Shown: piece by piece, positions 1-64,000 of the stretch | Position numbering within the stretch: position 1 is the first letter of the stretch | Layout: the number at the start of each line of letters is the position of its first letter | Source of the DNA: Taxawa tesnikishii (nom. ined.) | Lineage: Eukaryota; Ascomycota; Dothideomycetes; Dothideales | Length of the DNA stretch: 64,000 nucleotides | Assembly: GCA_030247885.1 (NCBI GenBank) | Contig: JAPDRO010000001.1 | Coordinates: 2,170,001-2,234,000, forward strand | Direction of reading: 5' to 3' | Translations under genes and position numbers: made by a program | Notes under the pieces: generated by a model | Told to the model about the DNA's origin: nothing | The model's input: the letters and a program-made list of their open reading frames with translations, nothing else | Database searches by the model: none

Positions 1-1054
1 ACGCCACACACAGAACCCATGGAAGCCAGTTTGTCAAGTCCTTTGGAAAAGGAATGGCAGACATGCGGGCGCCGATTCCGAGGCCCTCGAAAGACTGATG
101 AAAGATGAGGACGGGATAGAGGATTTTCCACTCGTCGTCGGCCACCCCAAAATTGAGACCTGCCCGGACGGTCAGCATCACAACACACCACACTGGATAA
201 CGACGATTGACAAGCCGTACCGATGAAAACGGAATGAAGAATGATGCCAGCTTCCATGATAAAGAAGGCCATGAACTGCTGCCGAAAAGCAGTCCTGTTC
301 AGCTCGTCTGAATCGGCGACAGAGACAGCGTCGCCCGCTCTCGTAACCTTCCTGTAATGGTTGCGGTCATCGTTACACTCGCAGTTGACTTCCTCGTCTT
401 GCGTGCGCATGTGTGGAGCTCCGCCCGACGTGATTTCCTGGCAACGATAATTTCCTCGACGCTCGTCGCCGTCTCAAATCCATACTTCTGCCTGACATAT
501 TCCTGGCAGCTCACGTCTACAAGGAAGACAGCCATGCAAGAAGTCAGGAGGATTGCAGGGGTCCAGGAGTAGGCCGACCAAGCCCCCGGGGTCATGCCGA
601 CACAGGTATACGGACCGATTGAGCTGTACGCAGGATCAAGCCTGGAGGGAGGAGGGTAAGAAACCGATTGCGAGAAAGACGTTAGTGCAAGAGCGTTGAC
701 AACGTACAGATGAACGAACGCAGTAGCCACGATGACACCGGAACCGAAGTATCTTGCGAAGAGGTAGACGTAGCGCGGTATGCTGAGCCACCTTATGCGC
801 TTCGCGAGGACCGGGAAGACTGTGGTAGCTGTAGACACAATCTAACGTGGTTCACTATTCAGTCCAATCTTCGTCGACAGCTGCAGAGCGCAGTCCGGCG
901 TTGCTCTCACTCACAAGAATGACGAGCAAGGCCGATATGCGTCCCCTAAACCACCAGTGTATCCATTTTCTGACAGTTGCTCGTAGCAGGCAACATCTCG
1001 GGGACTCGCCGTGTCGAGGTCGACGTTGTGCGGGTCGAAACCTGGAGTGAACAT
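1..1054 (-). CDS. ZIP-family zinc/iron transporter (3' end beyond window)
   Basis: Plasma-membrane or organellar divalent-metal (zinc) uptake carrier of the ZIP family. The start chosen gives MFTPGFDPHNVDLDTASP, followed by TM1 (RISALLVILIVSTATTVFPV), TM2 (RYFGSGVIVATAFVHL), a loop with LDPAYSSIGPYTCVG, a TM near YSWTPAILLTSCMAVFLVD, then FIMEAGIIFHSVFIG and the family signature HQSFEGLGIGARM; the C-terminus lies off the left edge. Introns read at 842-914, 642-707 and 160-220 restore perfect continuity. Two frame breaks remain, at the CCCC run 943-946 (GLG to RIS) and the CCC run 424-426 (cytoplasmic loop), each as if one G were missing. The family call is firm; whether the gene is intact depends on whether those breaks are real. 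Confidence 0.85.
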
Positions 1055-1779
1055 AGCGGAACGTGTGTGATTGGTATAGGAAACAAATAGGACATGTCTG
1101 CGTTGAAGGACGACTTGATACCATTTTATACATGCAACCACTTGAATAAATTCTGTGTATACCTTGATGGCACACATAACACCCTAGTGGGCAACTACAC
1201 ACAGGGCAGGCGTTGCGGAAAGGGTTTGGCAGAACATCGGCATTATCATGAAGACCTACATGGGCGAAGACGGGGGCCACCGAAATTGTCGTAGGAAAAC
1301 GTGACAAGCGAAAATCGTACCGTCTCGTTCCCTCAGAGAATCTGGAGCGAACTAGTCCAGAACAGAACTCGAGTCGAGCTGAAGTGAAGCTCAAATGATG
1401 CCATAACGAAGTCTAGCCAGACTGAGGATTAGGTGAAGTTCAAGTGCTTTGGATGGCCTCTGCGATATCTCAAGTCCTGCTCGCACCCCTTTGTTGCCTC
1501 ACAATCGTGTTGGAAAGGACTTGCTAACGCTCGAGGAGGCATTTTGGTCAGGTTTGCTATAGAGGTCGCCAATCGCAAGCTTTGAACGGCATCAACGAGC
1601 GTTCCGTATACGAACGTGGATCTCTGCCATCTCAAGGCGATATCTCTGTTTGATCATACAAAACAATTTTTCAAGTGCCGGCAGGACCCAACGGATCTAC
1701 TCCTACATCTTAGCTCCTTCGCATGACCCTGCTTCCGGCGAAGGATCTCGACTAGGCTGAGCAGCCCGGATCACCAGAA
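1055..1779. other. Intergenic, upstream of the ZIP gene
   Basis: 725 bp with only short overlapping ORFs that show no protein-like composition. It should hold the promoter of the leftward ZIP gene and the 3' end of the next leftward gene. I see no clear motif. Confidence 0.4.
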
Positions 1780-2466
1780 TCATCTGGAAATGCCGTTGAT
1801 GAAATCGTCTTGGGCGCAGAATCCATAAGGGCAAGCTTGAGCCATCGTCAGTCGATACGAACAGCACAGCCCGGTGGACTTTTGACATATAATCTGGGTG
1901 TCGATATCAGCCACACCAAGTAACGCACAGTCCTGGAGAGTGAGAGTCTCGCAGGAGCCGGGTAGTTTGGGGCTGGGCAGGTTCACGACAATGCCATCAG
2001 CGACGATCATGCTCCCCAGGCAACTGCGGTACTATAACTGAAGGTACTCGTCGGACTGGCCGATGATGCTGTTCCAAAAGCTGTCGGAACAGGGGAACAT
2101 GTTCGTGTAGGAGTAGGGATAACCGTGGTCGTGAAGGTTGTGATGGAGGTCACAATGGTTGTTAATGTTGTGAGTGCGATGACTGTCGACGTACTTGTGG
2201 TCCTGATGACGGATGTGCTGGTGGTGGCGACGCTGACAGTGGAGGTTCGTGGTGTTTCGATGCGCGAGCACAGAGTGCTAACGAAGGCTGAAGCCTGCGC
2301 TTGGAGACTTGAAAGTACTGAAGCCATGGCATTGTTTGTCGGAGTGGGCTTCGCCGTCGTGGACGTGCGTACTTCTCCAAGATACGCCAGCCACAGACTT
2401 ACCGCACAGAAATCGAGGACATGGAAGCACCGTGGTCAAGGTTGAGACACCAGACACAAAATGCAT
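1780..2466 (-). CDS. Putative secreted Ser/Thr-rich protein with Cys-rich tail
   Basis: No family recognised. Exon 1 begins MHFVSGVSTLTTVLPCPRF and, after an intron at 2318-2402, continues CVLSSLQAQASAF, together giving a short hydrophobic N-terminus that could be a secretion signal. A stretch of about 60 residues is dominated by Thr/Ser/Val (TTSTSVIRTTSTSTVIALTT), as in O-glycosylated cell-wall or mucin-like proteins. The C-terminal part has spaced cysteines (GSCETL, LQDCALL, IICQKSTGLCCSY, ACPYGFC), suggesting a small disulphide-bonded domain. The two halves lie in different frames; the switch falls on the CCCC run 2014-2017 and fits one missing G. Role in wall or host surface is inference only. 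Confidence 0.45.
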
Positions 2467-2486
2467 GCATTGAAAGATCCTCGAAG

Positions 2487-2867
2487 CAGGGCTGTCAATG
2501 GACGAACTGGACTGGATCGAGGCCTCAGAAAGTGAATCTAGTCCATGGATTAAGCGCCAAGATCATGGTATAGGTGCTAGTGTCAATGGAGTTAGAGTTT
2601 AGCGTAATCTTGTCCAAACTGATCTGACTGATCCGAGGAAATCGTGGCACCTCCGTGGGGATCTAATGTTGCGAGCCTATATCAACTTACTCTCGAACAA
2701 CTACTACCATAATATTACTATAACTACACTTCGCTCCATGAATATCCGTGGATTACAGACCTACCGATCCATCCATCTATGGATTTAAAAATGGGCTAAT
2801 TCAACTAGTCCAAGGATGGATTATCCATGGACTGGATTTTTCAATCCATCCATTGACAGCCCTGCAG
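2487..2867. mobile_element. Non-autonomous hAT-like MITE (about 380 bp)
   Basis: A perfect 17-bp inverted repeat, gcagggctgtcaatgga at 2486-2502 and its complement at 2849-2865, bounds an AT-richer, non-coding core. The CAGGG...TGTCAA terminus resembles hAT superfamily ends. Flanks read cctcgaag (2479-2486) and gctcgaag (2868-2875), an imperfect 8-bp duplication as expected of hAT target sites. The interior carries several short TCCAT/ATGGA repeats (2765-2850). No transposase reading frame is present, so it would have to be moved in trans. Confidence 0.6.
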
Positions 2868-2910
2868 GCTCGAAGGCGACTTCAGGAGGTACCGCCTGGA
2901 TTCCAGGCAG

Positions 2911-2949
2911 CCTAGATCCAGTTCAGTCCATCCATTAGCAACCCTAGCA
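2911..2949. repeat. Second, diverged MITE right end
   Basis: The segment cctagatccagttcagtcc-atccattagcaaccctag closely resembles the inverted complement of the MITE left arm (2487-2522). It lies about 50 bp beyond the first right terminus, so a second or nested copy of the same element family once ended here. Confidence 0.4.
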
Positions 2950-3827
2950 TAGAAGGTCGAAGACTTACGGGGTATGTATCAGGTATCTGTTGTGGCTGGC
3001 TGGTGGTGGTGGTGGTGGTGCGACATTTCGCTAACGACGAACTCAATCTGTGGCAAGGTTTTGCCAATGTGACCGATAAGCGAGCGCTTCCAGGCAAGAA
3101 TGCTTCGCCGCCGTCGAGAGACAGCAAGCAAAGGCCGGCCTTATCGAGACGGTCGGACTCGCCACCCCGCTATGTGAAATGCTGTTAATCCATTGCTGCC
3201 CCGCGTGCTTAGTAGGGCCAGTATATTCCTAGAAAAGATCGCATGGATCGATAGATGCTAAGGATAGTGGGCATTGTGGCCGCAGTCGGCTGAGGATGTA
3301 CCTGCTGCATCTGTTAGCTTTGGCGGTCGTAGTGCGGTTGACTTTTTCGCAAGCACCGTAGCTTGCAGGTGATTCGGACAGCACATAGGGCCGCACGTGG
3401 ACGAGACGCACAGACGTTAGTGCAGGACTGAGTTGGCTCCCGCCTCTTGGTTAATCTCAGATAGATTTCCAGAACGAGAATAGGGTAGTCAAGGATGTAA
3501 GCAATAAGGAGTTCACCGTGAAGGACGCCTCGTTAGGCGCGTGTGCAAGAAGCTTTTATGCCCTTACGCCCAGGCAGCTCGAGCGGCGCCTTGCATGGGT
3601 GATGAGGGTTTTGATCGCGGAGCCAGACGCATATGTAACAAGAGAGTAGACTAGCGGAAAAAGCAGCGCCCTCGGCGCTGCCGCCGCTATATCACAAGGT
3701 TCGTATAACTTCCAACCTTCCCTTACCATCATGGTGAGGCGAAGAAAACGATTCGAAGCGTTAGAGTGCTCATGCATGTATGCAAAACTCAACGATCATA
3801 AGAGTCAGGCTGGAAAAAAGTAAATGT
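2950..3827. other. Intergenic, no gene seen
   Basis: Short ORFs only, including one over a (GGT)n stretch at about 3001-3020. Composition is unremarkable and no conserved protein segment was found in six frames. Confidence 0.35.
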
Positions 3828-3923
3828 TGATGAGGGTGGGATTCGAACCCACGCGGTTGCCCACTGCGGATTATTGTTCAGGAGAACCTAAACGCAGCGC
3901 CATAACCACTCGGCCACCTCACC
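3828..3923 (-). tRNA. tRNA-Leu(UAG) with anticodon-loop intron
   Basis: Cloverleaf on the minus strand: acceptor GGTGAGG/CCTCATC, D-stem GCC/GGC, anticodon stem CTGCG/CGCAG, T-arm GTGGG TTCGAAT CCCAC, and an 11-nt variable region as in class II tRNAs. The anticodon loop reads TTTAGG followed by a 17-nt insertion and C, giving anticodon UAG (leucine, CUA codons). The insertion lies at the canonical 37/38 site and contains CCTGAA, which can pair with the anticodon side as eukaryotic tRNA introns do. The tRNA splicing endonuclease would remove it. Confidence 0.92.
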
Positions 3924-4656
3924 ACGTGACTAACAATATGTACCATTGGTAATATATGTAGACAACAATGCACGAAGAAAAGAGATCCAGTGCCGTAACC
4001 GGATCTAGGTCCGTGGCAGGAGAACACTCGTAAAAGTTGCGGGGCGTGATGGAAGCTGCGGCCATTCAGTTACTACTCGCGACAATTCGGGCATCCGTCC
4101 CATGGTCATGGAACATGTACAGTAGATGAAGTGAATATGTTGGGTGGAACCAACCTATGCGCGACGCAAGGTGCGGGCGAGACGGACAAACGTTCTAAAG
4201 ACTCTTGTTCTACACTATGAGAGGACCATGGAGACCTCAAACAAGTGTCAGGCCAAACAGGATGACGATCACCCTGGGGACCAGACTCATACCAGGAGAG
4301 TGCGACCAAGAACGTTGACATCCGCTGCCACGCGTTCACGCGCTCCGCAAGCCCACCATGTAGACTGCCAAATCAGTCCTGAGAGGGTGCAACTAAGAAG
4401 CTTGGCTGCAATCACACCGGAGAGCCAGAGCGTGTCACCAGCCAACGGCGCCGCTGGCCTACATGATCCGCCAGAGGCACAGGCCAACTTGGAGAAGAAG
4501 ACTCACGACGACGATGTCACCTTCATCAATTCTAGGACTACTCCACAGAATCTCGTCTCTTTCTTCTCGGTCAACAAAGTACATCTGCTCGCACGGTATC
4601 TCAACAAGCCGAAGACACACAAGGTCCACTTCTATCTTCCGATCTGCTTCGCTGTC
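3924..4656. other. Intergenic between tRNA-Leu and RRP3
   Basis: Contains an open frame on the + strand (4144-4806), but its 3' part is the antisense of the RRP3 last exon and a CT-rich tract, and no part resembles a known protein. I see no supported gene here. Confidence 0.35.
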
Positions 4657-6991
<2,335 letters not shown>

Positions 6992-7224
6992 GACAGGAGT
7001 TGGTGTAGTTGGTTCGACAATCGTCGCGGTCGCGAAACTCTCGCCTCTAGAATTATTCTAAAGAACGCTTCTCGGTTGACTGATCCGAAGCAGCAAAAAC
7101 CGGGGAGGGAATCTTATCTTGCAGCGGATCTTCACTAGCGTAGAATATTCGGATTCCAAGTCAACTTTCCGCTCGAAACTCTGCGCATACCCGCAATTTT
7201 CCACAAGAACATACAACCCCAAGA
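6992..7224. promoter_or_regulatory. Shared divergent promoter of RRP3 and SSF1
   Basis: Only 233 bp separate the two start codons of genes acting in the same nucleolar process, so the interval must serve both. I could not find an unambiguous RRPE or PAC box by eye. Confidence 0.5.
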
Positions 7225-8703
7225 ATGGCCAGGAGACGAGTAAAGAAGCGCACTCATGTCGGCGCAAAGGCAAGGAACCGCTCCCGGGCAGCGGTCCAGC
7301 AAAGCCCGGCGACAGGTCACCGAAGAGCATGGTCATCCGTATTGGCGCCGGTGAAGTAGGACCAAGCGTGTCGCAACTGGTGAAAGATGTTCGAAGTATG
7401 ATGGAGCCAGGCACAGCGAGCAGGTTAAAAGAGCGGCGATCGAACAAGCTTAGGGATTATACAACTATGGCTGGACCACTCGGTGTCACGCATCTCATGC
7501 TCTTCTCACGATCCGAATCTGGAAACACGAACATGCGCCTTGCCGTAACACCGAGGGGGCCAACGCTGCATTTCCGGGTGGATAAGTACTCTCTTTGCAA
7601 GGACGTCAATAAGAGCATGAAGAGACCAAAGCTGAACGCTGGCGCCGAACATCTTACTCCTCCTCTTGTAAGAAGCAGCAGTTCTCCTCTCGTTGCCTCG
7701 CTAACCCAATGCACAGCTCGTCATGAACAATTTTAGCACAGCGCAAGCGCAACAGGAAAAGAGTGAAGGATCCCACATCCCCAAACAACTCGAGTCGCTC
7801 GCAACAACCGTGTTTCAGTCTCTTTTCCCGCCCATATCGCCGCAAACCACCTCTCTCAAAACCATCAAGCGCGTTCTTCTCCTCGATCGCGTGAAGGCCT
7901 CTTCCTTGGACAACGGCTCACATCCCTTTACCCTGCAGCTCCGACACTACGCTATCACAGCCACAACACCCAAATCCGCGCTTCCAAAAGCCTTGCGCAG
8001 GCTCGAGGCCGCGTCGCATCTCACCCACGGACAGAAGCGCGCACTCCCAAATCTGGGCCGATTGGACGACGTAGCGGACTACTTGCTGGATCCAACCGCG
8101 GCAGCGGGCTTTACATCTGCAAGCGAGAGCGAAGCAGACACGGACGCCGAAGTCGAGGTTCTAGCGACAGAGTCACGACGCATACAATCGAAGGAGGAGC
8201 GCCAGCGTCAGCGCGACGCGCAGCGCGCCAAACTCAGTGGCGAGGCGGCACGAGACAAGCCCACCGTTAGTAAAGAGAAGGAGAGCGGCAGCAGGGTGCA
8301 GAAGAAGGCCATCAAGTTAACAGAATTGGGGCCGCGGATGACGTTGAGGTTGACAAAAGTCGAGGAGGGTCTGTGTGGTGGAAAGGTGCTGTGGCACGAG
8401 TACATACAGAAGAGCAAGGCAGAGGAGAAGGAGTTGGATGCGAAGTGGGAGGTCAGGAAGAAAGAGAAGGAGGAGAGGAGGAGGATTCAAAAGGAGAACG
8501 TGGAGAGGAAGAGGAAAGAGAGGGGTGGAAAGGGTGAAGGTGAGGGGGACGAAGATGAAGAGATGGAGGATTACGATGAAGACGACGATGTTTGGGACAG
8601 CGAGGGCTTTGAAGATGATGATGATGAACAGGATGTGGTCGAGGGAGGTGCGGTAGAGCGCGACGAGGGAGATGAGGAGGACGAAGGTGAGGAAATGGGC
8701 TGA
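7225..8703 (+). CDS. SSF1: Ribosome biogenesis protein Ssf1 (Brix domain)
   Basis: 60S pre-ribosome assembly factor of the Brix family, acting in the nucleolus on 27S pre-rRNA. Start MARRRVKKRTHVGAK is the typical basic N-terminus; it is followed by PKSMVIRIGAGEVGPSVSQL, RLKERRSNKLRDYTTMAGPL and GVTHLMLFSRSESGNTNMRL, and an intron at 7668-7716 joins LTPPL to LVMNNFST. The C-terminal third is highly charged: basic coiled region (KEKEERRRIQKENVERKRKE), then an acidic tail rich in Asp/Glu. Between ATGH and PKSMV the frame shifts by one, best explained by one missing C at 7305-7307. Family identity is certain from the central Brix signature. Confidence 0.94.
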
Positions 8704-9036
8704 AGCCACGGTCTGCAAGTTTTGCATACTACTCTGTGTATACCCCGTCGTATGCTGTATGTTGATAGTACAGGCAAACACAACGAGCATGAAACAGAAC
8801 TCACACGGCCTATGTAATACCAGAAGCAGTGACTCCTTGTCCCGAGTGGTATCGAGTAGAATATAGTGGTTTGCATGTGAAAGTCAATCTTATCTTATCA
8901 GCCCAACTGTCTCCCATCTTATCAAACACGCAACCAACATGAAGCATTCAGACGTCTTTTCTATTGCCATGAAGCATGCAGATCTAACGACGTGATATGT
9001 GACATCGAGCTACCGTTCGTTCACTAGAAGGCAACG
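8704..9036. other. Intergenic SSF1 to lipid kinase
   Basis: 333 bp with no protein-like ORF; should contain the SSF1 3' end and the promoter of the lipid kinase. No motif recognised. Confidence 0.4.
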
Positions 9037-10545
9037 ATGGGTTTAGCGTCCTCCGCAGCCCCTCACAGCCAGGGTTTGGTTGACGGCAAGCCAGTGTCCT
9101 TCACCTACCAACGTGCCGGCGACGCAGGTGAAAGAGAACTGAAGTTTGCGGATGAAGAAGACCGTATGTTGTCCACTCGGTCAAAACGTTGATCCACAAA
9201 CTCACTCTTCTCTAGAACTCTCCGACCGTTGGACTACGATCTCTGCTAGTAACATCATCGGTGTTCTCCTGTCCATGCTGAATATCCAGACGATTATTCT
9301 GTCTTATACACCACGACAGCCCCGGCAAATACGTCTTCAAAACCGCTGCCGACCTTGAAGTTCATTGTAGCAACCAGGCTTCCGACTGACTTCATCCACG
9401 ACTTCAGCCCATCCGGGCTGTCCTGCTGGCAAACCTGGAGTGACCGCAACCCACGAGAGACTAACCTGCACGTCATTATATCGGTAGCATCCGGCATCGG
9501 TCAGGCTGATTCGTTTTATCGTGACGCTCTGCAACCTCTACTGGCGCACGCGGGCGGCTTAAAGGCAGACGTGGACTACTCTGTTCATTACACCACGTCT
9601 GAACACACCATCACGGAGCTTACAAACAACCTTTTCCTTCCACGTGCTAATCGAGGCATCAACCAAGTCATTATCTTACTCAGCGGTGATGGCGGCATCG
9701 TCGATATTGTCAATGCACTGTGTCGGGGCCGAAGGATGAGGCAGTATGTCAGACCCAACGTGGCCCTCATCCCACTTGGCACCGGCAATGCTCTGGCTCA
9801 CTCTTTACCCATCACTAGCGACAACACTATGGGTCTTATGTCCCTGCTGCGTGGACACCATCAGCCTCTACCACTGTTCCAAATCACCTTCTCACCAGGG
9901 GCGCGGTTGCTCGTGAACGAAGGCAGCGAGGAACGTGAATTGTCTGAGGGTGATACACACGGTCAGCAGCCCATGATGTGGGGCGCAGTCGTGGCTAGTT
10001 GGGGGATGCACGCTGGACTAGTAGCCGACAGTGACACAGCCGAATACCGTAAGTACGGCGTCGAGAGATTCCAGATGGCTGCAAAGGAGGCACTGTACCC
10101 TGCGGACGGATCGGCGCCGCACAAGTACCGGGGTCGTGTTTCTGTGCTTCGGAAAGTGGCGAACAGCGAAGAGTGGCAAGAGCTGGAGAGGAAGGAACAC
10201 GCTTACGTTCTGGCTACTTTCGTTTCGAACCTGGAGAAGGGCTTCACCATCTCTCCGGCTTCGGAACCGCTCGATGGGCGTCTGCGACTGGTTCACTTCG
10301 GGCCGATGTCCGGAGACAGAGTTATGGAGGTGATGGGGCTTGCATACCAGGCAGGCAAGCACGTCGAGCACGAAGCCGTGGGTTACGAGGAAATTGAGGG
10401 CCTGAAGATCTCGTTTGAGGGCAACGAGGAGGCGGGGAGGTGGCGGAGGATATGCGTCGACGGGAAGATCATCCGTGTGGAAGCTGGAGGTTGGGTCGTG
10501 ATGAAGAAGGAGCACGAGCAGGTTGTGGATATAATCTGCATGTGA
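9037..10545 (+). CDS. Lipid kinase, diacylglycerol/sphingosine kinase catalytic family
   Basis: Predicted ATP-dependent phosphorylation of a lipid hydroxyl (long-chain base, ceramide or diacylglycerol). The glycine-rich nucleotide loop SGDGGIVDIVNAL and the following LIPLGTGNALAHSL are the DAGK catalytic-domain signatures; WGMHAGLVADSDTAEYRKYG and the C-terminal region ending in VVDIICM complete the fold. Start MGLASSAAPHSQGLVDG precedes an unusually short intron at 9174-9215. The first part (DRWTTISASNIIGVLLSM) and the main body (LKFIVATRLPTDFIHDF) are one frame apart; the switch can be placed at the CCCC run 9320-9323 (one missing C) or at a cryptic intron. In the nucleotide loop the usual E-x-x-N-G is D-x-x-N-A. 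Substrate cannot be told from sequence. Confidence 0.85.
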
Positions 10546-10902
10546 TAGTGCAGCCAACACATTGACCGACCGATGCATGAGATCTTTGTGCGTTTTCTTC
10601 AGCCAAAACCCCTTTACATGCTACCGTGATTGCTTGGTTGTCTGTATACATGTTTACTAGGCCTAGTGCCAAGCTATTACCAAAACAGAGACATTGCATC
10701 ATCGGGGGCCGTCAGCTGCCGGCGCGATTGGACCTTCTGTTGTAGAATTCCAGCCGTCACGCGACGGACGGACGTTTAATTAGACGATGTCTACATAGAC
10801 CTGCGTATTCCTTTTCTCCATAATACCTAAACTATGTCTCTGTTCGATTGAAAGCTGGTCTTGACACTAGCTTCACACGGTAGCCATCTTTTGTGACGCG
10901 AG
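10546..10902. other. Intergenic lipid kinase to lipase
   Basis: 357 bp, no protein-like ORF in any frame; likely 3' end of the kinase plus lipase promoter. Confidence 0.4.
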
Positions 10903-13900
10903 ATGCTTCTTGTGCACCAAGCGGGCAGTGTTAAGGTCGGCGAAGTCGTTCGGTAGACCAGTCCAAGCCCGTATCATAGCATCCAAAGAGACACTGACAT
11001 GGTATTGCAACAGGTACACATTAACATACACGCCGAGCGCCGACCGCATCCTCCCCAGTCCCAGCCATCTACATGTGAAGGTCAAGAACACCTCGGCCAT
11101 TGCTTTACGTGCAGCATACCTTCACGGACCCTATACGCTCCACGTCGCCGCATACTCCTCGAACTTCAACCCCAACCACAAGGTCGACAACCCGCAGCGC
11201 GATGGCATCCCGGAGTTTGAACCCATGCTCAAAGCTGGGGGTCATTGGACTGCACAACTGGTCGTTCCAGAAGACATAAGAGAGACAGGTGCCAAGTTCG
11301 CATCTGGCGGTAACCGACGCGTCTCACAAGAGCAACAGGAGGGAGGGAAGGAGAGGCAAAGCGTGACATGGATCATCGAGATTGCTTCTCAAGTCTTGTT
11401 TTCCAATTCTGCCGTCGTACATTTCGAGCTCCTGGTTGGAAGGGATGAGCGGAGTCTTGACCTTGGTTTCGCTGCTGTGGCTGGTCATGGACATGGTGCT
11501 CCAGGACAGGTTAAGGATTATCGGCAAGACAAGCAAAGAACTGGTGCACATCCGAAGGGCATCTATTCGCGTGCGGTTAAGTTAGTGGTGGAAGATACGG
11601 AAGCTCTCTGGAACAAGCCATCACTACCGACTCCCGAGGGTGCGCTAGGAGATGGCGAAGGAGGAGGGCAAGGGCGCAATTCTACCGATGCTGCACGCGG
11701 GGCGAGCAAGAAGAGCCTGGAGACGCAGAGGAGTTTGCAAACTGAGGGCGCTGGTCGGAGAGGAAAGAAAAAGAAGATCCATCTCGTCATTTTGACACAT
11801 GGTCTACACAGCAACCTTGGAGCAGACATGCTTTACTTGAAGGAGAGTATCGATGCCACAGCAAAGCAGGCCAGAGAAGACGCGAGACGGCGAAAAGCAG
11901 CGTACAAAGCAAAAGGCAACGGTCAGCCGAATCCTGCTTCATCAGATTCGTCCTCTGAACAGAGCCAAGATGAAAGTAAGGAGACCGGTCCAGCTCCAGT
12001 TGCAGGAGGTCAAGAAGAACTCCGAGGCGACGAAGAGGATGAGGATGAGGAAGAAGTCATTGTCCGAGGCTTTACCGGCAATGCCGTGAGGACAGAGAAG
12101 GGCATACAGTATCTAGGCAAACGCCTCGCGAAGTTTGTCTTGCACACTACTTATCCCGACCAACCATTTCTGCCCGTAAAGAAGTCGATGACAAGATCAT
12201 TTACGGACACTTTTGTGTCACCGGCTAAAAAGGAGGAGAGGGACGGTCCTCAATCGCACGGCGGCAGCAGCATACACAAAGATGACCGCGATACGGAAGA
12301 ATTGGCATACACCTTCACGAGCATCAGCTTTATCGGTCATTCGCTTGGTGGCCTGATTCAGACATACGCCATCGCCTACATTCAGAAACACGCACCGCAC
12401 TTTTTCGAGAAGATTAAGCCCGTTAACTTCGTTTGTCTCGCCTCGCCGCTGCTGGGACTGAGTAATGAAAACCCAATGTATGTAAAATTCGCTCTTGACT
12501 TTGGTCTTGTTGGTCGTACTGGACAAGATCTGGGGTTGACATGGCGGCCACCTACCATCGCAAAGAACGGCTGGAGCGCTATGATGGGTGGATTCGGTGG
12601 CGGGCAAAAGGAAGACAAACAGCAAGATCCTGGCGCTAAACCGCTGCTCCGCATTCTCCCTACTGGGCCTGCGCATCACGTTTTGCGGCTTTTCCGTAAC
12701 AGAACGGTCTATTCCAATGTTGTCAATGATGGCATTGTGCCACTAAGGACAAGCTGTCTGCTCTTTCTTGACTGGCGAGGCTTAGGCAAAGTTGAGAAAG
12801 CGAGAAGAGAGAACGGCTTGATTGGCACCATGGCAGAATGGGGATGGGCTGAGTTGACGGGAGCGAACTCTTACAATCCTTCTCCTCAGCCTACTGCTAG
12901 CGTCAGCCGCGAAGATAGCCCTGATGGAACGAACACACCAACCCGCAACGGGGCTGGTGATACGGTTCCACAACCTCCCGAGGGGGCCACAGACGAGGAC
13001 AATCGGCATTCGACTACAGCGGATCCGAAAGAAAGCGAGCGTCGTCACTCAGCCGCCAGCCAGCGCCGAAAAAGTGTTGGCGAACAGAACACAGGCGTGC
13101 TTGATACAGTCTTCAACTTCTTTCGCCCAGGTGGTAAAGGCCAGCCGTCAAAGGTAACGAAAGCCGTTCGGAGAGGCCAGACCATGAGCAAAGATGATGA
13201 GCAAGAGATGGACCCGACCAGGGGTGGCACCAGCCGAGGGACAACTGACAACCCAATGATGCGCCAGGGAGGACGGCCGCCTGCTACACGTGGTGACTCT
13301 CTGGAAAAGGATCCGCACAACGTTTTGGCACCTCCGAGAACCAGCATCCTCGAGTCTGCGAGCGACATCCTGCATCCCCCTATTCCTTCAGTGTCTTGGA
13401 TTACAGATCCCTCATCTCGGTCTCGTACTATCTTCCACGACCGTGTTTACCACCCAGAAGACATTCCGCCTCCACCAATCCGGCGCCCCACAAGACTAGC
13501 GCGGTCGTTCTCATCCGAATCCGCGTTGACGGCCCGCTCGATCAATTCCGAAGTCAGCGTCGACTCGGGTGCTATGAAGGTTGAGGAGAAGATTGCAAGG
13601 GCATATCACAAAGATCTCTCCTGGCGCAAGGTTCTTGTCAGGCTCGAACCTGATGCGCATAACAATATGATTGTGAGGCGCATGTTTGCGAATGCCTATG
13701 GATGGCCTGTCGTCAAGCATCTTTGCGACACTCACTTTGCAGATACCTGGGTGGCCACAACGCGTGACGAGGAAGAACCTGGGCGTGACAGAGCACAAGG
13801 CAGGCCGAACAAGGTCACAGATACCGGCGAAGAAGTGGAAGGGCAGCATGACGCATCTGTTCCCGACAAGAGACCGAGCGAAATGAGAGAAGCGGCGGAT

Positions 13901-14394
13901 GAGCTGACCGACTTGGCCAAGAGCACTCAGGGATCAAACAGTCTGAGTAGCAGGCACAAGCTTGACAGACAAGCAAGCTCGGTCTGGGATGACTCGTACT
14001 TTGAGGGGACGGACGAGGATGACGAGGACGAGGAAGGATTCGGAGGCATGGTGCAGCGATTATTCAACCCTGGTAGAGGGGAGGCCGGGCAAACGGACAG
14101 CACGGAGGCCGACAAAGCACTCCTCGTGCTGTACACTCAAGCGATCTTGAAGGCCATCGAGGCTTGCAACCCACCAACTCCAGCTCTAGTACTATAAAGC
14201 CGCCGTCCAAGGCTCGTGTTGCAGAAGAGCAAGAGCCTGGAGATGCTGATCCCGAATTCACGGGTCAGTTGACAGAAGAGCCCCAGAGCCTGGATGCGCG
14301 ATCTGCGGAGAGCCCTGGGAGCGCGATTGAAGTGGGCTTGAGGAAGAGTATTGAGGAGCAAATCAGTCCGCCGAGGCGCAAAGGCACCAGGTGA
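10903..14394 (+). CDS. ROG1-like serine esterase/lipase (DUF676)
   Basis: Predicted alpha/beta hydrolase acting on acyl lipids. Exon 1 (MLLVHQAGSVKVGEVV) joins after the intron 10953-11013 to RYTLTYTPSADRILPSPSHL, the family's N-terminal beta domain. The hydrolase core starts with HLVILTHGLHSN (oxyanion region), contains the nucleophile elbow FIGHSLGGLIQTYAIAY (GHSLGG) and SNVVNDGIVPLRTSCL near the expected Asp. A long, low-complexity, Ser/Arg-rich insertion follows. The main frame stops at 14197; a second frame continues in protein-like sequence (KPPSKARVAEEQEPG ... SPPRRKGTR) to 14394, reachable if one C is missing at 14170-14172. The alternative is that 14197 is the true end. About 1,150 residues, long for the family. 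Confidence 0.85.
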
Positions 14395-14708
14395 CGTGAA
14401 GGAAGCGGCATGTATGATTCCGGGCAGGTGGCGGGGCGTCAGCACGTGAAGAAGGAGCCTCCATCACAAGTCACAACTGCTTGCACTGGTGAACCGAATC
14501 TTGCCTGAACTCCAGGCATGTGTTCCACATGATCTTCTACCTGCAGCTGTTGTAACAACATTGTTTGGATTTCGAAAATACCCTACAAATGCGAAGTTGA
14601 TCTTATCCCTATTGCATGGTGTACTCTTCTTGGTTGTTACATTCCTGGCGCCTGGATTGTTGATTGTGACAGCTTGACCGGCATTCTGCACAACACATCC
14701 AAGCAAGC
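14395..14708. other. Intergenic downstream of the lipase
   Basis: About 310 bp without a recognisable gene or motif. Confidence 0.35.
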
Positions 14709-15341
14709 ATGTCGGACTCCGAGTCAGAAACTCTCACAAAAGCAGCCCTGGATCTCGTGATACCGATCAAACCAGTTTCGCCACATGCACGCCATGCCGG
14801 ACGAGTCTGGTTCCAATCGAAAGACGCACACGCTCCTCCCAGAACAACCACAATCCAGCCGTCCGCAAAGGTTGTCGACCCAGGGATCCGCATGCTGTCA
14901 CGCGCAACGACCTTCAACGTTCCCCGACCGCACGATTGTGGAATAGACGGCCATCGCTTCCGGCTCGTCTGCTTGACCGATCCGCCCTTCTATGGGACCG
15001 TGGGCGGATTGCACACGACCGCCAAGCTGCCGCGCATAACATGGATGCCTAAGCGGAAACAAAAGCAAAGGGGCAGGATGGGAGGAAGCCCGAGGCTCAG
15101 CTGCGATATGTGTGGAGCGGAGGGAAAAATAAAGAGTACGGATGGTGCGCACGGAGGTGAAGCCGGACAGGGAGACGGAAGGTCGCACACAAAAGGAAGA
15201 ATCACAGGTGTCGGAGGCTGCCTGCAACAGAAACAGTTGATCCAAGTGACGCGGCTATCAGTTGACGACGGAAGAGTTGGGACATCAGGCCCCGAACAAA
15301 CGAGGGTTTCGGTTCTCAAGCTGGCTGCGCTGTTCGCATGA
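14709..15341 (+). CDS. Hypothetical protein (weak)
   Basis: An ATG-initiated frame of 210 codons starting MSDSESETLTKAALDLVIP. The first half looks protein-like (RATTFNVPRPHDCGIDGHRF); the second half is Gly/Lys-rich with LSCDMCGAEGKIK. I recognise no domain. Open frames exist on the opposite strand too, so this may be chance. It ends just before the hexamer repeat. Confidence 0.25.
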   Translation: MSDSESETLTKAALDLVIPIKPVSPHARHAGRVWFQSKDAHAPPRTTTIQPSAKVVDPGIRMLSRATTFNVPRPHDCGIDGHRFRLVCLTDPPFYGTVGGLHTTAKLPRITWMPKRKQKQRGRMGGSPRLSCDMCGAEGKIKSTDGAHGGEAGQGDGRSHTKGRITGVGGCLQQKQLIQVTRLSVDDGRVGTSGPEQTRVSVLKLAALFA

Positions 15342-15344
15342 CGA

Positions 15345-15394
15345 GCGAGACCGAGACCGAGACCGAGACCGAGACTGAGACCGGGACTGGGACC
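15345..15394. repeat. Tandem GAGACC hexamer repeat
   Basis: About eight copies of a GAGACC-type unit, the last ones degenerate (gagact, gggact, gggacc), between the hypothetical ORF and the BPL1 3' end. Confidence 0.85.
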
Positions 15395-15461
15395 GCCATC
15401 CTCTTGCACGCACCAACGTCCCCTCTCGCGCAAGAAATAGCCCTCTGCGGACAGTAAAACC

Positions 15462-17715
15462 CTACGTCTTCCTCTTGACCAGACCCTTGAAGAAATCAAA
15501 ACTGTTGCTATCACTCTGGAGTTCCCACTTCTTCCCCGTCGGGCGATCTTCCCAACCCAACTCCTCCGCAACAAGCAAGCCCCAATCCCTCGTGATGCCC
15601 TTTATCCTCGCCCTGGCGCCCCCTGCGTCTCCAGCGTTACGATCTGATCCGAGTGCAGCCAAGACTTGTAGTACATTTCCTCGAACTCCCTCGAGAAACC
15701 CTGTCGGCAGAATTTCCGGTACAGAATCTCAAACTGTACGAGGATTACCGCAAGCAGTTTCTCCAGCGTGAAAGGCGGCAGCTTGGCCTTCGCCGCCAGC
15801 GCGTTCAGCGACGTGGTCGGCGCGGCATTGGTCACGTTCAGCCCAACACCGGCCACAAGCGTGTAATCGCCCCCGGAGTAGGAAGAATTGACGAGAATGC
15901 CGCCGATCTTGACGTACGTCTTGTCGGCGGCGGGTTTGGTGGGATCGAGCGCGTAGATGTCATTGGGCCACTTGAGTTTCACAGGCAGGTTGCCGTAGCC
16001 GCGGTCGTAGGATTGGATTCCGGAGACGATGGCTAGGGCCGCGAGGTACTGAACGAAGACGACGGGAGCGGAGGAGGTCATGGCGAGCGGATGCCGGATC
16101 ACGGTGCTGAACATGAGGGAGCCGGGTGGGGAGACCCAGACATTAGAACCGCGGCCACGGCCGGCTAGTTGGGTCGTCGCTGTAGCGGTGAATCCGGCGG
16201 GGAGATGGTTGAGGAGCTTTGGGTTTCTGGGAAGTTGGTTCTAGTAAATGGATTGAGACAAGATGTGGATACAACTCACTTTTCCAGCAAGGTGTTCGTG
16301 CTCGTGACGACTTCGCCGTACAGTAGGACATTGCCGAATGATGCGTCGACGTTTCTCGATATCGTGCGGTTGTAGTGCTGAAGGTTTGCGAAAAAGGCGT
16401 TGTGGTTGAAATACGGCGTTTGCTTGCTCTCCGGCAGCGAAGACTCGTGCAAAACAAGTCGTTTGACGATCTTGTCGTAATCAACGATCTTGTCCGTCAA
16501 TTCATCAGGATTGACCAGGTCCTCGACAGCGTCTGGATTTTCGGATGCGGAAGAATCTGAGGCAACACCAGGCAGGACGTTCTTAACTGCACTAGGAAGT
16601 GCCTTTGCCACATTCGCCATACTCCACGCATCCGGCTTTTCGAGGCGGAAGGTATCGTTCTCACCCTTAATGTGTTCTTCTCCATCTTCAACCGTGATAA
16701 CCTCTGAAAAAGAAGCTAGAATGTCCGACACGTTCGACAATTGAGTCGAAGAAAGGTGCAATCTGGACAAAGATGGTACTGCCTGGTTGTCCTGGCTAAC
16801 TCTCAGTCCAAGCTTCGCCATGCAGGCCTTCATGAAGTCGGTGCGCTGCTTGTCATCAGCTGCAAGTGCATCGACCGTTCTGGAGTACTCCGGTGGGCCA
16901 TTTTCCTTGCTAAGGTTGATTGCCGCGAACCTGGATTCTCTTTAGCATGAATCCCGAGAAAGCCCTTGTACGAATGCTCTTACTCGGGATGCGGTCCAGT
17001 AAGCAAGACATTGCCCTCGCCAACCTTGCAATAGACTACAGCAGCCTGGCCCTCTCCTGGATCGACATGCACTTTCTCGGTATAGTTGGCAAGGATCTCG
17101 ACACCCCGGTCCGCGAACTTCTCCGCATCAACGAAGACTCCGCCACCGTTGTAGTACGTGCGGAAGACCTCTGGTACTGCTCCGCCAGCGGTGACAAGTG
17201 ACTCCTTATTGACCTTGAGCTCGGCCGCTCGTGCACCGGCTTCACTGTGATAGACAAAGCCGGGGAAAGCCAGACCTCTGCAGGTACCTGGATAGAATCC
17301 GAGTTCTCGGTCACCCACCACCTCCATGCCCTTTTTGCCCTCTTCGAACTCGCATCTTCTGCATGCGTAGTAGCCACCAGCACACAAGCCTAGGTAAGCA
17401 CCGCCTTTGTTGACGTACTGAGAGATGCGCCGGTTGCCTTCACCGTTCAAAGTACGGCAGTAGCCCAGATCTGCACCACCCGGCATCACAAAGAGAGCAC
17501 AGGATGCGGTCCATGGCTCCCTGATGACAGCATCCCCTGAGATTGGGATGATGGCGTAGTTGGGTCCGAGCAAGCGACGAAGAGACCACAAGCAGTGGCG
17601 AACAGATTCGACGGTGGCGCCACCACCTGAGAGGGCAATTAGATTTCAATGCATCAACTCAAGGTTTCCGCAACACACCAGAATACACAAGAACATTCAC
17701 TCTTTTGTCTGACAT
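15462..17715 (-). CDS. BPL1: Biotin-protein ligase (holocarboxylase synthetase)
   Basis: Attaches biotin to acetyl-CoA and pyruvate carboxylases through biotinyl-AMP. Start MSDKRVNVLVYSGGGATVES; the first 230 residues are the BPL_N glutamine-amidotransferase-like domain (VMPGGADLGYC, GAYLGLCAGGYYA). The catalytic half has GEVVTSTNTLLEKNPKLL, the nucleotide motif TQLAGRGRGSNVW, LKWPNDIYA and KIGGILVNSSYSGGDY, and ends in the C-terminal domain (RARIKGITRDWGLLVAEELG). Introns: 17627-17678, 16931-16983, 16227-16279. Between VTLETQG and GARARIKG the frame shifts at the CCCCC run 15619-15623, as if one G were missing; without it the protein would lack its last ~50 residues. Otherwise full length. 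Confidence 0.95.
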
Positions 17716-17825
17716 CGTGGCGTTATGGTTCGATGTTGTTGATTGATATATTCTTGCCGAGACAGCCCGCTTTGGGCGAGAAGTCAGAAACTTAGACGTT
17801 GACACAACCACAACCGGAAAACCAG

Positions 17826-18276
17826 ATGGCGCAAGAAGACGACCCAAAGACAAGACAAACCGCGGCAGTAGACGACGATGATGAACCTGATGAATGGTAT
17901 TTGTTCCGAGATGGCAAAGTTGGTCCTTATGTGCTTACGGAAGACGTTAGGGACAAGAGGATATTCAGCACAGGCTGCGCCGGTGAGGCTGGGGAACCAA
18001 CGCCCTGTGTAGAGTTCTACAGTATGCTGAGGAGCGTTGCAGATGAGAACACGGCACTGAACAATTGTTTCTTCGAGAAAAAGGACTGGAGAGCGTGCAA
18101 AACAGAGGTTGGTCAACGACTCTTTCAATGAGGTTCCCTCTTTCCACCCGTTTCTCCCTAAGCAGCCGTATGAACGAGGCTTCACAACTGACTTCAGCCT
18201 CGGACAGATGGAGGCTTTTCGTGAATGTTGGAAGCGTAAGGGTAACAACGAGCGGACAGAGGCAAAGGATGCGTGA
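17826..18276 (+). CDS. COA4: Cytochrome c oxidase assembly factor Coa4 (twin CX9C)
   Basis: Small mitochondrial intermembrane-space protein needed for complex IV assembly, imported by the Mia40 relay. With introns at 17897-17950, 17983-18042 and 18108-18207 removed, the 77-residue product reads MAQEDDPKTRQTAAVDDDDE, then EWDKRIFSTGCADENTALNNC and FFEKKDWRACKTEMEAFREC, and ends WKRKGNNERTEAKDA. Both halves have exact CX9C spacing, and the DW between them is a Coa4/Cmc-family feature. Three introns interrupt fewer than 240 coding bases. It is divergent from BPL1, 110 bp away. Confidence 0.88.
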
Positions 18277-18574
18277 GTGCTGGAGGCCGCATCAAGAGCC
18301 TCATCCTGCGGCGAAGGGAAACATTGTGTATCATATGTAGCACTACAAGGCCAGAACAGGCATAAACCCGTAGAGTACAGGTCAAGTCTAACATGCTTCT
18401 GGAACATATCATCAAGGCACTTTGGGTTAACGTGCAAATTGGCACTGTTCCTTTGTACATGTGTTGTATGTTGTATAGCCACTAGCGCGGAAATGCTCCG
18501 CTGATGAGGCTTTGGATCTTTGAATCCTTGGATGCACATGTTCAATCTTCTACGTCCACCATTCGTCGCCTACC
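18277..18574. other. Intergenic COA4 to MGM101
   Basis: 298 bp, two genes in the same direction; no motif or ORF of note. Confidence 0.35.
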
Positions 18575-19516
18575 ATGAGTGCCACGCCCGCTCACAGAGC
18601 AACCCAGACTCTGGTCTCCAGCATTAGAGCATCTCGCCTCCGCCCAGTTGCGCCGCGCAGTCCTATCTTCGCGAACCGGACGTTCTCATCTTGCCGCCCA
18701 TGGCAACTCGCCGACAATGGCACAACAGCTGCCCACAGAGTAACCCAGACCTCATCCTCACCTCGCGCGCCTGCTCCAGCAACCGCTTCCGTATCTTCTC
18801 CACCGAGTGCCCGCTCGCCGTCCGAGTCCGAAACGCCCCTCCGCTCCCTCACCGACGGACTCGCAGACCCGCCGCCCGTGCTCAATGAAAATGAGAAGCA
18901 AGTCGACTGGACACGCTCCTTCCACGGACTCTCCGCTGCGCCATTCTCGCAGGAGGCGAACGCGATCCTGCAGCAGGAGCTCTCCTACGACGATATCGAG
19001 ATCAAACCGGACGGGATCGTGTACCTGCCCGAGATAAAATACAGGCGGATATTGAACAAGGCGTTCGGACCGGGAGGCTGGGGACTGGCGCCCAGAGGAG
19101 AGACGATTGTGACGGGCAAGGTGGTTACGAGGGAGTATGGACTTGTGTGCGGTGGACGGTAAGTCATGCAGTCACCTGCTGTTCTGGGATGAAGGACATG
19201 ACTGACGAGATCCAGACTCGTGTCGATCGCGCGCGGCGAACAAGCCTACTTCGACCCCGACGGCATTCCGACCGCTACTGAGGGTTGCAAGTCCAACGCT
19301 CTCATGCGGTGCTGCAAAGACCTTGGAATCGCATCCGAGTTGTGGGACCCCAGGTTCATCAAGAAGTTCATGGCGGTGATGGGCAAGGAGACGGTCGTTG
19401 AGCACGTCGTCACGAAGAAGAGAAGGAAGCACTGGATGCGTAAGGACGATGATATCAGGTATCCGTTCAAGGAGGTTCCGGTTCCTGGACATGCGCAGCA
19501 GCCGGTGCGGAGGTAA
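18575..19516 (+). CDS. MGM101: Mitochondrial genome maintenance protein Mgm101
   Basis: Rad52-like single-strand annealing protein of mitochondrial nucleoids, needed for mtDNA repair and recombination. The first ~90 residues are a basic, Ser/Ala/Arg-rich presequence ([20 protein letters not shown]), followed by the conserved core: [58 protein letters not shown], then after the intron 19159-19215 [38 protein letters not shown] and [20 protein letters not shown]. Length about 290 residues, normal for the family, with no frame break. Confidence 0.95.
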
Positions 19517-19841
19517 AGGGCTCGCGCACCGCTCTTGTTGCAGTTGTAGAACAAGCCGCATGTACTATTAGAGCTGGGATGTGGTTCTGTCCTAACAGTG
19601 TGGGAGCAGGTCACGGAAGAGGGTCTGTATCATACTGGTCGCGGCATTGCAGGGAGTTGATTGTAAACCATCTCGGTGCCGTATGTACGATATTCGACAA
19701 GGAGGAATGTCTTTGCACTTCGTTGATTCTCAACTCCATACCCACCGTCCTTGACGCCGTCTAGAAAATTTGCAGCGTATGGCTTCCGACGCGCCGGCGT
19801 CCCAGCGCTCAAGCTCACGCGATCAGGGCAGACGGAGACAT
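19517..19841. other. Convergent intergenic MGM101/REEP
   Basis: 325 bp between two convergent genes; holds only 3' ends. No element seen. Confidence 0.4.
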
Positions 19842-20920
19842 CTACTGATCCTTCTTTCCCGGGATCGCAGAGTCCTTCTCACCATAGTTGCCCCAGATAT
19901 ACCTGCCCCATCCGCCGCTCTGAGCGCCTTCGAGGATTTCCCGACCCATCCTCTTTGCTCTATCCGGTAATTCCTCGTACGCCAAATCTTCGAATTCCGC
20001 CTCACTCTTGCTCTTCTTGAGGTCAGAGAATCCTTCCTGCCTCATGTACGGTGAACCTCCTTGCGGGCTGCGTGACGGTGGACTGTGCGATTCATGGCCG
20101 GTCGAGCTCCCTGCATTGGCACCGTACGCTTCTCTGTCGAACGCCTGTATCAGGGTTTGCAGGCGACTGCGCTGCGTGTTGATGTATTGCATGCGGTCTT
20201 CACCGGTCACAGAAGGCGGGATCAGAGAGCCGGAAGCGCTGAGGTCTGCCGCTTGCGCCTCGCGCGACCTGGACGATCCAGAGGTGGTCTGTTGCATCGC
20301 GTTTCCGAGCAGCGACAACAGGTCGCCTGTGCCAGCTCCTGCCATTCCAGCCATACCTGTCATTCCTTCGCGCGCACTCGGCATGCTGAACCGGTTCAGA
20401 AGGCTTTGGCTGTACGACACGCTACGGCTTTGCGGCGGCGTAGGCTGTTTGGGCGGCATGCCCAGCACGTTAACCCTGGCCCACTCGATGGCCTTTTTCA
20501 AATAATCCAGCCCGGCCTTCTTCGCCCTTTCATGGGAATCGCTGATGAAGCGATCAATATCCCGCTCGTGCTGCTCGAGGAACGGGTGAATGTAGGACTG
20601 GTAAATGTATACAGAACCTTGCTTGCCAGGCAAGACGAGGTACAGGTGGACCATGAATCTGATCCAGGAGTAGAAGGGAATCCAGGAGATTACAGGGTAA
20701 AGTAATGACTCCCCGGCCAGAAAGAGGGACAGTGTAGTCCAGTACATGAGCCATGGTGTTACTTGAGCTGGATCGCGGGTACGTAAGGCTTTGTAAGACG
20801 CAAAGACAGGAAAGAGGACTGAGGTCACGGAGCTGTAACAAGACCAATGTATCAGCGGGGCCTTTCGTTTCACCGGTAGCCCTGCACATACGTTAATAGA
20901 TCAGCTATGATGCCGAACAT
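19842..20920 (-). CDS. TB2/DP1/HVA22 (REEP/Yop1-like) ER membrane protein
   Basis: Predicted reticulon-like shaper of tubular ER. Exon 1 encodes MFGIIADLLT; the intron 20833-20891 precedes SVTSVLFPVFASYKALRTRD. The TB2/DP1 domain fills the first ~130 residues: hairpin segments around LMYWTTLSLFLAGESLLYPV and PFYSWIRFMVHLYLVLPGKQG, then YIYQSYIHPFLEQHERDID. The remaining ~200 residues are a cytosolic Ser/Gly/Met-rich tail (GMTGMAGMAGAGTGD) ending GNYGEKDSAIPGKKDQ, longer than yeast Yop1 (180 aa) and typical of filamentous fungal versions. Upstream in-frame codons exist but MFG is the conserved start. Confidence 0.9.
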
Positions 20921-21372
20921 GGTGACAGCGATGGGGCTGGAAGGGCCTGTGAGGGTCAATTTGGTTGTTGGCAGAGAAGTGACGATGGGAGGAGAGAAGA
21001 GGGACTGGACTATATGTAGGCTTAATGAACGGGTGTGTACGTGGCCTCTCCTTCCTGAGGCAGCAGCAAGACAGTCAGAACAGAGAAGCCTGGCAATGTG
21101 TTCAGCATGAGGTTGCTGGAGTACCAACGGAACCGTGACCGAGCGCAGAACGTGGGGTATCCGATAGCCGCGATTGTGGCTCGTGCCATCACGGGCCGCT
21201 ACATGTCTTGCTGTATCGAGTATAGGACGGCATCATCAGCGTAACGTTGCTAAATAGGGCGGTTTCGTGGTTCCATATTAAAAGTCTCCCTCACTGCATC
21301 TGCTCTAACGACAACTACTGCGCCCTCCGAATCGCCCAGTCCGGCATAGACCAATTTGGTCCTCGCTTCAGC
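20921..21372. other. Divergent promoter region REEP / mitochondrial protein
   Basis: 452 bp serving two divergent genes. I recognise no specific motif. Confidence 0.4.
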
Positions 21373-21738
21373 ATGCTACCAGCTCGACCTCTTGCGCCTG
21401 CTCGCCGACTCGCCTTGCGGCAGCAACAATTTCCAGCGCCATCGACCACACCCTTCCGAACACCATCTCTTCAGCGAGCCTTCGCAGACAAATCACCTGC
21501 CGGATATCATCACAAGCTTGAACATCCAAAGGGCGACTACGTCCTAGAAACACCGAAGGTGGATAGGCCAGCTCGTCCCCCACAGAAGGATGGCCCCTTC
21601 CTCCCCGTCTTCTTCGCGTTGTTGCTCGCCGCGCCCCCGGTTACATACTACTACTGGCAGCACCGCAAGGAGCATATGCGGGCCAAGAAGGAAGCTATGT
21701 TGAAGGAAATTCAGGCACGGGCAAGTGCTCAAGCTTGA
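21373..21738 (+). CDS. Small predicted mitochondrial single-TM protein
   Basis: 121 residues starting MLPARPLAPARRLALRQQQF: Arg-rich, lacking acidic residues, a classic mitochondrial presequence continuing to LQRAFADKSPAG. A single hydrophobic segment (LPVFFALLLAAPPVTYYYW) is followed by a basic tail (HRKEHMRAKKEAMLKEIQAR). This arrangement suggests an inner-membrane protein, perhaps a respiratory-chain assembly or supernumerary subunit, but I cannot name a family. The frame is open upstream to 21247; the Met at 21373 is chosen because the targeting peptide begins there. Confidence 0.6.
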   Translation: MLPARPLAPARRLALRQQQFPAPSTTPFRTPSLQRAFADKSPAGYHHKLEHPKGDYVLETPKVDRPARPPQKDGPFLPVFFALLLAAPPVTYYYWQHRKEHMRAKKEAMLKEIQARASAQA

Positions 21739-22401
21739 CGAGAACAACCAAGACCGTACGAGTGCTGGATTAATCCTCACTTGTCAAGGAATACTGCACG
21801 CCATAACGCGGAAGCCTGACTCTTGCCGCCGGGACGAGGTGTAGATTCTACATCCAGCGGTTTTCGGCGATGGCGAAGGAAGAGTCGCATCATCGTCCCT
21901 TGCTGGGACAGAGAACACTCTACTCGCAACGGCAGACGATATGCTAGTTGCCTGTGCTAGCGCTCAATTGACGGTCTTAAATCTTACGCAGCCTGTCAAT
22001 GCGACAACCATGGTAACTGCCATTCGGTTCGGGCAAGCAGTTTACATACGAGCCATTGTGATCATCAACACCCTCGTACTCCTCCAGGTCGTGTGCGAAG
22101 CCATTCGCACTTGAGTCTGGCAAAGACTGGACGCTTTCAATCTCATGGATCCCAGACACTTGATCATTGCAAGCTCTCCACAGGTCAACAAGTGTTTTGC
22201 CGATGGCTTTGGAGGAATGGGCAAAATCCGTGCAGCACTCCTGGGAAACAAAGGTGGTCATGCCATTGCTTTGGAACATTGGGGGGGGGGGGGGGGGGGG
22301 GGACTACGTAGCGTTACGGGATTGCTTAGCTTCTTGGGGTGGTTGCTGTATTTTCTATTACGACCACAATACAACCTCAAACCCTCGTCAGACCAGTGTG
22401 T
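21739..22401. other. Intergenic containing the G22 tract
   Basis: 663 bp between convergent genes. A minus-strand frame (21977-22279, starting MFQSNGMTTFVSQECC) has a moderately protein-like composition but no recognisable domain and abuts the homopolymer; I do not call it a gene. Confidence 0.35.
22281..22302. repeat. Poly-G homopolymer, 22 bases
   Basis: Uninterrupted run of 22 G on the + strand in non-coding DNA. The next longest G/C run I noticed in the window is 7. Confidence 0.95.
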
Positions 22402-24058
22402 TTAGCTCACCTCATGTAATCTCAGTCTAAGCTCAAGCGGCGCCATTGTTGCGCCGATATTCTTCTTGATACGCTCACGCTTCGCAGCTGCAGAATCCGG
22501 ATCGAGCTCTATGGCGTCATACCTCTGGAGTAGACGCACCAGACAGTAGGCGGCTTCGGTCAACGCATATTGTTCTAACCGGTAATTAGTATACAGCCCT
22601 ACCGTTGAAGCCCTTTGAAAACTCACGTCCGAGGCATGTTCTCGGTCCGGCACCGAAAGGCGTAAACCCTCCCAGTGCGCGACCTTGCTTTGGGGCTTCC
22701 CATCTTTCAGGCACGAACTCTTCGGCGTCCTCGCCCCATATATCTTTTCTCCGATGCATGGCGTAGAAGTTCAAGAGCACCTGTTGCCCCTTGCGGACAG
22801 CAACCGGCTTCGAACCATCGCGTCCGCCACCAACGGGCAATACCGTGTCTCTGACGGCTACCCTGGAAGTCAGTGGGGCAACTTGATAGACCCGTAGGGA
22901 TTCCCGCAGGACATGCTGAAGGTAACGGCAGGCCTTGAGCTGCGCAGAGTCCAGCACTTCACCGAGGGGCTGCGGAAACGTCTCGAGAACGATCGTCCTC
23001 AGTTTCCGGAAGACTTCTGGATGCTGTCCGAGCAGCAACAAAGTCCAGACCAACAGAAAGCTCGTTGTATCGCGACTAGCAAACAGGATTCCGAGAGTTT
23101 GGTCTTCGAGCTCTGTGACATCTCTAGTATGCTCTGCAAGATTGGAGAGAAGGTCGAACCTCCTTCCCTTTCTGTCGTCTCTTTTGGCCGCAAGGGCCTG
23201 TCGCACGTAGTGTCCAGACACTCTTCGAACCGTTTCGATGGCTTGTCGAAATTCCTTGCTATCGCCGAACCTAATGAATGCTTGCAAACGAATCCTCAGG
23301 ACCATGTAGTAGCTGCAAATGTCAAAAGCCTCGGCGTATTCTTTGCCGCCAGCCAGGTCACCAAGTTCTCGTGTTTCTGGGTTTGCCTGGCCGGACCCAG
23401 CATTTGGCTGCATATAAGCTCGCTGAGCGCCAACGCTTTCACCGAAGAGGAACTCGGTCGAGTTGTCCATGACAAAATGGCAGAACAAAGGCAGCATATC
23501 TTTCATCTCCGTCCAGCCCTTGCCATCAACAGGCCCGATGGCTTCGAAGAGAGTACTGACGGATTGCTCGGTACCCTCGAGGTTGTTGATCAGCTCTCGC
23601 GAGAACTGAGGCCGGAACATAGCTCTCGAATGCTCCCAGGATGCTCCATCGGAGTTGATGATGTTTGTACCGAACACGGGCCTAAATGCCTCTTGTCTGA
23701 AGTCGCCAATGACCCAATCGTTAAATTTGGTGGCAAAGATAGCCTTTATATTCTCTGGCTCGATAGTTTCGAGGTCCTTCTTACCACCCAGTCCTGTGCG
23801 TTGCAAGGTAGGATGGGCAAGCAGCGGCGATGTGAAGTAGTCATCCAGAGGCTCTTTGCCTTTCCTACGCGCAGTCACGATCCCATACATACGCTCAATA
23901 TTCCATGGCAAAACGCCTTGATCGTCGTTGTAAGGTTCCTCACAGCCATTGGCTTTTGCAAAGGTGCGGAAACGACGCTGTCGAAGGGAGGTCGAGACAA
24001 GGCGGTACACCAGAAGCGAAAACAACGAGCTGGCGAGATATACCAACGAAATCATCAT
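22402..24058 (-). CDS. Cytochrome P450 monooxygenase (CYP52-like)
   Basis: Membrane-anchored heme monooxygenase, in plan closest to fungal CYP52-type alkane/fatty-acid omega-hydroxylases; the substrate is inferred only. N-terminal anchor MMISLVYLASSLFSLLVYRL; helix C region WEHSRAMFRPQFSRE; I-helix LFASRDTTSFLLVW; ExxR as ESLR; PERF-like VPERWE; heme loop FGAGPRTCLGQQYALTEA with the cysteine ligand. The intron 22575-22626 splits the codon after CLG and joins to QQYALTEAAYCLVRLLQRYD. The I-helix has Ser where most P450s have Gly (A-S-R-D-T-T). About 535 residues, full length, no frame break. An ORF just upstream (24055-24330) overlaps the start and is probably leader sequence. Confidence 0.93.
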
Positions 24059-27000
24059 GATGAATTATTGTTGATGCGATGCCCCTCGCCTTCGCCTTGA
24101 GACAGTAATGCAGGGATGCTCTTGAGGGCTCGATCGATTCCAGGGGCAATGCTCTCGGTGTTTCTTGAGTCGCACTTCAGGGCGGTATGTGACTCGAGAG
24201 CCTGGTAGACTCTGAATGATCCAGGGATGGTGCCTATGTCAAACTCGGTCTGTCGTAGATCAACGTTCACACCCACGTGGGTCGCGAACGCTGGCAGACA
24301 ACGGCTGAAGTGGAACGGAGCGGGGTACATGCCGCGAATATACTACTATTTTTGTCCTGATGGAAGAAGGCTGCTAGATATTACTAAGCGTATCTACTAC
24401 ATGAGAGTTCGCCTCTCTATCGTCTAGAGGCGGCTTTGTATAAAACCATAGTCCTTTGTATATACGTTTCCCGGCTCGATGGTGTTGACAATCTCCTTGC
24501 CGCCAAGCTTAACCCAGCCCAGCGATCGCCGCAACTTGGCTTCTTCAGCTGAACGAAGACTGACCTGGTAGCACAACCTAAGTACCTGCAGCTAGCGCGG
24601 GAGATTAGACAACAGAAGAAGCAGTACTGGTCAACATACTGTCTAAGCGATTCTGCACTTTAAAACTCGTGAAAGCGGATGCAACATGGCTGCGCCCACA
24701 ACGTCTAGCAAGACTTTCGGTCGAGAAAGGAAACACGGGTTGGGTCCACCCTGCAACTACACGCTCGGGTTGCGGAGTATGGATGGTCCTATACCATGGA
24801 AAGGACAGACCTTGAGTCCGAATGTCCGTAGACTAAGAGAAACTGAATAGAGAGTGTTTGCAGGGAATTAGACTTGTCCAAGGTTGTTACACGTGCGGTA
24901 GCGGGTCCGACCGTAAGAGTTGGTAGGCCTGTCGTGTAACGAGCAACGAAGACGTCGGGTGATCGTCGCACGTAATTTCCTTTGGCTTTCCGGGTCGTAA
25001 GGTTATACCCTCAGGTACTCTGCTATTCTTAACCATACCGAACAAGACAATCCACGCAGGTTGTGCCACGATGGGGCCTGCGTGTATTCCAGGTAGGCCC
25101 TCGTTTGGAACGAGACTGAAACGGTTATGCTTTTATAGATTGAGCCACGGCCGTTAGTGGAACAAGAGCATCCGACAGAGGAAGCGGGTAGAGGTGAGAC
25201 ATTTCTCTATAAGTGTTTTCAGACGTAGTGTAATTGTGGAGACCGGCTCTTTGGTTCTTACTGTGGCTGTTCCATGCATTGTCCAGGCTGATAACGGACC
25301 TAGGTGTGGCGTGCTGCAAGGCGTTGTCCAGACGTTTAGCAGTCGCACATGGTTATCCTCGACACTATCAAGTCGCCGAAGCGGCTTTTTCATGGCTCCG
25401 TCTTTTGAAAGAACGTGTCCTTTCAAGCGTTGAGACATGCTCAAAGTGTGGGTTCACAGATAGTGATGCGATTAGTCCTTTTGGTAATTATAGCAGTAGG
25501 AATCCTTAGAACCAAGATGACCAAGGTGTTGATCCAGCGCCAATTTCCTCTCCGGTCGGGACAGACAGAAAGCTTCACGAACCCTGACCAGGTCTTCCAA
25601 CCCTGAGGTCAAGGTTGGCTTGCAGAGCTCCATCGAGATCCTCGTCATGTTTGCAAATTCTGTGGTAACTCTGGGATAGCTGCAACCTTCTTTTGCTGGA
25701 CAAACGTCTTGTGATGCTGCTTATTATGCCTTCTAGATCCGAGTAGGAACAATGTGAAGAGTGTCGTTGAAACGAACGGTTGGGCGACAAGGCATCAATT
25801 CCTGCAACGAGAAGTCACCCTTTCGTTTCCAGAACGTTTTGGAGCAAAGGATGTGACACCTAGGTAGTATAGAGCCCATTGTTCGCTCTGTACAACGGCG
25901 TCAGCCGTGGAACCCTAGATGGTCAGCTCGAGGCACCCTAGCTCGACACCCATACATCTCTGGTGGTGGAGATTTGGTTGTCCAGGATCCGGCAGCGTCA
26001 TTGGAGCTGCTGTATGACCTTACATGGTTCAGGGAGCCAATAACCCCTGTGGTGGCCAACCCAACGCTTTCACTGCTCAACTGAGTTCACTCCTGCATGG
26101 CTATGGTGGAAGACCTTCGCTCCATGTGTTTCAGAGTGGTTGCCCTAAATGGCCGTCATCCTGGAAACGCAGGAACGCGTCCGTTGACTGCCGCGAGCCG
26201 CGACGACTGCTCTCGTGTTCGTGTCAGATGCACAGAGGCAAAGCGCTCGGCACGGCGCGGCATGGCACAGGCCAGCCAAACGAGCAGAGGGGAGAAAAAC
26301 GAGAGGAGAGTGAGATCATTACCACGCCCATAGAACGATCCAGGTGGTAAGATGGCTGGTAAGATGGCTGGCTGGGGCGGAGAAGAGGCGCACAGAGACG
26401 CGAAGGTTTGTCGCGAGCGCGCGTCGCCCTCTCACGTGCGGCGCCAAGCTGGCCGACCTCGCCGTGTCGCGGTCCAACGCCCGGCGCGGCGGGCGCTAGC
26501 AAAGTGCCCTAGATGTAGATGGAGCTGCTAGACAAATAGCTCACAGGGATCTCATCACTCCACACTCAAGCCAACTACGTCTTGCGCTCCGATGCTAAGC
26601 TGCTTCGGTCGAATACACTCGTCACGTCGGTATGTGCTTGTAGAGGCTTGCATCTGTAGCGGCAATTCAGTTAATCTCCGACCCAATCGTACGTTTCTTT
26701 TACAAGAGGTTCGGATGCACGATAGGGATATGCCTGCAAAGAGGTAACCCTCGAGCCTGGATTCTCCCGGCACTCTCACGCGAAAACTATTGGAAGACTG
26801 CATGAGCACTCTGCATGGAAATCGCCCGCCATGTCATCCATCGCAGCTCTGCTCGTTGTCTCGGATGGCAGACATCCGACTGTGGACCTGCCCTAGGAAA
26901 TAACCTGCCATGGCGCTGTCCCAAGGACGGATATTCTGTGGCACCCTTCAAAGCAGTTGTCGGTTCTCTAGACTGCCCCGTCCCGTCCCTGTTCAGCTGC

Positions 27001-27778
27001 GGGCTCCCGAGTTGGCAGATACCTCTGCAGCAATCTGCAGTTGTCCCACCCAACTAGGCTACCGCACCCTGCACCTTGCGCCTTGCATCTTGTACATGGC
27101 CCCGCCTGGGTTAGCATAAGTCAAATCTGCCGTCAGACGAACGCACGAAGGGATCTGGATACGGCGACTTCTGACGTTCGGCAGACGTCTCTTCGTTTGT
27201 TTCGTCTGGCTGCATAGCTACTGTCCACCCAGGACACCACCACGTCTAGAAGCCCCATACAGTCCCATTGGAATGCAAATCAGGGCTCCTGTGCTCAACA
27301 ATGCATTTGTTGCCCGAATCGCATGGTCATGTAGGCGATCTACCAAGCCCTGTCGATCCTCTACGTATCTTGTCGAACCTTGAGCGTAGCGGCGGGGCAA
27401 AACAAGCCATGGTGTGGTCAAGGCAAGTCTTTACCAAGAAGTTGGTCTTGCTAGTGCATATTCCCGCCGCCGCGCTTGAGAGGAGCTTCACCAAGGAAAC
27501 ATTACGCATGCACGAGTTGAGCCTCCACATGCCTAGTGACCTAGCCAAGGGCTACCTAGGCGATGTGACATTTGCCTCTCCACCCTCGCTTGCCTCTACT
27601 CACTGGGCGCCAGCTATAAGAGCATGCGCGTCCGCTCCGGTGGGCATGCAGTGCCTATCCCTTGCGTCGTGTCGGGGTACTTTCATTCGTTTTCGTCTAT
27701 CGCTGTCCAACTGAAACTATCGCCGAGACTCTAAGCTCTCCACAACCCCGGCGCATCCCTCAATCCACTTTCATCACC
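24059..27778. other. 3.7-kb gene-free stretch upstream of the laccase
   Basis: Only short overlapping ORFs in all six frames, none with recognisable domains. It includes a GC-rich patch (26210-26510) and must contain both the P450 and laccase promoters. I see no terminal repeats, transposase or reverse-transcriptase motifs. A fragment near 25980-26082 (DLTWFREPITPVVANPTLSL) looks faintly protein-like and could be a gene relic. Confidence 0.4.
27615..27620 (+). promoter_or_regulatory. Candidate TATA box of the laccase
   Basis: The sequence ctataagag sits about 160 bp before the laccase ATG, a plausible core-promoter distance when the 5' UTR is about 100-130 nt. Confidence 0.3.
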
Positions 27779-29796
27779 ATGGGAGTGTTCGCGAAGTTCG
27801 TCGCTGTCCAGGCGCTGGTTTCTACCGCTCTTGCCTGGTCGGTGCCTTCCACTGGTAAAAGCAACTGGTCCTTCAAAGGCAACAACAACCAGGCCCACAA
27901 TGGCTGGACTCAGAAGATGGCCCAATCCCAAACCAATGGTGCGCAAAACTAATGCTATGTGCGCTCTTGATAAGCTGACTCATCGATGCAGGGTTGAGCA
28001 CTTTCGGTACCTACAACCACACGCCTTTGGCTAGCTGGGTTGATGGACCTACTCCTCAGGGTTTCCCTTGGGGCACTCGTCTGTGCAACAACACCAACCC
28101 TTACCAAGTCAGCAATGTGCCAAACACTGGTATGACGAGACGCTACACGTTCACGATCACCAACGAGACACTTGCACCGGATGGTGTGTCTATCCCACTG
28201 CTTGTGGCAAATGGACAATTCCCTGGCCCTCTCATCGAGGCGAACTGGGGTGACTGGATTGAGGTCGAAGTTGTCAACAATCTGGCCGAGGGCACTGCGC
28301 TGCACTGGCACGGATTCTTGCAGACGGGCACGCCTTGGTACGATGGAGTTCCAGGTGTTACCCAATGCCCAATCGCACCAGGAAAGTCTTTCACGTACAG
28401 ATTCCGGGCTGAGCTGTACGGAACCTCCTGGTGGCACGGACACTACTCTGCGCAATACATCAACGGTCTCGCTGGTCCCATCGTTATCCACGGCCCTGCG
28501 GCTGCTGAATACGACGTTGACGTCGGCCCAATCATGCTTTCTGATTGGTTCCACGACCAGTACCTCAACCTCGTCAACCAAGTCTTCTATGCCTCGGAAA
28601 CGGGTCCAATATTCCCACCAATGGCTAACAATATGCTCATCCAAGGAAAGGCAAACTACAACTGCAGCAACACCAACCTCACTTGCACGCCTAACGCCGG
28701 AGCTGCGCAGTTCAAGTTCCAGAGTGGCAAGAAGCACCTCCTTCGTCTCATCAATCACAGCGCTGAGGCCATCATCTTCTTCTCGATTGACGGCTACAAC
28801 GTGACTGTGGTTGCCAATGACTTCGTCCCAGTTGTGCCATACCAGACCGACCTTGTCACCATTGCTGTCGGTCAGCGTACGGACATCATTGTGGAAGCGA
28901 CTGGTAACCCTACTGACTCGGTTTGGATGCGTATCACTGAGGGACCTTCCGGTCTGGGTCCAGCTGGCGAGACTGGCTGCTCTCTGAACGACGGCAATGC
29001 TTTCGAGACCACCGCCGCCATTTACTACGAAAATGCAGACACTTCCGTCCCACCAAACACTACCTCCAGCATCAACGACTCTCGCTACCTGTTCCCCACC
29101 AACTGCGCGAACCAGCCTCTCGACCTCACCGTCCCACAGTACGCCATGCCACTCAAGGAGCCAACCGTTACCCTCAATATTACTATGACCGGTGGCTACA
29201 ATACAACCGGCCAGTTCGTCTGGTGGATGAACAACCAGACCTTCTACGCTGACTACAACGACCCCTCTCTGCTCGAGGCTAAGCTTGGCAACTTCGACTT
29301 CACCCCCGAGAAGGCTGTTTACAACATGGGTACCAACACCACCGTCCGTATTATCATGACCTCTGTCGGTTTCCCCGCTTCGCACCCAATGCACATTCAC
29401 GGCCACAACATGCAGGTACTCGCAGCCGGCCAGGGCAGCTGGGACGGTGTCACCATCGTCAACCCAGAGAACCCACAGCGTCGCGACACCCAGCTCATCA
29501 TGCCAGCCGGTTACCTGGTTGTCCAGATCGACCTAGACAACCCAGGTCTCTGGCCATTCCACTGCCACGTCGCATGGCACATTTCTGAGGGTATGAACAT
29601 CAACTTCCTCGAAGTGCCAGCGACCGTACAGAACGAGATGGAAATGCCTTACATTATGGCGCAGACATGCAGGTAAGTCAACCAACTGTAACAAGAACGC
29701 AAAAGAAAGAAAGAACGCAGACTGACTGTTTTGCTTAGGGATTGGTCCGAATGGACTGGTGACAACGTTGTCGTCCAGATCGATTCCGGTCTCTAG
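27779..29796 (+). CDS. Secreted laccase (ascomycete-type multicopper oxidase)
   Basis: Extracellular benzenediol:oxygen oxidoreductase with four coppers, acting on phenolics, melanin precursors or lignin-derived aromatics. Signal peptide MGVFAKFVAVQALVSTALAW; introns at 27939-27991 and 29673-29738. Copper motifs in order: ALHWHGFLQTG (L1), TSWWHGHYSAQY (L2), HPMHIHGHNMQV (L3), WPFHCHVAWHISEGM (L4, with the type-1 Cys). The last codons give QIDSGL, matching the DSG(L/I/V) C-terminal plug of ascomycete laccases. Many N-x-S/T sites (NNTN, NCSN, NLTC, NHSAE) fit secretion. About 595 residues, full length. Strong codon bias leaves a long antisense ORF over the gene. Confidence 0.97.
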
Positions 29797-30712
29797 ATGA
29801 CTGGGTCGCATAATGTTTGTTGGTAGATGTTGGGCTGCAAGGCTCTAGTGTCTTTCTGTGTCGTTCTTACTTCCTCTTCTGCTTCGGTTAATACCCTTTT
29901 TGTTTACGACTTATGTCTTGGAATGACAATTCTCGTATTTTCATCAATCATTCATCCCATACGCGCCGGTAAATGTGAATGTCTCCTTGTACGGAACAAA
30001 AGTGATCTTGCTCGGCGCTCTCCTGATCGATCCCGAGGTAACCGCTTCGCTCTTCCTTGCTAGGCTCGACAAACACGTGTTGTAGGTTAGGTTATACTTA
30101 CTCTTTCTCCAAGCCCTTGAGTTTTTTTTTTTTTTCTTTTTCTTTTTCAGAGAAGGACCGGGATCACTTCGTCACTCGCGTGATGGGCAAGTCTCATTAG
30201 CAAAAGAACACACGCTGTCGGCTCATACATCGTACTTGTCCAAAAAGCGGACAACTCGGGTAACAACCTTCGCAAACATCCTTGAAGTCGAAAGGGCGCA
30301 ATAGCATCGCAATCACCGGCATTCATCGAGGGAAAGGGATAGGCTACGAATCATAACTATGTCTTCGTTCGTGAATGTACATAAAAACCAAGGAAGAAAG
30401 CAGGCAAGCAAGCAAGCAAGCATGGACCAGATCAACCACCTCAGTGCTGGGTATCTCTGCGAAATCAGTACAACAAAGCACAGTGCCTTCTCCTCATTAA
30501 CGCTTGCGTCCACACGTCTCCATATTACACGCCACTTGGTTGCCGAGAGCCAGCTCTCCCCCAAAGACCCCAGGTAAGTGCAAAAAGGAAGGACATGTGC
30601 AGTGTACCCTTATGCTCGAGCTTGCCTGCCCTTCCCAACCGCCATCCCATATTGCGCCGAGATCAACCCATCTAGATTGTAGCGCCAGAGTCCATTGCCG
30701 TTTGGTTCCAGC
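29797..30712. other. Convergent intergenic laccase/kinesin
   Basis: 916 bp containing the laccase 3' end, a T-rich tract at 30122-30148 (15 T, then TTTTC units) and the kinesin 3' end. No gene seen. Confidence 0.4.
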
Positions 30713-33700
30713 TTAAAAGCAGTTTAGCGTGCCCTTCTTCTTCTTCTTGCCGGCATTCAGCTCCCTCATCCTCTCCTCGAGCGCCATACGCGCCCGTTCG
30801 GCGCGTACGCGCATCTCCCTCTCCTCCTCGACAGCCTGCAGACTGGCTCTGCTGCTGGTCCTTTCGCGTCTCAAGCCGACGAGCTCGTCCTCGAGGTGCG
30901 CGCACTTCTTGCGCCATGCGTCCATCTCGGAGCGGGTCTTGTTCTGGCTCGTTTCGAGGTCCACGAGCGCTTCTTCCAGCGTCGCTGTCAGCTGTTTCTC
31001 GGCGAAGAGGTGCTTCTCGATGGTCCGGATCCGCGCTTCTTGTTCTTCAATCACTTGGCTCAGGCCCGGATCGGTGGGGCCGACGGGGTTGGGGCTGCCG
31101 GGGCGCGAGTTGAGTACCGGGCTGGCGGTGCGTGCGTCGATACCGTTGGTGTAGGCGCCTGTGCCGAGGTTCGGAGAACCTGGGAGAGGTGGAAGTGGGA
31201 TGGCGGGTGGAGGTGAGGGCAGCGCCGTGGCCGGAGGCGTGGATCTGCGTGGGTTGGAGGAGGCAGAGCCAGAGCGGGCGAGGGCAATTGCAGCGGCTTC
31301 GGGTGAGAGTGAATCACGGTTCGGTCCAAAGGTCTGGGACTCGCGAACCGTCGAAGCTACGGACCGGCGTTGAAGTTCTCTGAGCTGAGACTGTGGGGAA
31401 GTCAATACAGATACGGTTGAGCTCCTGCATTTGCCACTCACCTCGAGCACGGAGATCTTCAATCGCGAGTCCTCAAGCTCCTTCTGAAGCTCACCTCTTG
31501 CATGCTCAGCCTCTTCAAGGTGCAGCTGACGCTCGTTCTGCATCACAGACAGTCTGTTGTTGGCCGCTTGATGTTGGTCGAAGTTGCTGCTGAGCTGATC
31601 TTCAAGCTCCTGCACGAGCCTCGCACTCTTCCTTTCCTTTTGAGCGACCTTCTCCAAGTTATGTAATGTCTCCTCATTGATCATCCTGAGCTCTGAGGCC
31701 TTGCTCTCGAGGTTCACAATGTTGGTCAACGCCGCCTGTAGCTCGTCCTGAACCTCCTTCAGGTCGTTGGTCATCCGAATGTGCCTGTTCTCCAGATCGC
31801 TGATATGGTTGTTCTGCTCGTTCTTGAACTCCCTGAGGCGCCAGCCCAAGTTCGTAGCATCAACTTCTTTACCAAGAGCGAGCGAAGCGGCTGCGAACAG
31901 GGCAGAACCCTCGTACTGTGCTTTCTTGAGTTCCTCTTCCATCTCCGTCAGAGCATCGCTGTGCTGCTGCTGAAGATCAGCAAGACGATTGTTAGCATCT
32001 TGCTCTGCGGCAGACAACGCTTCTTTCAACTCATCTATCTCCTTGCTATGTGCGGCTTGCAAAGAGGTGAGGTTCTGCTGGTGAATGCTAATGGCAGACT
32101 GGTGGACTTCAAGCTGGTTCTCAAGGTTTGCCACCAAGTCCCTGTGTGTGCGCAACTCCTTGTCCGTGAGCTCCCGAGATTTGCTTTCTTCCTCGACTTG
32201 CTGCAGGATGTTGGCGTACGATTGCTCAAGCTTCTTGAGCTTTTCCACTTGTTCTTGACCGGAGGACCTGTAGCTTTCCACCTCTCGTTGAAGTGCATCA
32301 ACAAGCTCGCGGTGTTTGGCGCGTTCCTGCTCAAATCCGGCAGCGACCGCCGCAGCTTCGCCAGCCTTAGAACGTGCTTCTGCTTCCTGCTGTGCTTTGC
32401 CTGCTTCGGCAGTCTTGATCAACGCTTCCAGATCAGTTATGGTATTCAGCAACCTAGTCTCTGACGCTCGCATAGATTTCATAGCTTCGTTGTGCTTGTT
32501 TTCCCAATTGGCAAGCTCCCGCTGCAATTCTGCAACCTCACCAGAGGTTCTGGATTCCTGACGGTAGAGTGCCGCACCAACAGCCTGATCTTCACCAAGT
32601 TCTTTGGATGCGTCCAGAACAGGAGCTGGTGTTTCGGGGAAGTCGCCAGGCATTCCAGAGGTTTGTTCCGTTTGCGGCGTTGGCAGAGAACCGTTGGGGA
32701 AGTACTCGAGCTTGCTTCTGAGATTCTCGATTTGCGCCTGCAGCTCCTGCTCTCGCGCTGCATGCGTCTCGTGCAGAGATCGGATTTGATGCTCGCTTTC
32801 CATAAGCTGCTCGCGCATTTGCCCAACGACAGAAAAGTCCACATTCGAGGCGGCATTCAACGTAGATCTCTCTCGAGTGAGTCCAGCAATGAGGGTTGTC
32901 TTTGACTCGAGCTCTCGACGCACGGTGGCCGTTTCAGCTTCCAAGGAGTGGACCCGCTCGACTCGGTTGTGTAGCTCGGTCATGATAGTGTTGAGGTTCG
33001 TTTCGAAGTTCTGACGAGTATCGACATCGTCCTCGAAATTATCCAGCGCAATGTTTCTGAGCGACGCAAATGACCGCGTCGTGCGATCAGAATTTGCCGC
33101 CAGAGTCATGAAATCTTGGCTGGGCTTGCGTCGAACCACAGGCAGCAGAGGAGAAGAAGGCCTCATCATCTGGCGGTCTAGCGTGGGTGAAGAGGGTCTC
33201 ATCATCTGGGCTCTTTGAACCTCGTTCTTCAGGTCTTCGACTTGGCTCAGAGCGACTTGATGGCGCTGATGAAGTTGAGCGTAGCCATCGGTCAGTTCCT
33301 TGAGCTGGATATCTGTCTCGGCTTGCAGGCGCTTGAGTGCCTGCATCTCTTCGGCAAACAGATCTCCATCTTCCGATGGCAGTGGTATCTGCGACGGGTC
33401 GAACTTGTCACTGATGGCGTCAGCAGTGCCCACCTTCTTGTGCGTTTCCTGTTCCGTAGTAGTAGTTGCTGCCTGAAGCAAGGACAACTCCGACGACAAA
33501 GAACGCGAGGATGACGGTTGTCCATCCTCCCTCTCTGGGCTCACCCCGCGTCCCCTAAAAGATTCCTTCTGCGTCGACGCTGGAGTATCGGTACCCCTAG
33601 GCGTAGACGCAGCATCCACTTCCACTACGTGTTCTTCCAGCTTGGCCTGCAGCTTGGCCAACGTCTGAAGAGCCGTCATATACTTGTGCTGGAGCATGTC

Positions 33701-36273
33701 GTAGTCATTTGTGGTTGCTTCGTGTTCGACACGGAGATCGAAAAGTTCTTGGGAGACGGTCTCTAGCTTATCAGCCACGAACTTTGACTGGGCATCTTCG
33801 GTCGTCTCGGGTTGGTGTGAACCATCCGTAAGAGTGTCGACAGCATCAAACTGCAAACTGTCGTCATTGACCAGATGTTCTGAAGCGTTACCGAAGTCCA
33901 AGTCCAGATGGTCTCCGTTGACCATTTCCTCTTCAGCGACAGTGCCGTTGGCATTCTGGTCATGGAATGGATCGCTGAGAACCTTCTTGTGTCCATTCGC
34001 CTGCTTCTTGCCGTTTTGCTTCTCGATGTGTCGAACGCTATCAAGTTCTGCAAGCAAATTGTCCAATCTGCCGATGCTCCTTTGGCGTTCCACGACACGT
34101 TCGAGGCGATCAATTTCTCTTTGCATGATCTCCTGATCTTGTTCCGCCTCCGCCAACCGTTCCTCAAGAGTGGAAATATAGTCTTCTGCGCTTCCTTCCT
34201 GCTCTTTGACACGAGCAAGCTCCTTACGAAGGCTTTGGACCAAAGCAGCGCTCTTCTCCTCATTGCTCGTGACACCTTCCATCTGAGTTTCCAAGTCACG
34301 CAGATAAGCATCGTTGCTGCTCTCACGCTCAGCCGCCTTCTGGAGCCGTGCCTGCAATTGCTGGATGAGGGTTCCCATGTAAGCGATCTTGCTTTCCTTT
34401 TCCATCAAAGCGCTCTCGCTGTTGGAGTAAGAGGATCTCGTGGTGGAGACCATGTTCTCGAGGGTCTGAATAGTAGTTTCATACTCCAGGACAACTGAGT
34501 CGACGGCTGCGGCAAGAGTATTCGAGCGCTTGAGCCTGTCAAGCGCGCTGTCTCCGATAGCATCTCTCAAAGCCGGTGTTTCCGCGGCCTCGTCATCGCG
34601 TGCCTTTGATATCTCTGTGATCAGCATCTGGTGGCGCTTGCTCAAAGTATTGTAACTCTCTTGCATATCCATAAGCTGGTTCTGGAGTTCGACCTCTCGG
34701 CGGTTATTCCGGTCATTGCCCGTAAAGGTTTTTGACTCCAGACGTTCATGTTTGATCTGCTCCCTGAGGAAAGCAACCTCCTGTTGCAATCGCTCAATAC
34801 GGCCAGCTTTGTCGGTGTCGTCCGCAGTCTGCTGGATCTCCGGCTTGCTTTGAATTGCTCGTGCGCGCTGGGCATATTGTACCGTGTTGAGTGTCTCGCT
34901 TAAATGGAACTCCGCGGGCGTGACACAAGCGATCATGTAAGTAATAGCATTGCCCCCAAGAGAGTCTTGCAGCAGACGCGTGAGGCGAGAATCACGGTAG
35001 GATACGTGTGTTCCTGCATGGCGGGAAGACAGTTGGGATATGACCTTGCCGAGACTTGCGAGACCAGCATTGATTGATATGCCCTCCTTTGCTCGCTCTC
35101 CTTGTGCACCAGTGTTCTTCAATCTTTCGCTTCCTGCCAAGTCAACGAAGTGCAACTTGCTGTCTGTAGTAATCGTTGCGTCCGAGCCGGCCAGAGCCTC
35201 CACAGGGACAGAGAGTCGCTTGTCCAGTTTCGAACCTTGACCCTTTTTCTGCACCAGATTTAAGCTGAAGATAGCGTGTGACCGGGAAGACTTAGCGTTG
35301 ATCGCCGTCGAATCTGTCTGGCGGATGGATGATCCGAACTTCAGAGCTCCGAGCAAGTCCTCTACGGAATTGATGTTGATCTGGGTTAATCCGGTCAAGA
35401 GAATTCGGCCTTTGGTGTCCTCCCTAATCGTGACCTGGTTTCGTTGCTCTTGGGAAGTTTCCGCCGAAATCAGGAGGTCGCGTAGTTGCTCGTTGTGGAT
35501 CTAGAGATACCATCAGAGGAGCGTTGCTGCCCAGGCTTGTCCATACATACCTCAACATAGGTGGCCTTCAGCTGCCAGTCTTTTTCAGCGTTCGACGTCT
35601 TGCTCAAGCTTTGAAGAGTCGGGAGACCGTGTGTTGAATATCGTTGCGGCATACGGAGACTCGATCTTGGACCCGATTGACCTGAAAGCTTGTCGAAAAG
35701 AGCAGTCGCCGCTCGGGGGACTATGCCCACAAGACTAGGGTTGTTCTGATCTCCATCTGTTCCCATTGTGAATGACTTGCCCGCTCCGGACTGGCCGTAT
35801 GCGAGGATGGAGACGTTGTAGCCCTGGACGAAAGAGTTGACGCTGTCGCTCAAGTAGTCCCATACACCCTCTTGTGTTGCTTCTCCCCAAACACCCTATC
35901 GAACACAAAAAGTTTCTTGCCCTGTGGTGACTGAACTGTGAGATTGGTAGGAGAGGTGACTTCACACGTCGAGCCGCGGAACCGCTGCGGTATGAGATCG
36001 TATCCTGAATCTGTAGGACCGAGAGGAGGTCGTACTCGGACAGCTAGGGACAAGGTGAGTACACAGACATTTCTGCATCCCACGTGCCTACGTACCAACT
36101 TTGACCGCGGTCTTCGCGTCGTCGTCGGAGGATCTACTCAAAGTGCTGCTCCCTTGGCGACTTCCAACGCTCATGCGACTCGAGCTTCGTGGGGAGCGCA
36201 TGGTGTCTCGCGACGGCCGATGGTGATGGCCGTTCATGGGAGCCATGGGAGAGGCAGGAGGTGACATCTCCAT
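30713..36273 (-). CDS. Kinesin motor protein with very long coiled-coil tail
   Basis: Microtubule plus-end motor of about 1,800 residues. A Ser/Arg/His-rich leader (MEMSPPASPMAPMNGHHHRP) precedes the N-terminal motor: AVRVRPPLGP, P-loop AYGQSGAGKSFTMG, switch I INAKSSRSHAIFSLN, switch II FVDLAGSERLKNTGAQGER, then a neck. About 1,300 residues of predicted coiled coil follow (heptads rich in Leu/Glu/Gln) with a Pro-rich break near LPSPPPAIPLPPLPGSPNLG and a basic end (AGKKKKKGTLNCF). Introns: 36044-36095, 35501-35550, 31391-31441; the last is 51 nt, in frame and stop-free. In the motor the frame breaks at CCCC 35885-35888; one more G gives VFGGEATQEGVWDY, the conserved sequence. The N-terminal motor excludes the minus-end Kar3 type; the subfamily is unresolved. 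Confidence 0.93.
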
Positions 36274-36887
36274 ATTGGAAGACGCGACTCAGAGAGTCCT
36301 CCTATACTAGGCTTGGGTATGCTGATCTGGTTCGCGTGGCATGCAGGAGGTGTCTGTCACAGTGCGTTGTCGGCAGTTGATTGGCGCGCACGAAACAGCC
36401 GCGGCAGAATGAAGATTTTTGGCGTATAGGGGGCTGCAGGAACGGGAAACGGTGGAAGACTGTCGCGGACACCGACGCGTAATGGAATGTGTTGGTGAAG
36501 GAGCGAGCGAATGAAGCAGCGAGCAGAGAGTCGATCGATACAGGTCAAGTCGAGTTCAGGTGAGGTGCGGAGAAGCGGTGTTGTTTCGTGGCACAAACGG
36601 CGAGAGAAACGAACGACCGGAATACCGTTGCACGATTGCGATCAGGGCGTGGCTTGCGCACTGAGCAGATTTAGAGTAGGTCGGTCACCTTTTACCGCCA
36701 ATTAATGCAGGAACTATAGCTCTAGCGCGCTGCAGGCATCGCAGGCCGCTTTTCCATGCAGTAGTGTCGAAGCCCAAGATCAAGCTCCGACACGTGGTGA
36801 GACAGTAAGACGCGTCCCTTGAGCTCGTTCGAGAGCTGATACGCGCATTCCTTCGCTTTTCACGACAACCGCCCTTTCGGGCTTGCC

Positions 36888-36962
<75 letters not shown>

Positions 36963-37029
36963 CGACATCGAGATCCACTGCACTCACCGCGGAGCCTCAT
37001 AAAGCCTATCACCCACCTATTCCTCCACA
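36274..37029. other. Intergenic with compound microsatellite
   Basis: Upstream region of the kinesin; holds the CT/CA repeat and no supported gene. Confidence 0.4.
36890..36960. repeat. Compound microsatellite (TC)20(AC)15
   Basis: About 41 bp of uninterrupted TC dinucleotides (36890-36930) directly abutting 30 bp of AC (36931-36960). Confidence 0.95.
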
Positions 37030-37229
37030 ATGTCCGGAACAACGCTAGGACCTGCAGCAGCGGGGTGAGTCGTGTGAGGGGATCCACGCACCTACAACCG
37101 ACCGTTTCCTGCAGCAAACCGCTTCGGAAGCATCAGGCATTTCCCTGCCACGGCAACAACATCCTGGACATGGCCGTCAAACGCACCCGGACAATATCAA
37201 GAAACTTTGCCCGGCGTGTGCTTTTTTAA
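37030..37229 (+). CDS. Possible 49-residue two-exon protein
   Basis: ATG in a favourable context (ccacaATGtcc) opens MSGTTLGPAAAG, then a consensus intron at 37065-37114 (GGTGAGT...CTGCAG), then KPLRKHQAFPCHGNNILDMA and VKRTRTISRNFARRVLF before a TAA. The product is small, basic and Arg-rich at the C-terminus. I recognise no family; the support is the clean splice signals and frame continuity alone. Confidence 0.3.
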
Positions 37230-37627
37230 GAACCCCGGGACGGATCGCAACTTCACAACCTTACTCAAGCTTGGCTTCATCTCTCAGGCCTATCCTTGCC
37301 TGGGCAATCCCCTATTTCAATGGCAAAAGGAAGGACACGAATAGGCATATCATGCAAGCTCCACTCAACACTCAGCTGAATTTAAATTTTAGCATCACCC
37401 GCGTTTACCGAGGTCAGCAGACAGCGGTAATCCTATACACTCTCCATCCATTGAGTTCATACTGCATTCAAAACGCAGTATACCCCTGGATGCACCCACA
37501 AGAAGCATCAACAACACACCAGACGACTCTCCTGTCATGGCATTTTTCGGTGGACTTAGGCCTCGCGTACGAACACAATTTGTAAGAGGAATTTTCTGAC
37601 TGCACCATACCACCGGTGAGTTGCCCT
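37230..37627. other. Intergenic before the second P450
   Basis: 398 bp lacking any supported gene; the apparent C-terminal extension of the P450 frame here is unspliced read-through. Confidence 0.35.
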
Positions 37628-39487
37628 TCATTCCACATAGACTTTCATATCTTTCGCCGCCAACTTGAACTTTGGTATGAACCAATCCGCCGCCACTACA
37701 CGTGATCAACCATACGCCCTGTACAGAACCCGCGATACGCGGAAACTCACCCTTCAAATCATCCGGACCTTTAGCATTGCAGCGCAGCTCAAATCTTCGA
37801 AACATCGCCGCAATGGTCGAATACAGCTCCGCATACGCCAAACTATCCATATTGTCAGATTTGGTCTGCAAGTGAACTTCCTTTCACATCCAAACTCAAC
37901 TTTATACCCAGACACACTCTCGATCCCTTGTTGAAAGCAACCATATACCTGCCCAAGCGTTCCCTTTCACCCGGGTCCAACCAGCGCTCGGGACGGAACA
38001 CGTCTGGTTCAGGCCAGATATCCGGGTTCGTGTGCATGACGAGCGTGGAGGTGGCGCATGGCGTGCCGGCTGGGATCCTCTGGCCGTGAAACCCAAGATC
38101 GGTATCGGAAATCCTTTGCAGCCTTGCGACGGAGCCATGGCTGAGCCTCAACCCTTCCTTTACCACGCCCGTCAGGTACGGCAGCTTCTCCAATCGCTGC
38201 AGAGGCGCCAGGTCGGAGGCGTCAGGCATGCATTCTGCAAGCTCCGCCCGCAGCCTCTTCTCTACAGACGGGTTGATCAAGATGTGCAGAACCGTGGCCG
38301 CGAGCACCGTAGCCGTGGTCTCCGCACCCGCCGCAACGACCGAGAAGCCCTCGTTCTGGATCCTCGGAATCGCTTTCTCTTCCGCTGGCATATTGCTCGC
38401 CAAGAGCTCATGGAATATTGTCGGATGCGCTTTGGTTTCCTGATACCCTTTATCCTTCTGCGCGACAATACCCTCGATCGCAGCCCTCGCATCCTCCTTG
38501 ATGTGTGCAATAGCGCCCATGCCCGGATTGATCGCCTGAAGCATCCACGTCGGCGCAATATCCAGCAGCGGCACCAGCCACGGAACCTGCCGAAGCACAG
38601 CACCAACCTTACCAAGCTGCGTCAACGTCTCCGTCCACTCCGGGAAGAAGTCCTCGCGGTCCAGGTACCCGTAACTCTGCGCAAATGCATACTCGGTAAC
38701 GATATCGGTGGCCAGACAGGTCATGGCGGCCTTGATCGGGACCGCCTTCCCCGTGTCCTTGAAGCCTTGAAGTCGCGCGCAGAAACGCTCGACCTTGGAT
38801 CGCAGCATCGGCTCGAGCTGCCTGACCTTGTGCGGCGAGAAGAAGGGGTCCAACGTCTTGCGGCGCATCTTGTGTAAGGCGTGGGGACCTGTGGCGGGCA
38901 GGCCCAGCTCGCCGTGACCGAACTGCTTGGTGTAGTAACTCCATTTGTGGCGCGGGGCCGAGGAGGAGTAGATTGTACTGTAGAATTGCGGGTCTTTTGA
39001 TACTCACATTGATTGAGCATGGTTCCCTGATGTTTTTCTCGTTCGGTTTGCGAGTTGTGCCCCGGGGGAGGGGACTTACCTGATATGTGGAGCTCGTGGG
39101 GATTTATGCGAACGATAGGTCCTGAGACCAAGTATCAGACTGACTGTTGTAGCCCGGGCAACAAGGACAAGATCTTATTTCCCTTGTGGATGTCGGTCTT
39201 TGCATACCGTATCTCTGATGTAGTTCCTGGATCTTGAAGATATACTGCCCGCTCATGACAATATCGTAGTGCATCTCGTAACTTCACTCGCCGCGATCCT
39301 CCGTCAGCAATGTCGGCAGACCGTCACCAAAGAAGTCAACACAAGGGACGTACAGATAAGTCGCCGCCGCCCATCTTGGTCCAGGGAACTTCGCGACAGG
39401 ACTGAAGTAGAGACGGTATAGGACAAGCAAGACGCAGTATGAAGCAAAAGCTGCAGCAGCACTAATCAGCGCATACGGGTACTCCAT
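37628..39487 (-). CDS. Cytochrome P450 monooxygenase (trichodiene-oxygenase-like)
   Basis: Membrane-bound heme monooxygenase resembling the fungal group around trichodiene oxygenase (CYP58 and relatives); substrate unknown. Six exons. N-terminal anchor MEYPYALISAAAAFASYCVL; FPGPRWAAATYLYEMHYDIV; GPIVRINPHELHISDPQFY; I-helix VVAAGAETTATVLAA; KEGLRLSHG (ExxR); FRPERWLDPGER; heme loop FNKGSRVCLGINLAYAELY; C-terminus VAADWFIPKFKLAAKDMKVY. Introns: 39282-39353, 39122-39207, 38994-39079, 37843-37900 and 37696-37750; the intron at 37843 restores GINLAYAEL and the last yields the short normal C-terminus. Full length, no frame break. The next gene is ZPR1, so there is no sign of a biosynthetic cluster. 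Confidence 0.92.
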
Positions 39488-39925
39488 CTCGACAGCAGCG
39501 GCGATTTCGTGAGTTCACAGTGAAAGGGACTCTCGATTTAATATCGTGGTGTGGAGTATATATATATATATAATGTTGCGGCTAAAAGCACGTTGTTGAC
39601 AGCGCTTAGATAATATCACTGCATTACCCGATTAGTTGCATCCGCTATCGATGTGGCTGCTTACCATGCCGTGTCCCCCGTGCTACAGATGTGGGCTACA
39701 GCACAGCAAGTCATCCACACGCTTACTGATCAACACCAGTCTTCGACAAATAGAGCACAAGGGCGGGCAGGGGTTCATAGCATTTCGGATAGATGCTCGG
39801 GTATCTCTTTGTGCTGCCTCTCGTCTCCCTAATCCTTGCCACTTTGACCAACTCTCATTCGGGTGCGTTTTCCCAGTCGCAACAAGGGAATGGATATCGG
39901 AAACATGAACTCATCCAAAGGGGAC
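39488..39925. other. Intergenic P450 promoter / ZPR1 3' end
   Basis: 438 bp with a short TA microsatellite at about 39558-39573, about 75 bp upstream of the P450 ATG, which may act as its TATA region. No gene. Confidence 0.4.
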
Positions 39926-41611
39926 TCACGACGGGTTGGCGACCGCCTCTCCAGCCTCCTGCTGCACCTCGCCATCAGCGACCACGGCGGGCTTTTCGCC
40001 CTCCTCTGTCACGGGCACATCCTCTTTGTCCGCCTCGTCATCATCCTGTTCGTAGCCCTCCGTCTTGATGTCCCGCAGACCCAGATGTTCCTCCTCCTCT
40101 TCCGTCCTCTCGTAGTCCTGAAGCTCGATCTGCGGGTCCGGCTCAGGCGCTGTGTAACTCTGCACGTAGCTGCTCGCCAGTGGGTCTTCGAGGATCATGG
40201 TAAACTGTTTGCGGCCCTCAATGGCAGCCGTCAAGCCGGTGAAAAAGTCATCCCATGTACGCTTCGTGCCCGCTTCCATGGAGTCACCGGCGCCCTGTAG
40301 CTGATCCTCACTGTCTCCGTCCTCGACCTGGAAAACTTGCGCGCGCAGATCCTTCCTGATGTTGGTGAGGAGGCCCTCGACAGTCGTGAAGCGGCCGCCG
40401 AGGGTACCGGGTTCAACCTGCAGCTGCAGCTCCGGGCAGTGCAGCGCGGCGCTCTCGCTCTTGAGGACGTCGCGCGCGAGATCCTCGGAGTTCTGGACGC
40501 TAAGCGTGATACGTCGGCCCTGTTCTGGTACCTCACCGCCAGTCTTGACCTCGTTGGACCGGTACCCGCAGTGCTCGCAGACTGTGGACATGAGCACGAC
40601 TTGCTTGAAGTGAGGGATATTGACCATCTTCATGTTTGTTGCGCATGGACGCGTGCAACCTGGACAGCTGGCGGGGAAGGAGTAGACTTCGTTCTCAACA
40701 ATTTCATCGTTGTCAACGTTGGTCTGGTCACGATCGGCTGTGAAGCCCTCGCCCATGTTGTGCGCTTGATACTCCGGCCGAATGGTGGTTGAAGGTGCTG
40801 CAGCGCCATCATCGTGGTTGTGTCCTGACCCTGGTTGCGGAACGTCATCTCCTAGTCCGAGAGTGGCATTCTGCTGTGCTGTGCGATTGTATTGGTGTTT
40901 GCTGTATTTGCCGGAGGAATCGCGTGGTGAAGGCTCGATCCAAGAGTTGCCGGACATATCGTCGACGGAGACCGTGAAGGGGTAGCGCTTTCCCTCGAGC
41001 ATATCACCCAACGTCCGTATCACTTCCGCGACCTTCTCACCAACTTCGGGCATCTGCTTCATGCGCTCCTCCTGCAGACTAGCCAGGTCTTCCTTGACGT
41101 TGCTCACAAGGCCCTCGATGTTGGTGTACTGTCCTCTTCCTGCTGGGATTTCGAGATCAAGGTCCTCTATCCTGAATAGGGCGACATCCGCCTTAACGAC
41201 TTGTCTCTGCAAATCCTCCTCCTTCTCGACCTTGAAAACATACTTGGCGCCGCGTGGCTGGATCTCGCCTGCAGACTGAATTTCCGAGTTCCTGAAGCCG
41301 CAGTGCTCGCACGCAAAGGACATGACAACGATTTCCTTGAAGAAAGGGATCTTGGTGAGAAGGAGCTTTGTAGTGCCCTACATGTATCCGTCAATATCCA
41401 CAACTGTGCCGTTGTTTCGAGACGGGCGGCTTACGTCTTCGTGGCAGTTCATGCACAAACTCTCAATCTCCTCGACCACCTTCTGCTCCCCTTCCTCCGG
41501 CTCGCCCTCACCGTTCAGCTTCATGTTCTCCACCTTGCGACCCATGTCTTCGAACAGGTCCTTGGCCAGCGAACTGCCCTTTGGCTGTGCGCTGTCGCCG
41601 TTGGTCGCCAT
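39926..41611 (-). CDS. ZPR1: Zinc-finger protein Zpr1
   Basis: Conserved eukaryotic chaperone that folds eEF1A, shuttling between cytoplasm and nucleus. Start MATNGDSAQPKGSSLAKDLF. Two ZPR1 modules are visible: zinc finger 1 (CMNCHED ... MSFACEHCGFRNSEIQ) with domain EIPAGRGQYTNIEGLVSNV, and zinc finger 2 (CPGCTRPCATNMKMV ... STVCEHCGYRSNEVK) with domain TLGGRFTTVEGLLTNIRKDL. The C-terminus is acidic. The single intron 41378-41434 lies within the first finger, between CMNCHED and GTTKLLLTKIPFF. About 540 residues, complete, no frame break. Confidence 0.96.
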
Positions 41612-42071
41612 AGTGCTTTTCTGAGATTTGGTTTCGTCAAGCGAAGTCGTTTGGAATCGCACACCAAGGTTTGTGTAGTATTGTCGGTATCGAGAGGCGG
41701 TGAATAGGGCAAGAATGCTGATGAGTCGGAATAAATTCTTCGAGTTTCTTCACCCCCACGTCAACGCTGGTGGGGCAAAGATGCCCTGCAAGATCTTATC
41801 TTAGCGCCAAACCCTCGGTCAGCCTTGTGTGACGTATCATACAGTATCCAGTATCCGGGTTTGTAACGAGTGCGAGCTCCACTGGTAGAAGTTCGTAAAA
41901 TTTGTTTCCCTGAGATAGCTGCTCATGGCTTCTTCTGAATGGCCGTTGATGACAGTTGCATGCGAAGAAGTCAATGCGGTGCCCTCGATCCGACACCGAA
42001 CAATGCGCATTCGGACCGGGACACTTTCCTTCCGTTTGAGCGCGGCTTTGAACAAGCGTAGATGATCTGTC
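41612..42071. other. Intergenic ZPR1 promoter
   Basis: 460 bp with no protein-like ORF beyond short shadows. Confidence 0.35.
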
Positions 42072-42758
42072 TCACGTGCTCTTCATGAAGTCCATAAGGT
42101 CAAATCCGCCCGTGGGAGCTTGTTGCTGTTTGTTTTTGGCAAGCATTGCCTGCAGACCACCTTGCTTGCGAGCCCGAGCCCGCTTTTTGCTGCCGGTGTT
42201 TACGGATGATGAGGCAGCTTCTTCCTTGACCAGTTCCGGGATAGGCTCCGCTCTGGCAGCCTCTGGTGGAAGCTTAGCAGCAGGTCTTTTGGGTGTGGTG
42301 TCCAGAACATCCGTTGTTGGAGGAGGCAACGGCGGGCGAGCGGCCGCCAGTTTGCTAGCCTTCATCTGTATGCGCTGAGTTGGTTTCTTAGGCAGTCGAA
42401 CCCGAGTCTTGCAGTTGCACCTTGAGCAGATATAGACAACAAATCTCTCCTGGTCGGATGTTGGGTCCTTCGTGGGTTGGCGAACTTTCTTGGAGCTCTT
42501 GCTGTCTTCTCGGACGGTTTTGCAGGACCAGCTCGGAACCATCAAGGTGCCGCAAGCACCACAAGCGCGTCCCTCTCGTTCATGTTCTGGTCGTCCAGCA
42601 AGATGGACGCTCGTAGTATAGTTGTACTCTGCGCCAAGATACGCCGATAGTGCAGGCGAGCTGGCCATCAAAAGGTTGGCTGCTCCATCCAGGTATCGCA
42701 GTTTTGCTTCAGTGTTTGGCGGTAGTGTGTTATTCAGACCCGCCGTCTTCGCAGACAT
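42072..42758 (-). CDS. RNase P/MRP protein subunit, Rpr2/Rpp21/Snm1 family
   Basis: Protein cofactor of nuclear RNase P (tRNA 5' processing) or RNase MRP. The single exon encodes 228 residues: N-terminal helix region (KLRYLDGAANLLMASSPALS), then a four-cysteine zinc ribbon made of CGACGTLMVPSWSC and YICSRCNCKTRVRLP, the hallmark of this family. The rest is a low-complexity basic tail (GSKKRARARKQGGLQAMLAK) ending GGFDLMDFMKST. The tail is longer than in yeast Rpr2 but usual in Pezizomycotina. Rpr2 versus Snm1 cannot be settled from sequence alone. Confidence 0.85.
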   Translation of the reverse strand: MSAKTAGLNNTLPPNTEAKLRYLDGAANLLMASSPALSAYLGAEYNYTTSVHLAGRPEHEREGRACGACGTLMVPSWSCKTVREDSKSSKKVRQPTKDPTSDQERFVVYICSRCNCKTRVRLPKKPTQRIQMKASKLAAARPPLPPPTTDVLDTTPKRPAAKLPPEAARAEPIPELVKEEAASSSVNTGSKKRARARKQGGLQAMLAKNKQQQAPTGGFDLMDFMKST

Positions 42759-43018
42759 TATGATGCTACTTTATCAGGTCTGGCTTGCCATGAAACAATT
42801 AAGGGTTGTTGATGATCAATATGGATGTACAACGCTTGAGTGTCACATGAAGACGTGTTTTCAAGATCGCGTTTCACCGAACTTCAACTTCGCTCTCTGC
42901 GAGCGTCGTCTCATCACATCACTCATATACACGAGAAGCGCAGTCTTGGTGGTGGTTCACGGGTAGACTGTCGGGAAATGGTTACGTGCGCATCCACTAA
43001 CAACGTGTACCGGGCACA

Positions 43019-44308
43019 ATGAACGCGGTAGACGCAACCGACAGAGAAGAGCGGACCGACTCTGGTACGACTTTCTGAAGACTGCTACGGGCAGCGCAGC
43101 ACAGAAGATTGTTCTGCCTACAAGAAGCCTCCTACTGACATACCTAACACAGGCCCACCTCCGTCCCTACTTTCTATAGTCCTTGACACAAACCCGCACG
43201 CCTGGGCTCTCCTTTCATCCACCCTCCCTCTCTCCAAACTCGTCGCCAACCTCCTTGTCTTCATCAACGCCCATCTGGCCATCCACCACGCAAACCGAGT
43301 CGCCGTGATCGCCAGCCACACCTCTTGCGCCCAATGGCTCTACCCGACACCCACACCCTCCGCGTCCGCCTCCGACAGCTCCACCGACGTCGACATGGGT
43401 GACGGTAAAGAAGGAACGGGCACCGGGGACGCGAACAAGTACCGGCCCTTCGCCGCCATCGAAGCCGCCCTGACACAAAACCTCCGCAAACTGGTCTCCG
43501 AAACAACACTCACCACCCTCTCCACCACGCCCAGCACCATGGTCGCCGGCGCGCTGACCATGGCCCTGGCACACATCTCCAAACTAACCCTAACGGCACC
43601 GACCCTCGCATCAAGCTCCTACGACACCTCCAACACCGCCGGCGCCTTCACCACCACCTCAGCCGACGGCACCCGCAGCGCCAGCACGGCCGGCCTGACC
43701 GCACGCATCCTCATCGTCTCCGTGAGCGGCGATCTGGCATCCCAGTACATACCCATCATGAACGGCATCTTCGCCTGCCAGCGCCTGCACATTCCCATCG
43801 ACATACTCAAACTGGCCGGCGACACCGTGTTCCTGCAGCAAGCGGCAGACGCCACCGGCGGCATATACATGGCGCCCACCGGGGAGCACATCGGCGGCCT
43901 GCTGCAGTATCTCATGATGGCCTATCTGCCGGACCAGGAGGCGAGGAAGTGCCTCGTGCTGCCCGGCGAAGGCGAGGCCGTCGATTTCCGCGCCGCCTGT
44001 TTCTGCCACAGGAGGGTCGTTGACGTCGGCTTTGTGTGCTCCATCTGCTTGTCTAGTGAGTCATCCGTCCATGCCTACGTATACGCCCGGGGACTGCAGC
44101 TGATACGGGGGGGAACGAAACAGTCTTCTGTGAGCCTTTGATGGATAATACGTGTCTGACTTGCGGCACCCATCTCTCGCTGTCCAACTATGGTACCAAG
44201 CCTGTAGTGGTGAGGAAGAAGAAAAAGAAGACGAGAGTTGGTGGTTTGCAGGCGGGCGAGAGCAGGGCGGGCACGCCTGCTAGTGGAGCTGATACGCCCG
44301 GGCCTTGA
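43019..44308 (+). CDS. TFB4: TFIIH core subunit Tfb4 (p34)
   Basis: Component of the TFIIH core, needed for RNA polymerase II initiation and nucleotide excision repair. Start MNAVDATDREERTDSGPPPS after the intron 43065-43152; the von Willebrand-A-like fold follows: LLSIVLDTNPHAWALL, LVFINAHLAIHHANRVAVIA, RILIVSVSGDLASQYIPIMN, PIDILKLAGDTVFLQQAADA. The C4-type zinc module spans ACFCHRRVVDVGFVCSICL and FCEPLMDNTCLTCGTHL, joined across the intron 44056-44123. The end is basic then Ser/Pro-rich (VVVRKKKKKTRVGG). A short Ser-rich insertion follows LYPTPTPSAS. Complete, no frame break. Confidence 0.95.
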
Positions 44309-45002
44309 GACTGGAGGTCCCGAATTTACGACAGCTATCTACAAATATAATCCAGTGAGGTGCCAAAGCCTGGGCGCTTGGGGGAGACTGCGAGCCGCTA
44401 CAAGCCTGACAAGAGAGCTGTGGTCCAGGCATTCGAGTCGAAGGATTGGAGAGGTGCGGTGCGGTCGTGGAGCGGACGAAGAGACGAAGCGCAGTAGAAT
44501 CAGCGAATCTGCCCTCCGATTCCCCAACAATTCAAGAAGCGACAGGCATGAGCACTACGGGACTGGCCAGTAAAAGGGGGTCGAAGCAGTATTGCGGAGC
44601 ACCTATCTGCGGACTATGCTTGCATCTCGACCACGGAGAGAATCTATAGGAAGCCAAGGAGCAGAACAGAAGAAGCAAAAAAGCCAGCAGGCGTACGCCC
44701 GTCGCCAAAGCTAACCACAACATTCCCACCGCCAACAACGGTATTGTTACACGACAACCGCAATCAACAGTGTCCGGCAAGACACTAGAGCGCTGCGCTG
44801 CATTGGGAACTCAGGTGAAGGAGATGTGAAGGTGTTTGAACCGGGCGTGCATAGGCGGAGTGCCCAGCATAGTTGAGTTGAAATTGGTCGCAGAGAGTGG
44901 AAGCCCAGGAGAAGTGCGGTGAAACATTCGAGACATTCGCTCGTGATCTAGTCACTTGCGCCTGCGTGGACGGATTGATCGACCACCTTGGGCGGAAGTC
45001 AG
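44309..45002. other. Convergent intergenic TFB4/taspase
   Basis: 694 bp; two convergent 3' ends. No recognisable gene or repeat. Confidence 0.35.
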
Positions 45003-47181
45003 TCACATGCGATCGCGTGAAGGGATGAATCGGTCACCTTGAGCCAGAGTACCACCGCCGCGGCTGCGAGACATGGTACATTGTGGTTTGGTGTCCTCGG
45101 CAGACATGGAAGCCAAGGCCTCGCAAACTGTCAGCAACACATAGTTCATTCGGTATGGAAGCAGGGTTTTACTTACGAATGAGTCGGTGTTATGCGCAAA
45201 GTACAGGAATGCACCATCTGCCGTCTTTTTGACGCAGAGGATACCAATAGCGCCAGCGGAGTTGCTGTTTTTGACACTGGGATGACCTGACGCCATCAGT
45301 ACGTACACAAATCTGGGCAATGGCATGGAAGAGCTCACCCATGAACTCCGTCTCGATTGCAGACGCTATCGCATCCTCGTCACAATTGGCTTCCTCGAAA
45401 GGGGCGCCACCTCGTCCTTTCTTAACGCAGTAATATAGGCGCTGAGCGAAGACCGTCGCAGCCATGGTCGTTGCCATGTGTTCTCCAGTTCCGCTCGTCA
45501 CGGCAGCCACGGAGGTCTGATCTTTGTCCTCAGGATCCTGAGGCACCACAGCAGCGCCGACTCCCACCAGTGCGGCCGGGCCGATGCGTCCACGATGCTT
45601 CATGCCGATACCACCAGAGGAGGCGCCACAAGCGACGTTACCTGAGCTGTCGATCGCAATCGCGCCGACGGTGTCGGTGACATGGTCCTCTCGCTCGTTA
45701 GGTTGGGCTTCGTCCTGGGATGCTGCCTTGCCCGACCGAGGAGTCGCGGGAGCCTCAGGCGGAAAAGGTGGGTACTCGTACACGTGCGCTAGCGGGGTAC
45801 GTGTACGCGGCGTTGGTGACTCGATCCTCTTTTCTTCGGGGGTATCAGGTAGGTTCAATATGAGTGCTTCGAGGGGGTGTGCTGCCAGTCTCAGAAGCCG
45901 CCTCTGGAGCGGCTGTAGTCATCGCGGACGTCGTAGTAGTGGAGGCGGACTCCTGTCGAGGCTCTGGGCTCGGAGTGAGAGACGGGAGCTTCATGGAAGT
46001 GGCAGTGGAGCCGGAAGTCTCAGAAGCTGATGATCCGTCATGCCAGCTGTGTCTGTCATGATGGGCATCGTTCAGATCGCCCATTGGTATTTGGTTCCTG
46101 TCTTCAGCATCACTCATTTCCAGGTCCGATTCGAGAGACTGCGTGTTGGAGCTATGTCCGTCATCGCTAATGATGGACTGGGTGCTGTTGATGAATGGGC
46201 TATGCGAGGCTTCTTGAAGCCGTCTCAATGGGCTTCGGGGGTCGACAAACGTGCCAGACTCATAGATAGAACGTTGGATCAAATCTGGCGTAGTACTTGA
46301 GGAGCCTCTGCAGGTACGGGAGAAAGTAGATGCCGCTGCCGAGTTGATTGGAGAGTCATCAGAAGATGGCGGTGGTGAGATTGGCTGTGCTTCGTTCCAA
46401 ACCGCATCTTCCATCGACTTGACGTATGCACTGCGGCTGCTCTCGTAGTCGCGCTCTTCCTGCAGTGGATCCGGTTCGTAATCTGGCCCGGATGACGGTA
46501 CGTATGTTCTTCCTTCAGCTTGTTCTGCCTTGCGCTCGGCATGTTTCAGGTCCTGTTGCCATCTACGCCAACGTTCGAGTGCGTTTGGCGAGGTCAAAGC
46601 ATCGTGCGGCAACACAGGCATGCCAGCCTCGTACGCGAAATCAACCGCTCCCTTTCCGACGAGCAAGTTCGGTGGCACACGACGCAGGCTGAGGGGTTGC
46701 GTACTGTGATCTAGAATCGTTCGAGCAAGGGAGATTGGGTTTTTCATCTCTGCGCATGATCAGGGTTGTCGGTCTCGCTCGAGAGAAGTCCAGGCGTACT
46801 CACGAGAGACTGCTCCAGCGCCGCCACTGCGTCCATAGTGATCAACCATTACAGCATCGCACTCAACGGTACCGTCCATTGCCAAATTGCTCCCGTAACC
46901 AGCATTTGTGATTTCGCGGTCCTCAAGAACCCTGATCGCCATTTCAACAGCATCCACGGCGGAGCCCCACCCCTCAAGATAGCCATGCCTGTCTTTGCAG
47001 CACTACCGAATGGTCAGAAGCCTTGACACGTTGAACCCAGGCCAGCCGTTACTCACTCGTTGCAAGCTTGTAGGTGGATGTGCTCGTTGGTGACGCTATG
47101 GTACCCGGCTCCTGCATGCACGAAGATGCACGGCACGACGCCGCTCTTCTTGTTTCTCTTGTGATGGAACATGTTTTGCAT
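45003..47181 (-). CDS. Threonine aspartase (taspase-1-like, asparaginase-2 family)
   Basis: N-terminal-nucleophile hydrolase predicted to self-cleave before a Thr and act as an endopeptidase after Asp. N-half: VPCIFVHAGAGYHSVTNEHI, EMAIRVLEDREITNAGYGSN, MDGTVECDAVMVDHYGRSGG. C-half begins DTVGAIAIDSSGNVACGASS (the Thr in DTVGAIAID is the predicted nucleophile), then GGIGMKHRGRIGPAALVGVG, TSGTGEHMATTMAATVFAQR and TKPQCTMSRSRGGG. Between them is a Ser/Thr/Pro-rich insert of about 250 residues. Introns: 47003-47056, 46750-46803, 45287-45338, 45120-45176. Frame breaks at CCCC 46965-46968 (one G missing) and at the G5 run 45873-45877 (one extra or two missing). Two in-frame start codons, at 47181 and 47172. 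Confidence 0.88.
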
Positions 47182-48161
47182 CTCGCGTTTCGAAGTTCTC
47201 AATGCCAGAGTTTGTTCGGGTGCAGGTGAAGTGTGGTAAAGGTTCGCTCGTGGCGACGTGAATATGCCAAGAGATTGGTATCAACGACGGCAGCGTGTCC
47301 GGCTGGCGGTTCTCGAACCCAGAAGTGATCCGAGACCAACAACTTACGAGCGAGTAATCGCTCCCGTGCGGTCGACTCGCTGGAATGTGAAGGCTTCCTG
47401 AAGAAAGTCTGACTAGGTGTGGATTTGCTTGAGGACACTGATAGGACGAACCACCGGATAGAAGATAGGAGTAGAATGGTTAAGTGAGTGATGCAAAGAA
47501 CGATAACCTTCTCGCGAGGAACACTGTTGCGCCCAGGCCGAGCCTGTAGTGTAGAGTAGAGAGAAACCGGAGAGGAAAGGGGGAGGCTTGGAGAAGATGA
47601 AGCCGGTTGTGGTTGTGGTTGTGGAGCGGAAGAGAGCAAGATTTCATAGGAAAGGACTTGTCGCTACTCCTCTGTGCGCTGCCTGCCTACTTTGCAGATT
47701 TTCGAGTTGGGAAGGCACGACACGACACGATACGACACGACACAACTGCCTCTGTTTCTACGCGTGACGCATTTTCATCGTGATTTATGTTTGCAAGACA
47801 ACAGCGGCCATTGCATCTATACCCGCGTAGAAAGACTGCCCACCGTGTCTACAATATTAGAAAGATTAAGCGTGGTCCTGCGTTTCCTGTCCTCTTGAGT
47901 GTTGGGAAAGCGAGGCGAAAAAGGTCAACTGAAGTGCAAACAGCGTGTGGGTGAAGGCGAATGCCAAGACATGTTCGCGGGGCTGGAGCAGAGTGCCCGT
48001 GGCCCAATACGTAACGCTCTCCAGGTACCTGCGTCGCTCACGACCGTACAATCGCTGTGTGCCTAGCTCGACACTTCCTAATAATCAATCTCGAGCTGCT
48101 GCAACATCCGGCCCATCACTCGAGCGTCGAGCGCGCTGAACAGCACGGATAGAGAGCCACA
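47182..48161. other. Divergent promoter region taspase/ARP3
   Basis: 980 bp with a short CACGA tandem repeat (about 47716-47745) and no supported gene; promoter function for both neighbours is assumed. Confidence 0.4.
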
Positions 48162-49804
48162 ATGGCCAACCAGACTCCGGCCGTTGTCATGGACAAGTGA
48201 GCTTCAACACGACTACTCTACATACGCTCAGTACTGACTCCAAGGCAGCGGTACGGGTTACACTAAGCTGGGTTTGTCTCTTCTCTTCCAACCCCTTGTC
48301 TACACCCACTTAATGGATACCCAGGTTTCGCTGGAAACGATGCGCCATCTTGGGTATTCCCCACCGCAATAGCCACGAAAGGCCCTGCAGGAGGTGCTGG
48401 AAGCTCCGGATCTGGCAGGCCAGCGGTTGCGAACAAGCCTTCGTTCCTTACTGGTGGTGCTGGGCCGAGCGGACACCTTTCGGCCAAGAGGGGGACGGAG
48501 GACTTGGACTTCTTTATTGGAGACGAAGCCCTCGCGGCAGCAAGTGGACCCGGTACATAATCTCGAAGAAATGGGAGTTTTCTTGTAGGTCAACGGAGCT
48601 AAGGGGTAACAACAGGTTATGGCATCAACTATCCAATACGGCATGGACAGATCGAGAACTGGGTTAGTTATACTGCATCTTTGGTGGTGGGTTGTGCTGA
48701 CTGGCAGATAGGATCTTATGGAGCGGTTCTGGTCAAACTCGATGTTCAAGTATCTCCGGGTCGAGCCTGAAGATCACTACTTCCTGCTTACTGAACCGGT
48801 ATGCATACGTTCTGATGTTTCGCGTATGCTAGGGTCTAACGCGTTATAGCCCCTCAACCCTCCAGAGAACCGCGAAAACACCGCAGAGATCATGTTCGAG
48901 TCGTTCAACTGTGCTGGTCTTTACATTGCCGTTCAAGCGGTGCTTGCCCTCGCTGCTTCATGGACGTCCTCTAAAGTCCAGGACCGCTCACTTACTGGAA
49001 CAGTCATCGATTCCGGAGAGGGAGTCACTCACGTTATTCCAGTAGCAGAAGGATATGTCATTGGGTCCTCCATCAAGAGCGTACCTATCGCTGGACGCGA
49101 CATCACTTATTTCGTTCAGAGCCTTCTCCGTGACCGTGGCGAGCCAGACAGCTCCCTCAAGACTGCGGAGAGGATCAAGGAGGAGTACTGTTATGTGTGC
49201 CCTGACATCGTCAAGGAGTTTGCGCGATACGACAGGGAACCGGACCGTTTCGGCAACCACACCGTCACACATCCCAATGGCAAGTCGGTTGTCGTCGAAG
49301 TCGGATACGAGCGTTTCCTCGCACCAGAGATCTTCTTCAACCCTGAAATTTACTCTTCTGACTTCCTGACGCCTCTGCCAAACATTGTCGATACCGTCAT
49401 CCAGACATCGCCAATCGACGTCAGAAGAGGATTGTACAAAAACATTGTGCTTTCCGGGGTTCGACATTGTACGAGAACTTCGGTCGCAGGCTGCAAAGAG
49501 ACATCCGACACCTGGTAGACGCTCGCATAAAGGCATCCGAAGCCAGAAGCGGAGGTGCAAAGAGCGGTGGTCTGGATGTGCAGGTCATCACGCACAAGAG
49601 GCAAAGGCATGGACCGTGGTTCGGCGGCAGCTTGCTCGGCCAAACGCCTGAGTTCCGGAGCTACTGCCACACCAAGGCAGAGTATGATGAGATTGGACCA
49701 AGGTAAGTTGTGTTGCAGGAACGCTGCTGTAGTAGGCACCCGCTAACGCGTTACACAGCATCGTGAGACGGTTTGCACTCCTTGGTGGACCGGGAAGCAG
49801 CTAG
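48162..49804 (+). CDS. ARP3: Actin-related protein 3 (Arp2/3 complex)
   Basis: ATP-binding subunit of the Arp2/3 complex, which nucleates branched actin at endocytic patches and hyphal tips. Seven exons. [20 protein letters not shown] and [19 protein letters not shown] (phosphate loop 1), [58 protein letters not shown] (phosphate 2), the adenosine motif [18 protein letters not shown] and the C-terminus [15 protein letters not shown]. Introns: 48197-48248, 48272-48324, 48553-48615, 48663-48711, 48799-48849, 49703-49758. The adenosine motif is interrupted at the GGGG run 49456-49459; one more G restores SGGST. In an essential gene this argues for a sequence error. Confidence 0.96.
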
Positions 49805-51461
49805 AATGGGGATGGGAAGGACTGTGTACCGTTTGCTGTATCTCAACGCACTTCATGCTCTCTCATGTGGAGGTGGAGGTGGAGGCAAAGGGCAAGGGCA
49901 AGGGCAAGGAGAAAGATCTGGATCTGCATGTGCAATCCCCGCGTTCCAGCGTTTGTTGCAGTGACAGGCTGCGGAGACAGCCGCCGTAAGCGCGCAACGT
50001 CGATAGAATGAGAGGTGCCTGATCTATTGACCAAAAAGTCGACTCCTTGCGTCCCAAGAAAGGCATGACGTTCTTCGGTGTTGTTTTACGCCTTGCATTC
50101 CCGCAGCTATGAACTATGCAAACGAGGCTTTTGATACATGCTCGGACACCTGCAGAGAGAGGGAAAGACGCTAATGATGACTGATGGAAGCACAGCCCTG
50201 TAAGACGTCGCCCCGAGTCGGAATGTTGGAATACCGTTTGTTTGCGACTTGCCGTTCCGGGACAATGCATTCGCTCTCCCCCCATCGGTCGGTTAACGAC
50301 TTCGACACGGCAAGTGCCTGACGGGGAGTGCCTGCTCTGCCGTAAGGGCTATATGTGTGGAAGCAAGGGAAAAGGCACAAGACGCGCCGATCTAGACGCG
50401 GCTCGGCAGAATGTACCAAGGTTTGTTCCTTCGGTGTTTGCTAGCAGCTGATCGAGCTCCAGCCCCTTCCTCAAGACGCGTCCATAGCCCAGAGTTTCGG
50501 GTCGAGATGCACATCACACACCTGCCCGTCTCTGTGCCGCGGAGCGCAAGCCGCACGTCAGGCAGAGCGAGACAGCCGAGATGCCAAAATGGCGATGGCA
50601 GACGCTACACATGCAAGATCAGGTGAGCGGAGCACGAAGGATACACAAGAGGCACCTAAACAGGCCATCGCGCACGGCCCCGCTCGGAAGGGCAGAACGG
50701 CGTTTCGGCCTGTGTTTGCCATGGACCCGTAGTGCATATCCCGGAGGGGGTGGAATCGACTGTCAACGACTGAAGGTTCTCGGCCATCCTCCGAACTGAC
50801 CTGGCCTGACCTGACCCGACCCGTCTGCCTCGGGTCGTCCGCCGCTGCTCAGCACCGAGAGTCTCTTGACGGTCGCATTCTGCCTTGCGTTGCCTTCTCC
50901 CACGCTCGCCTGACACCCCTCAAGACTCCCTTCTGTCGTTTCCTTCCTCTTCCTGCTAGTTCTGGCAGCTGCATTCGTTGTCCGTGGTCGGCCTGTTCTG
51001 CTTTGATCTACTGCCGTACCCACTCATACTACCGAGACTATACCGAGAGCCCTAAGCCGAGACTCGCGTCTCCATCGCCCGGCGCGTTTGCATAGCACGT
51101 ATTCTTCTCAGTCCTCTACTGATAATTGTACTGTATACAATTCCGCGGTCGCTGCTGTATCAACTCAAGCAGCCGTTCACGTAACCCGATTTCCGGTATT
51201 CCAGCAACTACCGCCACCATTTCCTCCGCACCGCTCTCCGCATTACTCTCTCCACATCCCGCTCTCTCGCCCAAACGCCGCCGAAGCTCATCGAGCGCAA
51301 GCGACGGGCTAGAGCAACAACACCGCAACAAGAGCCCACGACCTGATCCACCCACCTCGCCACCACAGTACGCCCACGCACAGCTTCCCATCGTCGCGTC
51401 TGCTGCTGAACGCTCCAACGCTTTCGCTGGCCCGCCCGCGCCGGCTAAGAATGCCGCGCGC
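49805..51461. other. 1.6-kb upstream region of the zinc-cluster gene
   Basis: No supported gene. Contains Gly-codon-like tandem repeats (GGAGGT, AAGGGC; 49870-49915), a CTGACC/CCGACC-rich patch (about 50795-50825) and a long frame open from 51126 into the zinc-cluster gene, which may be 5' UTR or additional N-terminus with an unseen start. Confidence 0.4.
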
Positions 51462-54400
51462 ATGCGGTCTTCAATTGCCTGCGTGCGGTGTAGGCGCAGC
51501 AAGGTCAAGTGCGTCAATGGAGGTGTGAACACGACGTGCCGGTCGTGCGAGGCCAGTGGGAGAGAATGTACCTACCCGCCGCCTGTGTCGGGTGGGAGGA
51601 GAAGAGAGGGCAGCTTGAGCGGCCCTCGACCTTCGGACGGACATGTGACTGCTACGGGAGATAGCGAGGTGCGTTATTCGGATTATTGCGAGGTGCGCTG
51701 TACGCAGGACCATTGACGAATCTGTGCAGCCCAGGCGACAACGTCCTCGGAGAAGTATCGTCGAGCTCCCGGCGCAGCCAAACGCGTCTACGAGTACTGG
51801 AGAGACGGTTGAAAGGACTATTGACGTCCTTGATCCGAACCTACTGACTCCAACTGTATGGCAGGAGCTGGTACGTTTGCTACGTGTCCGCTGTAAAGCA
51901 CTCGCATCTCACAATGCTCCAGTTCGATTCGTTCCAGCTGCATTTCTCGTCAGACCTACCGTTCCTCCACCCTATGACTTTCCTTAAACCACTTCGGCAG
52001 GCAAGCGTGCAGGCTGCACAATACCGGCCCTTCACCGAACCACCACCAGCCGTTCAACCGCCAGGCTCTGCAGAGTTTCTGCTGGCATTTCTAGCGCTGA
52101 CTGCACGCTTTCACCCGAAACTAGTCGCGCACCATTCTCCACCTACCGGTGCCCGTCTGAGCAACCCGCTCATAGCGTCGGAGTTCTACGCTTCTGCGGC
52201 ACATGCTCGCCTAACAACAGGCTTCACTGAGAGACTTGCCGATCTTGACGTAGAGCGCACTCAAACCTTGCTCATGCTCGGTCTCTACGATTGGGGTATG
52301 TGTCGTGGCGTCAAAGCATGGCTTTGTGTAGGTGTTGCGATTCGCACCGCTCAAGCTATGGGGTTGCAGTACGAACATGATCTCGACGACGAGCCCTTGT
52401 CTCGATCTTTGGCTCTGAGTACGGAGGCTCAGGAGCTTGGCGTCAACCCTAACCGGCGATTATCGGCCTTGGGAACCGCAAATGATGAGTTTGTCCAACA
52501 GGAGATTAGGAGACGCACTTTCTGGAGCTGCTTCATCATGGACCGCTATCTCAGCAGCGGCAAGTACAGACCGCAAGCGCTGCATGTCAAAGAATTGCGC
52601 ATTCAGCTGCCCGCGAGTGAACATGCTTTCATGTTCGGAGAGAAAGTTAGGACGCTGCTGTTAGGTGAGGAACAAGAGGATGTAGCCAGCAGAGCCGAAG
52701 TGCAGAGTCAAAGGCAAGCCTCCGTGATGCTTGGCACGCGCGGTGAAAGCGAAGTCGAGAGTAGATCTGTTCTTACAGGACAAGTCAACGGCCAAGCATA
52801 CGGTCTAGATGCGCAGGACGGCAAGTGGGAGCTTGGTGATAATGAAGGCTTGATCAGCCGCTACATCAAAATCCTAGAGATCTATGGCAAGGTTGTGCGG
52901 TGGTCGTGCAGTGGCGGACGAAGGTGAATAACCCTGTCTACACTTCCGAGATTGGAAACTAACCTAGGTGCAGACGTGAACGTTACCCGCCATGGGATCC
53001 CCGATGCGAGTTTTACGGTCTTCGAAAGGCCGTCGCTGACTTCAAAACCGATCTACCACGCTCTCACACTCTGACACCGCAAAATACCTCTGCCCACATA
53101 TCCCTCCGGACCTCGACGCCTTACACGCTCGTACATACTGTATACTCACTCTGTCAGATCATGCTACATCGAGAATACGTCCCCTTTGTTCCGATTCGTT
53201 GTTCGAAGCCACAAGGCCCATTGGACCCACCTCTCTTCCCTATGGATGAATACGATGCGCCGGCCGGCTTCTGGGACGATAGCGCTCGTGAATGTTTCAG
53301 TGCAGCCCGCGATATCATGGATCTTGTCCGGACCTGTCAAGAATGGGGCGTTCTGGTTGAGACACCCATCGTTGGCTTCGCCATCTACACTGTCGCCTTT
53401 GTAGGCGTGTATTGCATCAACTTTCCCTGGATGGACCCAGACGGTTACATGTGCTCGAAAATACAACCTACCCATGCCGTTGCCTCAGGCTATCATGCGC
53501 GTGATGAAGGTCAAGGCGCGGATGCAGCGAGCAAGGCTTTAGAGCTCATCGGACAGATGCGCTCACGACTTCACATGGCGGACAGCTGGTTCAAGACCAT
53601 CAAGCGCGTTCACCACTATTTCGTGCGCATAAAGCGCGACTACAGAAATAACACTCGCAGTTTATCCGACAGCGAGGGTAGTCCAGTGTCGACACGCCGC
53701 CTCACCCTCCGAGAAGGTGGCCCAGGTGGCGGCTTGGAAGAGTACAAAATCCTGGAAAAGACGCTCAAGGAGTTTGGCAACCTGGAGGACGAAGACGTTG
53801 ATATGGCGGACGCGGGCGCGACTGATAACAGCAGAGGCCTCGACGGTCCCTACGGCGACTCTGACCCCAGCGATTTGGGTGTCAAAAGCGAGAACGGCGA
53901 TCCCAACATGCACACATCTGATCACGCACGGCAGGAGGAGCGGTGGAATGCGATCAACAGCGCCGCTGCCGCTGCCTCGCAAGTGAATTCCGCGTCTCAG
54001 CAGCAGCAATCGGGGCAGTTCCGCAGTTTCAATGCGTTTTCGCAAAACGGCACGCCGCAACAGCAGCAGCAGCAGCAGCAGCAGTACGGACAGCGCCACG
54101 CCAACAGCTTCCGTCCTGCTTACTCAGTTTCCAGCGACAAAGTACCGCCATCGCTCCTCTCGCCCGCGACACACACCACGCCCGCCGTTTCACATGGCTC
54201 ACCTGGCTGGACACCGCAAAATGGGCATGGACATCCAATACCTGGAATTCACGCCTATACCTCCTCGCCCTCCAACCCTCACTCCTCCAACGCCTACCCC
54301 GCTCACCCTAACAACGGCACTCAACCAGCCCCGCCAAACCAGCACTATCAACAACAACAGCCCGCACAGTGTGCTCTCCCACCAGGCCAACAGCAGCAAT

Positions 54401-54630
54401 GGGATCATCCTACGAAGGAGTCCTGGCTCAATAGCTTGGAAACTCGCTTAGGCGGCGACGATGTTGCGGCTTTTGTTGACGGCGGCGAGTGGGCTGACTG
54501 GGCTGGTTTGGCGGCCAGCCATCAGGGGTTCGGTGCTGGGTGGTTGGCTACGGTGTGGAAAGGCGACGGCGGGTCAGCGCAGCAGAGTGGGGCGGCGGCA
54601 GAAGTGACGGTTGCGGGGGCCGGAGTATAA
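51462..54630 (+). CDS. Zn2Cys6 transcription factor with fungal_trans domain
   Basis: Nuclear DNA-binding regulator. The binuclear zinc cluster follows MRSSIACVRCRRSKVKC and VNGGVNTTCRSCEASGREC, spacing CX2CX6CX8CX2CX6C. The fungal-specific domain includes FLHPMTFLKPLRQASVQAAQ, GVAIRTAQAMGLQYEHDLDD, RRRTFWSCFIMDRYLSSGKY and IYGKVVRWSCSGGRRCRRER. A Gln-rich stretch (about 54058-54085) and a C-terminal motif (WLNSLETRLGGDDVAAFVDG) follow. Introns: 51669-51729, 51871-51922, 52924-52967; removing the last joins SGGRR to ERYPPWDPRCEFYGL. The first in-frame Met is at 51462, but the frame is open to 51126 and a Ser/Pro-rich N-terminus may be missed. Target genes unknown. Confidence 0.9.
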
Positions 54631-55506
54631 GTTTAGATGTCAGTGGGAGGGGGCTGGGAGGTTTCAGTGGTTTCTATGTGCATGATTGAGCGGACGTATG
54701 GGCCGTGGTCTGGGGGTCGATGATGGAGTATGGTTTAATGTTTTCTTCGAAATTGACTTCCGGTCACTGCATCTGCCAGGCATGCACAGATAAGAGTTTG
54801 TATGGGTGAGTCGCTTTTGATTGCTAGAAAGAGGTACTGGTGCTGCTCAGTGCAGAGTGGAATTCTTTGTTGTGTTATCGCTTGGAAACTGCAACAACCT
54901 AGTTACTTGCTCTGCGTGGCAGCTCTGCGACTATCGTTTTTCCGGTTCTCTCTTTAACTCCCAGAGTAACGCAGGTAGGTTTGAAGTATATAAGGAGGTT
55001 GGTGGATCAGTTGAGGCGGCTTCTCCACATTTAATACAACCCTCCTTCCGCCTTCTGCATACCTATAAAGGAAAATACGAACTCTCCAGCAGGCAAGAAA
55101 GTCAGTTACCCAGCAACGACTTGAAATTCACTCCCATTGCTTTATGACACTCCTCGAGTGACCCAGATTCCCTGATCCGGTGAAACGAAGGTTCGCCGTT
55201 GATTCCTACTTTCTGGACTCACTTTTCCACTGCCACCTATCCACCTGCTCCTTTTACATCCCATCAACACTTGCCAGCGTCACGAGGCATTATTGAGAGG
55301 AGGGCGGGGTGTCGCTATGCGAATGTATGCGTTAGGACAAGTTTGGGATTTCCGTAAGGACATAGAAGGACGAAGACATCCCCTCAACTGTGAGCTTCCA
55401 TCATCATCACTCTCCTCAGCGACAGATCCCAAGCGAGTCAAGCCTCACCATCGAGTCCAAACGCCCTTCCCACACTTCCCCAGTATCTTGACTCGCACCC
55501 CAAAAA
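54631..55506. other. Intergenic, no gene seen
   Basis: 876 bp with a short ORF (54821-55147) lacking protein-like features; presumably the promoter of the P/A-rich gene. Confidence 0.35.
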
Positions 55507-56117
55507 ATGGGAGGGAAGCATTCCAAGCCGCAACCACCAGTGGTTATCTACCCTCCCCAACCCGCCTTTCCTCCAGTCCCTCCATATGCGCCAGTGGCGC
55601 CAGTTGCGCCAGTTGCGCCAGTTGTGCCACCTGCGCCACCCATGTACCCATATGCGTCACCCTACCGTCCACCGTATCCACCGCACGCTGGTCGTGCTGC
55701 TTCGGTCGTTATCAACGGCAACCCCGACGGTGCGAAAATCTTCGGATACTTCTACAACGGGACTATTGTCGCCTGCCCTCCTCGGGCCGACATCGAGGAG
55801 CGCGACTGCTACGACGGCAAGGGCGAGCTAGTCGTCCACGTGGATGCCAAAACGGCCGCCGAGTTCCCTGGACCACGTTCGAAGGCGCCCTCGAGGAAGG
55901 CACCGTCAGAGCCGTCGACCCGAATGGCACCGCCGTCGAACACCTGCAGGACATGATGGAGCGCAGCGGCAGCGAGCAGTTGGCATGGATGGGCTTGATG
56001 GACGCGCTTGCTGCTGGTATCGTCGATGACAACACCGTGGCCAAGCTCGGATACAGCGCCCCGGACCATCCTGAGGAGGAGGAGACCAGAGTCCACAGCC
56101 GTGACTTTGCTGTCTAG
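55507..56117 (+). CDS. Pro/Ala-repeat protein with N-myristoylation-like start
   Basis: No family recognised. Starts MGGKHSKPQPPVVIYPPQ, where G2 and the small/basic following residues suit N-myristoylation. A tandem array of about nine-base units (55584-55630) encodes APVAPVAPVAPV, followed by PPAPPMYPYASPYRPPYPP. A folded-looking domain then begins: ASVVINGNPDGAKIFGYFYN, GTIVACPPRADIEERDCYDG, KGELVVHVDAKTAAEFP. The frame shifts at the CCC run 55866-55868; the next frame continues coherently as WTTFEGALEEGTVRAVDPNG, TAVEHLQDMMERSGSEQLAW and GLMDALAAGIVDDNTVAKLG to DFAV. Read this way the product is about 204 residues. Membrane attachment is an inference. Confidence 0.6.
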
Positions 56118-56480
56118 GTGGCCTCGGGTCTGAGGTCGGATTGCGTGGTCGGAACTTGCGTCTGATGTGGAAAAGATTGTAGGATCATGGGAGCGGCATA
56201 GGGGCGGTATGGGTTGATTGTTTTTGTTTCCTTCAGTAGATAGATGCCACCCCCTCAAACGAAGACTAGTGCTATGCGTCCTGTTGTCCGGTTAGACATC
56301 TTGACAGATTCCTTGCAGTAGGATAAGATGCGCGAGTTCAGCATCCTCCTCTCGTGCGAGTAATCCTCAGGACTTTCAATATGAACAACAGATGAAGGGT
56401 GGTCATTGCATCTGTTCTTGAAGAATTACTGTTGGCGCTTTCGAGAACATTCTGGACGTGCATGCACGCTAACACGCTAC
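56118..56480. other. Convergent intergenic
   Basis: 363 bp between convergent genes; nothing recognisable. Confidence 0.35.
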
Positions 56481-57671
56481 TTACGCTTCTATCTGATCCC
56501 CTTGAATCTTTGCATGCTTGAAATACTTCATTCCCACCCACGCCACCACGACCCACACCCACGCCATGACGGCGGTCAGAATAATCAACGCAGGATAATA
56601 CCCTACAATCGGCAGCGTCGGGTCGTCCTCGAGCTCTGGCGGTGCGTACGGCGTCTGTCCGACATCCCAGGCCCAGCTCCACACTTCCAGACAACTGCCC
56701 ATGCCCACCACGAACACGATCCAGGTCACGATCAGCACGACCCAGCCCCACCATTCCGTTTCGGAGTAGTCCCATTCTTCCTCGGGGGCGTAGGCGTCCA
56801 TTGGCAACGCAGATAAGGGCGAGCGAGGCTGGTGCGTCGAGCGTCGACGTTGGGATACGGAAGGGAAACACGAGCTGCCCGATGAGCTCGAAGGCGGCTT
56901 CTTGAGGTTCTGCATGTGTGCAGCGTGCCCTGCTGCAGGTCGATTGAACGTCAATGCTTCGTCTTCGTCCGTAGTGGAGGCATAGCTCTGGCTCGTTGGA
57001 CTCTTAATCGGTGACGCGAGGACGGGCGGCAAAGGTGTTGCCGTCTCGAGAACCGTGGGCGGGATCTGTGAAGTGGTATCGAGGGAAAGTTTGTGAGCGT
57101 GCGGCGCTGACCAGCCGCTGTCGGATGAGGAGGCTGCAGCAGGCTTTTCGTAGCTGAAGCGGCGGGATAGAGTACCTTGCGCTGTTGAAGGTGGATGGGA
57201 GGCCGTGGTTGTAGACACAGTATCAACGGCCGTGTTTTTGGCGGTGGAAGAGCTTGTGGCCTTGGTAGAAGGAGTCCGCTGCAGTAGTGAATTTCTGCGT
57301 TCCCGCATCAGTCGTCCTCCACCTAGCAGTGCCGTCTTCCTCAACGAGCCCTTGCGCTTACGGCCTGAGCCCTGGCGCTGAGCGAAGGCCATTGCGTTTT
57401 CATTTGTGGGACTGGAAATCGTGTCTCCTGCATCGTCGCCAGCTGCGTCTTTTGCGGTTTTTGGCTCCTGTGCTCCTGTTGGAGACTCGGCTTCCTCTGG
57501 CTGCGGCCGTAGGAAACTCAGCCGAGACAGAATGCTCCCCGAGAGGCTCCTCTTGTGGCCAGCAGGCTTTCCGGACTTTCCGGATATGGGAGAGGAGGGC
57601 TTCATGTCGCTCGGTGGTGATGATGGTTCATGGTGGTCGTCATTGGGCACAACGGCCTCGCCGTCTTCCAT
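56481..57671 (-). CDS. Ser/Pro-rich protein with two C-terminal TM segments
   Basis: Single exon, 396 residues, unknown family. The first ~280 residues are low-complexity, Ser/Thr/Pro-rich with basic clusters (GHKRSLSGSILSRLSFLRPQ, RQGSGRKRKGSLRKT), as in phosphorylated disordered regions. Two hydrophobic helices follow: WWGWVVLIVTWIVFVVGMGS and IVGYYPALIILTAVMAWVWV, linked by a short acidic Pro-rich loop (PYAPPELEDDPTLP), with a basic end. It could be an ER or Golgi tail-anchored scaffold, but I will not assign a function. Its start is 346 bp from the divergent Zrg17-like gene. Confidence 0.75.
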   Translation of the reverse strand: MEDGEAVVPNDDHHEPSSPPSDMKPSSPISGKSGKPAGHKRSLSGSILSRLSFLRPQPEEAESPTGAQEPKTAKDAAGDDAGDTISSPTNENAMAFAQRQGSGRKRKGSLRKTALLGGGRLMRERRNSLLQRTPSTKATSSSTAKNTAVDTVSTTTASHPPSTAQGTLSRRFSYEKPAAASSSDSGWSAPHAHKLSLDTTSQIPPTVLETATPLPPVLASPIKSPTSQSYASTTDEDEALTFNRPAAGHAAHMQNLKKPPSSSSGSSCFPSVSQRRRSTHQPRSPLSALPMDAYAPEEEWDYSETEWWGWVVLIVTWIVFVVGMGSCLEVWSWAWDVGQTPYAPPELEDDPTLPIVGYYPALIILTAVMAWVWVVVAWVGMKYFKHAKIQGDQIEA

Positions 57672-58017
57672 GCTCTTTTTCCGGTACTCTCATTCGGGCA
57701 GTATCTGCTCGATTGCCCCTTCCGTCTCTGCCAGCAGTCTGGCCATGGGTAATCGATACCGCGTTGAAGGAACGATAGACAACAGGAGAGGTTCCATGGC
57801 AGCGGAGCATTGCGTTGCCGCCAAGAGAATCACAAGCGCGCGGAGCGAAACAACAAGGCGCGGCGGCCCCTTTCATGTCGCCCGTCACTCTACTACGCTC
57901 CAACGCACAAGGAACTAAGACCAAACGGTGCCGCTCTCGTCCAACGCGCGCGCCCTTCGAACCACTTCGCCTTATGGGTTGAGTCCGCACCAACGCGCCG
58001 TCCTCCATTCCTCCACC
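57672..58017. promoter_or_regulatory. Divergent promoter, two-TM protein / Zrg17-like
   Basis: 346 bp between divergent start codons. I see no clear zinc-response element. Open frames here are antisense or leader shadows. Confidence 0.4.
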
Positions 58018-59580
58018 ATGGCGGACAGACTCCCAATTCCTCTCCCACCTCGGACACCTACTCCCCGTCTGACCCAGAGATGGACCAGGACAACATGGGA
58101 TTAGGCATTGGGACCACTCCTGGACGGCCAGCCAGTCTCAGGTTCGACATGACCTCTCCCATCGCCTCAGACGCACCGGATTCCGGAGGAAGCAGATCAG
58201 ATATGCTCTCGCCTACCTTCTCGGTCGCACAGAGCCCGGCAGGCTCGCTATACAGCCCCATCACGCCGCAAAGTGCCATGAGCGAGGGCCAGTTCAAAAG
58301 TATTGGAGAGAGCGAAAATGCCAGGAATCCATTCAACTTCACAACACAGCAGTATACGGCTGGGAGGGCGGGTGCGGCCAGATCTGTGAGTAAGCAACCG
58401 GTACAAGGCTATGGGAAAACGCTGACAGGCGAAGGATATGGGAAAGCGCCGCGGCCACAAGTACAAGCATAGTAGCATATCGCACCAGATCTTCCTCGAG
58501 CCTCCCCTCGAGCCCCACTGCAATTGCCCGCTTCCTTGCCAATGCCGACTAGAAAGGAGGTGTACAGAAGCATGACGAACGAACAGAGATCGCGTCTGGT
58601 CTGGTGTCTGTGCCATTTCCTGGTTGCTGCCTACGTGCAGTGGAGCGCCCATGAATCATTCGCCATGATTGCGCTTTCGCGGCTGCTACTGTTCGACGCG
58701 ACAGGCGCTGTTGCTTGTACGATTGTGGACATGATGGGCAACTTTGAGGTGTGGAAGCGATCGAGTATCAAACACCCATTTGGGTAAGTTCACATCCGGA
58801 ACGCTTTGACCTTTCCCATCGCTTACGATTTGCAGACTTGAGAGAGCGGATGTTCTAGCAGGCTTTGGCCTCGCAGTCTTCATCTCATTCATGGGGTTGG
58901 ATGTGTTATCTCACGCCATCGAGCATGCGCTGGAAAACCAGGGAAACCACGTGCCTCATTCCGTCCATCATCACACACGGATATCGCCTGGCTCCATTGA
59001 CATCGCGGCACTACTTGCCATCGTCTCTACGCTAGTTTCCGCCCTTCTACTTAAGAATCACGCACGGGTCGGCAAAGCGATGCGTTTGGAATTCATCGCA
59101 GGCTGGGGCAAGATCTTCGGCAACCCGAGCCATTTCCTGACATTGTCCTGCTCTACTCTGCTTCTACTACTCCCGCTGCTCAGCATCAAAACTTACACCT
59201 GGTTCGACACAGTCCTATCCCTCACAATCGCGCTCACCATGATTGCGTTTGGAGTCCGCCTTGGCACTTCCCTCGCGTCCATGCTCCTCATGTCCTACTC
59301 CGGCTCCCGCAGCGGTGCCTCCATTTCCGAGATCATCTCGGAAATCGAATCCGAGAACAGCGTTACGGGCGTCGACGAGGCCAGGTTCTGGCAAGTCCAT
59401 TACGGTCTCTGCATGGCGAACCTGAAATTGCGGTATAGAGGTGGCGGCGGGTACGGAGACGAGGTGACAAGACTTAGAGACCGCGTGGTCAGTCTGGTCA
59501 GGAACAGGCTGGGCGGCGGGTACGGTGGCGGGGGTCAGAAGTGGGAAGTGTCGGTTCAGCTGGCTCTGGAACGGGACTGA
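58018..59580 (+). CDS. Cation diffusion facilitator, Zrg17-like zinc carrier
   Basis: Predicted subunit of the Msc2/Zrg17-type zinc transporter that moves zinc into the ER/Golgi. Start MADRLPIPLPPRTPTP. Disordered Ser-rich region, then RRGHKYKHSSISHQIFLEPP, and the membrane domain: WCLCHFLVAAYVQWSAHESF, FDATGAVACTIVDMMGNFEV, LAGFGLAVFISFMGLDVLSH, IDIAALLAIVSTLVSALLL, FLTLSCSTLLLLLPLLSIKT and a cytoplasmic C-terminal domain (FWQVHYGLCMANLKLRYRG). Introns: 58386-58428 (only 43 nt) and 58784-58835. Two frame breaks at CCCC runs 58063-58066 and 58504-58507, each consistent with one missing C; the second lies in the conserved QIFLEPP...LPASLPMPTRK segment. Substrate zinc follows from family knowledge. 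Confidence 0.85.
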
Positions 59581-60036
59581 GGCGTTTGCTTTGAGCATCG
59601 GACGGGAGGTTGTGCTACGAATTGATGAGTTGGATGGAACCTTGCAACGATAGATAGCCACGAATTGACAGGCGCATAGGAAATTGCTATACGCCATTGT
59701 CGCAGACTAGCAGACTAGCAGACTAGACGACCGAGAGCTGCAACCTGATCCAATGGGGCCTGTGTGATGTTCCGGGTAAGTCCTTTCCTCGTTTGCAGTC
59801 CATGCCTAAACCGTACCTTCCTCGTTTGCAGCGTGCGGTGTGCAGCGCGCGGCCTCCTCTCCCCTTGCCTCGAAGCCTCAAAGCCCGTTTCACGCGTCTT
59901 CTCCTCCATTTTAACCTTGCCGCTTTCTTCAACAACATGCGACCCTTCTCTTCTCTTCCCTTCCCTTCCCGCTCCACTCAACTCTGAATTGAGTCTGTCC
60001 ACCACAGGATTCAGGGAACTTCAACCCTGCTCCGTG
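59581..60036. other. Intergenic with CAGACTAG repeat
   Basis: 456 bp including three tandem copies of CAGACTAG (about 59702-59726) and two copies of a cttcctcgtttgcag segment. The frame of the downstream gene is open back to 59764, but the region looks like leader sequence. Confidence 0.4.
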
Positions 60037-61064
60037 ATGCAACGCTCGAACCAACGTCGCCTGTTGATCACCTACACTCGAAGCGGCGAGCCGATATGCT
60101 ACGATCATCATCTGAAGGTTTGTCACGAATGCCATGTCAATTTCACTTACCGTCTAGATGACTCTGTTGATGAAGATGAAGAAGAAGAAGAAGAAGAAGA
60201 AGAAGAAGAAGAAGACGACCTGTCCAAAGGTCCGGAACCCAACCAGGTTGCCGTCTTGAGCGGTTGTGCTGCCCGGTTCACCCCACAATTGGATGAGCAG
60301 GTCTTAGGTCCACCATATGCATCCCAGATGGATCGCACAATGGCGCTGAAGCCTTCTCCGCCTTCTCAGCTTAGTCTGGTTTACTGCCAGAACTGCCAAT
60401 TGACATGGCTCGTTGGTGACAAGGGCGTTCGTGCCGCCGCAAGCCATCCTTCGCACCACACGTACGAGCACCAGTACACAGGCACCCGTCGCTCCCTCAT
60501 CGTCTTCATCGACGGCGCATGCCCCTCCAACGGACGAGCTGGTGCACGCTCCGGCATTGGCATCTTCTTCGGCGACGACTCCAAGTTCAATCTCTCTGCA
60601 CCGCTCGCCCTCTCGGGCCAGCATACAGATAAAAAGCCGATTTACATGCGCTCGTTCAAGCCCTACAGAAAACGCGCTTGGAGGTTATGCCTGAGCGTTC
60701 GACCAAGGTCTTCTCGGCCGATATAGGCTCGTACCCATACAATGCTCGAGACGCTACGAAGCTCCGTCTCATCGTTGCGACCGATTCCAGCTACATCGTC
60801 GAATGCATGTGCGAGCACATCACAACGTGGCACAGGGACGAAGAAGGTGTGTTTCGCAGTGAGAATTCGACAGCCGTCACGAATTCGACCTTGTTCGTTC
60901 GCGTGCAAGAAGAGGTCAAGGCGCTTGCGGAAATCGGCGTGCAGGTCGTCTACTACTGCATTCCAGAGCAGGAGAACGAACAGGCGGACCAGCTTGCAAA
61001 GGTGAGCTGTCAAGAAGAGGTTCTCTGTCGACACGGGCAGTGTGAAAGGCGGAGGTGGGCATGA
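60037..61064 (+). CDS. RNase H-like domain protein with acidic tract
   Basis: Predicted RNase HI-fold nuclease, probably acting on RNA:DNA hybrids or a domesticated relative. Start MQRSNQRRLLITYTRSGEP; CYDHHLKVCHECHVNF and YCQNCQLTW could bind zinc; a poly-Glu tract (about 60176-60213, GAA repeats) follows LDDSVDEDEE. RNase H motifs: SLIVFIDGACPSNG (first Asp), KADLHALVQALQ (the Glu position is Asp), RLIVATDSSYIVECM (Asp) and NEQADQLAK (final Asp). The frame shifts between TDKK and ADLHAL at the AAAAA run 60631-60635, as if one A were missing. The 3' end is uncertain: a 39-nt intron after LAK or simple read-through both give a stop near 61064. Confidence 0.72.
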
Positions 61065-61782
61065 GACGGCCTTGGTTTCTGCTTCTAAATCGGCAGTGAT
61101 CTGTTGCGACAACTGCGAGGAGGAGATACATGGTGACTATCTGGCTCTCATGGCAATTGCTGTGATGGTACACTCACACAGGTCGACAGAGGCATGGTAA
61201 ACCATGGATCCATCGCATGTATACTAAGTACATTGCCCTTCAACACAGTTCTGCATCTGCTGTGTCCAGTCTTGTCTAACCCCAGTTTCCCATCGATTCA
61301 CTGGCCTCACCAAGGCAACATTTTGTCTTTTTATTGCCACGATTAGCCACAGGTCATCTTACCCAATTACATCGGACAGATCTCCAAACACGAATCACAA
61401 CGAACATGACGATACACGTAGAGCATCTTGAATCAAGGAGAGTCACATATACACACACAAGAAGTTGAGTCTATACTTCTCATTCTTGCATAACATATCA
61501 TGTTGCAAGAAAATAGCGTTATGTACAACACAGCTCGTCCCGCCTGCCTAACGGAAACGCTGTCGGTGACAAATCAGGCAACGGAAAAAACAGACTTTTC
61601 TGCTGCTTGTTTTCTCGCGCAACAAATCAAAATCCATCGCCGCCTCACCCGAAGACCGTACTTTTTCGAAAGGGTCAGTGAACAAGAAACATTCCGGAAC
61701 GCCACTTCGAAAGAACACCACCCGCTTCGAAAAATGTACAAGGAAAAACGGAAACGCGAAAAGGGGAAGAAAAGGTCAGCGT
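61065..61782. other. Convergent intergenic RNase H-like/ILV2
   Basis: 718 bp, AT-richer, two convergent 3' ends, no gene seen. Confidence 0.4.
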
Positions 61783-63957
61783 CTAGCGGCCAGACCTCTC
61801 TCTTGTCCTCTGTCTGCGCTCCTTCTCCTTCTTTTCGTCGTATACGAGGAACTCGTGGAGGGCGCTACCACCGGGCACCATGGGAAGCACGGGCACCTTC
61901 TGGTCAGTCACGACCTCAAGGAGTGCCGGGCCGTCACCACTGCCCTCGATCAACCACTTCAAGCTGTCCTCGAGATCGTCGATCTTTGTGCAGCGGCGCG
62001 CCTTGACGCTCATGGCCTCGGCGAGCTTGACGAAGTCGGCATTACGCTGGTGGGTGTGGGCGAAGCGGTCGTTGTAGAAGAGAGATTGCCATTGCGTGAC
62101 CATACCCTGCTCCTCGTTGTTGAGCACGATGATCTTGGCGCCGATGTTGAACTCTGCAGCGGTCGACAACTCGGTGAGGGTCATGCTGAAGGAAGCATCA
62201 CCGTCAACATCAACGACGAGCTTCTCGGGGCAAGCGACCTTGGCACCGATGGCGGCTGGGAGACCGAAGCCCATGGTACCGAGACCACCAGAGGTAATCA
62301 TGGAGCGTGGCTCCCGCCACCTGTAGTGCTGTGCGGTCCACATCTGGTGCTGGCCGACACCAGTGCAGATAATGGTCGACTCCTTGCGGTGTGCGGTCAG
62401 GTCGGAAAGCTTGCTGATGACGGTCTGGGGCTTGATGAGGGAGTCGGGACCAGACTCCTTCTCGTACGCCCATGGAAAACGCTCCTTCCAGAAAGCGATC
62501 TGAGAGAACCACTCGCTGCGGTCAGACTCAGATCTCTTCTCCACCTGAGGAAGCAGGTGGCGAAGGTTGGCGGTGACGTCACCCTCCACAGCCTCGTTGG
62601 CCTGAACGACCTTGTTGATGTTCTTGGGCATGATTTCGAAGTGGACAATACCTCCACGGCCCTCAGTCGCGGCTTGGCGAGCCTGAGGGGCGAAGCGCGG
62701 GACGTGGCCAGTGATACGGTCGTCGAAGCGGGCACCGAGAGCGAGAATCAAATCGGCTTCCTGCATAGCCATGTTGGCGTAGGCAGATCCGTGCATTCCC
62801 AGCATGTGAAGAGCCTTGGGGTCAAGCTCGTCGAAACCTCCCAAACCTTGAAGAGTAGTAGTAACTGGAATCTGTGCCCTGTCGGAGAGCTCCCTCAAGA
62901 GCTTTGGACCGTCAGGGTGACCGAGAATGCCCTGACCGGCGTAGATGACTGGCTTCTTTGCGATGTTGATAAGATGTGCTGTTCTTTGGAGAGTACCCTC
63001 AAGCTGCCTCCTGCTAAGATCGCGCGCTGCGAGGGTAGCTGCGCTTGGGTGGGTTGGGAGAGTGCTGGATACCGGGATGGGTCTGTTGAGGGTGGCGCCA
63101 GTGACGTCCTTGGGCAGATCGACGAGAACTGGACCAGGCCTGCCAGACATTGCGATCTCGAACGCCTCGTTTATCCGCCTCGGAAGCTCAGCAATATTCT
63201 TGACCATGACGTTCCACTTTGTGCATGCTCTTGAAATTCCAACAATATCTGCCTCTTGGAAAGCGTCGGATCCGATTGCCGTAGTTGGGACCTGCCCGCA
63301 GAATACGACCATTGGTGTACCGTCCATCAGAGCGTCCTGCATGGGAGTAATGACGTTGGTTGCGCCAGGGCCAGAGGTGACGAGAACAACACCGACTTTA
63401 CCGGAAGCGCGAGCGTAACCTTCGGCCATGTGGCCTGCTCCCTGCTCGTGGCGCGGAAGGATGAAGTCGAAGTTCTTGGAGTTGTAAATAGCATCGAACA
63501 CGGGAAGAATGGCACCGCCAGGGTAGCCGACTGTGTCACCGGTCAGTCTTTTGTTCGTTGAGAGGGGTGGGATTGGGAAAGACTCACAGACGTGCTTGAC
63601 GCCATGCCTGAGCATCATCTCGTGGAAAATCTGGCCACCGTTCATGCCCACGAAAGAATGATCCATTTCGGGCTGGCGGAAAGGCTGAAGCGGTGAGATG
63701 TCGTTGTATCTTTGGGCATCTTGCCTGTTGAAGGCTGGGCTGGGCACAGCTCTCGCCGGTGCTCCCTGTGCAGCAGCCATGGAGGCGGACTGCTCCTTCT
63801 TCGTCGACTCGGAGACGTTCCTCTGCTGTTGGTGCGATTTTTGGATCTGGGAAGTCTTGCGGTACGGCGAGACGGCTGCGGGAGCTGGGGTGGTGGAGAA
63901 GCGGCGTGCGCGTGGGAGGCATTGGAGCGCCCTCCTCGGCGCTTGAGCTTGCATCAT
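61783..63957 (-). CDS. ILV2: Acetolactate synthase catalytic subunit, mitochondrial
   Basis: Thiamine-diphosphate enzyme condensing pyruvate (to acetolactate) or pyruvate plus 2-ketobutyrate: first shared step of valine, leucine and isoleucine synthesis in mitochondria. The presequence MMQAQAPRRALQCLPRARRF is Arg-rich and non-acidic. Catalytic Glu in PRHEQGAGHMAEGYARASG; GPGATNVITPMQDALMDG; FAD/central domain PVIYAGQGILGHPDGPKLL; the ThDP-Mg motif VDVDGDASFSMTLTEL ... VLNNEEQGMVTQWQ. The C-terminus ends in a charged extension (KKEKERRQRTRERSGR). The intron 63531-63587 (57 nt) is in frame and stop-free; removing it restores KHVFGYPGGAILPVF. The conserved start is the ATG pair at 63955-63957. 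Complete, no frame break. Confidence 0.97.
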   Translation of the reverse strand: MMQAQAPRRALQCLPRARRFSTTPAPAAVSPYRKTSQIQKSHQQQRNVSESTKKEQSASMAAAQGAPARAVPSPAFNRQDAQRYNDISPLQPFRQPEMDHSFVGMNGGQIFHEMMLRHGVKHVCESFPIPPLSTNKRLTGDTVGYPGGAILPVFDAIYNSKNFDFILPRHEQGAGHMAEGYARASGKVGVVLVTSGPGATNVITPMQDALMDGTPMVVFCGQVPTTAIGSDAFQEADIVGISRACTKWNVMVKNIAELPRRINEAFEIAMSGRPGPVLVDLPKDVTGATLNRPIPVSSTLPTHPSAATLAARDLSRRQLEGTLQRTAHLINIAKKPVIYAGQGILGHPDGPKLLRELSDRAQIPVTTTLQGLGGFDELDPKALHMLGMHGSAYANMAMQEADLILALGARFDDRITGHVPRFAPQARQAATEGRGGIVHFEIMPKNINKVVQANEAVEGDVTANLRHLLPQVEKRSESDRSEWFSQIAFWKERFPWAYEKESGPDSLIKPQTVISKLSDLTAHRKESTIICTGVGQHQMWTAQHYRWREPRSMITSGGLGTMGFGLPAAIGAKVACPEKLVVDVDGDASFSMTLTELSTAAEFNIGAKIIVLNNEEQGMVTQWQSLFYNDRFAHTHQRNADFVKLAEAMSVKARRCTKIDDLEDSLKWLIEGSGDGPALLEVVTDQKVPVLPMVPGGSALHEFLVYDEKKEKERRQRTRERSGR

Positions 63958-64000
63958 GGTGGCACTAAGAGACGTGAAGTCAATTGGGTATCTCAAGAAA

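Follow-up and report, generated by a model that had tools for sequence, protein, structure and literature searches.

The one-base frame breaks that recur in conserved genes of the Taxawa tesnikishii assembly GCA_030247885.1 are almost certainly consensus errors, in which homopolymer runs were recorded too short. The analysis centred on a window of 64,000 nt (contig JAPDRO010000001.1, positions 2,170,001–2,234,000, forward strand), for which a sequence-only reading had listed about 16 places where a gene resumes in the frame expected if one base were missing. Single-base runs, chiefly G/C runs whose true length is about 4–6, would be recorded one base short, with an error chance that would rise with run length and act on coding and noncoding DNA alike; the frame of an intact gene would therefore seem to shift by one base. 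Since the pattern fits a sequencing or assembly error that shortens runs, it indicates a data-quality problem and no new genetic mechanism. From the assembled sequence, we infer that the cause lies at the level of the reads or of the consensus and not in the DNA, and the genes of the organism are most likely intact.

Frame breaks in the window

All 16 listed coordinates were found to be the first base of a homopolymer run, and the context claimed for them, 15 G/C runs of length 3–5 and one A run, was exact when every run was checked. The sites and the evidence at each are as follows.

424–426, − strand: ZIP-family gene, C3 run (G3 in sense) at the break; Pfam Zip in two frames, and the run
943–946, − strand: ZIP-family gene, 5′ part, C4 run at the break; frame reading
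2014–2017, − strand: putative secreted protein, C4 run; run confirmed, break by frame reading
6567–6570, − strand: RRP3/DDX47-like DEAD-box helicase, G4 run at the break; pieces matching DDX47 offset by one base, HMM call at 6550 (loosest setting)
6982–6984, − strand: RRP3 N terminus, G3 run near the break; HMM ‘missing’ call at 6952
7305–7307, + strand: SSF1 near the N terminus, C3 run at the break; downstream family match, upstream part by reading
9320–9323, + strand: lipid (diacylglycerol) kinase near the start, C4 run; break by frame reading
14170–14172, + strand: DUF676 lipase near the C terminus, C3 run; HMM ‘missing’ call at 14162
15619–15623, − strand: BPL1 after the ligase domain, C5 run; BPL domain upstream, HMM ‘missing’ call at 15618
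35885–35888, − strand: kinesin motor domain, C4 run; kinesin profile, HMM call at 35860
46965–46968, − strand: taspase/asparaginase-like gene, C4 run; Pfam family match in the downstream frame
49456–49459, + strand: ARP3, G4 run; S. pombe Arp3 pieces, HMM call at 49457
55866–55868, + strand: P/A-repeat gene, C3 run; HMM ‘missing’ call at 55870
58063–58066, + strand: Zrg17-like gene near the start, C4 run; run confirmed, break by frame reading
58504–58507, + strand: Zrg17-like gene, C4 run; run confirmed, break by frame reading
60631–60635, + strand: RNase H-like gene, A5 run; RNase_H in the downstream frame, HMM ‘missing’ call at 60647

Two-sided homology or a call by a coding-frame HMM supported the break at nine of the 16 sites. 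At 7305 and 46965, the family match started at the run or within a few residues of it, in the new frame, and at five sites (943, 2014, 9320, 58063, and 58504) the evidence is the frame reading itself. None of the 16 was refuted.

The clearest case was ARP3, whose two pieces aligned with residues 132–335 and 332–413 of S. pombe Arp3 (3dwl) and were gapless at the overlap (332–335); by our own arithmetic on the alignments, the second frame reaches the same residue one base earlier, and the protein sequence surrounding the break is highly conserved. The RRP3 pieces aligned with residues 33–80 and 75–125 of human DDX47 (3ber), with the register off by one base. Pfam Zip was matched on both sides of 424 (profile positions 13–102, then 134–195), and the break lies within a loop. 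The downstream frame of SSF1 matched a fungal Brix/SSF1 chain from chain residue 29, immediately past the run, and a PDB search with the N-terminal piece gave no match.

At other sites, and with Brix at 7305, a Pfam domain was found on one side only: DUF676 at 14170, BPL at 15619, RNase_H at 60631, and DAGK_cat at 9320, the last downstream and far from the break. The kinesin profile, also one-sided, started at profile position 52, which is residue 5 of the downstream frame; PDB searches with the N-terminal and downstream pieces gave no match at the cut-offs used (1e-15 for the downstream piece). Asparaginase_2 was matched on one side of 46965, starting at residue 9 in the downstream frame, with threonine aspartase among the matched chains, and the HMM made no call there. 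A Cation_efflux domain lies downstream of 58504. Pfam searches gave no match for the pieces on either side of 943 and 2014 or for the P/A-repeat gene; the break at 943 was placed by comparison with a ZIP motif.

Direction of the breaks

The coding-frame HMM was blind to runs and to the site list, and was used at settings from strict to loosest. Counts were made on the window and 15 loci (214 kb), after an AT-rich locus (L002), three contig ends (L018, L019, and L021), a probably mitochondrial locus (L020), and a part of the window (L001) had been left out. The ratio of missing-base to extra-base calls was 25:2 under the strict setting, 31:5 under −7, and 39:7 under −6; in another 30 loci of 3.1 kb it was 7:3. 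Thus, of the uniform direction claimed earlier, a strong bias stands (25 vs 2, strict), but ‘extra’ calls do exist. One of them, at 45888 in the window, falls on a C5 run and could be a two-base deficit, which is indistinguishable from an insertion. With the strict setting, the HMM placed a call no more than about 30 bases from six of the 16 listed sites; with the loosest it called eight (6567, 6982, 14170, 15619, 35885, 49456, 55866, and 60631), all as ‘missing’.

In control runs on E. coli K-12, 100 planted deletions yielded 90 missing and 7 extra calls, and 100 planted insertions yielded 67 extra and 22 missing calls; when nothing was planted, each pass gave a background of 5 missing calls and 1 extra call (four passes for each). 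According to the annotation, five of these six background calls fall at gene junctions and the sixth at a listed pseudogene, and we attribute their tilt towards ‘missing’ to the overlapping or adjoining genes of operons. Enrichment of the calls at runs was weak (1.4-, 1.8-, and 2.4-fold at G/C runs of 3, 4, and at least 5; 1.2-, 2.2-, and 1.5-fold at A/T runs), and localisation by the HMM posterior was rejected as proof of run context because it is too coarse.

Breaks elsewhere in the genome

The same fault, in the missing-base direction, was found outside the list in a CCT subunit gene, an HSP70-family gene, and RPN7, and probably also in TCO89; breaks of this kind lie on contigs C1, C3, and C14. 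The homology junction test covered five Pfam families with every one of their 68 listed rows (54,396 bases aligned), and 28 neighbouring pairs of pieces lay within 1 kb of each other. Two of them had an excess of exactly −1 nt (the CCT subunit on C1 and the HSP70-family gene on C3), 25 had at least 38 nt to spare, as introns or insertions would, and one was nested. No pair among the 28 had an excess strictly between −1 and 38 nt, and both intron-free junctions were at −1. The shortest spared excess, 38 nt at an HSP70-family junction on C1, may conceal one more break where the alignment is poor. Internal stops were contained in 15 of the 68 family rows.

Eleven of the 37 events that the HMM called outside the window were searched against Pfam, ten as both pieces and one as a single piece. 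Two showed the same family in two frames with a placeable break: RPN7, with a one-base break at an A4 run, and TCO89, in which two weak matches fit a break at a G5 run; both events had come from the run-blind HMM. Two others matched repeat families without exact placement (Kelch and He_PIG), five had a one-sided family or differing families, and two had no match.

It is unlikely, though it deserves some weight, that some sites on the list are short introns that escaped recognition, with no indel there. Introns are possible at 2014, 9320, 58063, and 58504, and one of the two ‘missing’ calls in the window off the list (48306; the other is 24064) is, by reading, probably a weak ARP3 intron. Against this, the pieces overlap or abut at ARP3, RRP3, CCT, the HSP70-family gene, and RPN7, leaving zero bases for an intron.

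Run lengths and near-identical contig ends

Run-extension counts were made on 308 kb, with coding and noncoding DNA kept apart. G/C runs dropped off near 5, and noncoding A/T runs did not. In coding DNA, one of 75 G/C runs of at least 5 went beyond 5, against 75 of 551 one step earlier; the noncoding values were 8 of 101 against 101 of 624. At the same step, 50 of 217 noncoding A/T runs were extended, with no cut-off. Coding A/T runs were also cut off near 5 (5 of 85), and therefore selection against long coding runs may contribute. A comparison of run lengths with a Markov expectation was suggestive only, and the step-by-step counts were clearer. A few very long tracts persist (G22, C19, and T14).

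Three contig ends (L018, L019, and L021) carry near-identical 6.3-kb sequences. After runs were collapsed, each of the three pairs showed 0 mismatches over 4,728–4,744 positions and 1–4 gap openings; such a comparison is a check that requires no reads. Discordant G/C runs, binned by the longer length from 1 to 5, numbered 0/1895, 0/477, 2/92, 2/10, and 2/2 for L018/L021, 0/1884, 1/477, 2/82, 2/11, and 1/1 for L018/L019, and 0/1886, 1/477, 0/82, 0/11, and 1/1 for L019/L021. The listed sites rose with run length at the same slope, with five at observed length 3 and nine at length 4, where the window has 687 and 120 coding runs, respectively. Sequence quality may be lower in the contig ends than in the window region. 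T runs also disagreed in length between them; hence the G/C context, although dominant in the list, is not exclusive, as A/T runs are affected here and at the A4 run of RPN7.

An excess of C over G at the listed sites (12 vs 3, + strand) was dropped as a sign of artefact because runs counted locus by locus had no consistent asymmetry, and that of the contig ends was explained by composition. Among the best 30 of 47 5S rRNA matches, which were aligned, no shortened G3 or C3 run was found; 44 of the 47 are 120 long, and the others 119, 122, and 99.

Undercalling against decay, recoding, and editing

True decay, whether as pseudogenes or as one of two copies decaying, is very improbable. Although frames that are broken and otherwise well conserved might suggest it, the breaks are of one base, biased in one direction, and flanked by highly conserved protein. 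No second copy of ARP3 (remaining genome matches at most 43% identical) or of RPN7 was found in the genome, so that neither of the two genes tested showed redundancy, and the PF00118 list is, by our own count, consistent with a single gene per CCT subunit. Together with the dependence on run length and the disagreement between contig ends, these results uphold the earlier preference for undercalls over decay.

Programmed −1 ribosomal frameshifting, in which the ribosome slips back one base at a run and the full protein is made, would act in the direction observed, and the breaks do sit on homopolymers. However, the slippery heptamer X XXY YYZ was present in the incoming frame at none of the five sites tested (RRP3, kinesin, ARP3, BPL1, and ZIP 943), and the affected housekeeping genes are unrelated to each other. 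The disagreement in run length also extends to contig ends free of substitutions, and the G/C cut-off to sequence decoded as noncoding. We therefore regard this explanation as extremely improbable, in line with the sequence-only reading, which had called it remote. Nuclear insertional RNA editing, which would put the base back in the transcript, accounts for the direction, but it leaves the contig-end differences and the noncoding cut-off unexplained; such editing is not known from fungal nuclei, and we consider it the least probable of all. That hundreds to thousands of one-base homopolymer deficits are fixed during expression, by −1 recoding or transcript base insertion, is hardly credible.

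Consensus undercalling agrees with the predominance of the missing-base direction, with breaks on homopolymers (ARP3 G4, RRP3 G4, RPN7 A4, and TCO89 G5) and an error that rises with length in the contig ends, and with the occurrence of the fault both outside the window and in noncoding DNA. Homology gave 2 breaks in 54 kb of alignment, a rate well below that implied by the list (16 sites in 39 kb that the HMM decodes as coding), though the scored family rows favour well-matching genes. A rough extrapolation at 54% coding DNA gives from about 600 (homology rate) to about 4,300 (from 31 HMM calls in about 116 kb of coding DNA) false frame breaks in the assembly. Gene models, counts of pseudogenes, comparisons of proteomes, and claims of frameshifting would therefore be unreliable until polishing with accurate reads. 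The finding is an ordinary one, a warning about assembly quality and not a discovery.

Comparison with other assemblies

According to one report, nanopore-only fungal assemblies lose reading frames at homopolymers, and in Drechmeria coniospora the frames of conserved single-copy genes were lost, with mostly homopolymeric errors, and run lengths were mended with short reads (PMC7500977). The present assembly resembles that one in its conserved genes broken at homopolymers. It differs in direction: there, insertions exceeded deletions after polishing and over-long runs were commoner (PMC7500977), whereas nearly all breaks here are of the missing-base kind. The Kastor report describes nanopore bacterial assemblies in which deletions cluster after runs of about 4–5 and yield apparently frameshifted genes (PMC12007338). 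Here too, missing bases at short runs would fragment genes; G/C-associated errors in those bacterial assemblies were about half as frequent as A/T-associated ones (PMC12007338), whereas 15 of the 16 runs listed in the window are G/C.

Frame breaks in conserved genes

The sequence-only reading had placed 16 one-base frame breaks on short homopolymer runs in the window (C1:2170001-2234000; GC 0.544; fungal-looking gene content; assembly 29.37 Mb, 34 contigs):

424, 943: ZIP
2014: secreted protein
6567, 6982: RRP3
7305: SSF1
9320: lipid kinase
14170: lipase
15619: BPL1
35885: kinesin
46965: taspase
49456: ARP3
55866: P/A-repeat gene
58063, 58504: Zrg17-like
60631: RNase H-like

All 16 coordinates fell on runs as described, namely G/C runs of length 3 (n = 5), 4 (n = 9), and 5 (n = 1), and one A5. 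The listed G/C runs (424-60631) read C on the plus strand in 12 of 15 cases and G in 3; run counts elsewhere showed no consistent C versus G asymmetry.

In ARP3, residues 132-335 of S. pombe Arp3 were matched in one frame and 332-413 in the other, where the residues common to both pieces were reached one base earlier. Similarly, RRP3 matched human DDX47 33-80 and 75-125 one base out of register. Both breaks left zero room for an intron between the aligned pieces. Pfam matched ZIP in two frames at 424 and found a family on one side at seven further listed sites. A coding HMM, trained on the same sequence and blind to runs and to the list, called a break at 6 of the 16 sites under the strict setting and at 8 under the loosest, although its posterior placed breaks on runs weakly. 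None of the 16 breaks was refuted: nine had two-sided homology or an HMM call, two more (7305 and 46965) had a family match in the new frame that starts on or close to the run, and for five (943, 2014, 9320, 58063, and 58504) the support came from reading the sequence.

The HMM decode contains short introns, with a median of 69 bases. It is unlikely that some of the listed breaks are unrecognised introns of this kind; introns were ruled out at the anchored sites only, and at least one HMM event, 48306 (outside the list), is probably a weak intron. Gene decay is very improbable, as the housekeeping genes checked are unduplicated and flanks are conserved: elsewhere in the assembly no match to ARP3 exceeded 43% identity, and RPN7, broken in another locus, had a single match.

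Direction and spread of the breaks

The claim of a uniform missing-base direction held for every HMM call at the listed sites, but one window call, on a C5 run at 45888, had the opposite sign; it might reflect a two-base deficit. A "missing" call at 24064 (loosest setting) lay outside the list. The pattern was not confined to the window. Across the window and fifteen 10-kb nuclear loci, missing and extra calls numbered 25:2 (strict) and 31:5 (-7), of which the window contributed 6:1 and 8:1; thirty additional 3.1-kb loci gave 7:3. In E. coli K-12, 100 planted deletions yielded 90 missing and 7 extra calls, and 100 planted insertions 67 extra and 22 missing. The HMM thus assigns the right sign to planted changes, over an unplanted background (four passes) skewed to missing (~20 versus 4 extra), which the annotation attributes to five gene junctions and one pseudogene.

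In a test on five Pfam families, which used each of the 68 listed rows (54,396 aligned bases), 25 of 28 neighbouring piece pairs had at least 38 unaccounted bases, one was nested, and two stood at exactly -1 (on contig C1 in a CCT subunit, and on C3 in a gene of the HSP70 family). This rate, 2 in 54 kb, is lower than the listed rate in the window. In a locus on contig C14, two HMM events were backed by homology: RPN7, which goes one base out of register on an A4 run and matches strongly on either side, and TCO89, whose break falls on a G5 run and whose two matches are weak. Homology and HMM agree on the sign of the break.

Run lengths at contig ends and across the assembly

A stretch of ~6.3 kb is shared by contigs C17, C18, and C34 at their left ends (L018, L019, and L021). 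Pairwise BLAST alignments had 0-4 mismatches and 12-20 gap openings, and in the three-way alignment the apparent substitutions adjoined gaps. After runs were collapsed to one base, every pair had 0 mismatches over 4,728-4,744 positions and 1 to 4 gap openings. The remaining differences are run lengths, and disagreement varies with length.

Discordant runs between contig ends, by run length
L018/L021, G/C, 1 to 5: 0/1895, 0/477, 2/92, 2/10, 2/2
L018/L019, G/C, 1 to 5: 0/1884, 1/477, 2/82, 2/11, 1/1
L019/L021, G/C, 1 to 5: 0/1886, 1/477, 0/82, 0/11, 1/1
L018/L021, A/T, 1 to 7: 0/1661, 0/422, 2/113, 3/33, 2/13, 0/6, 2/5

True divergence would be expected to add substitutions as well. RNA insertion editing, which leaves differences among near-identical copies unaccounted for, has a negligible probability. 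Contig ends may be of worse quality than the interior. The window gives a similar slope. Its coding sequence contains 687, 120, and 20 G/C runs observed at lengths 3, 4, and 5, and the 5, 9, and 1 listed sites, at face value, imply by our own arithmetic that true 4-runs would be short in ~4% of cases and true 5-runs in about a third.

In 308 kb, with coding and noncoding sequence taken apart, G/C runs were cut off near 5: 1/75 coding and 8/101 noncoding runs extended further, against 75/551 and 101/624 one step earlier. Coding A/T runs were likewise cut off (5/85), while noncoding ones still extended (50/217). In a bacterial rather than fungal comparator, E. coli K-12 (50 kb), 6/36 G/C runs of at least 5 exceeded 5. 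The 30 best of 47 5S rRNA matches contained no shortened G3/C3 run, as expected if length-3 runs are seldom affected, which is not positive evidence for undercalling. G/C runs of 8-18 were nearly absent from the sample. Isolated long tracts (G22 at window 22281, T14 at window 30122, and C19 at 5058 of locus L011) are either real microsatellites or consensus artefacts.

The length-dependent, run-length-only disagreement between contig ends, the missing-base bias, and the G/C cut-off bear out the earlier attribution of the breaks to consensus undercalls, and we consider it very probable that they are homopolymer undercalls. Programmed -1 frameshifting leaves the contig-end and noncoding results unexplained, and the slippery heptamer was absent at all five sites tested; we regard it as exceedingly improbable. 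In the nanopore-only fungal assemblies of PMC7500977, conserved genes lost frame mostly at homopolymers, accuracy fell with more runs of 4 or more, and short reads put run lengths right; the residual errors described there were more often over-long runs, whereas the breaks here are mostly missing-base. PMC12007338 reports a clustering of deletion errors after homopolymers of four to five bases.

Other sequence features

A tRNA gene (window 3828-3923, minus strand), found by Rfam and missed by ARAGORN (bacterial code), probably contains an intron because it is 96 bases long. On contig C1, of 54% GC in the window, positions 100001-110000 (L002) form 10 kb of AT-rich sequence (GC 0.23). A dispersed repeat (L003:5670-7802 and L016:6866-8999, 95% identical) has 103 mismatches, of which 84 are unidirectional G-to-A or C-to-T changes, a pattern that looks like repeat-induced point mutation. 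Contigs C26 and C28 have in common a tRNA cluster, different from that of contig C25, at an offset of 25-27 bases. Contig C25 (80,121 bases; locus L020 is its first 10 kb) is AT-rich, carries tRNAs, and is probably mitochondrial; its tRNA matches have mirror points near 14.1 kb and 49.6 kb, giving a head-to-head array of ~35-kb units that is a fold-back chimera or else a genuine concatemer.
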